Assembly: GCF_023217965.1 (NCBI RefSeq)
Contig: NZ_JALPSC010000002.1
Span: forward strand, 1,116,001 to 1,180,000
Direction of reading: 5' to 3'
Length of the DNA: 64,000 bases
Source of the DNA: Prevotella sp. E13-27
Lineage (GTDB): Bacteria; Bacteroidota; Bacteroidia; Bacteroidales; Bacteroidaceae
Shown: positions 1 through 64,000 of the stretch, piece by piece
Layout: each line of letters begins with the position of its first letter
Numbering within the stretch: position 1 is the stretch's first letter
The notes under the pieces: generated by a model
The model's database searches: none
The model's input: only the letters and a program-made list of their open reading frames with translations
What the model was told of the DNA's origin: nothing
Made by a program: the position numbers and the translations under genes

Positions 1-704
1 AGTGCAGCCATTGTCACGGAAGCGGTGCAGAGGGAGGTAGCGGAAAGGAGACCTGCCCCACATGTCACGGCTCGGGCGTCATCACCCACACCACACAGAG
101 CATCTTCGGAATGATGCAGACCCAGGGCGTTTGTCCCACTTGTCACGGCTCAGGTGAGGTGATAAAGAACAAATGCCACGAATGCGGTGGCACCGGCGTG
201 GTGAAAGGTGAAGAAGTGGTAGAGATAAACATACCTGCTGGCGTAGCCGAAGGAATGGTTATCAACGTGCCAGGCAAAGGCAACGCAGGACCAAACAACG
301 GCATCAATGGCGACATACAGGTGTTCATAGAGGAAGAACCTAACGATACCTTCGTTCGCGATGGCAACGATCTCATATACAATCTGCTGCTCGACTTCCC
401 CACAGCAGCACTCGGAGGCGAAGTGGATGTACCTACGATTGAAGGCTCAAAGCTGAAAATTAAGATTGAAAACGGAACACAACCTGGAAAAACGCTGCGA
501 CTCAGAGGAAAAGGTCTGCCTGCAGTACAGGGCTATGGCAACGGACGTGGAGATCTCGTTGTGAACATCAGCGTTTACGTGCCAAAGACTCTGTCACGCG
601 AAGAGAAGCAAATGCTGGAACAGATGAAGAACAGCGACAACTTCAAAGGCGACAAGCAGACACACGACTCAATATTCAAGCGTTTCAAGAACTACTTCTC
701 TTGA
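1..704 (+). CDS. dnaJ: Chaperone DnaJ, 3' part (5' end outside window)
   Basis: This is the C-terminal portion of the Hsp40 co-chaperone that stimulates DnaK ATPase and delivers unfolded clients in the cytoplasm. The reading frame is already open at base 3. It first encodes the zinc-binding region, with four CxxCxGxG elements visible ([16 protein letters not shown] twice, CHECGGTG). The substrate-binding beta-domains follow, with typical text such as [13 protein letters not shown] and [13 protein letters not shown]. The J-domain and Gly/Phe linker lie left of the window. The Met at 111 is internal and is not the real start, because the zinc fingers begin upstream of it. The frame ends at TGA 702-704, 27 nt before folC on the same strand, so the two are probably co-transcribed. 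Identification is very secure; only the 5' extent is unknown. Confidence 0.97.
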
Positions 705-731
705 TATGAGTGTTGATAAATACAAACCATC

Positions 732-2057
732 ATGAAATATAAAGAGGCAATCGACTATCTCTATAGCCAAGTACCGAGTTACGAGAAACAAGGTGCATCG
801 GGCTACAAGGAGGGACTTGACACCACGTTGAAGCTCGATGAGCACTTCGACCATCCACATGAGCACTTTCGCTCAATACATGTGGCTGGAACAAACGGAA
901 AGGGCTCTGTGTCACATACAATAGCTGCACTGCTACAGGTGTTCGGCTATCGTGTGGGACTCTACACATCACCCCACCTCGTAGATTTCAGAGAGCGCAT
1001 AAGAGTAGATGGCAGGCCTATCTCAGAAGATTATGTTTGCGACTTCCTCAGCAAGGAGCAGCAGTTTCTCGACACGCTGTCGCCATCATTCTTCGAGATA
1101 ACTACAGCAATGGCGTTCAAATACTTCCGCGATATGGATGTTGACATTGCCGTGATAGAGGTAGGTTTGGGAGGAAGACTCGACTGCACGAACATCATCA
1201 CTCCAATACTGTCGGTCATAACAAACATTTCATTTGACCACACACAGTTCCTGGGCTCTACACTTGAGGAGATAGCAAGAGAGAAAGCCGGAATAATAAA
1301 GACTGGAGTGCCCATAGTCATTGGCGAGACACAGCCAGAGACACGCCCCGTCTTCGAAGAAGTGGCAAAAGAGAAAAAAGCACCCATCTACTTTGCAGAA
1401 GATGACGACGAGAAAGAAGTCATCTCGGCTACGCCACAACCCAACGGAACGATCCTCTACAAGTGCAAACATCTTGCAGAATTCACAGGAGAGTTGGGCG
1501 GCATCTATCAGACAAAGAACACAAACACCATACTTGTGGCTATGCACCGTCTGGTGGACGCAGACTACCTCTGCCAATGCTATGACCCAGAGAACAACAG
1601 GAAGATTCAAGAGGAGATGACCCTCGCCTTCATGAACGTTAGCAAAATAACTGGACTGCAGGGACGCTGGCAGACGCTACATGAAAATCCGAAGGTAATC
1701 TGCGATACTGGTCACAACGTGGCAGGATGGGAATACATTTCCAAACAGCTGCAGACCGTAAAATGCAATAAGATGCATATAGTAATAGGTATGGTTGACG
1801 ACAAGGATATCTATGGAGTGATGAACCTCCTACCCAAAGACGCCACCTATTATTATACTAAGCCAGACACAAAGAGAGCATTCCCGGAAACATCACTCCA
1901 AGTATTCGGAGAGCAGTTCGGACTTCACGGACAGTGTTTCCCAAATGTAGCCGATGCTGCTGATGCAGCCATCGATATGGCAAATACAGACGACTTTATC
2001 TTCATTGGAGGAAGCACTTATGTGGTTGCAGATTTCATGAAATCAAGGCAATCTTAG
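732..2057 (+). CDS. folC: Bifunctional folylpolyglutamate synthase / dihydrofolate synthase
   Basis: Mur-ligase family enzyme of 441 aa that adds glutamate to dihydropteroate and to folates using ATP, in the cytosolic folate pathway. The ATP-binding loop GTNGKGS is at about residues 53-59. The family motif SPHLVDFRERI follows, then the region with the DHT signature (NISFDHTQFLG). The C-terminal Mur-ligase domain holds the DTGHN element (ICDTGHNVAGW). Length is normal for the family. It begins 27 nt after dnaJ and is followed by a strong intrinsic terminator at 2122-2153, so it is probably the last gene of the dnaJ transcript. Whether both DHFS and FPGS activities are present cannot be read from sequence alone. 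Confidence 0.95.
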   Translation: MKYKEAIDYLYSQVPSYEKQGASGYKEGLDTTLKLDEHFDHPHEHFRSIHVAGTNGKGSVSHTIAALLQVFGYRVGLYTSPHLVDFRERIRVDGRPISEDYVCDFLSKEQQFLDTLSPSFFEITTAMAFKYFRDMDVDIAVIEVGLGGRLDCTNIITPILSVITNISFDHTQFLGSTLEEIAREKAGIIKTGVPIVIGETQPETRPVFEEVAKEKKAPIYFAEDDDEKEVISATPQPNGTILYKCKHLAEFTGELGGIYQTKNTNTILVAMHRLVDADYLCQCYDPENNRKIQEEMTLAFMNVSKITGLQGRWQTLHENPKVICDTGHNVAGWEYISKQLQTVKCNKMHIVIGMVDDKDIYGVMNLLPKDATYYYTKPDTKRAFPETSLQVFGEQFGLHGQCFPNVADAADAAIDMANTDDFIFIGGSTYVVADFMKSRQS

Positions 2058-2121
2058 AGTGAAAATTTCCTCAATAAAAATAGAAGAGAAGACAATTAGC
2101 TGTTTTTAACACCAATTTTTC

Positions 2122-2153
2122 GCCGATATGCTTGTGCATGTCGGCTTTTTTTT
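2122..2153 (+). terminator. Rho-independent terminator after folC
   Basis: A 10-bp stem (GCCGATATGC with GCATGTCGGC, one T-G pair) closes on a TTGT loop and is followed directly by eight T residues. It sits between folC and galM and separates the two transcription units. Confidence 0.9.
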
Positions 2154-2193
2154 GTTATTTTGCAACAAATACAATAACCAAAACCAAACAATT

Positions 2194-3285
2194 ATGGCAA
2201 ACACAACAGAAAATGCGAATCTTTGTGGTCTGAAGCGTGAAGACTTCCAGACCACTATCAATGGTAAGAAAACTGATTTGTACATCCTGCGCAATCGCAA
2301 GGGTTACGAAGTAGCAATTTCAAATTATGGTGGTGCTATCTGCGCTATCATGGTGCCTGACAAGAACGGCAACGTTGGCAACGTCATTCAGGGACACGCC
2401 AACATCGAGTCGCTCATGAGCGGCAACGAGCCTTACCTCTCTACCCTCATCGGACGCTGGGGTAACCGCATCTGCAAGGGTCAGTTCATACTGAACGGCA
2501 AAGAGTATCAGGTAGCTATCAACAATGGTCCTAACCATCTGCACGGAGGTCTGAAGGGCTTCAACGCAAAGGTTTGGGACGCTCGTCAGATGGGTCCACG
2601 CTCGCTGGCTCTCCACCGCGTTTCTTCTTACGGTGAGGAAGGCTACACAGGCGAACTCGACGTAACAGTAGAATTCACATTCACAGACCAGAACGAGCTC
2701 GTGCTTGAGTATTTGGCAACAACCAACAAGAAGACCATCGTGAACCTCACTCATCACGCATTCTTCTCACTTGCTGGCACAGCCGACCCAACACCAACTA
2801 TCGACGATCTGATTTGCGAAATCAATGCCGACTTCTATCTCCCAACAGACGCGACAGCCATTCCTACAGGCGAAATCCTCAAGGTTGAAGGCACACCATT
2901 CGACTTCCGCAAGCCAAAGGCTATCGGCAAGGACATTGATGCAGACAACGAGCAGATTAAGTTCGGCAACGGCTATGACCACAACTACGTGCTGAACAAG
3001 CAGGAAGAAGGCGAACTGAGCCTCGCAGCTAAGCTGACAGAGCCAAAGAGCGGACGCACAATGGAATGCTGGACCACAGAGCCAGGCATGCAGCTCTACA
3101 CAGGCAACTACCTCTGCGGCTACAAGGGTGCCAACGGCGCTACATACCCACGCCGCTCAGCTGTTTGTCTTGAGACTCAGCACTTCCCCGACTCTCCTAA
3201 CCGTCCATACTTCCCAAGCGTGGTACTGAACCCAGGAGAGCGCTACAAGCAGAAGACCATCTATAAGTTCGGCATCGCAGAATAA
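2194..3285 (+). CDS. galM: Aldose 1-epimerase (galactose mutarotase)
   Basis: Cytosolic mutarotase of 363 aa that interconverts alpha and beta anomers of galactose/glucose and so supplies alpha-D-galactose to galactokinase. Family motifs seen: GRWGNRICKG (about residues 87-96), NHLHGG (114-119), the histidine motif LTHHAFF (185-191), GYDHNYV, and the acidic CLETQHFPDSPN near the C-terminus that holds the general base. The ATG at 2194 was chosen because an upstream in-frame extension to 2128 would run through the folC terminator. It is followed by a sugar permease and galactokinase on the same strand, which fits a galactose-utilisation cluster. Confidence 0.95.
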   Translation: MANTTENANLCGLKREDFQTTINGKKTDLYILRNRKGYEVAISNYGGAICAIMVPDKNGNVGNVIQGHANIESLMSGNEPYLSTLIGRWGNRICKGQFILNGKEYQVAINNGPNHLHGGLKGFNAKVWDARQMGPRSLALHRVSSYGEEGYTGELDVTVEFTFTDQNELVLEYLATTNKKTIVNLTHHAFFSLAGTADPTPTIDDLICEINADFYLPTDATAIPTGEILKVEGTPFDFRKPKAIGKDIDADNEQIKFGNGYDHNYVLNKQEEGELSLAAKLTEPKSGRTMECWTTEPGMQLYTGNYLCGYKGANGATYPRRSAVCLETQHFPDSPNRPYFPSVVLNPGERYKQKTIYKFGIAE

Positions 3286-3297
3286 TAGTTCATATGT

Positions 3298-3342
3298 TTG
3301 CTCATGGTAAACGATTTGTTTGCCATGAGCAATATATTTTTG
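3298..3342 (+). promoter_or_regulatory. Intercistronic hairpin with possible promoter between galM and the permease gene
   Basis: A 15-bp stem-loop (3298-3332; outer arms TTGCTCATGG and CCATGAGCAA, loop GATTT) begins 13 nt after the galM stop. It is followed by TATATTTTTGC, which is both a short T-run and a match to the Bacteroidetes -7 element TAnnTTTG at 3335-3342. It may therefore act as a partial terminator or mRNA-stability element, with an internal promoter feeding the permease and galK. Which role applies is inference. Confidence 0.6.
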
Positions 3343-3372
3343 CTAATGAAAAATCACTAATAATTAATAACT

Positions 3373-4617
3373 ATGTCACAAAAACAAACACCGAACTATC
3401 TGTTCCCCTTGATTATTGTGTTCATTGTGTGCTTCCTCATTGGATTTATCACCACAATGAACAACTCTATGATTGCGTTCCTTTCTCAGGCATTCAATCT
3501 TAGTGCACAACAAGGTCAGTATGTCAACACAGCATTCTATGGCGCTTACTTGTTAGCTATCCCATTTGCCATGCTCATGAGCAAGATTGGCTATAAAGGT
3601 ACATTGCTACTTGGATTAGCTGTTGCAGGCATTGGCTTCGTTATCAATTCTTTTGGAATTAACTGGGCCATTGATGCTGGTGCAAACGTCTATATCGTTT
3701 TCTTGCTCTCTATGTGTATTGTTGCCATGGGAGTAGTAATGCTTCAGAACGTAGCCAACCCCTATGTGATGGTATTGGGCAAACCTGAAAGCGGAGCGTT
3801 CCGCATGACCCTGTCACAGGCACTGAATTCAGTAGCAACGACCGTTGCCCCAATGTTCATTACATATATCATCATAGCAGGTAAGACACCAGCTCCTGAA
3901 TATGTTCCCGGACCATTCCTTGGATTAGGTATCTTCACACTAATCATCTGCGGCATTCTTGTATTCCTCAAGCTCCCGAAGATTGACGAAGGCAAGCAAG
4001 CAGAAGAAGAATCTGGCGAGAAGAAAGAATACAAGTCAAGCGTCTTCAAATATACACATGTTTGGCTGGGTGCACTGGGAATCTTCATGTACATGGGTGT
4101 AGAAATTGGAGTACCCTCGATGCTTCCATATCGTTTCCAGTTGCTTTATCCTGATATGGACTCAGCAGCATTAGCAGCCCTTTGTACAAGCTATCTGTCA
4201 TGGTACTGGGGTGGTATGATGGTTGGTCGTTTCGTTGGCGCTGGTATTCTGACAAAATTCGAGCCACGCAAGCTGCTCACAGCTTGTCTATGCCTTGGTG
4301 CCGCATGCATTCTCCTATCTTTGCTTACCGCAAGCTCAATGGTAGGCATTTGGTTCATGTTGGCTGCTGGTCTGTTCCACTCAGTAATGTGGCCACTCAT
4401 CTTCAACCTTGGTCTGCAAGAGCTTGGTCCTCACACTAAGGCCGCCTCAGGCGTTATTAACACTGGCGTAATAGGTGGAGCATTGCTCATGCCTGTAATG
4501 GGAGCTGTAGTTGACGCTGCTGGCATTATTATTGCGATGTGCCTCATGTTTATATTCTATGCATACATCATTTGGTTCTGCAACTTTGGCAGCAAGATCG
4601 GCATAAACGTGAAATAA
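3373..4617 (+). CDS. gluP: Sugar:H+ symporter of the FHS/MFS family (glucose/galactose type)
   Basis: Inner-membrane major facilitator of 414 aa. About twelve hydrophobic segments are apparent, in two halves separated by a charged cytoplasmic loop at about residues 200-220 (KLPKIDEGKQAEEESGEKKEYKS). The start LIGFITTMNNSMIAFLSQAF and MLQNVANPYV are typical of the fucose/glucose/galactose (FucP/GluP) transporters. Lying between galM and galK, it most probably imports galactose or glucose. The spacings (87 nt from galM, 34 nt to galK) fit co-transcription. Substrate specificity is inferred from neighbours rather than from binding-site residues. Confidence 0.88.
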   Translation: MSQKQTPNYLFPLIIVFIVCFLIGFITTMNNSMIAFLSQAFNLSAQQGQYVNTAFYGAYLLAIPFAMLMSKIGYKGTLLLGLAVAGIGFVINSFGINWAIDAGANVYIVFLLSMCIVAMGVVMLQNVANPYVMVLGKPESGAFRMTLSQALNSVATTVAPMFITYIIIAGKTPAPEYVPGPFLGLGIFTLIICGILVFLKLPKIDEGKQAEEESGEKKEYKSSVFKYTHVWLGALGIFMYMGVEIGVPSMLPYRFQLLYPDMDSAALAALCTSYLSWYWGGMMVGRFVGAGILTKFEPRKLLTACLCLGAACILLSLLTASSMVGIWFMLAAGLFHSVMWPLIFNLGLQELGPHTKAASGVINTGVIGGALLMPVMGAVVDAAGIIIAMCLMFIFYAYIIWFCNFGSKIGINVK

Positions 4618-4651
4618 CTTTTATACTATTAATAATTAAAACTATTAAGCT

Positions 4652-5818
4652 ATGATTGACATTGAATTTGTAAGAAGCCGCTTCATCAAGCACTTTGACG
4701 GAAAAACTGGTAATGTTTACACATCGCCTGGTCGTATCAACCTGATTGGTGAGCACACCGACTATAATGGCGGATTTGTATTCCCAGGAGCAGTAGATAA
4801 AGGCGTTACAGCAGAGATGCGCGCTAATGATACAGAAGACACTGTGATGGCTTACGCTATCGACCTTAAGGACCGCGTGGACTTCAAACTTAGCGACCCT
4901 GCAGGTCCTAAGGCATCATGGGCTCGCTATATCTATGGTATCGCACTCGAGATGAAGAAGCTTGGCGTTCCCGTTAAGGGCTTCAACATTGCTTTTGCTG
5001 GTGATGTTCCCCTTGGTGCAGGCATGTCTTCTTCTGCTGCTATGGAGAGCTGCTTCGCTTGCGGTCTGAACGACATCTTTGGCGAGAACAAGGTTTCTCA
5101 GTGGGATATGGTTCTTGCTGGACAGGCTACTGAGCACAACTACTGCGGTGTGAACTGCGGCATCATGGACCAGTTCGCTTCTGTCTTCGGCAAGGCAGGC
5201 TGTCTGATGCGCCTCGACTGCCGCAGCCGCGAGTTCGAGTATTTCCCATTCAAGCCCGATGGCTATCGTCTTGTTCTGCTCGACTCTGTCGTTAAGCACC
5301 AGCTGGCAGGCTCACCTTATAATGATCGTCGCAACTCTTGCGAGAACGTTGTTAAGCACATCCAGGCTAAGCACCCAGAGGGCAAGTTCGAGACATTGCG
5401 TGACTGCACATGGGAACAGCTTGAAGAAGTAAAGGGCGAGGTAGGTGAAGAGGACTACAAGCGTGCTAAGTTCGTTCTTGGCGAGAAGGACCGCGTGCTT
5501 GCTGTCTGCGAAGCCCTGAACGAAGGTGACTACGAGAAGGTTGGCGAGATGATGTACAAGACTCACGAGGGGCTGTCAAAGGACTACGAGGTTTCTTGCG
5601 AGGAACTCGACTTCCTGAACGATGTTGCAAAGGAGAACGGCGTAACAGGTTCTCGTATCATGGGTGGCGGTTTTGGCGGATGCACCATCAACCTCGTTCG
5701 CAACGACCTCTACAAGAAGTTTGTTGATGACGCTAAGAAGCGCTTCAACGAGAAGTACGGTCATGAGCCAAAGGTTTACGATGTTGTCATCGGCGACGGC
5801 TCACGCAAGCTCTGCTAA
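4652..5818 (+). CDS. galK: Galactokinase
   Basis: GHMP-family kinase of 388 aa that phosphorylates alpha-D-galactose at C1, the first committed Leloir-pathway step. All signatures are visible: the galactokinase motif GRINLIGEHTDYNGG (about 27-41), the GHMP phosphate loop PLGAGMSSSAA (120-130), the catalytic-base region NYCGVNCGIMDQFAS, and the C-terminal motif GSRIMGGGFGGC. It follows the permease by 34 nt and precedes a bidirectional terminator shared with the convergent rho gene. galT is not in the window; whether one exists elsewhere cannot be seen. Confidence 0.97.
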   Translation: MIDIEFVRSRFIKHFDGKTGNVYTSPGRINLIGEHTDYNGGFVFPGAVDKGVTAEMRANDTEDTVMAYAIDLKDRVDFKLSDPAGPKASWARYIYGIALEMKKLGVPVKGFNIAFAGDVPLGAGMSSSAAMESCFACGLNDIFGENKVSQWDMVLAGQATEHNYCGVNCGIMDQFASVFGKAGCLMRLDCRSREFEYFPFKPDGYRLVLLDSVVKHQLAGSPYNDRRNSCENVVKHIQAKHPEGKFETLRDCTWEQLEEVKGEVGEEDYKRAKFVLGEKDRVLAVCEALNEGDYEKVGEMMYKTHEGLSKDYEVSCEELDFLNDVAKENGVTGSRIMGGGFGGCTINLVRNDLYKKFVDDAKKRFNEKYGHEPKVYDVVIGDGSRKLC

Positions 5819-5842
5819 CTCAAATAAGTAGCACAAAAAAAA

Positions 5843-5876
5843 ACATCACTATCCTGTTGGGTAGTGATGTTTTTTT
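5843..5876. terminator. Bidirectional terminator between galK and rho
   Basis: A 12-bp stem (ACATCACTATCC with GGGTAGTGATGT, one T-G pair, loop TGTT) is flanked by a run of A on the left and a run of T on the right. It can therefore terminate the plus-strand gal transcript and the minus-strand rho transcript. Confidence 0.9.
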
Positions 5877-5890
5877 ATATCTATCGTTTT

Positions 5891-7765
5891 TTATCCGTTC
5901 ATAGACAGAAGGAACTCCTCGTTGTTGCGAGAATGAACCAGTCGGTCTCTTACCATATCCATTGCCTCGATAGGATTCATCTCAGCTATGAACTTACGTA
6001 TTATCCACATGCGGTTGAGCGTCGTAGAATCCTGAAGCAGGTCATCGCGACGAGTACTTGACTGAACAAGGTCGATAGCTGGGAACACGCGTTTGTTAGA
6101 GAGCGAGCGTGAAAGCTGAAGCTCAGAGTTACCTGTACCCTTGAACTCCTCGAAGATAACCTCATCCATCTTTGAACCAGTATCTATAAGTGCTGTAGCA
6201 ATGATGGTAAGTGAGCCTCCGTTCTCAATGTTACGTGCAGCTCCAAAGAAACGCTTAGGCTTCTGCAGGGCATTGGCATCAACACCACCAGTAAGAACCT
6301 TACCACTGGCAGGAGCAACTGTATTATAGGCACGAGCCAGACGAGTTATTGAATCAAGGAAGATAACCACATCGTGACCACACTCCACCATTCGCTTTGC
6401 CTTCTCGAGCACAATACCTGCAATCTTTACGTGACGGTCGGCAGGCTCGTCAAAAGTAGAAGCGATAACCTCTGCGTTGACGGTGCGGCTCATATCTGTC
6501 ACCTCCTCAGGACGCTCGTCGATAAGAAGCATCATGATGTATGCTTCAGGATGGTTGGCAGCTATAGCGTTGGCAATATCTTTCATCAGAATGGTCTTAC
6601 CGGTCTTTGGCTGCGCAACGATAAGAGCACGCTGTCCCTTACCTATTGGAGAGAAAAGATCCACGATACGTGTTGACGGATTTGTGGTTGCAGGGTCGTT
6701 GCAAATCATGAACTTCTCCTCAGGGAAGAGAGGTGTGAGATGCTCGAAAGATACTCTGTCACGAACCTCAGACGGATTACGTCCGTTAATCATGTTCACA
6801 TTTGACATAGCGAAATACTTCTCTCCGTCGTGTGGCGGACGCACGGTGCAGTCAACCACGTCACCAGTCTTCAGACCATATTTCTTAATCTGCTGAGGAG
6901 CAACATAGATATCATCAGGAGAAGACAGGTAGTTGTAGTCGCTTGAGCGGAGGAAGCCATATCCGTCCTGAAGAATCTCAAGAACACCATTGCCTGGTAT
7001 GAGATCCTCAAAGTCGTAGTTTCCATTCTGCTGTGAAACAGGTGTCGGAGTTGATATAGGCTGGAATGAAGTATCTACATGTTGTGACACGGGACGGTCG
7101 AAGATATCGAGTGTAGGCATTGCCGACTGATCCTCAATAGGGAGGTCAACTACAGGAATGAAGTCTGTTCCGTCGTTAGGGTCGCCATCCCACACCCCGT
7201 CAGGATTTGGCTCATAGAATGAATCCAGGTCTGGCTGTGTCAGACGACCATTCATCTTTTCCTGAAGCTGAGCTACAAGTTCCTCTTCATCGTTCGACAC
7301 ATTATTATTATAATTATCACTTGCCTCTGGAACAATGTCAAGTTCTGCTGCGTTGCCTTCTTCTGCAGCATTCTGCATTTCAGCAGGCATCTCTGCATTG
7401 TCAGCACCGTCGTTCACCTCTGTTGCCTTTGCCTTCTCAGCTTCTTCAGCAGCAATCGCAGCAAGTTCAGCTTTCGACTTTCTTCCACGACGCTTAGGCT
7501 GAGCTGCAGGCTTCTCTTCATCATTTGTTTCAACTTTTGCATTACTTTTCTCTTCTGTGTTGGCTGCTTCAGTGTTTTTCTTTGAAATCCTTGTGCGCTT
7601 ACGCTTTGCGGTAGCACCTGTTGCGCTGTCTATCGCAGCCTGGTCAAGAATGGCATAGACCACCTTTTCCAATTCATCGTTCTGTGAAACCTCCACACCT
7701 AGTTCGGCTGCAATAGTAAGCAGCTGGGCAGGTTCCATCTGTTCTAATTCTTCTTTGTTATACAT
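5891..7765 (-). CDS. rho: Transcription termination factor Rho
   Basis: Hexameric RNA-dependent ATPase/helicase of 624 aa that ends transcription of untranslated RNA. Order: an N-terminal Rho-N helical segment (about 10-46), a long Lys-rich then Asp/Glu/Asn/Pro-rich low-complexity insertion (about 50-255), the cold-shock-like RNA-binding domain ([20 protein letters not shown], about 260-325), Walker A QPKTGKT (385-391), Walker B VVIFLD (466-471), and the Q/R-loop region around [21 protein letters not shown]. At 624 aa it is about 200 aa longer than E. coli Rho; the excess is the disordered insertion, a pattern known from Bacteroidetes Rho proteins. It is convergent with galK and shares its terminator. 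Confidence 0.97.
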
Positions 7766-7893
7766 AGTATAAGCCTATAACTTTTACTTTAAAAAAATCT
7801 TGTTGGAATTGTAGTTAAGGAAAAAAGTTCTGTAACGAACTAATTCTGCGCTTCACAGAATGCGAAGCTAAGGAGATATTCCTTTTGTGGATG

Positions 7894-7901
7894 CAAAGTT
7901 A
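7894..7901 (-). promoter_or_regulatory. Putative -7 element for rho
   Basis: On the minus strand this reads TAACTTTG, matching the Bacteroidetes -7 consensus TAnnTTTG. It lies about 130 nt upstream of the rho start, which leaves a long leader. A TTTG is present upstream, but only 12 nt away instead of 19-20, so the -33 assignment is doubtful. Confidence 0.4.
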
Positions 7902-8114
7902 CACATTTTCATCCAAACATTAGTTAAATGAAACAGAAAAAACTGACGAGTTACAAAAAATTAACAGTCGATAACAACTCTCGTTTGTCAATTCTACGCT
8001 CTCAATTCTTAATTCTCAATTTCCAATTCTCAATTTCCTCACTCTCCCCTTGCTAAATTTCCTTAATACGCTCAAAAAGCATCACCTATTTTAGGTAATT
8101 GTAAGAAAATTTAC

Positions 8115-8122
8115 TATCTTTG
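8115..8122 (+). promoter_or_regulatory. Putative -7 element for the NifU-like / GGGtGRT pair
   Basis: TATCTTTG matches TAnnTTTG and lies 67 nt before the ATG of the NifU-like gene. The -33 region about 20 nt upstream (TTTTAGG) is a poor match. Confidence 0.5.
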
Positions 8123-8189
8123 CAGCCCAAATACGCAACAATAAGCGACACATTATTTTATACTATTTTATATTTTATAAAATTACACA

Positions 8190-8891
8190 ATGATTTATTC
8201 AAAGGAAGTTGAGAACATGTGCGTTGTGGCCAAAGGCCCCAACCACGGTCCTGCACCCATTCCCGAAGAGGGCAAGTGGATTCAGGCAAAGGAGATTAAG
8301 GACATTTCGGGTTACACCCACGGTATTGGTTGGTGTGCTCCTCAGCAGGGTGCCTGCAAACTGAGCCTTAACGTTAAGGACGGTGTTATTCAGGAGGCTC
8401 TCGTTGAGACTATCGGCTGCACAGGTATGACTCACTCTGCTGCTATGGCTTCAGAGATTCTGCCTGGTAAGACCATTCTTGAGGCTCTGAATACCGACCT
8501 CGTTTGCGATGCTATCAACACCGCTATGCGTGAGCTCTTCCTGCAGATTGTCTATGGTCGCACACAGAGTGCTTTCTCTGAGGGCGGTCTCGTAATCGGT
8601 GCTGGTCTGGAAGACCTCGGTAAGGGTCTGCGTTCACAGACAGGTACACTCTATGGCACAGTTGCTAAGGGTACCCGTTACCTCGAGCTTACTGAGGGTT
8701 ACATCACCAAGCAGTTCCTCGATAAGGATAATCAGGTTTGCGGCTACGAGTATGTACACCTGGGCAAGATGATGGAAGCTATCAAGGACGGTATGGACGC
8801 TAACGAGGCTGTGAAGAAGTTCACAGGTTCTTACGGTCGTACAACTGCCGAGCAGGGAATTGTGAAGGTTATTGATCCACGTAAAGAATAA
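8190..8891 (+). CDS. NifU-like iron-sulfur cluster scaffold-type protein
   Basis: A 233-aa soluble protein resembling the IscU/NifU N-terminal scaffold family found beside GGGtGRT-protein genes. Conserved cysteines are visible at about C49 and C56 (GWCAPQQGACK) and C77 (ETIGCTGMTHSAAMAS); the last lies in a segment that looks like the scaffold-type CxG motif. No signal peptide or membrane segment is seen. It is followed after 15 nt by the GGGtGRT gene with a strong Shine-Dalgarno between, so the two form a two-gene operon. The two families are known to co-occur in anaerobes, but the physiological partner is not established. Confidence is good for the family and low for the exact role. Confidence 0.8.
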   Translation: MIYSKEVENMCVVAKGPNHGPAPIPEEGKWIQAKEIKDISGYTHGIGWCAPQQGACKLSLNVKDGVIQEALVETIGCTGMTHSAAMASEILPGKTILEALNTDLVCDAINTAMRELFLQIVYGRTQSAFSEGGLVIGAGLEDLGKGLRSQTGTLYGTVAKGTRYLELTEGYITKQFLDKDNQVCGYEYVHLGKMMEAIKDGMDANEAVKKFTGSYGRTTAEQGIVKVIDPRKE

Positions 8892-8898
8892 GAGGAGG
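8891..8898 (+). promoter_or_regulatory. Strong Shine-Dalgarno before the GGGtGRT gene
   Basis: AGAGGAGG overlaps the last base of the upstream stop codon and lies 8 nt before the ATG at 8907. Bacteroidetes genes usually lack such sites, so this one suggests efficient coupled translation of the pair. Confidence 0.65.
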
Positions 8899-8906
8899 AC
8901 AGACAC

Positions 8907-9920
8907 ATGATTAGAAAAGTATCATTCGAGAGCTACGAGCGTCGCATCAATCAGGTGCTGGCTGCTCTTAAGGAGAACGGAATCAATAGCATTGAAGAGG
9001 CTAACGAGATTTGCGAGAAGGCTGGTATTGATCCTTACCAGATGTGTGAGGAGACTCAGCGTATCTGCTTCGAGAACGCTAAGTGGGCATACGTTTGTGG
9101 TGCTGCTATCGCCATTAAGAAGGGCGTAAAGAACGCTGCCGAGGCTGCTGAGGCTATCGGTATCGGTCTGCAGAGCTTCTGTATCCCCGGTTCTGTGGCT
9201 GACGACCGTAAGGTTGGTCTAGGTCACGGTAACCTGGCTGCTCGTCTGCTCCGCGAGGAGACTGAGTGCTTCGCATTCCTGGCAGGTCACGAGTCATTCG
9301 CTGCTGCTGAGGGTGCCATCAAGATTGCTGAGAAGGCAAACAAGGTTCGTAAGAAGCCCCTACGCGTTATCCTCAATGGTCTTGGCAAGGATGCAGCTAT
9401 GATTATCAGCCGCATCAATGGTTTCACATACGTACAGACTCAGTTCGACTACTATACTGGCGAGGTTAAGGTTGTTAAGGAGACTCCTTACAGCGACGGT
9501 CCTCGTGCAAAGGTAAAGTGCTATGGCGCTGACGATGTTCGTGAGGGTGTTGCTATCCTGTGGAAGGAGAACGTTGACGTTTCAATCACAGGTAACTCTA
9601 CCAACCCAACCCGCTTCCAGCACCCAGTAGCTGGTACTTACAAGAAGGAGCGCGTGCTTGCTGGCAAGCCTTACTTCTCAGTAGCTTCAGGTGGTGGTAC
9701 AGGTCGTACTCTGCACCCAGATAACATGGCTGCAGGTCCTGCTTCTTACGGTATGACTGATACCCTTGGCCGTATGCACTCTGACGCTCAGTTCGCAGGT
9801 TCTTCTTCTGTTCCTGCTCACGTTGAGATGATGGGCTTCCTCGGCATCGGTAACAACCCAATGGTAGGTGCAACAGTATCTATCGCCGTTGAGATTGACC
9901 TTGCCCTGAACAAGAAGTAA
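8907..9920 (+). CDS. GGGtGRT protein
   Basis: A 337-aa soluble protein carrying the name-giving motif SGGGTGRT at about residues 261-268, followed by LHPDNMAAGPASYGMTDTLGRMHSD, which is strongly conserved in this family of unknown function. Several cysteines (around 36, 47, 54, 64, 92 and 121) could bind metal, but no classical cluster motif is evident. It pairs with the NifU-like scaffold gene, which suggests an Fe-S or metal-related role. That link is inference from gene order. A terminator follows at 9956-9990. Confidence 0.88.
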   Translation: MIRKVSFESYERRINQVLAALKENGINSIEEANEICEKAGIDPYQMCEETQRICFENAKWAYVCGAAIAIKKGVKNAAEAAEAIGIGLQSFCIPGSVADDRKVGLGHGNLAARLLREETECFAFLAGHESFAAAEGAIKIAEKANKVRKKPLRVILNGLGKDAAMIISRINGFTYVQTQFDYYTGEVKVVKETPYSDGPRAKVKCYGADDVREGVAILWKENVDVSITGNSTNPTRFQHPVAGTYKKERVLAGKPYFSVASGGGTGRTLHPDNMAAGPASYGMTDTLGRMHSDAQFAGSSSVPAHVEMMGFLGIGNNPMVGATVSIAVEIDLALNKK

Positions 9921-9955
9921 TCAGAACTAATTTCTTCGCACGTCGGAGAATTAAT

Positions 9956-9995
9956 AAAAACACGCGTATCGCAAAAACGGTACGCGTGTTATTTA
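9956..9995. terminator. Bidirectional terminator between GGGtGRT and patatin genes
   Basis: A stem AACACGCGTATCG with CGGTACGCGTGTT (13 bp including one T-G pair, loop CAAAAA) lies between A-rich left and T-rich right flanks. It overlaps the last codons of the convergent phospholipase gene slightly and can serve both strands. Confidence 0.8.
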
Positions 9996-10841
9996 TTTTG
10001 CGTAAAACGCCTGTATTTTCTCAAGATAGCTCTCGCCTACCCTGCGTCCTATTTCGTAAATACGCTGCATGAGCTGTGGATCATGAGATATGTGGCCAAT
10101 GGGAATCTTTTTCTCAGGACGTATCACGAGGCAGCGTCCTTCACGCTCAGCCTGAGCTACATATTCGAGTTGATGATTATACATGATGTGTCGATTCTTC
10201 ATTGCCTCAATCATGTTGGGATAGTGACGAAGAGCTATTCGCATGAGCGGCATGAGTTTATTTGGTCCCTTCTGGTAACCAAGAGGCTGAGTCAGAATGA
10301 CAACATTATTCCTATAGCCCAACGACTCGAAATACTCAAGGGGTATAGAGTCAGAGACGCCACCGTCGAGAAGTTTATAGTCATCAAGCTGAACCACTCG
10401 CGAAGCCAAAGGCATCGAAGCCGATGCTCTTATCCAGTCATAGCAGTTGTGGTCAGCTTTAGTCAGTTGACGGTAAACGGGCTTACCCGTCTCCACATCA
10501 GTACATACCACGTGGAACTCCATTGGGTTGGAGTCGAAAGCGTCGTCGTCGAAAACATCATATTCCTTTGGTATGATGTGATAGCCAAACTCGGCATTAA
10601 AATAGTCGCCGGTGGTAAGCAGAGAGCGCACTCCGCTGTATCGCGGATCTTTGGCGAAGCGCACATTATAACGTATTGCACGTCCAGGCTGACGCGATTT
10701 ATAGTTACAGCCAAAGGCGGCACCTGCCGACACTCCGATGAGTGCATCAGGAGCCACGCCGTTTTCCATCATCACGTCAATGATTCCTGCTGTCCAGAGT
10801 CCTCTCATGGCTCCGCCTTCAAGTACGAGTCCGTTTTTCAT
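9993..10841 (-). CDS. Patatin-like phospholipase family protein (YjjU-like)
   Basis: Serine hydrolase of 282 aa with the patatin Ser-Asp dyad. The oxyanion-hole glycines are at GGAMRG (9-14), the nucleophile elbow GVSAG has Ser38, and the catalytic Asp is in DGGVSDSIP (Asp159). No signal peptide or transmembrane helix is seen, so it is probably cytoplasmic or peripheral. The C-terminal third (LPLMRIALRHYPNMIEAMKNRH and after) matches the extension typical of bacterial YjjU-type patatins. It should hydrolyse acyl esters of phospholipids or lysolipids; the true substrate is unknown. It is a single-gene unit with its own probable promoter. Confidence 0.9.
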   Translation of the reverse strand: MKNGLVLEGGAMRGLWTAGIIDVMMENGVAPDALIGVSAGAAFGCNYKSRQPGRAIRYNVRFAKDPRYSGVRSLLTTGDYFNAEFGYHIIPKEYDVFDDDAFDSNPMEFHVVCTDVETGKPVYRQLTKADHNCYDWIRASASMPLASRVVQLDDYKLLDGGVSDSIPLEYFESLGYRNNVVILTQPLGYQKGPNKLMPLMRIALRHYPNMIEAMKNRHIMYNHQLEYVAQAEREGRCLVIRPEKKIPIGHISHDPQLMQRIYEIGRRVGESYLEKIQAFYAK

Positions 10842-10890
10842 GCTATCAACATGTGGGAAAAAGTAATATTCAAAAAAATGGTTCAGACTG

Positions 10891-10898
10891 CAAAAATA
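10891..10898 (-). promoter_or_regulatory. Putative -7 element for the patatin gene
   Basis: The minus strand reads TATTTTTG (fits TAnnTTTG) 50 nt upstream of the start codon. No clear TTTG is seen 19-20 nt further upstream. Confidence 0.4.
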
Positions 10899-10957
10899 CT
10901 ACTTTATTTTTATTTTCCTACACGCAGGAATGTTTTTTGAAAATTATTTCTGCAAAA

Positions 10958-10989
10958 TTTGGTAAAGTAAAAATTATTACCTAACTTTG
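10958..10989 (+). promoter_or_regulatory. Promoter of the tRNA pair
   Basis: TTTG at 10958-10961, a 20-nt spacer and TAACTTTG at 10982-10989 form a full Bacteroidetes primary-sigma promoter. It lies about 45 nt before the tRNA-Thr gene. Confidence 0.75.
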
Positions 10990-11034
10990 CACTCGCTTTT
11001 CGCGCAAGGCTCCAGTCCTGTTGGAAAGCAGTCG

Positions 11035-11110
<76 letters not shown>

Positions 11111-11178
11111 AGATAGTCCATTGACTTTCTGATTAGTTTATTTAAAAAGGTTTGGGAAGATTTCTTCCCTTTTTTATT

Positions 11179-11251
11179 GCGGAATTAGCTCAGTTGGTAG
11201 AGCATTGGCTTCCCAAGCCGAGGGTCGCGGGTTCGAGTCCCGTATTCCGCT
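11179..11251 (+). tRNA. tRNA-Gly (CCC anticodon)
   Basis: A 73-nt cloverleaf. Acceptor GCGGAAT pairs with ATTCCGC, the D-arm is GCTCAGTTGGTAGAGC, the anticodon loop TTCCCAA gives CCC (reads GGG, Gly), and the T-arm is GCGGG-TTCGAGT-CCCGT with one wobble. CCA is not encoded (the next bases are CCC). It lies 68 nt after tRNA-Thr and probably shares its promoter. Confidence 0.95.
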
Positions 11252-11281
11252 CCCAAACCAATTAGTTAGAATACAACCACT

Positions 11282-11324
11282 ATTCTTACTAAACACAAGC
11301 AGCATTTTTACTAAACACAACCGC
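11282..11324 (+). repeat. Two copies of a 22-bp dispersed repeat (TTCTTACTAAACAC family)
   Basis: Two adjacent units, each beginning AT-T-TTACTAAACACAA and ending GCAGC or CCGC, lie between tRNA-Gly and its terminator. The same core, TTCTTACTAAACAC, is tandemly repeated at 19729-19804 in front of the fimbrillin operon. Confidence 0.7.
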
Positions 11325-11334
11325 TTATATTATT

Positions 11335-11360
11335 AAAGACAACTCCTGAGAGTTGTCTTT
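11335..11360. terminator. Bidirectional terminator between tRNA-Gly and pyrD
   Basis: A perfect 11-bp stem AAAGACAACTC with GAGTTGTCTTT on a CTGA loop. It ends 6 nt before the pyrD stop codon on the other strand and can end both transcripts. Confidence 0.8.
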
Positions 11361-11366
11361 GAGTAA

Positions 11367-12275
11367 TCAGTCTATTGCGCCGATGATTTCTTTTACTGAG
11401 TGACATCCGTGACGCTCAAGCCAATCGTTTATTCCGTCGCGAATCTTCATCGTGACAGCCGGGTCAATGAAGTTTGCTGTGCCCACCTCTATCGCTGTTG
11501 CGCCACACATGAGGAACTCAATAGCGTCTTCAGCCGTCATTATGCCTCCCAGTCCTACTACAGGAATACCAACAGCCTTTGCCACCTGATATACCATTCT
11601 CAGGGCTACTGGCTTAAGGCAAGGACCGCTCAGTCCGCCAGTACCTATTGATAGAAGTTTTCGACGGCGCTCTATGTCAACAGCCATTCCCATCAGAGTG
11701 TTGATGAGCGACACGCTGTCGGCACCTTCTGCCTCTACCGCCTTTGCTATATCCACGATACTTGTCACGTTTGGCGACAGCTTTACAATGAGTGTCTTGT
11801 CATAACGCTTGCGTACAGCCTTCACCACGCTCGATGCTCCTTCACATGTAACTCCGAACGCCATTCCGCCGTCGCGCACGTTTGGACACGATATGTTCAG
11901 CTCTATGGCAGGAATACGCTCCAGTTCGTTAATGCGTGCGGCACACTCGGCATAGTCCTCTGGCGACGAACCGCTCACATTTACTATGAAGTTGGTGTCT
12001 ATGTCTTTCAGTTCCGGATAGATGTGCTCGCAGAAGTAGTCCACGCCCTTGTTCTGCAGTCCCACGCAGTTGAGCATGCCCATTGCTGTCTCTGCCATTC
12101 GCGGATAGTCGTTGCCTTCGCGAGGCTTCAGCGTTGTGCCTTTAACTATGATGCCTCCTATCTGGTCGAGCTCTACAAAATCCTGAAACTCCAGTCCGTA
12201 GCCGAAGGTGCCTGAAGCCGTCATCACGGGGTTCTTCAGCTGCAGGTCTTTTATCTTTACGCTTAAATCTGCCAT
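11367..12275 (-). CDS. pyrD: Dihydroorotate dehydrogenase, class IB catalytic subunit
   Basis: FMN-containing TIM-barrel enzyme of 302 aa that oxidises dihydroorotate to orotate in pyrimidine biosynthesis. The catalytic Cys is Cys130 in NISCPNV, as in class I enzymes; KGTT and SVSLINTL motifs contact FMN and substrate. FMN-phosphate binding glycines appear in [19 protein letters not shown]. It overlaps pyrK by 13 bp, and the presence of that electron-transfer subunit defines the NAD-linked IB type. Length and motifs are normal. Confidence 0.96.
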
Positions 12276-13045
12276 AACAATTGATCAATATTAAACACCG
12301 GTCCTTCCTTGCACACACACACATTGCCCTTAACCGTCTTCTCCACACAGCAGAGGCAGGCTCCCAGTCCGCAAGCCATAAGATTCTCGAGCGACACCTC
12401 GCAGTTGAGGCCAGATGCTTTGGCATATTTGGCCACAGCCTTCATCATCGGCGTTGGTCCACAGCTGTAGATTGTGTCAAACTTATTCTCCTTCAACAGC
12501 GAGTGCTGTGTCACAAATCCTTTCTCTCCTTCAGAGCCATCCTCGGTAGTGACATATACCTGTCCATACTTTGAGAACTCGCTTATCAGCAGTAAGTCTT
12601 TATTTGAGCGGGCGCCAAGCAGGAAGATTACTTCGTGACCTTTTGCGTTAAGCTCAGCACCGAGATTCAGCATCGGAGCCACTCCCACTCCACCTCCTAC
12701 TAGCAGCAGTCGGCGTTTGGGCTCACTCTCAGCAGGCAGAGAAAAACCGTTTCCGAGGGGCAGTACACAATTCAACTTGTCGCCCTCCTTCAGTTGCGCC
12801 ATACGCTTTGTTCCGTCGCCTACCGTAGCCACAAGGAGCCACAGCTCATTTGCTTTCTTGTCAACGTAGCAGATAGAAATCGGCCTTCTCAGAAATGTTG
12901 TCTGTGAGCCGTCAACGCGCACTTCCACGAATTGTCCGGGAAGCATCTCTGGCAATGGTTGTTCATGAGTGAGCTTCAACAGCACATACCTCTCATGCAG
13001 TCTCTCTACAGACCTAACAGTCAAGTCAAGAATTGTTTTTTTCAT
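12263..13045 (-). CDS. pyrK: Dihydroorotate dehydrogenase electron transfer subunit
   Basis: FAD/[2Fe-2S] protein of 260 aa that passes electrons from PyrD to NAD+. The N-terminal ferredoxin-reductase-like FAD domain shows [14 protein letters not shown]; the nucleotide-binding segment is [17 protein letters not shown]. The C-terminal 2Fe-2S ligands are in [14 protein letters not shown] and the later CVCKEGPVF. The stop codon lies inside pyrD (13-bp overlap), so translation is probably coupled. The gene is first in the operon and has a good promoter at 13076-13106. Confidence 0.96.
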
Positions 13046-13075
13046 CTAAAGAAAAGTGTGTTATAATTTGGATTG

Positions 13076-13106
13076 CAAAATTACGAAAAGTCGGGCGAAA
13101 TACAAA
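13076..13106 (-). promoter_or_regulatory. Promoter of pyrK-pyrD (recurring cassette)
   Basis: Read on the minus strand: TTTG (13106-13103), a 19-nt spacer, TAATTTTG (13083-13076), 31 nt before the pyrK ATG. The spacer matches that of the element at 19083-19113 in 17 of 19 positions, so the whole promoter looks like a repeated cassette. Confidence 0.75.
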
Positions 13107-13136
13107 AGGTATACACAAAAAAGCATTCCATTTTTA

Positions 13137-13165
13137 TTGAATTATCAAATTATTCCGTACATTTG
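13137..13165 (+). promoter_or_regulatory. Promoter of the GH2 gene
   Basis: TTG at 13137-13139 (in TATTG) and TACATTTG at 13158-13165, spacing 18 nt, fit the Bacteroidetes promoter. The element lies 46 nt before the ATG at 13212. Confidence 0.6.
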
Positions 13166-13211
13166 CATTTTAAAACGAACAAGAACCAACAACTATTTCA
13201 CTACGAAGAAT

Positions 13212-14999
13212 ATGAAGAACGTCATTTCTGCATTTCTGCTTACTGCTTTTTCCTTCACGAGTGCAGCCGCACAAGAGTGCCCACTCATAGGCAACGTGTT
13301 TGCACGCAACACCACATCGCTCAACGGACAGTGGAACTATATTGTCGATGTTCAGGAGGAAGGCTACTACGACTATCGCATGAATCCCACACGCTGGGGC
13401 TTCTTCCTCAACGCCAAGCCGCAGCGCCCTGAAGACCTCATAGAGTATGACTTCGACAAGGCTGCAACTATGCGCATACCTGGCGACTGGAACACCCAGG
13501 ACGAGCGTCTGTTCTTCTACGAGGGCACGGTGTGGTTCAAGAAGTCGTTCCGCCACAAGAAGCAGGAAGGCAAACGCACGCTGCTCTACTTCGGTGCCGT
13601 GAACTACGACTCCCACGTCTATGTCAACGGTCATCATGTAACCCATCATGTGGGCGGCTTCACTCCGTTCAACATCGATATTACAGACCAGCTCCACAAT
13701 GGTGACAATTTCGTCATCGTGAAGGTTGACAACAAGCGCCATAAGGATAATGTGCCAACACAAATCTTCGATTGGTGGAACTATGGCGGCATCACCCGCG
13801 ACGTGCTCCTTGTTGACGTGCAGCCCACTTATGTAGAGAACTACAGCCTTCAGCTGGCCAGTCTCGAGGGACGCCGTCTGACGTTCTACCTGAAGCTCAA
13901 CAAGCCCGAGGCAGGCAAGGAGATTCAGCTCCGCATACCCGAACTGAAGATAAAGAAGAAGCTCACCACCGATGCCAACGGGTGCACCAACATTGCCATT
14001 AAAGCAAAGCCTGTGCTTTGGACTCCCGAAACTCCTCGCCGCTATCGTGTTGAGATTGAAATGAGCGGCGAGACACTCGTTGATAGCATCGGTTTCCGCA
14101 CCATTGAGACACGCGGCAAAGAGATTCTGCTCAACGGCAAACCCATCTTCCTCAAGGGTGTGAGCATGCATGAGGAGAAGACCGACGGCGGCGGACGTGC
14201 CAACGGCACCGAAGATGCCCACAAGCTGCTCTCTATGGCCAAGGAGCTTGGCTGCAACTTCGTGCGCCTTGCCCACTATCCCCACAACGAGTTCATGATT
14301 CGCGAGGCCGAGCGCATGGGCATCCTCGTGTGGAGCGAGATACCTTGCTACTGGACCATCTCGTGGACTAACGAAAAGACCTTCAAGAACGCTCAGCGCC
14401 AGCTTACCGACATGATACGCCGCGACCAGAACCGCGCCAACATCATCATCTGGAGTATTGCCAACGAGACTCCCCACTCTGCCGAGCGCGACCGTTTCCT
14501 CGGACGCATGGCTCAGTATGCGCGCTCCATTGACAGCACCCGTCTCATCTCTATGGCTATGGAGGTGACGTCGGCTTCCAACTACAAGAACCGTCTGCAG
14601 GACAATATGCACGAGTTTGTCGATGTGGTAAGTTTCAACCAATATATCGGTTGGTATCGCGACGTCAACGATGCTCCTAAGATGGAATGGGAAGTGCCCT
14701 ACGAAAAGCCAGTCATCGTGAGCGAGTTTGGCGGTGGAGCGAAGTATGGCTATCACGGACCTAAGAACTTACGTTGGACTGAGGAGTTCCAAGAGAATCT
14801 CTACGAACAGAACCTGCGCATGCTCGACAAGATTGAAGGTCTCTCGGGCACTACACCTTGGGTACTGAAGGACTTCCGTTCACCTCGTCGCGTCCTCGAC
14901 GGCATTCAGGACTACTACAACATGAAGGGACTATACTCTGACCGCGGTGAGCGCAAGAAAGCGTCCTATGTGCTGCAGGAGTGGTATAAGACGAAGTAG
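13212..14999 (+). CDS. Secreted glycoside hydrolase family 2 protein (beta-glucuronidase/beta-galactosidase-like)
   Basis: Exported retaining glycosidase of 595 aa. A cleavable signal peptide (MKNVISAFLLTAFSFTSAAAQ) is followed by the GH2 sugar-binding jelly roll (FFYEGTVWFKKSF, VYVNGHHVTHHVGGFTPF), an Ig-like middle domain and a TIM barrel (NGKPIFLKGVSMHEE). The acid/base Glu is in WSIANE (about E419), and the nucleophile Glu is in VSEFGGG (about E505). The short length and lack of C-terminal LacZ domains favour a beta-glucuronidase-type or other small GH2. The ATG at 13212 is used because upstream in-frame sequence overlaps the promoter and shows no signal peptide. The likely location is the periplasm or outer surface; substrate is unassigned. 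Confidence 0.88.
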   Translation: MKNVISAFLLTAFSFTSAAAQECPLIGNVFARNTTSLNGQWNYIVDVQEEGYYDYRMNPTRWGFFLNAKPQRPEDLIEYDFDKAATMRIPGDWNTQDERLFFYEGTVWFKKSFRHKKQEGKRTLLYFGAVNYDSHVYVNGHHVTHHVGGFTPFNIDITDQLHNGDNFVIVKVDNKRHKDNVPTQIFDWWNYGGITRDVLLVDVQPTYVENYSLQLASLEGRRLTFYLKLNKPEAGKEIQLRIPELKIKKKLTTDANGCTNIAIKAKPVLWTPETPRRYRVEIEMSGETLVDSIGFRTIETRGKEILLNGKPIFLKGVSMHEEKTDGGGRANGTEDAHKLLSMAKELGCNFVRLAHYPHNEFMIREAERMGILVWSEIPCYWTISWTNEKTFKNAQRQLTDMIRRDQNRANIIIWSIANETPHSAERDRFLGRMAQYARSIDSTRLISMAMEVTSASNYKNRLQDNMHEFVDVVSFNQYIGWYRDVNDAPKMEWEVPYEKPVIVSEFGGGAKYGYHGPKNLRWTEEFQENLYEQNLRMLDKIEGLSGTTPWVLKDFRSPRRVLDGIQDYYNMKGLYSDRGERKKASYVLQEWYKTK

Positions 15000-15000
15000 T

Positions 15001-15057
15001 GGTGAGAGATTAGAGGTTAGAGGTGAGAGGTTAAAAGTGAGAGGTTAGAGGTAAGAA
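15001..15057 (+). repeat. Degenerate purine-rich simple repeat between GH2 and mltG
   Basis: Seven or so loose copies of the word GTGAGAGGTTAGAG and variants fill the short gap between the genes. No hairpin or promoter is evident in it. Confidence 0.6.
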
Positions 15058-15072
15058 CATATTTTTTATAAC

Positions 15073-16104
15073 ATGAATAATAAGAAAGACATTTCGAAGA
15101 AATACTATATCATTGCGGCCACAGCGAGTCTTGTTGCCATCATCGCGCTGGTCATCTACTATTTCTTCACAGGCTTCAGTCATCAGCAGCAGACACAATA
15201 CGTCTATATCGATGACAACGACAACATCGACTCCGTGTTCACCAAGCTCTCGGCAGTTGGCTCTCGCCACGGCTCGTCGGCATTGTGCACCCTTCTGCGC
15301 CACAGCGACTACGAGTCAGACATTCGCACCGGTCGCTTCGCCATTGAGCCTGGCGATGGTGTCATTACCGTCTTCCGCCGACTGAAGAACGGACAGCAGA
15401 GCCCAATCATGCTCACCATCCCCGAGAGCCGCACCGTGCGTCTGCTCGCCTCCGCTTTGGGCAAGCGACTGATGATTGATAGCACCACCATTGCCTGTGC
15501 ACTCATCGATGAAGTCTATTGCCGCCAGCTGGGCTACACACCTCAGACCATCCCCGCCATGTTCGTACCTAACACCTATGAGGTCTATTGGAACACCAGT
15601 CTCGACAAGCTGATGCAACGCATGAAGAAGGAGCACGACAAGTTCTGGGCAGGCGAGCGCACTCAGAAGGCCGAAGCCATAGGACTGAGCCCCGACGAGG
15701 TGTGCACCCTTGCCAGCATCATAGACGAGGAGACAGCCAATACCGCCGAAAAGCCCATGATAGCCGGCATGTATCTTAACCGCCTTAAGACGGGTATGCC
15801 CCTTCAGGCCGACCCAACCATTAAGTTTGCCCTTGGCGACTTCTCAATCAAGCGCATACGCCACGGCATGCTCACCGTTGAGAGTCCCTACAACACCTAT
15901 CAGAACGAAGGTCTTCCTCCCGGCCCCATCAAGGTGGCAAGCATCAAGGGCATCGATGCAGTTCTTAACCGTGTGGCTCACGACTATCTTTACATGTGCG
16001 CCAAGGAAGACTTCTCCGGCACCCATAACTTTGCCGTCACATACAAAGAGCACCTTCAGAATGCTGCTCGCTATTCGAAGGCGCTCAATGAAAGGGGGCT
16101 TTAA
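15073..16104 (+). CDS. mltG: Endolytic murein transglycosylase MltG (YceG-like)
   Basis: Membrane-anchored peptidoglycan lytic transglycosylase of 343 aa, thought to cut nascent glycan strands and set their length. One N-terminal transmembrane helix (about residues 11-33, IIAATASLVAIIALVIYYFF) is followed by a LysM-like region and the YceG domain. Family signatures: FVPNTYEVYW, ASIIDEET (acidic cluster about 218-220 at the catalytic position), MIAGMYLNRLKTGMPLQADPTIKFAL, SPYNTYQNEGLPPGPI and NFAVTYKEH. Length is typical. It is a probable single-gene unit. Confidence 0.94.
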   Translation: MNNKKDISKKYYIIAATASLVAIIALVIYYFFTGFSHQQQTQYVYIDDNDNIDSVFTKLSAVGSRHGSSALCTLLRHSDYESDIRTGRFAIEPGDGVITVFRRLKNGQQSPIMLTIPESRTVRLLASALGKRLMIDSTTIACALIDEVYCRQLGYTPQTIPAMFVPNTYEVYWNTSLDKLMQRMKKEHDKFWAGERTQKAEAIGLSPDEVCTLASIIDEETANTAEKPMIAGMYLNRLKTGMPLQADPTIKFALGDFSIKRIRHGMLTVESPYNTYQNEGLPPGPIKVASIKGIDAVLNRVAHDYLYMCAKEDFSGTHNFAVTYKEHLQNAARYSKALNERGL

Positions 16105-16161
16105 TTTTTTTCGATTAATCGACTTCTCGTTTAAACGATTAAACGTTTTAACGATTAAGCC

Positions 16162-18975
16162 TTATTCCGACAACATCGTGACCTCTATGCGGCGTCCCTG
16201 GCGCAGCAGTTCGCGGGCCATCTGTTTTACTTCGTCGGCGGTTATCTGCTCACACATGAGGCAGTAGTCGCGGTCGAAGTCCTCGTTGTCCTCTATCTCG
16301 TGACGCAGGATATAGTTCCAGTAGTCGTTGGTTATGGCAAACTGCGCATACTGCTTTATGAGATATTTGCGCACCTTATCCATTGATGACTGTAGCGGTC
16401 CGTTCTCTGCAATATTTTCCAACTGTCGGTAGATGATAGGATTGAGTTCCTCATACCTATCAGGATCGGCATTATATGCTATGCGTAGCATAGCGCCATA
16501 CTCATCTTCACGCTCCAGTTCGAAGCCCACGCTTACGCCATAGGTGCCGCCCTTTTCCTCGCGCACAGAGTCTGTGTAGGCTATTGAGAGACAACGCTTC
16601 AGGAAGTCGAGCACAAGGTCGTTCTTAGCCGTGAAGGGCACCTTAGCCGTGTAGTATATGCTGACGTTTGCCAGCGGAGTAGCCATCTTCTTACGGAACT
16701 GCTTGGTGAAATTGCCTGCCACCACCTCTGGCACATTGGCACGATTTGCGCGCTCGTGCTTGTTAGTTGCCGGCAGCGAGGCGAGATACTTGCAGAGCAT
16801 TGGGCGCAGCTGTTCAAGACTCACGTTGCCAATGATAGTCACCTTGAAATTCGACGCATCGGCGAATCGCTCACGGTATATCTCGAGTATGCGGTCGTAG
16901 TTGGCCTGGTCAAGACGTTCCTTCGTCGTTGGAGCCACGCGCGGATGGTGTCCGAAGAGTGTGGCATTGATAGAGTCGTTATAGTCAACCTTCGGCGATG
17001 CGTTTCTGTTGGTCAGGAACGAGCGTGTACGGCTCAGCAGTCCCTCAAACGCCTTGTCGTCGCGTCGTGGCTGTGTGAAGTACAGATACGACATCTGAAG
17101 CATCGTCTCCAGATCCTTAACCGAGCTCGTACCGTTTATGCCCTGTGCCTGTGAGTTGATGAAAGGCTGCAGGCGTACCATGTGACCTGTCAGTCTCTTG
17201 CGCAGCTTGATGGCGTCAAACTGCCCCACTCCGCCCTCTACTACGGCGCTGCTCAGCAGAGCGAACTGCGGTATGTCCTCATCGCCATAGAGCGACGTGC
17301 CGCCCTCGCCCTTGATGCTCATCTGCACCTCGTCGGCCTGGAACGTCGTTGGCTTCACATAGACCTCCATTCCGTTGCTCAGCTTCAGCAGAGTAAAGCC
17401 GTGCTTGAATGGCTTCTCGCTTACTATGGTGCCCGCCTTTGGCTCGTTAGCGATAAGACTCATATTGTCGAGGTTCTCCTCCATATATGGACTGTAGCTC
17501 AGATGCTGAGTAGCGCTCACCACCCGCTCTATGTCGTGTTCGCTTGGAAGCACGAGCTCAGGCTGGTCTGGAGCATAGACCAGCATCACCTGGTTGCGGT
17601 CGGTAATGAGTTGCTTCACACCCTCGTTCACCTCTGACAGCGTCACCTCATTGTTCATGCGTTTCATCAGCTCATAGCGAGCGTCGGCTGAGAGCATAGG
17701 CTCTGCTGCGAGGAAGTGCTGCACACACAGGTTCACGAGCGTAGAGTTGCGGCGATCGTCACGATTGTTCCAGTGGCGCTCAGCTGCTGCCAGCTGCAAC
17801 TTCTTCGCGCGGTCCAGCTCCGGCTGAGTGAAACCATGCTGGCGCACTCGCTCGGCTGCAGCCACACCACTTATTATACTTCCCAGCACATCGTCCTGCC
17901 TGCAGCTTATGCTCATAGTGAAAGCCTCCTTTGTGCGGCTCACAAAGAACTGGCTGGCGCGGCCCGTAGCGCTTAGGAACGGCGTGTTCTTGTCCTGACG
18001 CATCTCGTTCAGGCGGCTGTTCATCATCACACCAATGAGTCCATCGATATAGTTCGAACGGAAATAGTCCACCGTGTTCTTCTCTGCGTCGGGCGTAGCG
18101 TCACGCTTCATGTAAAGATGCGCTATGACCATTGGCTGCTCGCGGTCACGCTCTATGTGTACCATCATCGAGTCGTTGTCGGGCACAGGATAATACACCC
18201 TCTCGGCAGCATTCTTCGGCATAGGTATAGAGCCGAAGATTTTCTTTATCTTCTTCTCCACCTTCCGCGTATCTATGTCGCCCACAACTATTATTCCCTG
18301 AAGGTCGGGGCGATACCACTTGTGGTAGTAGTCGCGCAGGTCTTGGTAGGCGAAGTTGTCCACTATGTCCATCGAGCCAATTGGCAGACAGTCCTCATAC
18401 TTCGAGCCCTTGTAGAGATAAGGCATGGCGTTCTCCATGAGTCGCTGCATGGCCTTTCCTGCACGGCGTGTGCGCCACTCTTCGTGTATCACGCCACGCT
18501 CCTTGTCTATCTCCTTGTCCTCAAGCAGCAGATAGTGGCTCCAGTCGTGTAGCACCAGCAGGCACGAGTCTATTATACCCTCGCGCTTCAGCGGAGCCGA
18601 GCCAATGTGATATACCGTCTGGTCAACCGATGTATAGGCATTGAGGTTTGCTCCGAACTTCACTCCTATCGACTCACACCAGGGCACTATTCCCAGTCGC
18701 TTGCCTTTGCCGGGGAAGTTCTTTGTGCCGTTGAAAGCCATGTGTTCCAGGAAGTGTGCCAGTCCTCTCTGTCGTGGCTCCTCAAGTATTGAGCCCACAC
18801 GTTGTGCAATATAGAAGTCGGCCAGACCCGCCTCCTTTGCATTGTGGCGAATGTAGTAGGTCATGCCGTTCTTCAGCTTTCCCACCACCACGTCAGGATC
18901 TTGCGGCAAAGCCTCTTGTGCAGTAGCATAAGAGCATGTTGCCAGCATCGAAACAAATAGGATAATTTTTCTCAT
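16162..18975 (-). CDS. M16 (pitrilysin-like) zinc metallopeptidase, two-domain, exported
   Basis: A 937-aa peptidase with an N-terminal signal peptide (MRKIILFVSMLATCSYATAQ). The inverted zinc motif HFLEH (H74, E77, H78) and downstream HEEW (about 164-167) identify the active N-terminal M16 half. A second, inactive M16 half follows (VTIIGNVSLEQLRPMLCKYLASLP and later), giving a full-length clam-shell enzyme in one chain like pitrilysin. It probably degrades peptides in the periplasm. The C-terminal residues include the R/Y-type substrate-binding region (GGTYGVSVGFE). It is a single-gene unit with two tandem promoters upstream; the gene to its right faces away. Confidence 0.93.
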   Translation of the reverse strand: MRKIILFVSMLATCSYATAQEALPQDPDVVVGKLKNGMTYYIRHNAKEAGLADFYIAQRVGSILEEPRQRGLAHFLEHMAFNGTKNFPGKGKRLGIVPWCESIGVKFGANLNAYTSVDQTVYHIGSAPLKREGIIDSCLLVLHDWSHYLLLEDKEIDKERGVIHEEWRTRRAGKAMQRLMENAMPYLYKGSKYEDCLPIGSMDIVDNFAYQDLRDYYHKWYRPDLQGIIVVGDIDTRKVEKKIKKIFGSIPMPKNAAERVYYPVPDNDSMMVHIERDREQPMVIAHLYMKRDATPDAEKNTVDYFRSNYIDGLIGVMMNSRLNEMRQDKNTPFLSATGRASQFFVSRTKEAFTMSISCRQDDVLGSIISGVAAAERVRQHGFTQPELDRAKKLQLAAAERHWNNRDDRRNSTLVNLCVQHFLAAEPMLSADARYELMKRMNNEVTLSEVNEGVKQLITDRNQVMLVYAPDQPELVLPSEHDIERVVSATQHLSYSPYMEENLDNMSLIANEPKAGTIVSEKPFKHGFTLLKLSNGMEVYVKPTTFQADEVQMSIKGEGGTSLYGDEDIPQFALLSSAVVEGGVGQFDAIKLRKRLTGHMVRLQPFINSQAQGINGTSSVKDLETMLQMSYLYFTQPRRDDKAFEGLLSRTRSFLTNRNASPKVDYNDSINATLFGHHPRVAPTTKERLDQANYDRILEIYRERFADASNFKVTIIGNVSLEQLRPMLCKYLASLPATNKHERANRANVPEVVAGNFTKQFRKKMATPLANVSIYYTAKVPFTAKNDLVLDFLKRCLSIAYTDSVREEKGGTYGVSVGFELEREDEYGAMLRIAYNADPDRYEELNPIIYRQLENIAENGPLQSSMDKVRKYLIKQYAQFAITNDYWNYILRHEIEDNEDFDRDYCLMCEQITADEVKQMARELLRQGRRIEVTMLSE

Positions 18976-19002
18976 ATTATCGTTTTATAGGTTTTCTGTT
19001 GG

Positions 19003-19033
19003 CAAAGTTACAAAAAAACGAGAGAAGAACAAA
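19003..19033 (-). promoter_or_regulatory. Proximal promoter of the M16 peptidase gene
   Basis: Minus strand: TTTG (19033-19030), an exact 19-nt spacer, TAACTTTG (19010-19003), 27 nt before the ATG. Confidence 0.8.
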
Positions 19034-19082
19034 GAAAATCACATTTTCTTTTTCTTCCGAGTGCCTGTAACTTCGGCGAAGC

Positions 19083-19113
19083 CAAAGTTACGAAAAGTCG
19101 AGAGAAATACAAA
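19083..19113 (-). promoter_or_regulatory. Second, upstream copy of the same promoter cassette
   Basis: Minus strand: TTTG (19113-19110), 19-nt spacer, TAACTTTG (19090-19083). The element repeats the proximal promoter 80 bp upstream. Its spacer is nearly identical to that of the pyrK promoter. Confidence 0.65.
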
Positions 19114-19228
19114 ACAAAAGCTTATTTTTCTTTTCATTTTCGATTCAGCGTGCCACAATTCGCAAAGGGCGTGGCCAATGAACTGCTATGGGCACTGGAG
19201 AGCCTGATATAAGAAGTGAAGAGTGAAG

Positions 19229-19400
19229 AATCACAGTATCACAAATCACAGTTTTAAAAAAGGGTACCCTCAAATCAAAAATCTTCCCCTCTAATAATTG
19301 TAACTTATTGATTATTAGATATATATATAATATATATAGTTATAAATAAGAAAAAGGGGATACCCTTTAAAATAAACTGTGATACTGTGATTTGTGATAG
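19229..19400. repeat. About 170-bp imperfect inverted repeat with AT-rich core
   Basis: The left arm (19229-19270) runs from TCACAGTATCACAAATCACAG to AAAGGGTACCC. The right arm (19351-19400) is its approximate reverse complement, from GGGATACCCTTT to CTGTGATACTGTGATTTG. The roughly 80-bp core is almost pure A/T and contains CTAATAA ... TTATTAG. It could fold as a long hairpin or cruciform, or be a small mobile or invertible element. No transposase is present. Confidence 0.65.
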
Positions 19401-19728
19401 CGTAAAAAAATAATTAACTTAAATAATTAATAGTCAATTAATTACAAATTTTTAGCCACACCACTCCGGCGATGCCTAACCTCGGAAAAGGCACAGAAAT
19501 TGTGAAATCACTTCTCTAATAGGCTTAAAAACACATATTTTCCCCTTCGTTTTTGATGCTTTTCCCTCACTTAGTGCATTATATCAGCAACGCAGAAATT
19601 CAGCTTATTGACTTATTTTTAAGGAAATGTGCGGCAAACGACGCATCTCGTTGCAGATTTTGCAACAATAAGCGTCAATTGTGAGTATAATTATAAACAA
19701 AAAAGCGTTTGGCCTAAACGCTTGGAGA

Positions 19729-19804
19729 GTTCTTACCAAACGCTCCTGGCGTTCTTACTAAACACTCGGAGCGTTCTTACTAAACACTCGGAGCGTTCTT
19801 ACTA
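19729..19804 (+). repeat. 22-bp tandem repeat, three full units plus a partial one
   Basis: Units at 19729-19750, 19751-19772 and 19773-19794, then a partial from 19795, each start GTTCTTAC; units 2 and 3 are identical (core TTCTTACTAAACAC then TCGGAGC). It sits about 100 nt upstream of the fimbrillin-operon promoter. A related pair is found at 11282-11324. Confidence 0.85.
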
Positions 19805-19901
19805 TTTCCATTGTACAAAGCAGAAAACATTATGAAATAGAGAGTTTTCTTGCCTTTTATCAATAAAATGAACATTTTTTCCGAAAATAAACACAAAACT
19901 C

Positions 19902-19932
19902 TTGCGTAGTTAAGAAAAATTTATTAATTTTG
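19902..19932 (+). promoter_or_regulatory. Promoter of the surface-protein operon
   Basis: TTG at 19902-19904, a 20-nt spacer and TAATTTTG at 19925-19932 give a good Bacteroidetes promoter 68 nt before the first start codon at 20001. No further clear promoter was found between the operon genes. Confidence 0.7.
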
Positions 19933-20000
19933 CGACATAAACAACAATCAACCAAGGGGGTAAAAAGCCCTTTCCAATAACTTTTTGACAAAGATCACAC

Positions 20001-21248
20001 ATGAAATTGCACGATTATAGTTCACCCTTCGAAACGATTTCGAGAACATGGCTGACAAAGATTCTTTCAGCCCTGCTTCTTTTCGTCGTTTCGGCAGCCC
20101 AAGCTCAGAAGGTCATACCTTTGGCGAGAAGCACGAGCGACGGACTGTCTGTCTATATTGACAGCATCCAGTTGGCGCCTCTTGCTGACACGAGCCACTA
20201 CGGGTTGCAGTTCCGCTTTGCCGTGAAGGGCGGCAAGGTGCCGCAGGGAGAGCAAGTAATTATCAGTCCACACCTATCGTCAGGCGGCAATATAGCGAAC
20301 TTCCCCACCATGACCATAGACAACAAGTGGATTTATTACCATAAGCTCAGGGGAGACAGGGACATACCGCCATTACCTATATTATATAAAGACCAGAACA
20401 CTACCGCCTATATGCATTATGGGCAGACTGTTGTCTCTGCTGACTGGATGCAGTCGGCTTCGCTCGCCTTCCGTGTTGACCGCGTAAGCGCCAGTGGGGT
20501 CCTGTTGTCCAGCAAATCTTTTATTTTACGCGCGCCCACGCCCGTTTATAACGTGTACAAGGAAGCCGACAGCTACTCAGAGGAAATACAGCATCTGTAT
20601 GACCGTGCCTATGTTGACTTCCCCATAAACCTCACGAAGATATATCCAAACTATCACAACAATGCCCGTGAGCTGGGTCATCTGCGTCACACCATAGACA
20701 GCGTGAACCGCGACAGCACCATCAGGATTATACGTATCGACATCAAGGGCTATGCCTCGCCTGAAGGCCCTTATGACAACAACGATCGTCTGGCACGTGG
20801 ACGTACTAAGAGTCTGGCGCGCTTCATTGCCGACAGCACCAACGTACCGTCCTCGCTGTTCCATACTTCCTACGAGGCTGAGGACTGGAAAGGACTGCGC
20901 ATGTTTGTCGATACCATCACTACCATTGGCAACCGCGAGGAGTTGCTTCGTATCATTGATAGCAACCGCGAGCCCGACGCCAAGCTGGCCTACATCAAGA
21001 CTACATATCCTGAGGAGTATGCCATAATCAAGAAACACGCTCTCCCCTACCTGCGCCATACCGACACTCGTATCGACTACACTCTGAAGCGCGTGCAGTT
21101 CACGCCAGGTGCCGAGCGCATAGACACTATCTACCGTCTGCAGTTCGATTCGCTGGCCATCTGGCCTGAGCTTTGTGACGGTGGAGCATCTTGCTATATT
21201 CCTCGCCGCGAGTTGCTGGCTATTAAGACCAACCTGCTGTTCTATTGA
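20001..21248 (+). CDS. DUF3868/OmpA-like outer-membrane protein, cut short by an in-frame TGA
   Basis: A 415-aa product with a signal peptide (cleavage after AQA, about residue 35), a DUF3868-like N-terminal domain (about 40-180), and an OmpA-like segment with GYASPEG at 250-256 followed by NDRLARGRTKSLARFI. It ends at LLAIKTNLLFY and a TGA at 21246-21248. That text is normally the start of the DUF3575 beta-barrel, and the same frame continues immediately after the TGA with barrel sequence (AYIPGYNRWAPIPNVALEYYP). The intact gene would span 20001-21872 (623 aa). A GGA-to-TGA change would explain it; sequencing error is also possible. It is the first gene of the fimbrillin operon, where such proteins are thought to be outer-membrane assembly or anchoring components. 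Confidence 0.82.
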   Translation: MKLHDYSSPFETISRTWLTKILSALLLFVVSAAQAQKVIPLARSTSDGLSVYIDSIQLAPLADTSHYGLQFRFAVKGGKVPQGEQVIISPHLSSGGNIANFPTMTIDNKWIYYHKLRGDRDIPPLPILYKDQNTTAYMHYGQTVVSADWMQSASLAFRVDRVSASGVLLSSKSFILRAPTPVYNVYKEADSYSEEIQHLYDRAYVDFPINLTKIYPNYHNNARELGHLRHTIDSVNRDSTIRIIRIDIKGYASPEGPYDNNDRLARGRTKSLARFIADSTNVPSSLFHTSYEAEDWKGLRMFVDTITTIGNREELLRIIDSNREPDAKLAYIKTTYPEEYAIIKKHALPYLRHTDTRIDYTLKRVQFTPGAERIDTIYRLQFDSLAIWPELCDGGASCYIPRRELLAIKTNLLFY

Positions 21249-21872
21249 GCCTATATTCCTGGCTACAACCGATGGGCACCCATACCCAATGTTGCTCTGG
21301 AGTACTATCCTAAGAAGGGACACATCACAGCAGGCGCATCGTTCGACATGCCTTGGTATCAGGACTACGATGCCCATAAGTATTTCCAGTTCCGCAACTA
21401 CCAGTTGGAGGGTCGTTACTACTTCAAGTCATCGACTGGCGCTAATGGTGACAGACCAGCCTTCTCAGGACTGTATCTTTCTGCCTACGCCAATGCTGCC
21501 ATCTTCGGCATTTGCTTCGATGCCAAACGCGGTTGGGTTGGTGAAGGTGGTGGCGGCGGCCTTGGTGCCGGCTATGTCATGCCACTGTCGCGCAATGGTC
21601 ACTGGCGCCTCGAGTTCTCACTTCAGGCAGGTTACTTCTACTGTAAGTACGATCCCTACCAGTACGAGAACCCCATCAACACATCCTATCACGACAATCT
21701 CTACTACTACAAGTGGACGAATAAGCCCGAACTATTCAAGAAGCGCCAGTACCGCTGGAGCTGGTTTGGTCCTACTCGTGTCGGCATCACCCTGTCTTAC
21801 GACCTGCTCTACCGTCGAGTGCAGAAGCGTGGCGTGAGCTTCATCAGCAAAGAAAGGAGGTACCACCCATGA
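21249..21872 (+). pseudogene. Severed C-terminal DUF3575-type beta-barrel part of the preceding gene
   Basis: Same frame as 20001-21248, directly after the TGA. It encodes amphipathic, aromatic-rich strands typical of an outer-membrane barrel (HKYFQFRNYQLEGRYYF, GGGLGAGYVMPLSRNGHWRLEFSLQAG) and ends with VGITLSYDLLYRR. The first in-frame ATG is 21348, which would omit the first barrel strands, and no ribosome-binding site stands before it. It is probably untranslated unless readthrough occurs. Its 3' end contains the Shine-Dalgarno site for the next gene and overlaps its ATG (ATGA). Confidence 0.75.
21853..21860 (+). promoter_or_regulatory. Shine-Dalgarno inside the barrel gene for the DUF5119 gene
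   Basis: AAAGGAGG lies 8 nt before the ATG at 21869. That ATG overlaps the upstream stop codon by two bases, so translation of the two genes was evidently coupled. Confidence 0.7.
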
Positions 21873-23053
21873 TTAAGCGGATTGAACAAATGGGTCAGAG
21901 AGTCCTCTTGGGTCTTATAGGGCTGATGGGCGTTCTGGGTATTGGCTTTACAGCCTGCACCCCTGAGCCACCGTTGCACCTCTACGATGCAGCACAGGCA
22001 ACGATGGACCTGCCTCAGATTGACCTCGATCTCGATGTCTATTGGGACTACGAGATAGCCTTTGGTGTGGAATACGACTGGCGGGCAGAGTGGTATTACG
22101 GCTGGGACGAATATGACGTGGCTATGTTTGGTGAGATAGGTTACACAGAACCCTCCGCCTTCCAGATGCGCCGCTACTACACAGGTCAAACGCCATTTGC
22201 GCCCCACACCAGTGTTATCAGGGCCTATATCGAAGGCACCCACTTCCAGGGACTCTATGACTGGGGCTTCTGGGACGTGCTGCTTTGGAACGACATCAAG
22301 ACGAAGGATGGTGTGCAGAGCATCATCATCGACGAATCTACGACCCTTGATTCCGTCTTTGCCTACACCAACCAGACCATGCATGCTTCTCGCTATAATG
22401 CTCCACGCTATACCCACGCGTTCAATATGCCTGAACCACTCTTTGCTGCCTACGAACAGGGCATCGACATCAATGAGAACCTTGAGGGTTTCGTCTTTAA
22501 CGAGGAACGTGGCGCCTGGGTCAGGACGCTGAAGATGAAGCTGCTGCCCATCACCTATATCTACCTGCCGCAGGTCATCCTGCACAACAACAAAGGTCGT
22601 ATCACCAGCATCGATGGTACTGCCGACCTCTCTGGCATGGCTCGCAGCACTAATGTCAATACACATGTGGCTGGCGAAGACGCTATCACGGTGTACTTCA
22701 ATGCTAACCTGAAGAAGAACTGCAAGAAAGAAGGCGAACTGGTGGACATCATCGGTGGCCGACTGTTGACTTTCGGCATCTGTGGCAGCGAAGCGAACAA
22801 GATAACTCGAGCCTCTGAGGTGAACGACCAGCATCGCCACTATATGGACTTCACCATGCAGTTCAACAACGGTATCGACTCCACCTTCGTGTTCGACGTC
22901 ACAGACCAGGTGCGCAAACGCTACAAGGGCGGCGTCATCACCGTAGAGCTTGATGTAGATACCGTCCCCATCCCCACCCGCTCTGGTGGTTCCGGCTTCG
23001 ATGCCGTGGTCAAGGACTTCGAGGACGGTGGAACCCACGAATTCGAAATGTAA
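21869..23053 (+). CDS. DUF5119-type lipoprotein of the fimbrillin locus
   Basis: A 394-aa predicted lipoprotein. The signal peptide ends in a lipobox at Cys30 (GIGFTAC). The mature part opens with LYDAAQATMDLPQIDLDLDVYWDYE, a pattern I associate with the DUF5119 family found in Bacteroidales fimbrial clusters. Two apparent Ig-like halves follow (TSVIRAYIEGTHFQGL; then IYLPQVILHNNKGRITSIDGTADLSGMA). The function is unknown; an anchor or periplasmic/outer-membrane assembly partner of fimbrillins is inferred from position. The hydrophobic part of its signal peptide carries LGLIGLMGVLG, related to the repeat-encoded signal peptides of two later genes. Confidence 0.75.
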   Translation: MIKRIEQMGQRVLLGLIGLMGVLGIGFTACTPEPPLHLYDAAQATMDLPQIDLDLDVYWDYEIAFGVEYDWRAEWYYGWDEYDVAMFGEIGYTEPSAFQMRRYYTGQTPFAPHTSVIRAYIEGTHFQGLYDWGFWDVLLWNDIKTKDGVQSIIIDESTTLDSVFAYTNQTMHASRYNAPRYTHAFNMPEPLFAAYEQGIDINENLEGFVFNEERGAWVRTLKMKLLPITYIYLPQVILHNNKGRITSIDGTADLSGMARSTNVNTHVAGEDAITVYFNANLKKNCKKEGELVDIIGGRLLTFGICGSEANKITRASEVNDQHRHYMDFTMQFNNGIDSTFVFDVTDQVRKRYKGGVITVELDVDTVPIPTRSGGSGFDAVVKDFEDGGTHEFEM

Positions 23054-23171
23054 CCTCGCACCCTCTCAATTAATCCTCGTGGCCATCGAGACCCCCGAGG
23101 ACTTAGAAAAAAAGAAAACAAAACCAATTTTTTTAATTAACTTTTTTATTAACTTTTTAAACTTTTCAATT

Positions 23172-25394
23172 ATGAAGACAAAGTATTTTTTCCTCGCAGG
23201 TTTGGCAACCATGATGTTCGCCAGCTGCGCCGATGATGCCTTCGTTGGTGACAACAGTCCAAATGCTCAGGATGTCGCTGATAATGGTGCCATCAAGTTC
23301 GGATTCAATCTACCGAACAGGACCCGTGCGGGTGAATTTGTAGGCGCTACTGCTGCTGAAAAGCTCGGTGGCATGTTCGTTGTAGAAGGAACCAAAGGTT
23401 CTGAACAGACAGAATCTCCTTCTACAACAGTTGTTTTCGACAACTATCTCGTTGGTTACACAGCCAATACAGCTGGCGAAACAAAGTCTAACACTCACAA
23501 CTGGGAGTATGTTGGCAAACAGACTGGTATTACTAGTCGTATGACAGGTGAAACCTGGAATGCTCTCCATGATGGTGGTACCGACGCTAAGGTTCAGAGC
23601 ATCAAGTACTGGGATTACAGCACTGATCAGTATGACTTCATCGCATGGTCAACAGGTACTTGTGAGGCTATTGCTACTGGAGATGCTGCAAGTGGTAAGG
23701 TGAAGGTAACTCGCATCAACAAAGGAACGACACTTGCATCAGATGGTTTTACTTTGACCGCAGCAAGTGCTGCAGACCTCTTGCAGTGCTACTATACTGA
23801 CATAAATACCGTTCTGAAAGCAAATTATGGCCAGCCTGTAACCCTTACATTCAGAAATATGGCTGCTAAGGTTCGTGTTGCTCTCTATGAGACCGTTCCT
23901 GGCTATTCTGTTAAGAATGTACGATTCTATACATCAGATGCAAATCCTACTGCTCCTGAAGATCTCGCTTATGATAAAGAAACAGCAGCTACCCTCTTCA
24001 CCATGGGTGGGGACAAGCTCCCACAGAGTGGTGCTGTAACTGTTATGTATCCTCACATCGGTACAACTCATCGTGATGCACCTTCTGGGCAGACTAAAGA
24101 TTACAACAAGGCTAGCGTAACCGTTACTCCTGGTAGTGCAACTGCAACAACGCAGGAATTTGGTGCGTTCTCTAACCTTGCTGCTGCAGAGTTAAATGAG
24201 ACAGCAGGCAACATCTACCTTGGCAGAAATCTTCCTGCTGCATCATTCGCAGGTGTTAAAGCAGATGATTATTACACTGCAGTTATCCCCAACACCAACG
24301 GCAAACCTCTGACTCTTCGTGTTAACTATACACTTGTTTCTACTGATGGTTCTAATGAGGAAATCAAGGTTTATGGTGCAAAGGCTGTAGTGCCTTCTAC
24401 TTATACAGTATGGCAGCCTAACTACGCTTATACCTATATCTTCAAGATAAGCGACAACACCAATGGTTGGACAAGCACAACTAACACAGATCCCAAGGGT
24501 CTCTTCCCCATCACCTTTGATGCAGTTGTGACAAACTTCGTGGATGCCAATGCAGAGCAGACCACAGTAACTACTGTTGCTACTCCCTCTATCACAACTT
24601 ATCAGCAGGGACATGACCATGCTGCAAAGGATGAGTACAGCAAATCTCAGACTGCTGGTGTATCAACTGATGTAAAGGATGTTTATGTTCAGGTGATGAA
24701 CAACAGTGGTGCTACTCCATCTCTCGTAGCTGATTTGAATACTGCTGGAAAGTCACTCCTCTTCTTGGTAAGTAAGGATAATGCTTCTGAGGCAGAGGTA
24801 ATGGACGCTCTCCAGAACCGTACAAATACTTGGGAGGCTACTGACCCAATTGGTCGCAATGGTATTACTCTTACGAAGGATGCTACTCATCTTAGCAATA
24901 CTGAAACACAAATTGTTAATGGTGTTGACGATCAACCCATCACAAAGATTGCAGGTGTTGATATCTCTGCTGGTCAGGTTGCCAAGATTGATATTGATCA
25001 GTTGACTGCTAACAAAACATATGCTTATGTATATTGTACTACTATTCCTTCTGCAGATGAGAAGGTTTACCATGTTGCAGCCGATGCAACTAATGAATTA
25101 TCAGTAAAAGACAAGTACTATGACGTTGATCCTTCTACCATAGTTGCTGAAACTTCTGATGATGATAAAGCTAAAGCTGGTAAGGTTTACTTCGTTAAGA
25201 ATGTTGATGCAAATGGTGATTTTGTATCTTGGACCTTCAAGCAGACTAAGGTCGGTGATAGTGTAATAGGTCTTTTTGAGGCTCCTATTCCTGGAAGCAA
25301 GGCATCTACTTACACAGCAGGTCACTTCTACTTCGATGTTTACAACAAGAACAACGGTGCATACGCTGTGAAGGTAATTAAGGTGGTTGGCTAA
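23172..25394 (+). CDS. Fimbrillin family lipoprotein 1
   Basis: A 740-aa predicted pilin-like lipoprotein. Signal peptide and lipobox MKTKYFFLAGLATMMFASC (Cys19). Fimbrillin hallmarks: basic/aromatic strand text NWEYVG and IKYWDYSTDQYDFIAWS, the NMAAKVRVALYETVPGYSV segment in the second beta-sandwich, and W..NYAYTYIFKI at the end of the conserved region (about 415-430). A C-terminal extension of roughly 290 aa of unknown fold follows. Export as a lipoprotein, outer-membrane transfer and proteolytic activation for donor-strand polymerisation are known for the family and only inferred here. The ATG at 23172 is preferred over an upstream in-frame extension that overlaps the previous gene. The leader CTTTTCAATT resembles that of fimbrillin 2. 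Confidence 0.85.
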   Translation: MKTKYFFLAGLATMMFASCADDAFVGDNSPNAQDVADNGAIKFGFNLPNRTRAGEFVGATAAEKLGGMFVVEGTKGSEQTESPSTTVVFDNYLVGYTANTAGETKSNTHNWEYVGKQTGITSRMTGETWNALHDGGTDAKVQSIKYWDYSTDQYDFIAWSTGTCEAIATGDAASGKVKVTRINKGTTLASDGFTLTAASAADLLQCYYTDINTVLKANYGQPVTLTFRNMAAKVRVALYETVPGYSVKNVRFYTSDANPTAPEDLAYDKETAATLFTMGGDKLPQSGAVTVMYPHIGTTHRDAPSGQTKDYNKASVTVTPGSATATTQEFGAFSNLAAAELNETAGNIYLGRNLPAASFAGVKADDYYTAVIPNTNGKPLTLRVNYTLVSTDGSNEEIKVYGAKAVVPSTYTVWQPNYAYTYIFKISDNTNGWTSTTNTDPKGLFPITFDAVVTNFVDANAEQTTVTTVATPSITTYQQGHDHAAKDEYSKSQTAGVSTDVKDVYVQVMNNSGATPSLVADLNTAGKSLLFLVSKDNASEAEVMDALQNRTNTWEATDPIGRNGITLTKDATHLSNTETQIVNGVDDQPITKIAGVDISAGQVAKIDIDQLTANKTYAYVYCTTIPSADEKVYHVAADATNELSVKDKYYDVDPSTIVAETSDDDKAKAGKVYFVKNVDANGDFVSWTFKQTKVGDSVIGLFEAPIPGSKASTYTAGHFYFDVYNKNNGAYAVKVIKVVG

Positions 25395-25405
25395 TCCTCT
25401 CAATA

Positions 25406-25436
25406 AGCTCGACACGGTTCGACTCCGTGTCGGGCT
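25406..25436 (+). other. 12-bp hairpin with TTCGACT loop after fimbrillin 1
   Basis: AGCTCGACACGG pairs with CCGTGTCGGGCT (one T-G pair at position 4) around the seven-base loop TTCGACT, 12 nt after the stop codon. No T-run follows, so it is not a standard terminator. The loop matches the tRNA T-loop consensus UUCRANU. A second hairpin of identical geometry follows the next gene. Confidence 0.85.
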
Positions 25437-25543
25437 ACTAAGTAAAAAACTAAGTAACAAACAAAACAATGAAAGAAAGGGCCGGTGCCCTCAAAGAGAA
25501 CAAATAACAATATTTATTAATAACATTTTAAAACTTTACAATT

Positions 25544-27436
25544 ATGAAAAAGAACTATCTATTAGCAACAGCACTCGCCATCATGACTATGGCCAGCTGC
25601 TCAGACAATGACTTCGTAGGTGACCAGAGGGCACTTAATGCGGAGAGTGAGGGAGCGATAAGCTTCAGCATGAATACTCCCGCAGTGACAAGAGCTGCAG
25701 ATAAAACTGCTGGCGATGCCGCTGCAGATCTGAATAACCGCTTTGTCATTTGGGGTGAGAAGAATGAGGCAGGTACTGGAGCTGCTGCATCAGACGCAAA
25801 TCTAGTATTCAAGAATTATAAGGTAGAATACACAGCTAATACTGCTTATAACACTACTTCCAATACCAAGAACTGGGAGTATGTGGGTTTAACACCTTAC
25901 ACTCAATTTACGCCCTACTTATCTACAACGCAGACTATTAAGTACTGGGACTACGCGGCAACGAAATATACATTTACTGCTGTGTCTGCCTTGGATGCTG
26001 ATATCACTAACGGTAAGGTCGTGATTGCAAAGAACACAACAGGAGCATCATCCTCCGACTTCAACAAGGGTTATGAAATTGAGGTTAAAACAGGAGCTTC
26101 ATTAGATGATATCTTCGTTGCAGATCGTAATGTGATTAATCAAGGAAATGGTAAAGACCGTACAGCAACGAATGCTTATGGTGGTAATGTTACTATGCGT
26201 TTCCGCAACTTTATGTCTAAAATTCGTTTTGGTATTTACGAGACTATACCAGGATATAAGGTGAAGATTACGAAGGTATATTACAATAGTTCGAACAGCA
26301 CAACTAACTTTGGTGTTGATGGTAAGTTCTTAACAGTAGGAGATGGAAGCTCTACTCATACACAATTCACAGTTACTTATGAGGATCCCTCAAATAAGGC
26401 TGTTGTAAATGTGAAGAGTGAAACGACTCCTGCAAGCGGTACCTATTTTGAGACTGCAAAAGCTGATGGTAGCTTCCCCAAGACTACTGTCCCCTTCCTA
26501 AGTGCAACGGAGATTGGTTCTACGGCTCCAACAGCGACTTTTAACAAGTCTGTTCAGGAGACAGATGGAGGACCCATTAAGACTGGTGTATACACAACAA
26601 TTCTTCCATTCACAAGTAATGACGCCAACATTAAGTTAAAGATAGATTTCCAGTTAATCTCTGAGGATACGGGTGAAACTATCGATATAGCAGAAAGAAC
26701 TGCGGAAGTTCCTGCAGCATATTGTCAGTGGAAGAGCAACTATGCTTATACTTACATCTTTAAGATTAATGACGACAATCTCTATCCTATCACCTTCGAC
26801 GCTGTTGAGGTTGTTGATGAGAACGGCACAGCTGAGTACATAACAACAGTTACCGAGCCGAGCATCACAACGTTTGGTGTGAAGGATAGCAAGTACTCTT
26901 CCGGCAAGAATGAGTATGTAACTGGTACAGATATCTATGCAACATTCGTGAAGGGTAGCGCTGTTCAGACTCCTTCGTTAACAGAAAGTACTAAGGCAAA
27001 TTATGTACAGATTTATCAGGTATCAACAGCTGACGCCGTCAACTTCCCGATTACAGAGGCTTCTGTAGCTGAAAGACTGGCTGAAACACCTCTTGGATCA
27101 GCTAAGATAACCTGCACCAATGTTACCACATCTAGCGATGGAACATACTTCACGGATACAAAAGCACCTTCTGTTGAATCTTCTGTTCCTGCTGAGGATG
27201 GTACAACAAAGACCATTAAGGCTGTGAAGCTGCCAGGTGCTAAGACAAACACCTATGCTATCGAGTATATTACATACGATGCTGGTACGGTTCTCACCAC
27301 TGAACAATCAAAGGTTGGCTATTATGCTGAGTCTGGCGGTGTTTATACTAAACAGGCTGATGGAAATGGTGATAATAGCACCAAGTACTACAAACAGATC
27401 AAGACCTACAAGATTATCAAGGTTGTAGCTGAGTAG
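25544..27436 (+). CDS. Fimbrillin family lipoprotein 2
   Basis: A 630-aa predicted lipoprotein paralogous to fimbrillin 1. Lipobox MKKNYLLATALAIMTMASC (Cys19), then SDNDFVGDQRALN, close to fimbrillin 1's ADDAFVGDNSPN. Shared blocks: NWEYVG, IKYWDYAATKYTFTA, MRFRNFMSKIRFGIYETIPGYKVKI, and WKSNYAYTYIFKI followed by LYPITFDAVE. The C-terminal roughly 220 aa also align in outline (TVTEPSITTFG). It probably arose by tandem duplication together with its 3' hairpin. It starts after a 149-nt gap that holds the hairpin and an AT-rich leader. Confidence 0.87.
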   Translation: MKKNYLLATALAIMTMASCSDNDFVGDQRALNAESEGAISFSMNTPAVTRAADKTAGDAAADLNNRFVIWGEKNEAGTGAAASDANLVFKNYKVEYTANTAYNTTSNTKNWEYVGLTPYTQFTPYLSTTQTIKYWDYAATKYTFTAVSALDADITNGKVVIAKNTTGASSSDFNKGYEIEVKTGASLDDIFVADRNVINQGNGKDRTATNAYGGNVTMRFRNFMSKIRFGIYETIPGYKVKITKVYYNSSNSTTNFGVDGKFLTVGDGSSTHTQFTVTYEDPSNKAVVNVKSETTPASGTYFETAKADGSFPKTTVPFLSATEIGSTAPTATFNKSVQETDGGPIKTGVYTTILPFTSNDANIKLKIDFQLISEDTGETIDIAERTAEVPAAYCQWKSNYAYTYIFKINDDNLYPITFDAVEVVDENGTAEYITTVTEPSITTFGVKDSKYSSGKNEYVTGTDIYATFVKGSAVQTPSLTESTKANYVQIYQVSTADAVNFPITEASVAERLAETPLGSAKITCTNVTTSSDGTYFTDTKAPSVESSVPAEDGTTKTIKAVKLPGAKTNTYAIEYITYDAGTVLTTEQSKVGYYAESGGVYTKQADGNGDNSTKYYKQIKTYKIIKVVAE

Positions 27437-27456
27437 CCCTAACCCTCTCTACCATA

Positions 27457-27487
27457 AACTCAGCGGGGTTCGACTCCCCGCTGGGTT
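27457..27487 (+). other. 12-bp hairpin with TTCGACT loop after fimbrillin 2
   Basis: AACTCAGCGGGG pairs with CCCCGCTGGGTT around TTCGACT, 20 nt after the stop codon. It has the same stem length, the same wobble position and the same loop as the hairpin at 25406-25436, while five base pairs are exchanged for others. A short GC-rich motif (GGCCGGGCC, 27525 onward) follows, as GGGCCGGTGCCC does after the first hairpin. Confidence 0.85.
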
Positions 27488-27555
27488 ACAAAGAAAAGAA
27501 AGAAAAAAACTGCGCACAACATGAGGCCGGGCCTTTGGGCGCAAAGAAAGAATAA

Positions 27556-28812
27556 ATGACAAACAACTATCACGATAATAAGGCGATGGCTTTGGGCCTA
27601 ATGAGCACAATGAGACTCATGGGGCTTAAGAGACTCATAGGACTTATGGGACTTATGAGCCTCACAGCCTGCTCTATCAGTAGCGATGAGGTGACTGAGA
27701 TCCAGTCACAGACACCTGCTACGATGGAAGTAGCCATCAGCTTAAGTGGTAGCGAGAGTCAGGAAGATGCAGTCACCAGAGCTGCGGGCAAGCCGCTGCA
27801 TGATGCAGGACCTACGCAGTTCACGGTATGGGGATACAAGGATATGAGATTTGTAGCTGACGTCTATGGCGACATGCAGACCGTGTTCCCCGGATACGCC
27901 GTAGATTGGCACGAAGGCAGCGCAGCCACAACAACAACGAACAGCAACGGATGGGAGTATATAAAGGCCGATCCAGAACAGACCATCAAGTACTGGGACT
28001 TCAGCGCCAAGGCGTATCGCTTCTTTGGGGTGACAGGAACCCCAAGTGGAGCTGAGGGAACCTATGGTGGCGTCGGGACCTATTGGACCTCTGGGTCTTA
28101 TAAGACATATAAGCTAACCCTCAGCGCTGACGCGAGTGGTGTCGATAAAGCCACAATAGATGCAAACATCGCGGCTACCCCCTACTTCTCGCGACTGTGG
28201 TTCTCAACGGGAGACCCTGTAGCCTACCCTAATAAGAAGTTCGGAAAGCCGGTGACTCTGGAGTTCTTGAAGCCTCTCACGCGCGTGCGATACATATTTA
28301 AATACGCGTACCCGCGCGAGGGCATCAAACTGACGGATGCCAGCTTCAAGCCAACAGCAGATGTCGCTGCCGCAGAAGAGGAAAAAGTAAAGATAGCCCG
28401 TAAGGGCACCGTAACGGTTCACTACCCCAAAGACGGTACAGAGACCAAGGAGTGGTACACCACAGAGGTTGATGCAGATAAGTCAACCCGTCTAACAGAC
28501 CTTACCGTGGACTACGACCCAGAGGACGACAGCAAGAACTACGTGACATTGTCGTCAGGCCTGATGACCAGCGATGGCTGGTACGTGTTGTTGCCAAACA
28601 ATACGCAGGGCAGCTATACCCTGAGCGTCAAGGTAAATGGAGAAACAAAGACGGCTGTAGTGCCGCAACAATATATGCAGTGGCTGCCAGGCTACAGCTA
28701 CACCTATATCTTCAAGATTACCGATGAAGGTGGCGTGGAGATTGGATGGGTAGAATATGCCGTGACATCGTGGACAGAACTGGAAGCGGACCGACCGGTG
28801 TACAACTGGTAA
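27556..28812 (+). CDS. Fimbrillin family lipoprotein 3
   Basis: A 418-aa predicted lipoprotein with lipobox LMSLTAC (Cys39). The signal peptide is unusual: it is a run of near-repeats (RLMGLKRLIGLMGLMSL) encoded by a degenerate 9-bp DNA repeat. Several in-frame ATGs (27556, 27586, 27601, 27610) make the true start uncertain. The mature part has fimbrillin blocks: FTVWGYKDMRF, NGWEYIKADPEQTIKYWDFSAKAYRFFG, VTLEFLKPLTRVRYIFKYAYPREGIKL, and WLPGYSYTYIFKITDEGG near the C-terminus. It lacks the long C-terminal extension of fimbrillins 1 and 2. The role is a probable accessory or tip pilin. Confidence 0.83.
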   Translation: MTNNYHDNKAMALGLMSTMRLMGLKRLIGLMGLMSLTACSISSDEVTEIQSQTPATMEVAISLSGSESQEDAVTRAAGKPLHDAGPTQFTVWGYKDMRFVADVYGDMQTVFPGYAVDWHEGSAATTTTNSNGWEYIKADPEQTIKYWDFSAKAYRFFGVTGTPSGAEGTYGGVGTYWTSGSYKTYKLTLSADASGVDKATIDANIAATPYFSRLWFSTGDPVAYPNKKFGKPVTLEFLKPLTRVRYIFKYAYPREGIKLTDASFKPTADVAAAEEEKVKIARKGTVTVHYPKDGTETKEWYTTEVDADKSTRLTDLTVDYDPEDDSKNYVTLSSGLMTSDGWYVLLPNNTQGSYTLSVKVNGETKTAVVPQQYMQWLPGYSYTYIFKITDEGGVEIGWVEYAVTSWTELEADRPVYNW

Positions 28813-28870
28813 GTGAAGAGTGAAAAGTGAAGAGTGAAGAATCGGCTTCGCCGGTTTAAGTAAAATGAAG
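28811..28870 (+). repeat. GTGAAGAGTGAA simple repeat spanning the next start codon
   Basis: Copies of AGTGAAGAGTGAA fill the 52-nt gap and continue as ATGAAGAGTGAA, which is the start codon and first codons of the next gene. It contains the 19-mer shared with 19214-19232 and a small hairpin CGGC-TTC-GCCG. Confidence 0.7.
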
Positions 28871-30139
28871 AGTGAACAGACCATAGTAAGCGAGCTGAGA
28901 AGGCTGATGGGACTCATGAGACCAATGGGGCTTATGGGACTCATAGGGCTTATGGGGCTTATGAGCCTTGTGGGCTGCTCGTCTGACGATGACGAGCTGA
29001 AGCCTCAGACACCGCAGGGAACGATTATCCCAGAGGTTGCCAGCTATGTTACCTGGTTTGAAGAGCTTCAGGGAACGAGTGGATCCAGTAGGACTGAGGG
29101 TTCTAGTAGGTCTAATGAGCCCATTAAACCCATCAAGACCATCAAGCCCAACAAAGTTTGGAGCGCCCCTTCAGGATTTGTGGACTACGAGGGTGGCAAA
29201 CAGCCTATTGGTATTGCCTTTACACAGAACGACCAAGCGCCAAAGATGGGCAACTTCTTCTTTAGCAGCGGCAAGTGGCGCACGAGTGTGGAAGACATCC
29301 AAACGGCTACCTACTACCTCTATGGCTATATACCACACTTGCCCGCTATCCATTACACCCTTACGGATATTGACCCTGGTACAGGTGGCGCAAACGACAA
29401 ATACAGCACAGGAGCTATCATGACGCTGGAGAACGTTCCATCTGTGATGTCCAGCGACCTGTGTGTAGCAATAGGTGCCAAGGAGGGAACTGACAAGGAG
29501 ACTGTTGAGGGACTGCGCAGGGGTAGCTTCGCTTTCGCAGCAGAGCCAACAGCGAAAGATGCGCCAAGGAACTACGTCTTCCTGCTCTTCGACCACCTGT
29601 ATGCTGCAATCCGCGTCAAGATGAGGGTACATGGCGACTATGCCACTATGCGCACCATTAAACTGAAGTCGCTACAGCTAAGTACGATGGCTGGCGAGAC
29701 AATGAGTAAGGATCATAACACCATCACCATTACGCTGCAGGCCAACGATGGTAGTGCGAGTCCCATTCAGAGCATCACCTACGAGCAAACAGGCATGGAG
29801 ATTGGCTCAGGCGACGAAGAAGGACTTGAGTTCTGGAAGTCAGAGGCTTCAGCTGGCCATGAGCTGACAACAAGCTACCAACCATTCATCGGATACTTCA
29901 TGCCGAGTGGTATCACGACGATGATACTGACCAGCAAGTATGATGTCTATGACACGAAAGGCAACCTGATTCGCGAGGACTGCAAGGCTACTAACACAAT
30001 GGTACTCAAGGACTTGCTGACAGAACAAAAGTTAACAGGACGAGGCAAAAGATATACCATAAATATGACCATCCATCCGACGTACTTGTATATGTTGTCG
30101 GAACCGGACTTGGACAACCCAACGGTGGTGGTTAATTGA
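28865..30139 (+). CDS. Fimbrillin-like lipoprotein 4
   Basis: A 424-aa predicted lipoprotein, lipobox SLVGC (Cys38), whose signal peptide is built of GLM/GLI repeats (LMRPMGLMGLIGLMGLMSL). A short Ser/Lys/Pro-rich stretch follows at about 75-100 (EGSSRSNEPIKPIKTIKPNK) that is itself repeat-like at DNA level. The conserved fimbrillin block is FDHLYAAIRVKMRVHGDYATMRTIKLKSLQL, and the end reads GKRYTINMTIHPTYLYMLSEPDLDNPTVVVN. It is more divergent than the three preceding genes and could be a minor or tip subunit. The next gene starts only 23 nt downstream, so the giant protein gene is tied to the fimbrillin operon. Confidence 0.78.
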   Translation: MKSEQTIVSELRRLMGLMRPMGLMGLIGLMGLMSLVGCSSDDDELKPQTPQGTIIPEVASYVTWFEELQGTSGSSRTEGSSRSNEPIKPIKTIKPNKVWSAPSGFVDYEGGKQPIGIAFTQNDQAPKMGNFFFSSGKWRTSVEDIQTATYYLYGYIPHLPAIHYTLTDIDPGTGGANDKYSTGAIMTLENVPSVMSSDLCVAIGAKEGTDKETVEGLRRGSFAFAAEPTAKDAPRNYVFLLFDHLYAAIRVKMRVHGDYATMRTIKLKSLQLSTMAGETMSKDHNTITITLQANDGSASPIQSITYEQTGMEIGSGDEEGLEFWKSEASAGHELTTSYQPFIGYFMPSGITTMILTSKYDVYDTKGNLIREDCKATNTMVLKDLLTEQKLTGRGKRYTINMTIHPTYLYMLSEPDLDNPTVVVN

Positions 30140-30162
30140 GAATTTATAATTGAGAATTGACG

Positions 30163-33100
30163 ATGAGACGATATATTACCATAATGTTAATTGTACTCCT
30201 GAGCACGATTGTAGCGCAGGGGCAGATTAGGATTGGCGGTAATGTGTATGGCGGTGGCAACCAGGCAATGGTGAAAGGCTCTACGAGCGTTACGGTGAAG
30301 GCTGGCGACATCGGCGCTGTACTTGACGCGCAGGCAACACGACCGCTTACTGACCCTAAGGGCAGAGTGTTTGGCGGTGCCCGTATGGCAAATGTGGGTG
30401 GAAACGCATTTGTGAACATTGATGGTAAGAACGCTACCGACTATATCCTTATTAATCAGGTATATGGCGGCAATGATATATCAGGACGCATTGGTACTGG
30501 AACTGTTCCCACGTTGCTGGAAGCTGTGCTGAAAGGTGCTGAGACCAAGGAGACCTATCCGAATAAGAACGCTATAGATAACACCTTCAACAGCTTTGTG
30601 CGCATCAGCACTAAGGTATTGATGGATAACGGAGACACAGTTAAATATTCTCAAGAAGAGGTAGATTTAGCTTCTACCGACCTTGATAATGCTGCTTACG
30701 GCAAGACACCTGGTGTAGATGCGAAGCCCGATCCTACAGCCAAGAAGATTTATATCGGACAGCTCTTCGGTGGCGGTAACGGTGACTTTAAATATCTGGA
30801 TGAAAATGGAGACTCGCTAAGAGATAATGATGACTATGTCGTCAAGGAAGGTGACAGCATCATTGCAAGGAGTAAAGTTCCTTTCGTACTGCCCGAACTG
30901 AACAAGACATATCTTGAAATCAATGGTGGCTCTATTGTTTATGGCTATGGCGGCGGTAATAATGCCACGGTGAAGGAGGAAACGGTAATCCACTTCAACA
31001 ACCCCAGTGCGGTGGTGAACCATATCTGGACCATTGCTGCTGGTGTGGAGGTTGCCGAAGGCACGACAGGTGCCATCGACCTGCTCACTAACGCCCGCTT
31101 CAAGGAGATGGGTATCAACACCACCTTCTCGCAACCCAGCAGTGGTGCCTATCAGGTAGGCCGCTTCTTTGGTGGTAACAACAAGGCTGAGATGCACATC
31201 CGTCCGACGTGGAACCTGCTGGCAGGTAAGGTGCGTAACCTCTATAGCGGTGGTAACCGTGGTGCTATGACCTCTCCGACGGGTCTGCTGCTTGAAATCA
31301 AGGACTACTCCAGCCTTATCGTTGATAACCTGTATGGCGGTTGCCGTATGGCAGACGTGAAGCCAACGGTGAACGGCGAATATTCGCCTTGTACGAACCT
31401 GCCAGGCTATAACTTCCCCAACGAACTGTCGGCACGTACGCTGGTACGTGGTGGATATGTGCATAATGTCTATGGCGGTAACGACGTGACGGGTACCGTC
31501 TATGGCGGTAATGCCGTAGGTATCTATACCAACGTCTATGGTAATGTGTATGGTGGTGGTAACGGTGCCTACCCATATACTGACTTGATCAGTGAGGACA
31601 ATGAAACGTATGGTGAGACCTATGGAGATTTCCATTACAACGTTACTACGGGAAGATCAGTAGATGCACTGAATGCGTTCCGTCCGAATGCTGAGCAGGT
31701 GTCTATCCGATTGAAGGGTAAAGCTGCCAACGATCAAACCATCATCCACGGTTCTGTCTTCGTCGGTGGTAACTGTGCATCGCTGCATGTCAAGAAGAAG
31801 AATCCGTTGATAGAACTGAAGATGGGTTCACACGTCGTTGTTGATAATGTATATCTCGGCAACAATGGTGAGGGTATGATAGACACCGCATTCCTGAATA
31901 GATATGCCGATGATAACTACTCGACACTGAATTTGACTAATGCTGCGACCTTCGCTGAGTATATGGAAGGTGTCGCCATGACTCAACAGCCTCGCATCGT
32001 GTTTGACAACGTTGCCAACGGTGACCCTGATAACTATGTCGATTTCTCCAGTTACGTAGGTTCCTTCTTCTGTGGCGGTAACGTAGGTAGTATGGCTATT
32101 CCTGGCAAGATGAGCATAACCATCGACAAAGGCCTGAATATCTATAATAAGTTCGTGGGTGGCTGTAACAATGCCGATATTACTGCTCAAGAAGGTCTGA
32201 ATGCTTTCTACGAAGGCGGTATCATAGGCTCTAAAGATGAACGTGGAGATATTGTTGAAAATACAAACTATTATACCGACGACGGAACGGAATCAGGCAA
32301 TATCAAAGACCGTCTGGAGATTAATTTCCAGAACATGGTTATCATGCCTCTGCGATGGAATGAGACATTTGAAAATGTATTTACTAAGAATGGTAACGTT
32401 GCTACTAAACTTACGGCAGGAAAGGAATATTATCATACGGATTTGCGCTCAACCAAGTTCGTTGCTGATGGTACGGAGACGGCAGATGCAACTCACACAT
32501 ACTATGAGCTGACGAAAATTGGTAATGCCCTTGAGTGGAATACGGCAAAATGGTCTATTCCGGAAGATAACTTCATCAGAGTAGCAAACGGTTCTTCTGT
32601 GGATGAAGACACCCGTCTGATAGAAGGTAATGTCTATGGTGGTTGTTACAACAGTGGTCACGTCAACGGTAACATCGTCCTCAATATTAACGAAGATGTA
32701 TTGAAGAGGGAAGATATCTTCGGTACGGGAACGAGCGAATTGTTTGGTCATGAGAAATCTCATGTGAAATTCGATGACCAGCGCGACGACGTGATGGCTG
32801 TAGCCCTGTCAGTGTTCAGTGCCGGACATGGTGAGAAGACAGAGGTATGGGGTAGCACTACTGCAAACCTCAACAAGGGCTACACCTTACAGATATTCGG
32901 AGGTGGCGAGCAGGGTGTTGTCGGTAAGAGACTGCATGCCGAAAATGGTACACCTATTGTGGATGGTGAGGGCAACTATAGTTATGAGTTCGACCCGAGA
33001 TATAGCACCACGGTAAACCTGAAAGGTATTACAACGGTAAACTCTAAAGATGAAAAAGTAGAGAATCTGGCAGAAGCAGAATATCTGTATGGTGGTGGTA

Positions 33101-36100
33101 ACGAGGGTGACGTCTGTGGCAATACGCTTGTCAACCTGGGTAACGGACGTATCTACGATGCCTTCGGTGGTGCCAGTGATGCAGATATTCTGGGACATGC
33201 CGAGGTGTATATCGGTCGTCAGCCCACCAATACCGGTGGCTATAATGACGCCTTCCCATTTATCAGGGATATCGTCTATGGTGGTAACGACTTCGGTGGC
33301 GAAATCTCGGGTGAGTATGAGGATGGCTATAACTTCACACAGCGCGTAAAGAACTATGCTACTGACAAGGCACAGATACACGGTTACAAGGACGATGAGA
33401 TACCTGAAGTGCTGAAGTCCTCAACGTATGTGGAGTACCTGCAGGGTAGGGTGGATACCATCTTCGGTGGTGGCTACGGCTCTTATAACTATAATAATAC
33501 TGCTCTCTATGGCACTGATGCTGCCATGCCTAAGCAGCACAGCTCGTTTGTAAATGTCCGTCCGAAGGATCATGCACATAACGCCTTGAAGGCCGTCTTT
33601 GGCGGTGGAACCGGTTATCCTGGAAACAGAGACGATGACAAGGCACAGGATTGCAGCTATGTGCTTATCGACATCCCTGATGGAGATTCGAAATTCAAGG
33701 CTATGGAGGTCTTCGGAGCTGGTAGCTATAATGGTCTGGGCATGCGCCAAGAGAAGACAAAGACCTTTGCTCCCGGCTTTGATCGCGACAGTATCTCGTC
33801 CATTATCGATCTGCTCCATGGGCAGATAGCAGCTGCCTACGGAGGCAGCTACAACGAGGGTGTGACAGCACGTACCGTGGTGAATGTGCCCGCGGAATCG
33901 ACCATCAAGATCAATAATATCTTCGGTGGTGCTTACGGTACCCAGATTCTGCCTCCTTGCGATGTCATTCAGGCCATCGTGAACTATAATAACACGAGCG
34001 AGAAGGCAAGCGTCAGCAAGATCTATGGTGGTAACAACAACGAGCGTCGTTCCCTCTTCACTCAGGTGAACATCTCGTCGCCCGTATGGTCGGACAAGTC
34101 GAAGGGCTATCTGGCCACCGTCTATGGTGCTGGCCACGGTATCGACACTTGGTCGGAACACACGCTGGTGAACTTGAACAAAGGTGCCAAGGTCTATGAG
34201 GTCTATGGCGGCGGCGAGATGGGACATGTGCTGAATGCCGAGAGTATTCAGAAGTACATGCAACTCTACAAGGACAAACCATCAGCGCAGATTTCCAAGC
34301 AAGATACTAAATGGAGAGACCCAGCCAGATGGGATGGAGAAGTGGGTAAAGGTACCATTAAAACAACAAAACTACACGAGGGCGACACGAAGACCATCAA
34401 GGAAGAATGGGATGAAGACTGGAAGGATGCTTGGAAACTGGGCAACTACTACGAACCGAATGCTGAGTTTAATAACTATTTCGAGGCCTTCGCAGGTTTA
34501 AGAAACACCTCTCTGGTCTATCATGCTGATATCGATGACAGAAATTTCTCGGCCTTCTCGGACGATGAAAAGGCTAAGCGCCAATTCATTTATAGCACCA
34601 ATGTCATCATCAACGAAGGCGCTGAGGTGGTGAACTATGCCTACGGTGGCGGTTATGGTTCGTCCGACGAGGAACGCAGCGGTGATGTCTATGGCCACAC
34701 CTATATTGCCTTGCTCGGTGGTACGGTGAAGAAGGATATCTATGCTGCCGGTACGGCAGGTGCCGTCAACGACGTCTTCCATGTGGGTCGCTACAATGGT
34801 GATTCCGAAAGTAAAAATTACAATCCCTATGGCTTCACCGCCAGTGCCACGGCTTATATCAAGGGTGGTACCTGTCGTAACGTCTATGGCGGTGGCTGGG
34901 AAGGTAATGTGGGACATCACACAGGTGGCATCAGCGCTAGTCCTGCCAGCGATGTTCCTGCAGAGACCCACGTGGTGATTGGCGACCTGGCCGGTAGCTC
35001 CTTTGTCAATGGTATCCCTGCTGTGCAACGCAACGTCTATGGCGGTGGTGAGGGTGGTGCCGTGTTCGGTACAGCCTATCTGACCATGAACAATGGCTAT
35101 GTGGGTTATCAGTATAATTCAACAGGTAGCGACGATGCAACGACCAAGGACTTTGACGAGCACTATGAGGAGAAGATAGAAGACGACACCAAGGAGACTC
35201 CTAACACGCTGCTGACGGATGCGGGCTGTTTGTTTGGTGGTGGATATATCGACAACAGTACCGTCGACAAGACGTATGTGACCATCAATGGCGGAAACGT
35301 ACGTAACAGCGTATTCGGTGGTGGTGAGATTGCTGCCATCGGACGTGGTGACATGAATGAGAAGACCGGTGGCACTGATTATGAGCTGAAGGGTATCTAT
35401 CGTCCTGGTAAGACAAACGTCAAGATGTATAGCGGCCACGTACACCGCAATGTGTATGGTGGCGGTCGTGGTTATGACAACCTGAACAGACACGGTTCAC
35501 TGCATAGTGACGGTTACATCTTCGGTCAGACCGAAGTAAGTATACACGGTGGTGAAATCGGTACAGTGTCCGGTGTGGCCGACGGTGACGGTAACGTCTT
35601 TGGCGGTGGCGATGTCGGCTTTGTATATAGTGCCTATGAGAAAGCTGACGGCTCCTTCGGCAAGGGTGTGAAGGAAGGTGTACGCTACGACGGTCTGTAC
35701 CAAGGCTACTATTATAAATATGAGAATGGGGCCTATGTAACGGAAAATATTTATTATACAGCTGAAGAGGCTGAGGCCTATAATACGGAACACTCTTTAA
35801 ATGAGGGTGATGAAGGCTTTAAGACAACATCGGATGTAAAAAAGACCGAGCGCCAATTCACCGAGGACTGCAAGGTGCTTGTAGAACCCCAGTGTAAGGT
35901 GATTTCTGCCTTGGATATCGATGGCACAACATTCTCCGTTGGTAAATATGTGCCTATTGAGAAACTGAACAAGCTGGAGAATAAGAATACAGATAAGGCA
36001 AAATGGGATTGTTTAGACCAGACGGGTATCATCATCCATAATGCCGTGTTTGCCGGTGGTAATGCCAATTCCGGTTCTATGACGTCGGGTGCCAATACCA

Positions 36101-39100
36101 ACACGGTGTTTGGTAATGCCACCGCCTCTATCAACGATGTGTTCCATCGCGACATGATTACGCTGGGCACGCGTCATACGGGTGGTCTCTATGGCGATGG
36201 TAACCTGACGCTGGTTGATGGCTACCGTGAACTGAATATCACCAACTACGGCACCGACTACTACTCGATTGCCAAGGAAATCGACATCAATACATACCAT
36301 AATCTGCCTGATCGTGAGGCAGCCTACTACGAGTTGAACTACACCTGTATGGCGGAGTGTCAGGACAAGAACAATACCGTTTATCATCCTGCCAATCCCA
36401 GTGTTCCCAGCTCAAAGGCAGCAACTATCACGGCTGACGACATGCTGGATTTGTTCCTCGTATATGACGAAGTAAATAAGGAATACAAATCATTTGAATA
36501 TGGAGGGAAGGCAGTCCTCCAGTGGAACACACCCCAAGAGAGATGGGAGCCTAATCCAGATGCTGGCTATTGGGTAGAGAGTGGTGTGCTGCCAGTCTAT
36601 GCCGGTCGTCTGATGAACTCTATCCAGCGTGCTGACTTCTGTGGTGTCTTCGGCAGCCGAATGGTGATGCAGGGTGCTCAGGACCGTGTGCCTGAGGAGG
36701 TCGACTACACCAACTACACCGTTAACCGTGTACGTGAGGTATCGTTGAACAAGAATTACTCTGTTATTACGTCAGATTTGACGTTGAAGGAAGGGGCAAC
36801 GCCTGCTGCAAAAGTAGAAGACCAAAATATCGATGATTTTGCTAATCCCAACAAAGCCATTCACGGCAATTATTTCGGTATCTACAATGTGGTGAACTAC
36901 CTGGGTGCGTTGACCAGTGACGTGCATTTCAGCGATGTGCGTAAGACCGACAATGACAGCAATGACGAATTGTATAAGAAAGCTATTGATGGTGGTGCAT
37001 ACGGCACGGCAACCTTCTACGACTGGAAGAAGGAGAACATCAAGAACAAGACCCGTAACAACGGTACCAGCCATAATAAGGTAGCGCTGGCTTCGGGTGT
37101 GTATCTGGAAATCACCACAGAAAAGAGCACTGGCACCGATTTGCATGAGAAGGATTGGGGTCCCATCACCGGTGTCGTGGAACTCGACCTCATCAACGTC
37201 TCTCCGGGTATCGGTGGTGGCTTCGTCTATGCGAAGAACGTACATGGCATACCTAGCCTAAGTGGTGCTAAGAATACCACGCTGACAGCCCTGAACCAAG
37301 ATGCCGTTACCCAGTGGGACTACACGTATGATACAACAGACGATGCCGACCACCAGAAGGAGTGGGAGAGCTCGGGTAACTTCGTACATAGTACACAGAC
37401 CATTATCGACGACTGCTACAATGTCAGCAACAGATACTATGGCACAGACAAGATGCCGGCCCACTTCTGGTATATCAAGGGTTCTACGTATGTCTACGAC
37501 CAGTATATCTCAGCTTACACCGGTCAGTCGAACGCCTTTAGTGAAGTCGTTGATATCCCGTTGACCATTGCTGCTGCCTCACATGGTAAGATGAAGTTGC
37601 TGAACGTGATGCCTAACCGCTATGCTTACTACGCAAAGCCGGGCGTAGAATTGGGCGATGGCAAGAAGATGATTGTCAATGGCAAGACATACTACAAGAA
37701 CGACCCCATCAGTTATTGGGATTGGTATCTGTTGAGCAACTATGAAAAGGATTTGTTCGTGCAGAAGACCTATACGAACTGCATTACCTGTAAGATTGAC
37801 GGCACAGAATATGCCGCCGGCACCTATGTCATGACCGACACAGAGTTTGCCACTTACAAGATCACGCCCCCTGAAGGAAAGACAAAACATGAATATACCG
37901 ATGCTGATAACCAGCCCATCAAGGATGCTGATGACAAGGTAGTTGGTGACGATTATATCTTCCGTGAGTCGAACAACGTCAGCCACGACAAGGGTTATAT
38001 CCTGACCTATGAGGTGAACAACCCCAGCCAGTGGGACAACTGGTACACACCGAAGTCAGATGCTACGGCTGGTGGCAAGATTACCCTTGCTGCATACAAT
38101 GCAATCGAAACTGCTTCAGACAAGGCTAAATATGAGGATGGTCCTACCTATCGTCTGAATACATCAGATGGTGCGGTACTCGGACAGAGCGAATACAAGT
38201 ATGGCGACCTCATCCCAGAGGACATCTACACTACCTACGAAGGTATTAAGAGCCATGTAACCGCATCGAATGGCACACAGGCAACCTTCGTGAAGGCGTA
38301 TATCGTGAAGAATAAGATTACCGTAACCGAGGGTGTTCACGAGACATACTATAATCCGGGTACTGCGGTGTCTGCTACCTTTGCTGGTTCTCACAGCACC
38401 GACTGCGAAGAGGCCTATATCTGCACCAAGTCCATCGAGCTCACAAAGGAGAAGGTCATCTATAAAGGCTCGAAGATGAAGAAGTCGGAGGCAGAAGACT
38501 ATGTCACGGATGTCAACGGTAAAATGAACACCATAAAGACAGGTGCGAGTGACATGACTACAGAAGCTATCAAGGCTTTAGCAACCACAGGTGAAGGTGC
38601 TATCACTGCCGAGAAGAAGAAGGAACTGATAAGTCTGGCTACCTTGCGTGACGACCTTAAGAACTGTCTTGTCCAGGCTTACTTATGTACCAGTGAACCA
38701 ACTGTTGATTCGGAAGGGGATCCTGTCCATTATTACTATGGTGGTAACTACTATGAGAGTGGTTGTAACTACCGTGCTCTGGAGGCTTGGAGTTCGATGT
38801 CGGCAACTGATCGTGCGAAGTTCGACTTCAACTACGACGTCCTCGACCTGCTCATCGATAAGAACTATACCACCGCAGCAAGTGGTGCTAAATCCGAAGG
38901 TCATAAGTACCAGTACGACTCTGCTGATGGCAACTTGGAAGGTGCCACCGCTAACAAGGCCCATTACTCGCTTGAGACGTCTGTGGACTACACGGCAGAA
39001 TACAATAGCGCCAGCCCTTCGTCGACCTTGACAAACTCTGTTACTGTTAAGCATTCCAACGGAACGACACAAAGTGGTGTGACTGAATTGACAAAGGGCG

Positions 39101-42100
39101 ATGAACTCAGCCGCGAAGAATTTGAGGGCAAGCTAGTCAACGAACAGCGCCACTACTCTACCATCGCGGTGAAAGAAGCAGGCACATACTATGTGGTGAA
39201 CACGCCATTCCAGATTGGTAGTACACCTTATGCCATCGGTGAAACGATTAGCAGTGAGACCTACACCAGTCTGACCACAACAGAACAGGGTTATGTCACC
39301 CGTCTCACGTTTGGAGAAAGCGATAAGAACACGAATTTCTACTATTGTCGCGAGGCCTATACTATAACAACTGGAAATAAGGTGAAGAGTATCAAGGGTA
39401 CCTACAACAACGAATATGCTAATGGTGCTACCGTTCCTATCGGAGCCATTATCGCTGCGGATAATAGTGGAGACTTTATAGGTTATACCAAGTTGGTAAA
39501 CGAGCAGAAGAACTTCACCATCCATGGTATCTCGCCGAAGGAGACCTCGACGCTGTACGTCAGCCGCGAGAGCAATATCTACGACCTGTCGAAGGAGAAG
39601 ATCATCACCGTCATCTACCAGTACGACTATGACGAGACCGATACGCAGGGTAATGTGACACCTGTCAGCGAGCGCCATGTGCTGAATATCCACCTGACGT
39701 TCAAGAGCGGTGTACCTACCATAGAGAATATTACCCCGCCGGAGATTATCCTGCCAGGTGACCGCGTTAGCCTGCGTCAGCCGACTGTCACACCGGGGGC
39801 CTACGAGGTAACAGGTGGTGGCTGGGAACTCTTTGCTACGCAACGTGATGCCGAAAGCCATACCAACGGTGTGGATTACAATCCGGACTTCAATCAACTC
39901 TATTGGTATCAAGACAACTACTATGTGGCCTACTACGCTAAGAGCTATCTGGGTCGCACGTACTCGAATGCCGTACCTGTTAGCGTGGCTAACTACCACG
40001 ACCTGAAGAAGGTGATGGATGATGCTGAGCACCACTATTACATTGACCATATGAACGTGCAGCGCGACTCGAAGATATACATCAACGACTACAGCAAGAG
40101 TGACCAGAACGGCCTCGACCTGTTCAAGAACCTGTATGACCTGAGTTTGCTGAAGACTCCTGCAGAATCGGGTGCTCTTACTGGTCATGCACTGTTAAAT
40201 GAGAAGGTGAAGGGTGGTAAAGACCTGGAATTCTTCATGCGCACAGATATAGACCATAGCAGTAGTTCATGGACACCTATCGGCTCTGAAGATAATCCTG
40301 AGACACCAGAGGTTAATGAAGAACAGTGCTTCGAGGGAACGCTCCATGGCGATGGCCATACCATCAGTGGTCTTGACAACTCACTGTTCAAGAACCTCTG
40401 TGGTAATGTCTATAACCTCGGTGTTACCGGTTCGTTCAATACGGCCGGTGTGGTTGATATGGGTACTGGATATGTGGAGAGTACTTGGGTGAATACGACA
40501 GGTACACCAGATGGAAGTGTACGTGCAGTATTCGGCAATCCTTCTGCAGGAAGTGGTTACAAGCAGGTTGTCAACAGCTATTGTCAGACAGACAAGGGCT
40601 ATAGCACTACCGATACTGATAATCACGGACTTGCTACCGCTAAGCCTGACCGTGCTTTCTACAACGGTGAGGTGGCCTATGACCTGAACAACTTCTACCT
40701 GTACAAGCGCTACAACGACCAGAAGGTGAATAGTGGGGTAGAGTATAAGTACTGGAAGGCTGGTGAAGCTGAGCCGCAAACGGCATATTATGCAGAAAAT
40801 GCAGACCTCTGCTCGTCTGGCTACAATGGTATCAAGTATGTCGAGGACCGCTTTGCTGATGGTGACTATCGCTTCGCTGCAGGTGTTATCCCAGAGGACG
40901 AGGACGAGCGCTGCCATGAGAAGTCCATCACCGTGGAAGGTGTGCCTACTACGACGATTGACTTCTATCCCATCTGGCCTGACGACTATATCTTCTTCGG
41001 ACAGAAGCTGACCTACGGCTGGGCTGCCGAGGCTCATCAGAACGTGCCGACTGCCGTTGCACGCAATGGTGGACGCCTGTCGACAGGCGATGATGCTAAC
41101 CGCGTATATCGTGCTCCGGCATACTACCGTTCTATGGAAATGGGTATTGCTCACTTCAACCCTGCTGCCTACTTGGCACAGCAGGAGAAGCTAAGCGACG
41201 AACAGATAGAGGCTAACGAGAAGGCTGTGGCCGATAACCTTCCTGAGAAGGTTGTCACACCGCGTGATGCATATCCTAACATGACGGCTATCGACTTCAA
41301 GGGACACTATGATGGCAATGATGGAGCCTATACGGCTTACGGGGCTTATCATAAGGGTAATGAGGGTGGCCTGTTCTACACACCGCTCCTCGATGACGAC
41401 GGTCTGTTGAGTATCGAGAACTGCGACGAGACACAGAACCTCGTGGTTTATGCTCCTGCATCAGATGTCAATGAAAAGACATACACTGTGCTGAACAGCT
41501 ACTTCACAGAACCTGACTATAGCGAGCATTACGATAACTCTAAGGGCTATCGTCTCGTGACTGAGGCTTCTGCAGCAAGTGTTCATGGTCACCTCGTTCA
41601 GAGCAATAAGCAAACGACCAATGACCATCTGCTCGTAGATTATCAGGACTTCAATGCGCCAATAGCATATAAGCTCGGTGGTGATTATCGTATGTGGTAC
41701 CAGCGCTTGCCTCTTGACAAGGAATATGTAGACCTCACGAAGGGTTGGCAGGGCATCAGCGTACCGTTTACTGCGGAACTGGTTACCACCGACCAGAAGG
41801 GTGAGATTACCCACTTCTACAATGATGGCGGTGAGAATTCGAAGGGTCATGAGTACTGGCTGCGTGAGTTCAATAGTATTGAAAAAAAGACCATAGATGA
41901 GACCACTGTGGCTTACGCAGACTTCCTCTACCCCACTGCTGCTGGTGAAGACAAGAACGTCACCAACACCTTCCTCTGGGATTACTATTATGAGAACACC
42001 GCTGTTCACGACCAGAAGGATAAGAATGCTGATGAGTATCAGGAGTATTATAGTAATTCTCGTACATACAACAGCTATCCGTTGCTGACAAAGGCTACGC

Positions 42101-42732
42101 CATATATCCTCGGTCTGCCAGGTTCTACCTACTACGAGTTCGACCTCAGTGGTAACTTCGAGGCCAAGAATACTGCTGTAAGCATTCCTAAGCTTGGTAA
42201 GCAGATTATCTCGTTCGTATCGCAGCCAGGTATCAGTATCGGTGTGAGCGATAACGAGATGACTGGCAAGATGATTACCTACGGCGACAATGACTACATC
42301 TTCAAGCCCAGCTATATGAACGAGAGCTTAGCCGTTGACGAAGGCAATTATGCCCTCAATGCCAATGGTGATAGCTACGACAAGGTGACTGGCTCGGCAA
42401 AGAGTGTCGGTGCGTTCCGTCCATACTTCACCAGTCAGGTACATCCAACCAGCAGCAGGAAGTACATGCCTGAGCGCATCGTCTTCAGCGGTGATCATCA
42501 CGGTCTGGAGGAAGAGCCTCAATCTACGCTCGATGGCAGTCTCTCTATCTATGTGAAGAATCACAAGATTATCACTACGTCGCACCTCAAGGAGCCTGTA
42601 ACCATCTGCATTAGGAATGTTAGTGGCATCGCAATTGCCAACTACGTGCTGCAGCCAGGCGAGACACAGGAGACACGCGTCAAGTACACTGGCGTTTACA
42701 TCGTGAACAAAAAGAAGATAATAGTAAAATAA
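30163..42732 (+). CDS. Giant YGGG-repeat surface protein 1 (4,189 aa)
   Basis: No known family is recognised over its length. A signal peptide (MRRYITIMLIVLLSTIVAQG) is followed by a Gly-rich repeat region (about residues 24-1970) built on (N/S/D)VYGGGN, VFGGG and variants alternating with short hydrophobic beta-strands and G-N-T turns, as expected of a right-handed beta-solenoid. Residues about 1990-3180 hold a second, Tyr-rich repeat class. A GLUG-like segment (FEGTLHGDGHTISGL, from 3390) follows, then a stretch beginning GWQGISVPFTAELVTT (about 3860). The last about 65 residues (CIRNVSGIAIANYVLQPGE ... TGVYIVNKKKIIVK) resemble a type IX secretion C-terminal sorting domain. ATG 30163 is preferred to an upstream TTG at 30157. 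Co-transcription with the fimbrillins is likely. The role is probably a cell-surface adhesin or stalk, by inference. Confidence 0.85.
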   Translation: MRRYITIMLIVLLSTIVAQGQIRIGGNVYGGGNQAMVKGSTSVTVKAGDIGAVLDAQATRPLTDPKGRVFGGARMANVGGNAFVNIDGKNATDYILINQVYGGNDISGRIGTGTVPTLLEAVLKGAETKETYPNKNAIDNTFNSFVRISTKVLMDNGDTVKYSQEEVDLASTDLDNAAYGKTPGVDAKPDPTAKKIYIGQLFGGGNGDFKYLDENGDSLRDNDDYVVKEGDSIIARSKVPFVLPELNKTYLEINGGSIVYGYGGGNNATVKEETVIHFNNPSAVVNHIWTIAAGVEVAEGTTGAIDLLTNARFKEMGINTTFSQPSSGAYQVGRFFGGNNKAEMHIRPTWNLLAGKVRNLYSGGNRGAMTSPTGLLLEIKDYSSLIVDNLYGGCRMADVKPTVNGEYSPCTNLPGYNFPNELSARTLVRGGYVHNVYGGNDVTGTVYGGNAVGIYTNVYGNVYGGGNGAYPYTDLISEDNETYGETYGDFHYNVTTGRSVDALNAFRPNAEQVSIRLKGKAANDQTIIHGSVFVGGNCASLHVKKKNPLIELKMGSHVVVDNVYLGNNGEGMIDTAFLNRYADDNYSTLNLTNAATFAEYMEGVAMTQQPRIVFDNVANGDPDNYVDFSSYVGSFFCGGNVGSMAIPGKMSITIDKGLNIYNKFVGGCNNADITAQEGLNAFYEGGIIGSKDERGDIVENTNYYTDDGTESGNIKDRLEINFQNMVIMPLRWNETFENVFTKNGNVATKLTAGKEYYHTDLRSTKFVADGTETADATHTYYELTKIGNALEWNTAKWSIPEDNFIRVANGSSVDEDTRLIEGNVYGGCYNSGHVNGNIVLNINEDVLKREDIFGTGTSELFGHEKSHVKFDDQRDDVMAVALSVFSAGHGEKTEVWGSTTANLNKGYTLQIFGGGEQGVVGKRLHAENGTPIVDGEGNYSYEFDPRYSTTVNLKGITTVNSKDEKVENLAEAEYLYGGGNEGDVCGNTLVNLGNGRIYDAFGGASDADILGHAEVYIGRQPTNTGGYNDAFPFIRDIVYGGNDFGGEISGEYEDGYNFTQRVKNYATDKAQIHGYKDDEIPEVLKSSTYVEYLQGRVDTIFGGGYGSYNYNNTALYGTDAAMPKQHSSFVNVRPKDHAHNALKAVFGGGTGYPGNRDDDKAQDCSYVLIDIPDGDSKFKAMEVFGAGSYNGLGMRQEKTKTFAPGFDRDSISSIIDLLHGQIAAAYGGSYNEGVTARTVVNVPAESTIKINNIFGGAYGTQILPPCDVIQAIVNYNNTSEKASVSKIYGGNNNERRSLFTQVNISSPVWSDKSKGYLATVYGAGHGIDTWSEHTLVNLNKGAKVYEVYGGGEMGHVLNAESIQKYMQLYKDKPSAQISKQDTKWRDPARWDGEVGKGTIKTTKLHEGDTKTIKEEWDEDWKDAWKLGNYYEPNAEFNNYFEAFAGLRNTSLVYHADIDDRNFSAFSDDEKAKRQFIYSTNVIINEGAEVVNYAYGGGYGSSDEERSGDVYGHTYIALLGGTVKKDIYAAGTAGAVNDVFHVGRYNGDSESKNYNPYGFTASATAYIKGGTCRNVYGGGWEGNVGHHTGGISASPASDVPAETHVVIGDLAGSSFVNGIPAVQRNVYGGGEGGAVFGTAYLTMNNGYVGYQYNSTGSDDATTKDFDEHYEEKIEDDTKETPNTLLTDAGCLFGGGYIDNSTVDKTYVTINGGNVRNSVFGGGEIAAIGRGDMNEKTGGTDYELKGIYRPGKTNVKMYSGHVHRNVYGGGRGYDNLNRHGSLHSDGYIFGQTEVSIHGGEIGTVSGVADGDGNVFGGGDVGFVYSAYEKADGSFGKGVKEGVRYDGLYQGYYYKYENGAYVTENIYYTAEEAEAYNTEHSLNEGDEGFKTTSDVKKTERQFTEDCKVLVEPQCKVISALDIDGTTFSVGKYVPIEKLNKLENKNTDKAKWDCLDQTGIIIHNAVFAGGNANSGSMTSGANTNTVFGNATASINDVFHRDMITLGTRHTGGLYGDGNLTLVDGYRELNITNYGTDYYSIAKEIDINTYHNLPDREAAYYELNYTCMAECQDKNNTVYHPANPSVPSSKAATITADDMLDLFLVYDEVNKEYKSFEYGGKAVLQWNTPQERWEPNPDAGYWVESGVLPVYAGRLMNSIQRADFCGVFGSRMVMQGAQDRVPEEVDYTNYTVNRVREVSLNKNYSVITSDLTLKEGATPAAKVEDQNIDDFANPNKAIHGNYFGIYNVVNYLGALTSDVHFSDVRKTDNDSNDELYKKAIDGGAYGTATFYDWKKENIKNKTRNNGTSHNKVALASGVYLEITTEKSTGTDLHEKDWGPITGVVELDLINVSPGIGGGFVYAKNVHGIPSLSGAKNTTLTALNQDAVTQWDYTYDTTDDADHQKEWESSGNFVHSTQTIIDDCYNVSNRYYGTDKMPAHFWYIKGSTYVYDQYISAYTGQSNAFSEVVDIPLTIAAASHGKMKLLNVMPNRYAYYAKPGVELGDGKKMIVNGKTYYKNDPISYWDWYLLSNYEKDLFVQKTYTNCITCKIDGTEYAAGTYVMTDTEFATYKITPPEGKTKHEYTDADNQPIKDADDKVVGDDYIFRESNNVSHDKGYILTYEVNNPSQWDNWYTPKSDATAGGKITLAAYNAIETASDKAKYEDGPTYRLNTSDGAVLGQSEYKYGDLIPEDIYTTYEGIKSHVTASNGTQATFVKAYIVKNKITVTEGVHETYYNPGTAVSATFAGSHSTDCEEAYICTKSIELTKEKVIYKGSKMKKSEAEDYVTDVNGKMNTIKTGASDMTTEAIKALATTGEGAITAEKKKELISLATLRDDLKNCLVQAYLCTSEPTVDSEGDPVHYYYGGNYYESGCNYRALEAWSSMSATDRAKFDFNYDVLDLLIDKNYTTAASGAKSEGHKYQYDSADGNLEGATANKAHYSLETSVDYTAEYNSASPSSTLTNSVTVKHSNGTTQSGVTELTKGDELSREEFEGKLVNEQRHYSTIAVKEAGTYYVVNTPFQIGSTPYAIGETISSETYTSLTTTEQGYVTRLTFGESDKNTNFYYCREAYTITTGNKVKSIKGTYNNEYANGATVPIGAIIAADNSGDFIGYTKLVNEQKNFTIHGISPKETSTLYVSRESNIYDLSKEKIITVIYQYDYDETDTQGNVTPVSERHVLNIHLTFKSGVPTIENITPPEIILPGDRVSLRQPTVTPGAYEVTGGGWELFATQRDAESHTNGVDYNPDFNQLYWYQDNYYVAYYAKSYLGRTYSNAVPVSVANYHDLKKVMDDAEHHYYIDHMNVQRDSKIYINDYSKSDQNGLDLFKNLYDLSLLKTPAESGALTGHALLNEKVKGGKDLEFFMRTDIDHSSSSWTPIGSEDNPETPEVNEEQCFEGTLHGDGHTISGLDNSLFKNLCGNVYNLGVTGSFNTAGVVDMGTGYVESTWVNTTGTPDGSVRAVFGNPSAGSGYKQVVNSYCQTDKGYSTTDTDNHGLATAKPDRAFYNGEVAYDLNNFYLYKRYNDQKVNSGVEYKYWKAGEAEPQTAYYAENADLCSSGYNGIKYVEDRFADGDYRFAAGVIPEDEDERCHEKSITVEGVPTTTIDFYPIWPDDYIFFGQKLTYGWAAEAHQNVPTAVARNGGRLSTGDDANRVYRAPAYYRSMEMGIAHFNPAAYLAQQEKLSDEQIEANEKAVADNLPEKVVTPRDAYPNMTAIDFKGHYDGNDGAYTAYGAYHKGNEGGLFYTPLLDDDGLLSIENCDETQNLVVYAPASDVNEKTYTVLNSYFTEPDYSEHYDNSKGYRLVTEASAASVHGHLVQSNKQTTNDHLLVDYQDFNAPIAYKLGGDYRMWYQRLPLDKEYVDLTKGWQGISVPFTAELVTTDQKGEITHFYNDGGENSKGHEYWLREFNSIEKKTIDETTVAYADFLYPTAAGEDKNVTNTFLWDYYYENTAVHDQKDKNADEYQEYYSNSRTYNSYPLLTKATPYILGLPGSTYYEFDLSGNFEAKNTAVSIPKLGKQIISFVSQPGISIGVSDNEMTGKMITYGDNDYIFKPSYMNESLAVDEGNYALNANGDSYDKVTGSAKSVGAFRPYFTSQVHPTSSRKYMPERIVFSGDHHGLEEEPQSTLDGSLSIYVKNHKIITTSHLKEPVTICIRNVSGIAIANYVLQPGETQETRVKYTGVYIVNKKKIIVK

Positions 42733-42804
42733 AAATAGTGCCCAGCGGTTCACCCGTTGAGATATAAAGAAGAAAACAAAATTAAAACAACATATAAAAA
42801 AGAT

Positions 42805-42975
42805 ATGACACAAGATATGACCGAAACGTTATTGAGTGAAAGAGATATAAACAGCAAAATAGCACAGGGGGTTAGCCTCGGTGCACTAAGGGAGAAGACA
42901 GCCTCTACCCATACTCTACCCATACTCATTGAGTATGCCTGGAGTATGCCTAGAGTATGGCTAGAAGCAGCCTAG
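42805..42975 (+). CDS. Possible 56-aa leader reading frame (doubtful)
   Basis: An ATG-started frame, MTQDMTETLLSERDINSK..., runs into the 11-bp repeat array and stops within its fourth unit. It has no signal peptide and no recognised domain. It could be a translated leader whose length depends on the repeat number, because 11 is not a multiple of 3. It may equally be non-coding. Confidence 0.2.
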   Translation: MTQDMTETLLSERDINSKIAQGVSLGALREKTASTHTLPILIEYAWSMPRVWLEAA

Positions 42976-43018
42976 AGTATGGCTAGAGTATGGCTGGAGT
43001 ATGCCTAGAGTATGAATT
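42931..43018 (+). repeat. 11-bp tandem repeat (eight units) before giant gene 2
   Basis: Eight consecutive 11-base units of the form GAGTATGSCTR: 42931, 42942, 42953, 42964 (degenerate GAAGCAGCCTA), 42975, 42986, 42997 and 43008 (partly degenerate). The array ends 25 nt before the ATG at 43044. Two inverted copies just upstream can pair with it as a hairpin. Confidence 0.88.
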
Positions 43019-43043
43019 GAACGATTAAACAAGATATATAGAT

Positions 43044-46000
43044 ATGACACGAATTATGAATGTTAACGGTAAGTTTACAGACATCTATTCATACGTTAAG
43101 AATATACTATTCCTAACGGTACTGCTGACTGTCGGGGTAACCAGTGCGTGGGCGCAGACTGACTGTTCGGGAATCTATTATATAGTTAATGATAATAGTG
43201 GAGGAGCTAATAGCGGTAGTACTGAAACAACTGCTTACAGCAATGCAACTGATGCTATAAGATGGTATCTTGTTCCTGCAGGTAACCCGCAGGAAAAAGC
43301 TAAATATATGGATGCTTATTATTCTCCCAATCATAATACTACCCAAGGTGATTCTAATAAGCCGTTTCTGACAACTTACCAGAACAATAAGGATAAAGCC
43401 GCTGTTCCAGAGGGTATGACCGTACCCGACAACAACTCTCTCTGGATAGTTAAGAAAACTGGTAATTTTTATCATGTCATTCATGCTGCCACAGGCAAGT
43501 ATGTAATTTATGAGGTACCATTGCCCAATGACCCAAATAAGAATAATGATGCGACTGAAGGAAACAATGGTAAGCGAAAGACCATGCACTTGCAGACCCC
43601 AGACGATGGGACATACAGTCTGAGCACTAATGAGAACTTTAAGTTCACAATAAGCCGTTCTGGTAGCGAAAACAACTATATCTACCTAATTGAACCCCAA
43701 AGTCGTCCTGGATGGTACTGGAATCCTGCAAATGGCAACAGGGATTCGTATTCAGGAATAGAGAATGGTAAAAAAATATACCAAGCTGGTCTGGTGGGCG
43801 TGTATAACGTTGCAACCGATGGCGGTTCCAAATGGCGCTTTGAGTCGGCCCCTATCGCAGCTTCTACCATCAGCATCAACACTGCTGGTTATCCTACTGT
43901 TACAGTAACTAATACCAATACTTGGTTACCGAGTGGATATCATTATCGCTATACCTTTGGTGACGGGACACAGGATGATCCTACGGCAGATAGTCCCATT
44001 TTGGAAGGTGGCAGCTATACCGTTACAACATCCGGGACCTTGAAAGTGGTCATTGAACAGCATGGCGTAGTACTGTCAGAAGTTGCTTCTCAGGAAGTGG
44101 GTCCTGCAAAGCCGACATTCACGGTGAATGCTAATGGCTCTGTAACGATTTCCGCAACAGGTTCCATTTATTATACACTTGACGGCAATACCCCAACAAC
44201 ATCAAGTTCATCATACAGTAGCTCCATTTCTGCCAGTGATATCGCCTCAGCAGAAGGAACGGCTATCAAGGCCATTGTTGTTGATGCTAGCGGTGTCATT
44301 TCTCAAGTGGCAGAGCTGCCTTTGGCTACCTATACCTATAAGATTGTAAATAGGTCGTACAAGGTGGCCGCCATCAAGGCGAAGAAGCAGGCAGAGGGTA
44401 CACCGCTAAGCGACTATAATAATATTCCCGCAGAAATCAGAAGTGAGTATTTGAATGGAGAGAATGTGTACTTCCGTTCATTTGCAGGTAGCGAAGGGAT
44501 AGGTGATGCTGTTACACAGGAGACCTTGAGTGGTTATAATGTGATTCATCAAACACCACAGGGGAATGCGAATATTTATGTGACCTACGACACAGATCAT
44601 CTAGGGGAAAAGACACCACGCCTGCAAGGTGCCCGTCCGTTTAATATCAAGTATGGCAGTACCTACCTCTATGACGAAGGTGGTACACTGAAAACCGATG
44701 GAGCTTCGGAATCAAACGAAGTGAACCACGTGTGGTATTTTACCGGCGGTGACCCATACGCCGTGACAGTACAAAATGGTGCTACGAGTAGTAAATTGAC
44801 CTACCAATCTGCAGCATTTGGCTATAACGGAACCGTCAAAACGTTCATCATCAAGAATACGACCTCAGTAGATGCTACCCACACCAACCTAACACTGTGG
44901 TATCTTGATGGCGAAAATATCCGTGAAGTCGAAGTTACCATCAATACCGTTGTTCTTCAACGATCCTATACGCTGATAGACAGGAAGGGTGAGGTTATAC
45001 AGGCAAATATTGCTTATGTGGATGATGATGGCTTCGGACTGCCCACTGCTTGGCGTAGCCCGGTAGCGAGCTATCATTACTGGAATGCCAATGCATTTGT
45101 AGACGCCAACAATGACGGAAATCCTGATGTGCCGTATGTCTTAAAATCAGGAGAGTCTACCCCAACAGAAATCACGAGTGTTACACAAGTAACGAGTAAT
45201 AATACCATTTACGTGACTTACGATGTCGATCATTCGAAACTGGATCTGGATGGTCGTAATAGTCTCGGTTTGTCGGCAGAATTGAAGCCGAATAATCTGA
45301 CTTATATGCTGAGATTCCTGACTCCTGATACTGAAGCGTACAAATTCTATCAGGAGGATGGTAAAGACGGCGTGATGCCTACTAAGCGCAGAGCTGTCTA
45401 TCCTTATAGCAATGGTGATGCTCAGCTCTATGTCTATGGAACAGATAAGTGGAATGAGGACCTGGAAAAAGGTGCCAGCACGCGTACCCGTTGGCTGTGG
45501 TATATAGAGCCGGCCAACAGTCCTGCTTCTAAAGATCAACTTGACCCTTACCATGTGAAGATATCCTCGTACCAGACACAGACGAGCTATAAGATAGACG
45601 ACGACAACACACGCAATTTCCACTCTTATCTGAAGACGTATGCGGTCAGTTATGGAAGTCCTGAGACCACTCACATTGTGACTGGTGTCACTAACAATAA
45701 TCCAAAAGTGATGAATCCATCTGCGGCTGACAGTGCTCCTGCCGACAACAGCGATGCGACGGAATACATGATTCTGGGTACGTCAGCGGGCATGAAGTTA
45801 GTGACTACTAAAGGGATTGACGGTGCTCCTACAAATGGGGTGTATGGCACTCGACAAACAGTTCACAACTTTGAGCAGTATTGGAAGACCTATGAAACAG
45901 TGAGTAAGAAGGGTACAAAAAATTATGAGCCACCAGTCAACAACACTGATTTTACCGGTAAGGGTATTGACCTACACCGCTATCAGGTATGGGCCAATGC

Positions 46001-49000
46001 ACGTCCTATCAATACATTGTCACCAACCTCTCAAAACAATAAGGTCTTTGAGAAGGAATACCATTGGTTCCAGACTATTGAGATGGGTGAGAACTTTATC
46101 TTCGAGCCGACAGAGATCAAACCTATGCTCATTCTGCTTGACCAGCACGGATGGGAGATTGTTCGTTTGCCGTTGCCTACAGGTAATCCTAAAGAACTGA
46201 ATGCAGAGCAGCAGACAAAACGTGCACAGGCTTATGCCAATCTTCACAAGTTCAGCAGTCCGATGGTGGAGCGCTATCACTATTGGAAGACTGGTAGCAA
46301 GATACCTGGCTATCATAAGTTCAAAGTATCTGACTATGCTACGAAATCGGATGGATCGGAATACACTTCAGACGAGTTAGGCAGTGCAGATATTACAAAT
46401 CCTTCAACACCACCCAACCTCCCAGACTACGAGACGCAAGCTCTGGTAAGTGGTAAAGAGCGTGACTGGTATGTTACCTATGATGTAAAGACCGAATATG
46501 CCAGCAAATATGCAGGTGCTGATACTTATGAAGGGACATCAGCTTCTGATTATCTGGTGAAGTATGGAAATGACTATGCCACGTACGCAGGTACTGGTAC
46601 TACATTAGGAACAGTATCCTCACTACCTGAGACTATTACTGATAACATGAAGTGGAAACTGCGCCCCAACTTCAACATCGACCGAGAGATGAGTTATCTC
46701 TATGCCGGTGAAACAGATGCAGAGTCTGAAGCAAAAAGTAAAGATAATACGGAAGCAGATTATTGTGACAGTACGAGAGAAGGCTGGGTTTCCACATGGT
46801 CTAACGGCTTTGACCCCTATAACGTACAGATTCAGAATGTTGGGAGTGATACTCGTTACCTCACTGCTAACACGTCAAGTCCGACTGTCGGCAGTACATG
46901 GACGGGCTCAACGAGCAAATTGAGTGTAGAGGAGCAATCTGAACGTCTGCATGTTGCGAGTCTTGACCAGAACAATGTACACATCACTAACGCCACGTTT
47001 ATGGTGGTGGATGATGGCAGTGGCAACATGATTCTGATGCCCCGTTTCGACCATGATCATGTCGTAAACACTTTCTCTGGTTCCTCACACTTTGTTGATG
47101 CAGGTAGCAGCTCCCAACATCTGACTATCGAAGTGGTACCTACTATGATTAGCAGCTCATCTGAGATAAAAGCTATGGGTGGCTCTTATATCTTGAAGGA
47201 AAACTTTAGCTGTAGTTCTTCCGTCGGTACAGCAGATAATCCTTTTATAGGAACCATTGATGGTAAGCTTCGCACAATGGGTACGTTCTCTGCGCCTTTA
47301 TTGGGTTATGCCAAGGATGCTACTATCAAGAATATTATATTGAAAGATGTGCGGATTTCCGGTACAGGCTCTACAGGTGCCATCTGCGGTACGGCAGACG
47401 GCAAGACACGTATCTATAACTGCGGTATCCTGCCCAAATACCCAACATTTAAAGATGAGACATCAGAAATTAGTAGTACTACAGGTTACTGCGGCAGTAT
47501 TGCGGGTGAGCTGAAATTCAATGCCCGTGTGATCAACTGCTTCAGCTATGCTACGATAACTGGTGGAACAACAGTTGGTGGTATTGTGGGTTATATTGGT
47601 GAAACGAAGATTACTCAAGTCAATGTGGATACAGTGCCTATGGTGATGAACTGTATGTTCTATGGTGAAATCACCGGTGGCTCAACGAAATACCCTGTCT
47701 ATGGCGGTGCAACGATTGAGAATGACGAAAGCAATAACAAGGGTGTGAATCCCTACAACTATTTCCGCAAAGGTGCCACCTTCGACGACAGTTATAATAG
47801 TATTAGCAACTACAACCGTTCATGGCCTGCTGAGGAAAAGAACCTGACGCGTTTTGAGTATTATCGCAGTGTTCTGAACAGCAATAAGAACCTTGTTACC
47901 TACTGGATAACAGATAAAGCGTATAGTAATCAGACAGATGATGACCATGCACTGATGGCCAAGTGGGTACTTGATCCAAGTATTGCCCCTTATCCTATCT
48001 TGAAGAAGTGGGGGTACTATCCTTCTGTCATCAATCTGGATACAGAATACAGAATCAATCCCGAAACAAAAGCCAAGGAACAACGTAGCGGAGCTAACGA
48101 ATGGGAAGGTAAGAGCTACGGTACATTGACAGTTAACATTGATGCAGGTACAAACTACAGTGGTAGTACTTCTCGCAACATAACTATCACTGACATGGAT
48201 ACGCTGAACTGCGACTATGGCTACTATAAGATTCAGTTGCCTTATTACAACAAGGTGTTTGGTAATCCGAATGGTGCAACACATGCAGCGAAATACGCTA
48301 ACAACTACACCGACAAGGTGGTGACGGGTTGGAAGATTACTTCTGTCACTGGAGGAACATCTGGAACCTTTACGAAAAACTGGGAAACGGGATATAACTT
48401 TGCAGACCGCAACTGTACCAGTAAGGATCTTTATGCCACCAGTGGTCGCGTCTTTGCCCAGGGCGGTTACTACTATGTACCTGTAGGTGTCACAGCCATT
48501 AACATCGAAGCTTACTGGGGTGATGCTGTCTATCTGGCAAATCGTGGTCACAGTATTGACCGAGTGAGTCTTACATCAGCAGGTTATAAGTCTGATGTTG
48601 CGTTTGCTCCCGCTGGAACAATGCCTAACACATTCCAGGGGCAAACGGTATATAACGACTTACAAAATGCCATCAAAGCACTTAAAGAATCCACTGCTTG
48701 TCCTACTGTCTATGATCAGGCCATCGTATTGATTGGTAATCATCAGGTAAAGAATGGTAGTAATGATATTGGATATAATTTAGATAGCAAATGGCATCCG
48801 TTTACCTTTATGAGTGCTGACTTTGACTTCGACTGCGAACCTGACTATTGTCTGGAGTGGCAGTTCAGACATCAAACTCCCCGTCAAGGTATTCAACCTA
48901 TTCGTTTCGACTTCTTGCCGATTGTAGAACTCGGTCTGGCAGTCAGACATGATAAAAAAGCTTATGCTATCGGTATCTTTGTACCTCAAGGTCATTTTGA

Positions 49001-52000
49001 GGTGACAGAGACTGCATTCTTACGTACCACACAGTTTGAATATGATGGATTTCAAAGCTACACAGATAAGCGTATAGAAGATAAATCTCCTATGATTATC
49101 AATGGCGGTGAGTATGAAATGTTCAATTTCAGATACCATGACTCCAATCGTACCCTCTATTTCCTTTTAGGTGGAAAAGCATGGGTTCACCGTTTCGCCC
49201 CTGGTGCCCATCCAAGTACGAATACTTCTCCAAAAGCTTATTTTTGCGCTGTAAATGCTATCGGTGGTGAGTATCCGGAGTTTTATCTTTCAGGTATTTA
49301 TCGTCCAGACATTGCTGCCCCTCAAAATCAGGGTGCACCGCATTGCTATACCAATGGTGGTAAGTTTGGCACTATGGCAGGTGCTGGCTATGACAAGGTG
49401 GCCGGTGGTGTCACATTCCAGATTAATCACTCGCTGATTAACGAATTCTATGGTGGCGGTATTAATGGTTCCAATCCTATAGGCGGTAATATTGATGTGA
49501 CCATAGACTATAGCCGCGTAACAAAATACTGCGGTGGTCCGAAGGTGGGTAATATGCCTGGTAAGACGGTTACGACCAATGCTACAGGTACAACCTTTGG
49601 CGTGTTCTATGGTGCTGGTAATGGTGGTAACAGTTATTATAGGGAATTAATTAAAGATGGTGACCAGAACTCCAGTAATATAAGTAGCTGGGATGGCCAA
49701 TATGGTTGGGGGAATTTCAATCCGCTGAAAACTACTTACGATGACTCAAAAGTAAACAGAGGTTACCATGCCGAATATGAGTTTGAAGTGTTCAACCATT
49801 CTAATGGTGTTACTGACCAAATTACCCAACGCAGTTTCATTCATTGGATACAGTTTGGTATTACAACCACAGGTGATGTGACGAGTAACCTAACCAATTG
49901 TACTGTTAATACCAACTTCTATGGTGGTGGTAACTTGGCCAGTGTGACGGGTAATGTGAGATCTACACTGACCAATACAACCATTGTCGGCAATGCTTTT
50001 GGTGGTGGTTTCTCGGCTGCCATTCCAAAATTTAGCGTTCATGATAAGAACAATAAGACGTTCCCATCTATGGACTTCGCTGGTACGATTACCGATGGTA
50101 GTATTGAGTATATAAAGGATGATGGAAAGGTTATTGTTTACGAATGGACCAATGACTTGAATGGAATGTCAGAGGCAAATCGTAAGAAGGATCCTGCTTA
50201 CAAGAAAGACGGCAAGTGGTATTGTTATACATGGAACCCGTTGGTGAACCTCGGTGCTGTAACTGGTAATGTCACCTTGAATATTGAAGGAAACACCTTG
50301 GTGCAAGGTAATATCTATGACGAAGAAGGTGAGGTCATAGACCATGCCGGTGTGTTTGGTGGTGGTGATGCTTCTAAGGTGATAGGTAACACCCAGGTGA
50401 CTATTAATGCCTCAGGACAAAAGACGGAAGGTATTAATACCTATAATGTCTATGGTGGTGGTAATACAGCCGACGTAGAGGGTAATACAAATGTAACGCT
50501 GTCTCATGGTAAGATTAGCCAGGATATCTTCGGTGGTGGTAAGGGTGCATCAACGACGGTAACGGGTGACGTGAACGTAACTATAGGAGCAAAATCCACT
50601 GATCCTACTCCTGCCTATACTGGTACTGGTACAGCACGTAATATCTATGGCGGTAGTGCCCTCGGTGCTGTGAATGCAACGAAGGGAGAAGGTGATGTAT
50701 TATCGGTAACTCCTGAAAAGACGACAACGGTCAATGTCTATGCCGGTACCGTTAATAATGTCTTCGGTGGTGGTTTGGGACTTGATGATGAGGAGGATGA
50801 TACAAAGGACATCACTGCCCAGAATTTTGGTAATACGACTGTTGTTATTGAAAACAGTGACAATAGCAAAGTCAAGGTCAGTGAAGCAGTCTATGGCGGT
50901 GCCAACGTGAATGGTGTGCTGAAGGCAAATGCCGAGGTGACATTGCTTGGCGGAATGATAGGAGATTCCGAAGATACGAGTAAAGATGTTGTCTTCGGTG
51001 GCGGTAAAGGTATTCCTACACTGGTGAATGGTAGTGTATTGGTGAATGTAGGTAATTCCACCCATACTGGTGATGTCAATATCTACGGTAACGTCTATGG
51101 CGGTTCCGCATTGGGTCATACAAGTGCTACGAGTAATGCGGATTTCAATACCAGCGCGACTACGAATGTAAACCTCTATGCCGGTACGATTAATGGTTAT
51201 GTATTCGGTGGCGGCCTGGGTCGTAAGGCAGCAGCAGCTGTAGGCACAGAAGGGCAAGAAGGATATATTGCTCCTGTAACAGCTGTTGAATCATTCGTTG
51301 GTGGCGACGTAAATGTGCTTCTTGATGGTGCGAAGGTGCATCAGATCTTTGGCTGTAACAACCTGAACGGTACGCCAAAGGGCCATGTGAAGGTGCATGT
51401 GAAGCAGACAAATAACTTCGATGGTAATAACGATTATAAGAATAATAGCGAAACAGCACTCGACGCTCGTACCACATACGATGTGGAAGCCGTCTATGGC
51501 GGTGGTAATAAGGCAGACTATAACCCGACAAAGGCTACTGGTTCTGACGCTGACAAGAAACAGGCCTTTGCTGAAGTTCTGATTGAAGGTTGTGATAAGA
51601 CCAGTATTGAATATGTCTATGGCGGTGGTAATGCTGCTGCCGTGCCAGCAGACTCTATTACGATCCATAGTGCATACATCATTGGTTATCTGTTTGGTGG
51701 TGGTAATGGTGCTGGCGCTGACAACCCAGGAGCTGATGTGGGTGTCATTGATAAAGTTGCGTATGCGGCCAACAATTCAAACGGTATCTATGGTACTGGT
51801 GTCGCAAAAACGAAGTTGATAGGTGGTCAGGTTCGTTACGTATATGGTGGTAGTAATACCAAGGGTAACGTGCGTGGTGGAACATCGTTGGAGAGAAAAG
51901 AATCTAATACTCATTGTGCATTGAAGATCAAGGAAATCTATGGTGCCGGTCAGTTGGCTCCAATGGATGGCGATGTCATCATCAAGCTGGACTGTATGCC

Positions 52001-55000
52001 TGAAGATTTCGTTTCTCAGGTGTTCGGTGGTGCCAAGAATGCTACTATCAACGGTAATGTCTCCCTGACAGTTTCCAGCGGTAAGTTCGGACGTGTCTTT
52101 GGTGGTAACAACTGGGGTGGTAGCATCAATGGCTCTATCGAGGTAAATGCTTATGAGGATGGATGTAAGCCTTTGATTATCGGCGAGCTCTATGGTGGCG
52201 GTTTCAATGCCCCCTACTCTATCTGGGGTTGTAATGATAGTGATAATGATGGAAAATGGACACCCAATACTCCGGCAGGCGATCCACATGTTGCAGCTGA
52301 TGCTGATGCTATTTCGGTGAATGTATATTCTTGTACTTCTATCGGTAAGGTCTTTGGTGGCGGCTTTGGTGCTACTGCCAATGTGGTTGGTAACACCCAC
52401 GTCTGGATCAACACCATTCAGGGTATTGTTGACGGAGAAATGCAGACCTATGGTGAAGGTGTGTACATCGGCAAGATAGGTCAAGTCTTTGGCGGTGGCA
52501 ATGCTGCTCCAGTGAAAGGCAATGTTACCATTGATATCGGTACGGCAACGGTTAGCAAAATACCTTCCACAGGTGAGGATGCAGAAAAGATAGGTATCAG
52601 AATCATCAATGGTACCGACTATCTCAAGACGACAACGGATGCTGATACTACAATTACTGCCGGTATCTATGGCGGTGGTAATGCAGCCGACGTAGATGGC
52701 AACGTTACGATGAATATCGGTACGGTTAGTCAGAACCAGGGCATCAACATTGGTGGCGATATCTATGGCGGTGGCTATGGTGAGACGACCCATGTTACTG
52801 GCAATGTTGTCGTGAACATTGGTAAAAAGACAGAAACTACTGTTGATGAGACTACGACTTACGGTTACGAGGGTTATGCAATAATCACTGGTGATGTCTA
52901 TGGCGGTAGTGCCAAGGGTAAGGTGAATACTACCGATGGAAGTTCAATTATTGATGGTTCTCCAACCACTCAGGTAAACTTCTATGGCGGTACTATACAA
53001 GATACAGAGACTCCAAGTGGTAAAGGTAACATTTACGGTGGTGGCCTCGGTGAAGATAACGAAGGAACAGAGACTGATCACGCAGCAGACGTCTATGGTC
53101 CTGTCACTGTGACATTGGAAAAGGGTAGCACGACCAATACTGTTGTTAACAACGTATTTGGCTGTAACAATGTACTGGGTACTCCAAAGAATACAGTAAC
53201 GGTCAATATCAATGGCGGTACTGTTAACCATAGTGTCTATGGCGGTGGTAACCAGGCTGCCTATACCCCGAGTGAGAGCCAGAATTATCCTGCAGTAAAC
53301 GTTATCAATGGTACAGTCACAGAAAATGTCTTTGGCGGTGGTCTCGGTCTGACGGCAACAGTTACAGGCAATCCACAAGTAACGATTGGTGACAATGTAG
53401 AAGGTCATACGGTTACTATTCTGGAGTCTGTCTATGGCGGTGGCTCATTGGCAGGTGTGAATGGCAATACCAATATCGTTGTCAACAGCGGTATCATAGG
53501 AACTGAAGGTGAGGGTGGCGCTACTTATGGCAATATCTATGGCGGTGGTTTCGGTACAATGAGCACCAGTGAGATGACTGAAGCTCAAGCTGTCAAGGAA
53601 GCCGGTATCGTTAAGGGTAACACTACCATTACTGTCAATGGCGGTAATGTTCTCCATAATGTATATGGTGGTGGTGCCTACGGTTCGGTAGGTACCTATA
53701 CCTATGATGCTTCTAACGTCATTACCGGCTACACCTCTGGTGGTGTCGCTACTATTAACATTCTGGGTGGTACCATTGGTACTGACGGTCATGAGAATGG
53801 TATGATCTTCGGTGCCTCACGAGGTGATGTGGGAGTTACTGGTTCTATCCACGACAAGTTGGCATGGGTATATGATACTAATGTAACCATAGGTGATAAC
53901 GACGAAGAGACTCCTGATCCTCAGGTCAACGGTTCGCTCTATGGTAGTGGTGAGAACGGACATACCTACCGTAATGCCGCTGTAACCATCCATAGCGGTA
54001 AGATAGGTATTACCGATACCAGCATTGACGGTGGTGCGGCTTATGCTTATCGCGGCAATGTCTATGGCGGTGGTTGTGGTACGGATAAGTATGACTCTGA
54101 CGATGATAGTACTCTGGATGCTTACAACTCAAAGGCTGGTATCGTTGGCGGTAATGCTACGGTAACCATCGATGGTGGTCATGTGGTTCGAAACGTCTAT
54201 GGCGGTGGAGCTATGGGTTCTGTAACTGGTGGAACAACTGTAAACATCAGTGGCAATACTGAAATCGGTTATACAGGCATGCCGGGTGGTTATGTCTATG
54301 CTGCTTCTCGTGGTAATAATGATATGGAAGCTGGCTATGCCACTGCAGGTAGCACCGCGTTGAACATCAGCGGTGGTACTATCTGGCGTAGTGCTTTCGG
54401 TGGCGGACAGTTAGGCTCCGTCAAGGGAGATGTTGCTGTCTCTGTCAGCGGTGGTGTCGTTCATGAAGATGTCTATGGCGGTGGCGCCTTGGCAAATACC
54501 AATACGGATAACTGGACAGGTGATGATGGTACTCCATCGTATGTTGCAGTTGCTGGCCTTGCCACAGAAACCTACAGAGTAAAGGAAATGGCTATCGGCG
54601 CTTCTGTCACAGGACTCTATACATACGATAGTGATACGTCAACTTACGTAGCGGCTACCGGTACAGCTCAAGAAGGTATCGTCTATTACGAAAAACTTTC
54701 TGGTGCACCTGTGGCTGGATATTATACGAAGTCGGGAGACGTTTATACCAGAATAACAAACAGTACTGCTACAGCTGATGGCTCAACGACTTACTATAAG
54801 AAGATGGTTAAAGGTTCTTGGGTTGTGACTCCTCCTGTAGATGGTACAAGTTATTATACTACAACGGTCAGCCTGACAGGTGGACTTATTGGTAATGCCT
54901 ATGGTGGAGGTTTGGGTAATTCAACTAAGGCGGCTAACGTCTATGGTGATGTTACCGTAACGGTTAATCAGGGTGTTGAAGACGAGACAAAGGGTGTAGC

Positions 55001-58000
55001 CTTCATCCAACAGATGGAGACGGCTACCATCGGAGGAACCCCTTATCCGACACCTGTGCCAGTATCTGGTCGTGTCTTTGGTGGTAACAACCACAATGGT
55101 ACGCCTACGGGTAACATAACGGTTCATGTCTATTCCACCCGACAGTTGGATAAAGACGACAACATCCTTCCAGGTCACGGTTCTCCTGACAGAAAATATT
55201 CTTATGATATACAGTCTGTTTATGGCGGTGGTAACCAGGCTGATTACCTGCCTGCTGACGGCAAGAAGAGTCATGTGATTATCGATGGTTGTAATGAAAC
55301 CAGCATTGAGAAGGTCTATGGCGGTGGTAACTCTGCCGTTGTGCCTGAAACAGATGTGCTGATTAACGGTGCATACGATATCGGTTATGCCTTTGGCGGT
55401 GGTAATGGTGACAAGCCCATCAAGTTGGACGACGGCACTTGGCGTGAGAACCAAGGTGCCATCGTCATCGGTTTGGCTTCAATCGTCTGTAAAGGCGGTA
55501 AAATCGGTCAGGTCTTCGGTGGCGGTGATGCCAAGGGTAGTTGTGGTAATACGAATGCCGTAACCAAACAAGATAGTGACTGTCCATTGCACATTACCAG
55601 ACTTTATGGAGCGGGCAACAAGGGTGATGTAAGTTCTGTAAACATTGTCCTAGCAGCCTGTTCAGAAAATGCGATAGACTATGTCCATGGTGGTTCCTAT
55701 AATGCCCATGTCCACGGTGATGTGCATCTGACCATTACCAGTGGTGTCCTAAAGAATGTGTATGGCGGTAACGATGCACGTGGTGGTATCGAAGGTAATA
55801 TCATCGTGGATATTGAAGAGACGAATGGTTGTAAACCTATCATCATCCAGAACCTCGTAGGTGGTGGTAATGAAGCACCTTATCCAGGTACCAAAACGAA
55901 CGATAAAGGTGATGAGGTTCCAATAGGAACACATGGTAAAATTACTGTAAACGTTAAATCTGCTACCCGTATAGATAATATATATGGAGGTAGTTATATG
56001 GCAGAGGCCAATGCCGACACTGAGGTGAACATCAACATGATAAAAGGTTGTAAGGCAGGCCAGGACGTGACGATTCCACAGGAGTTCAGCTATATACCTA
56101 ATATTTCTGGCAAGAGTGCTCCGTCTGATGGCGTCATCGCATGTACTATTAATAATGCTATCGGTACTATCGGCAATGTGTATGGTGGCGGTAATTTGGG
56201 CTTGGTCAATGGAAAGACCACAGTAAACATTGGGGTATCTGATCATGTGGAAATCATGGCACGTGATGCTAATGGTAAGATCCTTGATGTAGAGAACAAC
56301 CCGTTGGATGTTGAAGATGGTAAGAATATCACAGCAACAATTAAATACGATAGTATAACAGATGCAACATCCCATCTCGGTGTCAATATCACGGGTAGCG
56401 TGTATGGCGGTGGTAGAGAAGCGGATGTCACTGGCAATACCTATGTGAATATCTGTGCTAAGGAGAGTGCTACGCCAGGCACTTACGAAGCTGTTGCAGA
56501 AGGTTCTGATAAGGTTACCATTGCCGGTAATGTCTATGGTGGCGGTAAGGGTATTGCCAACTCCTTCACGTGCGAGAAAGCCATGGTGGGAATTGTTGAC
56601 GACGGAGCAACAGTTACAGGCGAAGATGAATCTGCAACATATACTCTAAAAGAGGGTGGTACGACTGTTACCATAGGTCATGGTACTGTGGGAACGCTTG
56701 AGGCAGGAAAACTCGTAGAGGGTACGGGTAATGTCTATGGCGGTGGTGAGATAGGCCGTGTAGAGAGAAATACAAAGGTAACCATCGGAATCGGTAACGG
56801 AACTGGAGAAACTGCATCACCTGTTATTGAAGGTGAGGTGTTTGGTGCCGGTCAGGGCGTTGCTACACATGGTTACTCAGGCTTGGTACGTGGCAACAGT
56901 ACAGTCACCGTCCAGGGTGATAGTTGGGTAAAACAGAGTGTCTATGGTGCTGGTAAGCTGGCTTCATTAGGACGTTACTGGATTGCCACAACATCAGCAG
57001 ATGCTACTGCGCATAATGTAGAAATAGGTATGCCTTGGGGTTTGAAGTGTGGTGGACAAAGTACTGTCACTATCCAAGGTCATGCTAAGATAGGCCCTGA
57101 GGCACCGATGGCGATGCCTACCTTCGATGGAAATGTCTTCGGTGCAGGTAAGGGCGCTCTCCCATACGATGTCACTGGTGAACCAGGGCGTTATTATATG
57201 AATGGCGGCAAATATACTTGGGAAAGTTATGCCGACGAAAGTAAAGAGGGTGATTACCTGAAATATGTGGAAACATTAGGTGTCACCAACAATTCCATTG
57301 TTACCATTGGTGGTGACGCTTTCGTAATGGGTTCTGTCTATGGCGGTAGTATGAATGGCTCTGTCTTCGATGGTACAGTGGTTAATATCGCTGGTGGACA
57401 GATTGGTCGCAGTAAAGTGAATCCACTTCCTGATGGAGTCTGGGGGGCGAACTATACTCCAACGTCTGATTTGGAGTGCCCAAGCTGGCCGTATGCTAGC
57501 CCTCATGCTCCATACGATAAATATGCAAATTCGAGTGGTAAGTATCCAGATGGGTCGTCTGCTGATGAGGGCCGGCCTGAGGCTGAGGCTTCCGATGGTC
57601 ACACCTTCTACGGTAACGTATTTGGCGGCGGCTCAGGTAAGGATCCTTATAAGCCAGGTAAGTGGCATCGTAAGGCTGGTTACGTAGGTGGTAATACTGA
57701 AGTAAATATCACTGGCGGTCACATCCTGACTTCTGTCTATGGCGGTAACGAGTTGACTGATGTCGGTTCAGGAGAAGATTTGAAGGTTGTATCAGGCAAG
57801 GGTAAGTGTACCATCAATATGACGGGCGGTACGCTTGGTGTGCCTCGTACAGAAGCACAGATAGCTGCTCACCCAGTAACCTGTTATCTCTTCGGTGCCG
57901 GTAAGGGTGACCAACGTATTTTCTTCAATAAGTGGACGAATGTAAGTGAAACAGAAGTAAACGTTACTGGTACTGCCCGCATCTACGGCTCAGTCTTCGG

Positions 58001-61000
58001 TGGCGGTGAGGATGGTCACGTGCTGGGTGATGTTACAATGAATATAGGTAATGTGACTATTGGTTCTACACCATATACTGGCAATGATGTTAAGATTGGT
58101 ACAAGGGGTATTTCTTACGTAGATGGTAACGTCTTCGGCGGTGGTCGTGGTTTCAGTGGTGAAGCTCTGACTGCTGGTGCTGTTGTAGGAAATGTGACAA
58201 TGAATATTTCTAACGGTACGATGTTGGGCTCTATCTATGGTGGTGGTCGTTTGGCTTCTGTGGGAACGAAGCTGGAAGATGTTACTGATGGAGAAGGTAA
58301 TCCTAATCCTAAATATGGTCTGATATCTGATGATACGGACACTGAGGAATTTGGTCATATCGCTATTACTATCAGTGGTGGTACTATTGGTAACGGAACA
58401 ACCGAGGTAGGAACAACTCACTCTGTAAGCGGTAATGTCTTTGGTGGTTCTATGGGACGTATCACATTGCTTGATGGTACACGTAATTCGGTATGGCCTA
58501 AATTGGCTGTGGCTAAACTGACAAACGTTACCATTAGCGATGGCACTATCTACAACAGCGTCTATGGCGGTAGTGAGTATGGTGTCGTACGTAATCGTGC
58601 TACTGTGAATGTTGAAGGTGGTACCATCCATGGTAACGTCTTTGGCGGTGGATATGGTAGTGGTGAACAAGATAAACAGACTATAGAAGTTGCTGGTTAT
58701 GCGGATACTTACTATACTTTCACTCCATTGATATGGACTGGCTGTGTGTCAGGTGATACATTCGTTAATATCTCCGGTGGCTCTATTAAAAAGAATGTAT
58801 ATGGTGGTGGTAACTTCGCTTCTGTAGGTCTCATAGACTTCGTAAGCGATAAAGACGGAAAATTTACCAATATGCCAAAGCACGATAATCTGTTGAACGG
58901 CTTCGGTTTGAGTTGGCCATATAAGTTCAACTATCACTCTGCAGCTCCGAAAGATGCTTCTGCAGTTGGCGGTGGTGAGCTTGGCGGTAAGGCAACAGTA
59001 ACTATCACTGGTGGGCTCATCGGTACTGCGACTGGTGACGGTACTGGCAATGTCTTTGGAGGTAGTAAGGGAGAAGTTGACTTTGATGGAGTTGCGGAAA
59101 CCAATATTGACGATCAGCGCTATACAGAGGCCATGGCTGCCAATGTTCGTGAGACAGAGGTGAATATCAATTATACCTCTTCAGATGCATCCAATCAGAT
59201 TCTTGGTGCTGTCTATGGCGGCGGTCAGGATGGTCACGTCTATGAAGATGCTAAAGTAAGAATTACAGGAGGCTTAATAGGCCTGAGCGTCTATGGCGGC
59301 GGTGAAGGTAATGGCACCTATAATACAACGTTGTTAGATCTAAGCACTGGCAGTCGTAAGGGAAGCCCAGACAATATTCATAGTTGGACAGCTGGTAAGG
59401 TTTATGGTAACACTTCGGTAAGCATGAGTGGCGGTCAGGTTAATGGTCATGTCTATGGTGGTGGTAACCTTGCCTCCGTTGGTAAGGGTAACTATGCTGG
59501 TGGTAATGATGACTACTATCCTGCCGGTTACGGTGAGACACTCACAGGTAACTTGTGGACCAGTGCCACTGTGGGCGATGGTTATACCGCCGCCCAGCGT
59601 GACAATGCTTGGCACTTCTTGAATAGCGGTAAAGCTACTGTTGTCATAGCTGGTGGTTCAGTAGGTACAGCGAATGGTACATCTGGTAGCGTGTATGGCA
59701 CTACCGATGCTACACCTACAGGTATGATTTTTGGCGGTAGCCGTGGCCGTGCAGCACAGAATGTCGCAGATGTTGCAAAACTTACGACACTCTATAAGTA
59801 TGTACCTGACTTCTATCTCGGTTACGTCAACAAAGCCGAGGTAATTATTGGTGGCGGTCATGTCTGCATTAAAAAATGTGAGGCTGCTGGTAATACGTAC
59901 AAGCCTGGCGACTTCCTGTCAGATGCTGACTTTACAACAATATTCGGTGGTTCAAATGAAAATTGGAAGGCAGGTAGTGCTCCAACCATCTATAGCCAAG
60001 TCTTTGGTGGTGGTCGTGACGGACACGTGCGTAACAGTGCTCACGTCATAATAAACGATGGCACCATCGGTCAACCATATAGTGACTTTGATGATACTGA
60101 TGCTGGCAATTACCAGCGTTATCATCGTGGTAATGTTTATGGCTCTGGTTCTGGTTTGGGTCAGTGGACTTCTGGAAAGCATGGTATGGCTTCCGGTTCT
60201 GTGACCCGCAACACAACCGTTGATATCAATGGTGGTACTATATATAATAATGTATATGGTGGCGGAGCCTTGTCATCTGTCGGTCCTCCAAAACTGGATT
60301 CGGAGAAGGACTATGCTGCTTCTACATGGTCAAAGTGCGTTGTCAACATCAATGGTGGTACTATCGGACAAGCTACACCTTATGAAACTCATAAGTACGG
60401 CGGCTGTGTCTATGGTGCCAGCCGTGGTAACGATTTCGCAGAAGGTGAGTCTGAAGAGAACTTTGCTACCGTTCTGTGGACTAAGGTGAACATTAACGGT
60501 GGTAGCATTGCCGGCAACGTCTATGGTGGTGCCAAAGGTGGTCTCGTTTGGAAAGATACTGAGGTACACCTGCAGGGCGGTACGATTGCTCACAATGCTT
60601 ATGGTGGCGGTCAGGGTACATCGACCATTGCTGCCAACATCGGTGGCAACACTACGGTGAAGCTGAATGAAGGCAAGGATAAAGACGATTCTGGATGTAT
60701 GGTTGAAAGGATATTCGGTTGTAACGACTTGAACGGTACACCGAAGGGACATGCCTTAGTACACGTTTATGCTACGCAGCACAAAGGCAAGGCAAAGATT
60801 GTTCCTGATGGCGGTAAGTATGTGAAGTTCAATAATATTGATGGTTATTCAATAGACAATTATGATGGACTCGTTACGCTGGCAACAAGTTATAGCCTGA
60901 ATGTGACTTCTTACACGAGTGTCCTCAGTAATTCAGGAAGCACAAAAGAAGCAAAGCAAACTGCACTTCAAAATATGAAGGATGTTGTCTTACGTGCAGA

Positions 61001-64000
61001 ATTGGAATACTTCGCTTCATCAAGTATGTTGAATATAGCATCGGAAATAGCTTCTTATAAGGCGATTCTTGATAGTGGCACTTCTACTGCAGAGGAAAAA
61101 GCGGAAGCCTTGCAGGGTATGGAGAATGTCGTACGAAATGCGAAATATGATGTCGTAGCTGTCTATGGCGGTGGTGATTTGGCAAAGTACGAGCCTACAG
61201 ATCCTACACCAGAAACTCCGTTGAATGATACGGAGGAATATGCCAAAGTCATCATCGATGGTTGTGACCTCACAAGTATCAGACAGGTATATGGTGGTGG
61301 TAATGCTGCTTCTGCACCAGCTACTGATGTTAGAATAAATGAGGCCTACGAAATCCATGAGGCATTCGGTGGTGGTAATGGTAGGGATAATTACCAGTTA
61401 GATGGTAAGTGGTATGAGAACCCAGGTGCTAACGTGGGATACTATGCAACATACCATCATAGTGGTGGCGAAGGATCGTCAGCAACCCCTTATCAGGCTG
61501 TGGAAAATGATGGTTCAGATGGTTATAAGGATGCAAAAACCAAGGAGGCACGTATAGCGAACTACTCTTATGGTGCTGGTTATACAAATCTTGTAATTAC
61601 TGGTGGTCGCATTCACAAGGCCTATGGCGGTAGTAACATACGAGGAAATATTCGTTATTCAGTTAATTCTGCATACGAGGAGTCTGGTTCATGTCCTATG
61701 CTTATTGACGAGACGTATGGAGGTGGTAATGAGGCTGAAACAGATGGCGATATACATACCAAAATGGAATGTGTAGATTATATGTCAAATTATTACGGTG
61801 GATCTGAAAAAGGTGACGTGAACAGTGACATAGTACTCGAAATTACCAATGGTACGTTTGGTAATGTGTATGGTGGTAATAATAAAATTGGTAGAATTCT
61901 TGGTTCTATTACCATCAATGTACATGAAGAAGGTTGTAAGCCAATTATTATAGATAATTTGTACGCTTGTGGCGATGTGGCACAATACTCTATATATGGC
62001 TACTCAGGTTCAACTCATGAAACTGTACGTACGAAGGCTGAATGGGAAGCATTGTCTGACGAAGCTAAGGCTGCTTCACCTATCAGGAAGGATCCTCGTG
62101 TCAATATTATCTCAGCGACGAGAATCAACAATGTCTATGGCGGTGGAGACCATGCTCGTGTAATCGGTAGCCCACATATCAACGTCAATATGGAGGAAGG
62201 TACCTTGTTGGCTAAATATATAAAACAATATCCAGCATATTTGACTACTGACCAAACAGACACACGTATTAGTGGCACTACCGTTACGTGGCGTTGTCGT
62301 GAGGGAGAAGCAGTTGGAACTGATGGCCACATGGGTATTCTCCCTGTTGGTACTATAGGTAATATCTTCGGTGGTGGAAACTACGCTGATGTTGAAGGTA
62401 ATACGTACGTTGAAATCGGTACTGGTAAGCATCATAATGGTGAAGGTGAGGAAGTGGTAATCACTCCTGCTCGTAATGCAGCGTACATCACTGGTCGTGT
62501 CTATGGTGGCGGTAACTTAGGTGATGTGACCGGTAATACTATTGTTGAAATGTGCAACGGCTATGTAGCTGACCGTATCTACGGTGGTGGTAAGGAAGGC
62601 AATGTGGGAACTGTTACCTCGACATCTAAGCATACTGGCGCCAAAGCTCACGAGGGCTGTATCGGTAAGCCATCCGCCTTTGCTGCCAATACCGGTAAGT
62701 GTACTGTCACCGTAAGTGGTGGACGTGTAGGACCATATACCTATAGTTATGGCAGCGATGTGATAGCAAAAGCAACACCTAATGCAATGGCTATGCCTGA
62801 GGACTTCGGTTATGTATTCGGTGCTGGTCGAGGTGAGTTGACGAATCCTGCTACTGATCCAGATATTGACTTCAGAACCTACGTCAAAGAAACGGAGGTC
62901 ATCATCAAGAATACCTATGAGGAGTCATTTGAAGGCGATTCCCTTGATCATATCGTCAAGTCACCTTTGATTGCCGGAGGTGTTTATGGTGGTTCTGAGA
63001 ACGGACGTGTACTCAACAATACCCATGTGAACATCTGGGGTGGCCAGATTGGTATTGGTGCTGGCATGTCAGAGGCATTTAATGAAGGTTCTCGTACATC
63101 GGAAGCGTACGCTGAAAGCGATTTCATCAATCCGACGACGGCTACGGCAGAGCAGATTACAGCAAAGGCTGCACTGATGCCTGAGTGTGCCGCATGGACG
63201 TATGGAAGTCCATGGTTGCCATACGATGAAAATGCAGGCAATGGTTATTATAAAACGGACACTTATGGCGCTGCCAGCACTACTGGTTCTGACGGTCATA
63301 CGTTCTATGGCAACGTCTTTGGTGGTGGCTCTGGTTACTTTGCCTATGCAAAGGGCGATGGCACTTACGAGTGGCTGCCGTCTGCCGGTCTGGTAGAGGG
63401 CGACACCTACGTGAACATCAGCGGTGGTCATATCCTGACGAACGTATATGGCGGTAACGAGCTGACAAATGTCACCGGTACTGCTCACGTCACGATGACG
63501 GGCGGTACGCTTGGTGTGCCTCGTACGCTGGCACAGATAGCTGCCCACCCCGTAACCTGCTACCTCTTCGGTGGCGGTAAGGGCGACCAGCGTGTACACT
63601 TCAACATGAGCACCAACGTAGGCCATGCTGTCGTAAACGTCTCTGGCGGTATCATCTACGGCTCCGTCTTCGGTGGCGGTGAGGATGGTCACGTCTTAGG
63701 CAACGTGACGATGAACATCGGTACGGCGGCAGTGGGAACCGAGGGACAGGAAGGCTACGTTGCAGCTGCCGGGCCAACCATCGGCACATGGGGCACCAGC
63801 TACGTCGAGGGTAACGTCTTCGGCGGTGGCCGTGGCTTCGCAGGCGATGCGCTGACTGCCGGCGTGGTGTGCGGCAATGTCGATATGAACATCAAGGGCG
63901 GCAACATGCTCGGCTCCATCTATGGTGGTGGCCGACTGGGTTCCATCGGTACCCATCTGGAGCCGTCTGACAATGCCAACTATGGCAAGCTGATACCTGA
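43044..64000 (+). CDS. Giant YGGG-repeat surface protein 2 (at least 6,985 codons, 3' end beyond window)
   Basis: A single frame stays open from ATG 43044 to the window edge. The signal peptide is near residues 15-38 (ending TSAWAQ). A beta-trefoil/ricin-lectin-like N-terminal region (about 39-270, e.g. LWIVKKTGNFYHVIHAATGK) is followed by a chitobiase C-terminal-like segment (IYYTLDGNTPTTSSSSY, about 373-405), mixed beta regions, and a GLUG-like part (NPFIGTIDGK ... GGIVGYIGET, about 1396-1526). From about residue 2135 to the edge it is almost wholly YGGG repeats with nested super-repeats. The N-terminus suggests carbohydrate binding at the tip of a long solenoid. No catalytic motif was recognised. 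The C-terminus is unseen, so a type IX sorting domain is predicted but not shown. Confidence 0.85.
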   Translation, partial: MTRIMNVNGKFTDIYSYVKNILFLTVLLTVGVTSAWAQTDCSGIYYIVNDNSGGANSGSTETTAYSNATDAIRWYLVPAGNPQEKAKYMDAYYSPNHNTTQGDSNKPFLTTYQNNKDKAAVPEGMTVPDNNSLWIVKKTGNFYHVIHAATGKYVIYEVPLPNDPNKNNDATEGNNGKRKTMHLQTPDDGTYSLSTNENFKFTISRSGSENNYIYLIEPQSRPGWYWNPANGNRDSYSGIENGKKIYQAGLVGVYNVATDGGSKWRFESAPIAASTISINTAGYPTVTVTNTNTWLPSGYHYRYTFGDGTQDDPTADSPILEGGSYTVTTSGTLKVVIEQHGVVLSEVASQEVGPAKPTFTVNANGSVTISATGSIYYTLDGNTPTTSSSSYSSSISASDIASAEGTAIKAIVVDASGVISQVAELPLATYTYKIVNRSYKVAAIKAKKQAEGTPLSDYNNIPAEIRSEYLNGENVYFRSFAGSEGIGDAVTQETLSGYNVIHQTPQGNANIYVTYDTDHLGEKTPRLQGARPFNIKYGSTYLYDEGGTLKTDGASESNEVNHVWYFTGGDPYAVTVQNGATSSKLTYQSAAFGYNGTVKTFIIKNTTSVDATHTNLTLWYLDGENIREVEVTINTVVLQRSYTLIDRKGEVIQANIAYVDDDGFGLPTAWRSPVASYHYWNANAFVDANNDGNPDVPYVLKSGESTPTEITSVTQVTSNNTIYVTYDVDHSKLDLDGRNSLGLSAELKPNNLTYMLRFLTPDTEAYKFYQEDGKDGVMPTKRRAVYPYSNGDAQLYVYGTDKWNEDLEKGASTRTRWLWYIEPANSPASKDQLDPYHVKISSYQTQTSYKIDDDNTRNFHSYLKTYAVSYGSPETTHIVTGVTNNNPKVMNPSAADSAPADNSDATEYMILGTSAGMKLVTTKGIDGAPTNGVYGTRQTVHNFEQYWKTYETVSKKGTKNYEPPVNNTDFTGKGIDLHRYQVWANARPINTLSPTSQNNKVFEKEYHWFQTIEMGENFIFEPTEIKPMLILLDQHGWEIVRLPLPTGNPKELNAEQQTKRAQAYANLHKFSSPMVERYHYWKTGSKIPGYHKFKVSDYATKSDGSEYTSDELGSADITNPSTPPNLPDYETQALVSGKERDWYVTYDVKTEYASKYAGADTYEGTSASDYLVKYGNDYATYAGTGTTLGTVSSLPETITDNMKWKLRPNFNIDREMSYLYAGETDAESEAKSKDNTEADYCDSTREGWVSTWSNGFDPYNVQIQNVGSDTRYLTANTSSPTVGSTWTGSTSKLSVEEQSERLHVASLDQNNVHITNATFMVVDDGSGNMILMPRFDHDHVVNTFSGSSHFVDAGSSSQHLTIEVVPTMISSSSEIKAMGGSYILKENFSCSSSVGTADNPFIGTIDGKLRTMGTFSAPLLGYAKDATIKNIILKDVRISGTGSTGAICGTADGKTRIYNCGILPKYPTFKDETSEISSTTGYCGSIAGELKFNARVINCFSYATITGGTTVGGIVGYIGETKITQVNVDTVPMVMNCMFYGEITGGSTKYPVYGGATIENDESNNKGVNPYNYFRKGATFDDSYNSISNYNRSWPAEEKNLTRFEYYRSVLNSNKNLVTYWITDKAYSNQTDDDHALMAKWVLDPSIAPYPILKKWGYYPSVINLDTEYRINPETKAKEQRSGANEWEGKSYGTLTVNIDAGTNYSGSTSRNITITDMDTLNCDYGYYKIQLPYYNKVFGNPNGATHAAKYANNYTDKVVTGWKITSVTGGTSGTFTKNWETGYNFADRNCTSKDLYATSGRVFAQGGYYYVPVGVTAINIEAYWGDAVYLANRGHSIDRVSLTSAGYKSDVAFAPAGTMPNTFQGQTVYNDLQNAIKALKESTACPTVYDQAIVLIGNHQVKNGSNDIGYNLDSKWHPFTFMSADFDFDCEPDYCLEWQFRHQTPRQGIQPIRFDFLPIVELGLAVRHDKKAYAIGIFVPQGHFEVTETAFLRTTQFEYDGFQSYTDKRIEDKSPMIINGGEYEMFNFRYHDSNRTLYFLLGGKAWVHRFAPGAHPSTNTSPKAYFCAVNAIGGEYPEFYLSGIYRPDIAAPQNQGAPHCYTNGGKFGTMAGAGYDKVAGGVTFQINHSLINEFYGGGINGSNPIGGNIDVTIDYSRVTKYCGGPKVGNMPGKTVTTNATGTTFGVFYGAGNGGNSYYRELIKDGDQNSSNISSWDGQYGWGNFNPLKTTYDDSKVNRGYHAEYEFEVFNHSNGVTDQITQRSFIHWIQFGITTTGDVTSNLTNCTVNTNFYGGGNLASVTGNVRSTLTNTTIVGNAFGGGFSAAIPKFSVHDKNNKTFPSMDFAGTITDGSIEYIKDDGKVIVYEWTNDLNGMSEANRKKDPAYKKDGKWYCYTWNPLVNLGAVTGNVTLNIEGNTLVQGNIYDEEGEVIDHAGVFGGGDASKVIGNTQVTINASGQKTEGINTYNVYGGGNTADVEGNTNVTLSHGKISQDIFGGGKGASTTVTGDVNVTIGAKSTDPTPAYTGTGTARNIYGGSALGAVNATKGEGDVLSVTPEKTTTVNVYAGTVNNVFGGGLGLDDEEDDTKDITAQNFGNTTVVIENSDNSKVKVSEAVYGGANVNGVLKANAEVTLLGGMIGDSEDTSKDVVFGGGKGIPTLVNGSVLVNVGNSTHTGDVNIYGNVYGGSALGHTSATSNADFNTSATTNVNLYAGTINGYVFGGGLGRKAAAAVGTEGQEGYIAPVTAVESFVGGDVNVLLDGAKVHQIFGCNNLNGTPKGHVKVHVKQTNNFDGNNDYKNNSETALDARTTYDVEAVYGGGNKADYNPTKATGSDADKKQAFAEVLIEGCDKTSIEYVYGGGNAAAVPADSITIHSAYIIGYLFGGGNGAGADNPGADVGVIDKVAYAANNSNGIYGTGVAKTKLIGGQVRYVYGGSNTKGNVRGGTSLERKESNTHCALKIKEIYGAGQLAPMDGDVIIKLDCMPEDFVSQVFGGAKNATINGNVSLTVSSGKFGRVFGGNNWGGSINGSIEVNAYEDGCKPLIIGELYGGGFNAPYSIWGCNDSDNDGKWTPNTPAGDPHVAADADAISVNVYSCTSIGKVFGGGFGATANVVGNTHVWINTIQGIVDGEMQTYGEGVYIGKIGQVFGGGNAAPVKGNVTIDIGTATVSKIPSTGEDAEKIGIRIINGTDYLKTTTDADTTITAGIYGGGNAADVDGNVTMNIGTVSQNQGINIGGDIYGGGYGETTHVTGNVVVNIGKKTETTVDETTTYGYEGYAIITGDVYGGSAKGKVNTTDGSSIIDGSPTTQVNFYGGTIQDTETPSGKGNIYGGGLGEDNEGTETDHAADVYGPVTVTLEKGSTTNTVVNNVFGCNNVLGTPKNTVTVNINGGTVNHSVYGGGNQAAYTPSESQNYPAVNVINGTVTENVFGGGLGLTATVTGNPQVTIGDNVEGHTVTILESVYGGGSLAGVNGNTNIVVNSGIIGTEGEGGATYGNIYGGGFGTMSTSEMTEAQAVKEAGIVKGNTTITVNGGNVLHNVYGGGAYGSVGTYTYDASNVITGYTSGGVATINILGGTIGTDGHENGMIFGASRGDVGVTGSIHDKLAWVYDTNVTIGDNDEETPDPQVNGSLYGSGENGHTYRNAAVTIHSGKIGITDTSIDGGAAYAYRGNVYGGGCGTDKYDSDDDSTLDAYNSKAGIVGGNATVTIDGGHVVRNVYGGGAMGSVTGGTTVNISGNTEIGYTGMPGGYVYAASRGNNDMEAGYATAGSTALNISGGTIWRSAFGGGQLGSVKGDVAVSVSGGVVHEDVYGGGALANTNTDNWTGDDGTPSYVAVAGLATETYRVKEMAIGASVTGLYTYDSDTSTYVAATGTAQEGIVYYEKLSGAPVAGYYTKSGDVYTRITNSTATADGSTTYYKKMVKGSWVVTPPVDGTSYYTTTVSLTGGLIGNAYGGGLGNSTKAANVYGDVTVTVNQGVEDETKGVAFIQQMETATIGGTPYPTPVPVSGRVFGGNNHNGTPTGNITVHVYSTRQLDKDDNILPGHGSPDRKYSYDIQSVYGGGNQADYLPADGKKSHVIIDGCNETSIEKVYGGGNSAVVPETDVLINGAYDIGYAFGGGNGDKPIKLDDGTWRENQGAIVIGLASIVCKGGKIGQVFGGGDAKGSCGNTNAVTKQDSDCPLHITRLYGAGNKGDVSSVNIVLAACSENAIDYVHGGSYNAHVHGDVHLTITSGVLKNVYGGNDARGGIEGNIIVDIEETNGCKPIIIQNLVGGGNEAPYPGTKTNDKGDEVPIGTHGKITVNVKSATRIDNIYGGSYMAEANADTEVNINMIKGCKAGQDVTIPQEFSYIPNISGKSAPSDGVIACTINNAIGTIGNVYGGGNLGLVNGKTTVNIGVSDHVEIMARDANGKILDVENNPLDVEDGKNITATIKYDSITDATSHLGVNITGSVYGGGREADVTGNTYVNICAKESATPGTYEAVAEGSDKVTIAGNVYGGGKGIANSFTCEKAMVGIVDDGATVTGEDESATYTLKEGGTTVTIGHGTVGTLEAGKLVEGTGNVYGGGEIGRVERNTKVTIGIGNGTGETASPVIEGEVFGAGQGVATHGYSGLVRGNSTVTVQGDSWVKQSVYGAGKLASLGRYWIATTSADATAHNVEIGMPWGLKCGGQSTVTIQGHAKIGPEAPMAMPTFDGNVFGAGKGALPYDVTGEPGRYYMNGGKYTWESYADESKEGDYLKYVETLGVTNNSIVTIGGDAFVMGSVYGGSMNGSVFDGTVVNIAGGQIGRSKVNPLPDGVWGANYTPTSDLECPSWPYASPHAPYDKYANSSGKYPDGSSADEGRPEAEASDGHTFYGNVFGGGSGKDPYKPGKWHRKAGYVGGNTEVNITGGHILTSVYGGNELTDVGSGEDLKVVSGKGKCTINMTGGTLGVPRTEAQIAAHPVTCYLFGAGKGDQRIFFNKWTNVSETEVNVTGTARIYGSVFGGGEDGHVLGDVTMNIGNVTIGSTPYTGNDVKIGTRGISYVDGNVFGGGRGFSGEALTAGAVVGNVTMNISNGTMLGSIYGGGRLASVGTKLEDVTDGEGNPNPKYGLISDDTDTEEFGHIAITISGGTIGNGTTEVGTTHSVSGNVFGGSMGRITLLDGTRNSVWPKLAVAKLTNVTISDGTIYNSVYGGSEYGVVRNRATVNVEGGTIHGNVFGGGYGSGEQDKQTIEVAGYADTYYTFTPLIWTGCVSGDTFVNISGGSIKKNVYGGGNFASVGLIDFVSDKDGKFTNMPKHDNLLNGFGLSWPYKFNYHSAAPKDASAVGGGELGGKATVTITGGLIGTATGDGTGNVFGGSKGEVDFDGVAETNIDDQRYTEAMAANVRETEVNINYTSSDASNQILGAVYGGGQDGHVYEDAKVRITGGLIGLSVYGGGEGNGTYNTTLLDLSTGSRKGSPDNIHSWTAGKVYGNTSVSMSGGQVNGHVYGGGNLASVGKGNYAGGNDDYYPAGYGETLTGNLWTSATVGDGYTAAQRDNAWHFLNSGKATVVIAGGSVGTANGTSGSVYGTTDATPTGMIFGGSRGRAAQNVADVAKLTTLYKYVPDFYLGYVNKAEVIIGGGHVCIKKCEAAGNTYKPGDFLSDADFTTIFGGSNENWKAGSAPTIYSQVFGGGRDGHVRNSAHVIINDGTIGQPYSDFDDTDAGNYQRYHRGNVYGSGSGLGQWTSGKHGMASGSVTRNTTVDINGGTIYNNVYGGGALSSVGPPKLDSEKDYAASTWSKCVVNINGGTIGQATPYETHKYGGCVYGASRGNDFAEGESEENFATVLWTKVNINGGSIAGNVYGGAKGGLVWKDTEVHLQGGTIAHNAYGGGQGTSTIAANIGGNTTVKLNEGKDKDDSGCMVERIFGCNDLNGTPKGHALVHVYATQHKGKAKIVPDGGKYVKFNNIDGYSIDNYDGLVTLATSYSLNVTSYTSVLSNSGSTKEAKQTALQNMKDVVLRAELEYFASSSMLNIASEIASYKAILDSGTSTAEEKAEALQGMENVVRNAKYDVVAVYGGGDLAKYEPTDPTPETPLNDTEEYAKVIIDGCDLTSIRQVYGGGNAASAPATDVRINEAYEIHEAFGGGNGRDNYQLDGKWYENPGANVGYYATYHHSGGEGSSATPYQAVENDGSDGYKDAKTKEARIANYSYGAGYTNLVITGGRIHKAYGGSNIRGNIRYSVNSAYEESGSCPMLIDETYGGGNEAETDGDIHTKMECVDYMSNYYGGSEKGDVNSDIVLEITNGTFGNVYGGNNKIGRILGSITINVHEEGCKPIIIDNLYACGDVAQYSIYGYSGSTHETVRTKAEWEALSDEAKAASPIRKDPRVNIISATRINNVYGGGDHARVIGSPHINVNMEEGTLLAKYIKQYPAYLTTDQTDTRISGTTVTWRCREGEAVGTDGHMGILPVGTIGNIFGGGNYADVEGNTYVEIGTGKHHNGEGEEVVITPARNAAYITGRVYGGGNLGDVTGNTIVEMCNGYVADRIYGGGKEGNVGTVTSTSKHTGAKAHEGCIGKPSAFAANTGKCTVTVSGGRVGPYTYSYGSDVIAKATPNAMAMPEDFGYVFGAGRGELTNPATDPDIDFRTYVKETEVIIKNTYEESFEGDSLDHIVKSPLIAGGVYGGSENGRVLNNTHVNIWGGQIGIGAGMSEAFNEGSRTSEAYAESDFINPTTATAEQITAKAALMPECAAWTYGSPWLPYDENAGNGYYKTDTYGAASTTGSDGHTFYGNVFGGGSGYFAYAKGDGTYEWLPSAGLVEGDTYVNISGGHILTNVYGGNELTNVTGTAHVTMTGGTLGVPRTLAQIAAHPVTCYLFGGGKGDQRVHFNMSTNVGHAVVNVSGGIIYGSVFGGGEDGHVLGNVTMNIGTAAVGTEGQEGYVAAAGPTIGTWGTSYVEGNVFGGGRGFAGDALTAGVVCGNVDMNIKGGNMLGSIYGGGRLGSIGTHLEPSDNANYGKLIP
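51341..52230 (+). repeat. Super-repeat block A, copy 1, in giant gene 2
   Basis: The encoded order is (V/I)FGCNNLNGTPKGH, a YDVEAVYGGGNKA(D)Y block, EGCDKTSIEYVYGGGNAAAVP, an AY-I-x-FGGGNG block, then EDGCKPLIIGELYGGG. The same order recurs at 55072 and 60711. Confidence 0.75.
55072..55890 (+). repeat. Super-repeat block A, copy 2
   Basis: VFGGNNHNGTPTGNITVHVY, YDIQSVYGGGNQADY, DGCNETSIEKVYGGGNSAVVP, AYDIGYAFGGGNG, then NGCKPIIIQNLVGGGNEAPY: collinear with copies 1 and 3. Confidence 0.78.
57481..58260 (+). repeat. Super-repeat block B, copy 1
   Basis: It encodes SDGHTFYGNVFGGGSG, GGHILTSVYGGNELTDV, GTLGVPRTEAQIAAHPVTCY, GSVFGGGEDGHVLGDVTMNIG and GSIYGGGRLASVGT. The same blocks recur in order at 63193-63950, about 5.68 kb later. 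Confidence 0.85.
60711..62010 (+). repeat. Super-repeat block A, copy 3
   Basis: IFGCNDLNGTPKGH, YDVVAVYGGGDLAKY, DGCDLTSIRQVYGGGNAASAP, AYEIHEAFGGGNG and EEGCKPIIIDNLY. It is the longest copy, expanded by an insert around 61390-61600. Confidence 0.78.
63193..63950 (+). repeat. Super-repeat block B, copy 2
   Basis: SDGHTFYGNVFGGGSG, GGHILTNVYGGNELTNV, GTLGVPRTLAQIAAHPVTCY, GSVFGGGEDGHVLGNVTMNIG and GSIYGGGRLGSIGT, matching 57481-58260 block for block. Third-position C is more frequent here than in copy 1. Confidence 0.85.

Follow-up and report, generated by a model that had tools for sequence, protein, structure and literature searches.

The window analysed here is a 64,000-nucleotide stretch of the Prevotella sp. 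E13-27 genome (G000:C2:1116001-1180000; 3.96 Mb in two contigs). It holds a run of lipoprotein genes with fimbrillin-like members, followed on the same strand by two genes for giant repeat proteins, here called giant 1 and giant 2, the second of which extends past the window edge. The features are listed below, with positions counted from the first letter of the window unless a contig (C) or locus (L) is named; G and L numbers are our handles for genomes and loci.

19902-19932, + strand: match to a Bacteroidetes-type promoter pattern, TTG-N20-TAATTTTG, from a pattern scan; 68 nt ahead of the first operon gene
20001-21872, + strand: OmpA-like and DUF3575 gene (OmpA E=0.027 and DUF3575 E=7e-12, on separate halves)
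21869-23053, + strand: DUF5119-like lipoprotein (PF17145 E=5.5e-5, 23.5 bits, under the cut-off of 27)
23172-25394, + strand: fimbrillin-clan lipoprotein (mechanical ORF from 22986; MKTKYFF start at 23172; lipobox by eye)
25544-27436, + strand: fimbrillin-clan lipoprotein, family A8 (profile-profile match to family A7, probability 100, E=1.9e-38)
27556-28812, + strand: fimbrillin-like lipoprotein, family A7 (Mfa_like_1 and P_gingi_FimA matches in relatives)
28865-30139, + strand: last lipoprotein of the fimbrial operon (a family of its own, conserved upstream of giant 1)
30163-42732, + strand: giant 1, an ORF with signal peptide (by eye), predicted YGGG solenoid, middle and C-terminal regions and a type IX type A-like tail
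42733-43043, no strand: gap between the giants, 311 nt
43044 to C2:1183502 (= L004:4502), + strand: giant 2, with signal peptide (by eye), N-terminal domains including PF13290, a long YGGG region and a terminal rung
L004:4587-7169: insertion element, presumably IS66-type, with 29-nt inverted repeats; starts 84 nt past the giant 2 stop

The initial annotation described two adjacent giant repeat genes after a fimbrillin array, and both frames proved to be real. The 23-nt gap that it gave also holds, as the last lipoprotein gene ends at 30139 and the ATG of giant 1 lies at 30163. In the ORF scan, giant 1 comprises 4,189 aa from this ATG, or 4,191 aa from a TTG two codons earlier (30157). The frame of giant 2 is open from 43044 to 63998, which corresponds to 6,985 aa up to the edge. 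Extension of the contig, as the annotation had proposed, located the 3' end of the gene 3.5 kb past the window and gave a full length of 8,152 aa. Giant 1 has 16 occurrences of the motif [VIL][YF]GG[GAS] (mean 0.2 and maximum 2 in 1,000 shuffles) and giant 2 has 80 (shuffles: mean 0.8, maximum 5), numbers well beyond those expected by chance; YGGG motifs in giant 1 extend to about residue 2160. No exact DNA repeat of 40 nt or more exists inside the giant 2 gene, so its frame is not a recent tandem array. An assembly artefact was rejected on the basis of this absence and of frames of 7,926-8,342 aa in four other genomes.

Several features surround these genes. Tandem repeats of 11 nt occupy 42903-43014, part of the gap between the giants. 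Just 3' of the giant 2 stop stands a hairpin with a T run (by eye), and the insertion element beyond it is framed by an 8-bp target duplication (by eye). Shortening of giant 2 by this element was considered and rejected, since the stop and the hairpin with its T run come before the element and orthologues finish at the same rung. Imperfect direct repeats of ~650 bp at 19142-19763 and L004:7285-7932 (67.7% identity) bracket the entire fimbria-giant locus; three primase-like proteins of relatives gave no match to them.

The upstream genes are best read as a putative type V (FimA/Mfa-type) fimbria operon with fimbrillin-clan subunits. This assignment derives from relatives and profile comparison, the window's own copies scoring under the Pfam cut-offs. 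Within family A7, Mfa_like_1 was matched by 4 of 23 members (best 6.3e-12) and P_gingi_FimA by 2 (best 9.4e-7); the member in the window reaches only E=0.01, under the Pfam cut-off. PF08842, which tests for an anchor of the Mfa2/FimB type, matched one of the 23 (E=0.0044). The 16 members of family A8 had no Pfam match at E<=0.01. The product of 23172-25394 is 32% identical to that of 25544-27436 (E=2e-61), and six relatives of the 21869-23053 product, all encoded upstream of giant 1, are 59-76% identical to it. The last lipoprotein family (24 members) matched no fimbrillin Pfam family, and its match to the A7 profile spans only 35 columns. PDB sequence searches with the lipoprotein profiles A6-A9 returned no convincing match. 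Lipoprotein signal peptides are visible by eye in all five lipoproteins of the window, and a loose cysteine pattern flags many genes upstream of giant 1 across 78 loci. In the first operon gene, an in-frame stop at 21246-21248 splits a single frame, over both halves of which an intact relative (G022_2) aligns in one frame at 49.5% identity. Because of this stop, the window's fimbria copy may be impaired; alternatively, the base may be a sequencing error.

A promoter and terminator between the fimbrillins and the giants had been named as what would separate them. As to the terminator, no + strand terminator-like site was found between the last lipoprotein gene and giant 1. The promoter part is less clear-cut: the Bacteroidetes-type -7 motif TAnnTTTG is absent from both gaps (30140-30162 and 42733-43043), but two sigma-70-like + strand matches straddle the giant 1 start (30150 and 30157). 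Giant 1 may thus have a promoter of its own, although such matches occur at shuffle-level density (28 over the region scanned against 25.5 in shuffles). The promoter match ahead of the operon is likewise weak by itself, since this consensus pattern is found seven times on one strand (+) in 98 kb.

The link with a fimbrillin operon, and its recurrence in related genomes, was borne out when relatives were sought within genome collections. A genome scan with eight giant 1 sequences yielded 295 relatives, and the analysis was carried on with the best 80; two of these loci had no upstream DNA, leaving 78 usable. In 76 of the 78, giant 1 is preceded by the last-lipoprotein family, which is the immediate ORF in 75. 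The intervening gap has a median of 17 nt, measures at most 100 nt in 71 of 76 and is widest at 1,950 nt (L088). At the two other loci, L091 and L104, giant 1 occurs with neither this family nor fimbrial genes upstream. Fimbrial genes were also found in six of the first seven other genomes, the seventh (G008) having none. G008, L091 and L104 may represent one lineage, since all three have a 489-aa ORF nearby in place of the fimbrial genes. Eleven distant loci were hand-picked, namely all five order-level matches other than our own (from two other families) and six strong family-level ones (from other genera). All eleven have fimbrial-operon genes ahead of giant 1, and ten have the last lipoprotein there. 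The three sets of loci (78 relatives, first seven, distant eleven) partly overlap.

A first sample gave giant 1 matches in 9 of 60 relatives (own genome included, G001 weakly) and in none of 24 genomes from other families. In the genus sample, 58 of 200 genomes match giant 1, own included, 53 of them at E <1e-59; the remaining five matches are weak and located in giant-2-type frames. The family sample has 48 matching genomes out of 301, from 9 of 30 genera, and the order sample 6 of 295, own included. Record titles name a ruminant animal for 29 of the best 80 relatives, 33 more bear the label RUG (which we take to mean rumen uncultured genome) and 18 state no source; Prevotella sp. tc2-28, one of the 80, is not labelled as metagenomic or uncultured. 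Judging from the titles of its nearest named relatives, the organism is presumably a gut Prevotella, perhaps of a ruminant.

Giant 1 is conserved along its length among relatives. The type IX-like C-terminus ascribed to it is supported through its orthologues, as TIGR04183 is found in 45 of 53 giant 1 tails at E<=0.1 (best 3e-9). The window's own tail is one of the 45 but is weak by comparison: it is shortened and scores below the family cut-off (E=0.04, 13.9 bits, cut-off 23), and a longer slice searched at E<=1 had no match. All 12 genomes checked, our own among them, have SprA (TIGR04189) above the cut-off, the G018 copy being cut short by the end of its contig. Its presence is non-discriminating, because G003, G016 and G024, which have no giant 1, carry SprA too.

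Structure prediction for the N-terminal slice of giant 1 returned a confident all-beta, solenoid-like model (pLDDT 94.7), in which the predicted solenoid starts at the mature N-terminus (cleavage by eye). Near this start, YGGG shows no variation across 59 aligned sequences, which comprise that of the window and those of 58 among the 78 usable loci. The solenoid nature suggested for the giants is thus supported by modelling for the slice tested. The VIA-align lists contain adhesins, an antifreeze protein, curli, polysaccharide lyases and glycosidases at 4-18% identity and point to no one solenoid family. PDB sequence searches with the giant 1 solenoid profile found no relation, and those with its C-terminal profile led nowhere. 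Homology to a known family over the full length, which would have undercut the initial proposal, was found for neither giant in the parts scanned. Giant 1, scanned whole against Pfam and NCBIfam, is covered by no characterised family, and the repeats matched no model of these collections in those parts.

For giant 2, the Pfam search up to the window edge detected N-terminal modules only, and the final 1,499 aa matched no characterised family in NCBIfam. The lectin-like and chitobiase-like modules announced for its N-terminus fared differently. The chitobiase-like domain was recovered as PF13290 at residues 360-423 (36.7 bits, cut-off 22); for the putative lectin-like one, Pfam gave no match. 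PDB sequence matches there are short and mixed, comprising designed beta-propellers, virginiamycin B lyase and the designed MITSUBA-1 (E=0.0098). At the other end, 11 of 11 aligned giant 2 C-termini end in a conserved rung followed by at most about 10 residues; these sequences were selected for their similarity to the window's tail, and two were aligned with a few residues missing. TIGR04183 was found in none of these 11 segments at E<=0.1. Modelling of the giant 2 C-terminus gave only low confidence (pLDDT 67.5), with solenoids again at the top of the VIA-align list.

Giant-2-type frames follow giant 1 on the same strand in 25 of 28 genomes, a proportion biased by the choice of 20 of these genomes by hand, most of them since such frames were already evident on the contig. 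The unbiased part is the first seven, with such frames in six and a partial match at a contig end in the seventh. Among the three other genomes of the 28, G007 and G061 show such a match only in part, at the end of a contig, and the G122 contig stops before one is reached. The first giant-2-type frame begins 4-7,135 nt after giant 1, and other genes can intervene.

The architecture of giant 2 is variable. It is a fused protein of ~8,000 aa in G000, G222, G162, G074 and G107, and is split into separate N-terminal (2a) and solenoid (2b) genes in G022, G013, G032, G018, G091, G175 and G220. In all seven split cases, the C-terminus of 2a finds its best match at residues 2454-2512 of the window's giant 2. 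The N-terminus of 2b matches best within about 110 residues of this junction in G018 and in part in G013; the other five match elsewhere in the solenoid best. In G035, G105, G191, G213 and G173, a separately encoded protein (891-1,432 aa) comes before the giant 2 solenoid; by eye, its tail resembles a type A tail. Giant 2 amounts to one to three genes in relatives, at times with small inserted genes, and other sizes occur elsewhere. The giant adhesin pair of the initial model is consequently not a pair in the strict sense.

Further genes were observed in the same neighborhoods. A gene that we take to be RhuM-like (G013 34012-34980) is flanked on both sides by giant-2-type genes; its last residues, GGSTEVNIE, are almost identical to the termini of these adjacent giants, and similar genes occur in G032. 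After giant 2, a second lipoprotein-like run with the look of a putative fimbrial operon is present in G035 (L039/L040) and G191 (L183/L184), and is followed by another protein of ~3,000 aa.

Known systems share some of these traits. SprB of Flavobacterium, a giant gliding adhesin, is a very large surface protein that depends on the type IX system; it has a type B tail and is not known to belong to a fimbria operon. On this description, SprB would resemble giant 1 in its very large size and putative type IX dependence and differ in tail type and operon context. Type IX type A surface proteins are comparable in that giant 1 tails match TIGR04183 and the genomes checked hold SprA; giant 2, without such a domain, is unlike them. 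Beta-solenoid adhesins (serine-rich repeat protein, Ag43, TibA, pertactin and tapirins) would share the predicted fold class and nothing closer, given the absence of a PDB sequence relation, the low structural identity and several enzyme rows in the same lists. The statement that no described system is comparable is not supported in that form, given Mfa5 of the P. gingivalis mfa1 operon. Mfa5 is secreted by the type IX system, sits at the tip of the fimbria, has a von Willebrand domain and runs at 120-150 kDa (PMC7835359). The likeness would lie in a type V fimbria operon with an additional gene for an ancillary protein exported by the type IX system. Giant 1 differs from Mfa5 in its length of about 4,000 aa and in the further giants after it; no von Willebrand domain was found by Pfam in giant 1 or in the window part of giant 2. 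Among the literature matches listed, judged by titles and abstract openings, none describes a fimbria-giant operon. YGGG combined with Prevotella or fimbrillin retrieved no listed match containing YGGG, YGGG with repeat and Bacteroidetes gave matches unrelated by title, and type V pili with type IX and solenoid gave none. Among the matches listed on the type IX system in rumen Prevotella, one paper deals with type-IX-linked cellulases (PMC5831590).

We moderately favor the explanation that, in a type V fimbria operon, a giant solenoid adhesin accompanied by variable solenoid partners occupies the place that the ancillary, type-IX-secreted Mfa5 has in P. gingivalis. The consistency of the fimbria-giant pairing makes it probable that the giants function within a device for adhesion at the cell surface. 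In such a device, the lipoproteins would assemble the fimbria, and giant 1 would leave the cell by the type IX system to stand at the surface, either placed on the fimbria tip like Mfa5 or anchored through its C-terminal end. Giant 2 would lengthen the reach and bear variable N-terminal binding modules, and the whole would fasten the cell to feed particles, neighboring cells or the gut wall. The attachment of the giants to the fimbria, the surface position of giant 2 and the ligands are what we infer beyond the gene order. Against this explanation count the giant 1 genes without upstream fimbrial genes (G008, L091 and L104), the imperfect copies in the window (the stop in the first gene and the shortened giant 1 tail) and the missing Mfa5-like von Willebrand domain. 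It also leaves the export of giant 2 unexplained, since none of the 11 C-termini has a type IX domain.

The same three loci speak for a rather unlikely alternative, in which the giants form an independent surface coat or matrix, anchored via the type IX C-terminus of giant 1 and merely co-regulated with the fimbria. G008 keeps giant 1 and a giant-2-type gene together, and a tail of type A in the type IX system usually results in anchoring at the surface. Shared regulation would nevertheless not need an adjacency to the last lipoprotein as tight as that observed (76 of 78 loci; 10 of 11 distant ones).

A further arrangement, compatible with the fimbria operon bearing giant adhesins but in itself unlikely, is that the solenoid giants stack rung to rung, non-covalently, into a segmented fiber of more than 10,000 residues. 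Giant 2 (or 2a and 2b) would add to giant 1 at the rung left open at its N-terminus. Only giant 1, as the cell-proximal segment, would bear the signal for export and anchoring, and variable distal segments would swap binding heads between species. The evidence is mixed. Giant 1 opens with a rung (YGGG in 59 of 59), giant 2 closes with one in the 11 chosen close relatives and has no type IX domain, and its N-terminal part is separate in seven genomes and fused in five, with all seven separate C-termini mapping best to one short segment. Conversely, the 2b N-termini map to the junction only in G018 and partly in G013, the C-terminal model of giant 2 is weak, and giant 1 as the sole anchor would be at odds with the tails of some separately encoded N-terminal proteins, which by eye look like type A. 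That the solenoids are pectin-lyase-type enzymes and not adhesins, as the polysaccharide lyases and glycosidases in the VIA-align lists could suggest, is very improbable, because the adhesins, antifreeze protein and curli in the same lists score an equal or higher Z, so that the fold says nothing on function, and no carbohydrate-active Pfam family was found in giant 1 or in giant 2 up to the window edge, PF13290 being, we assume, non-catalytic.

Type V fimbriae are known best from species of the human mouth and gut. Under the favored reading of a fimbria operon with giant adhesins, the locus would represent a widespread version closing with proteins whose length can exceed 8,000 residues. Its spread covers 53 of 200 genomes of the genus (strong giant 1 match, own included), other genera and two other families. 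The arrangement raises the question of the route by which an 8,000-residue protein that lacks a type IX domain would get to the cell surface. It also offers a concrete candidate for the means by which gut Prevotella may hold on to feed particles or to their neighbors.
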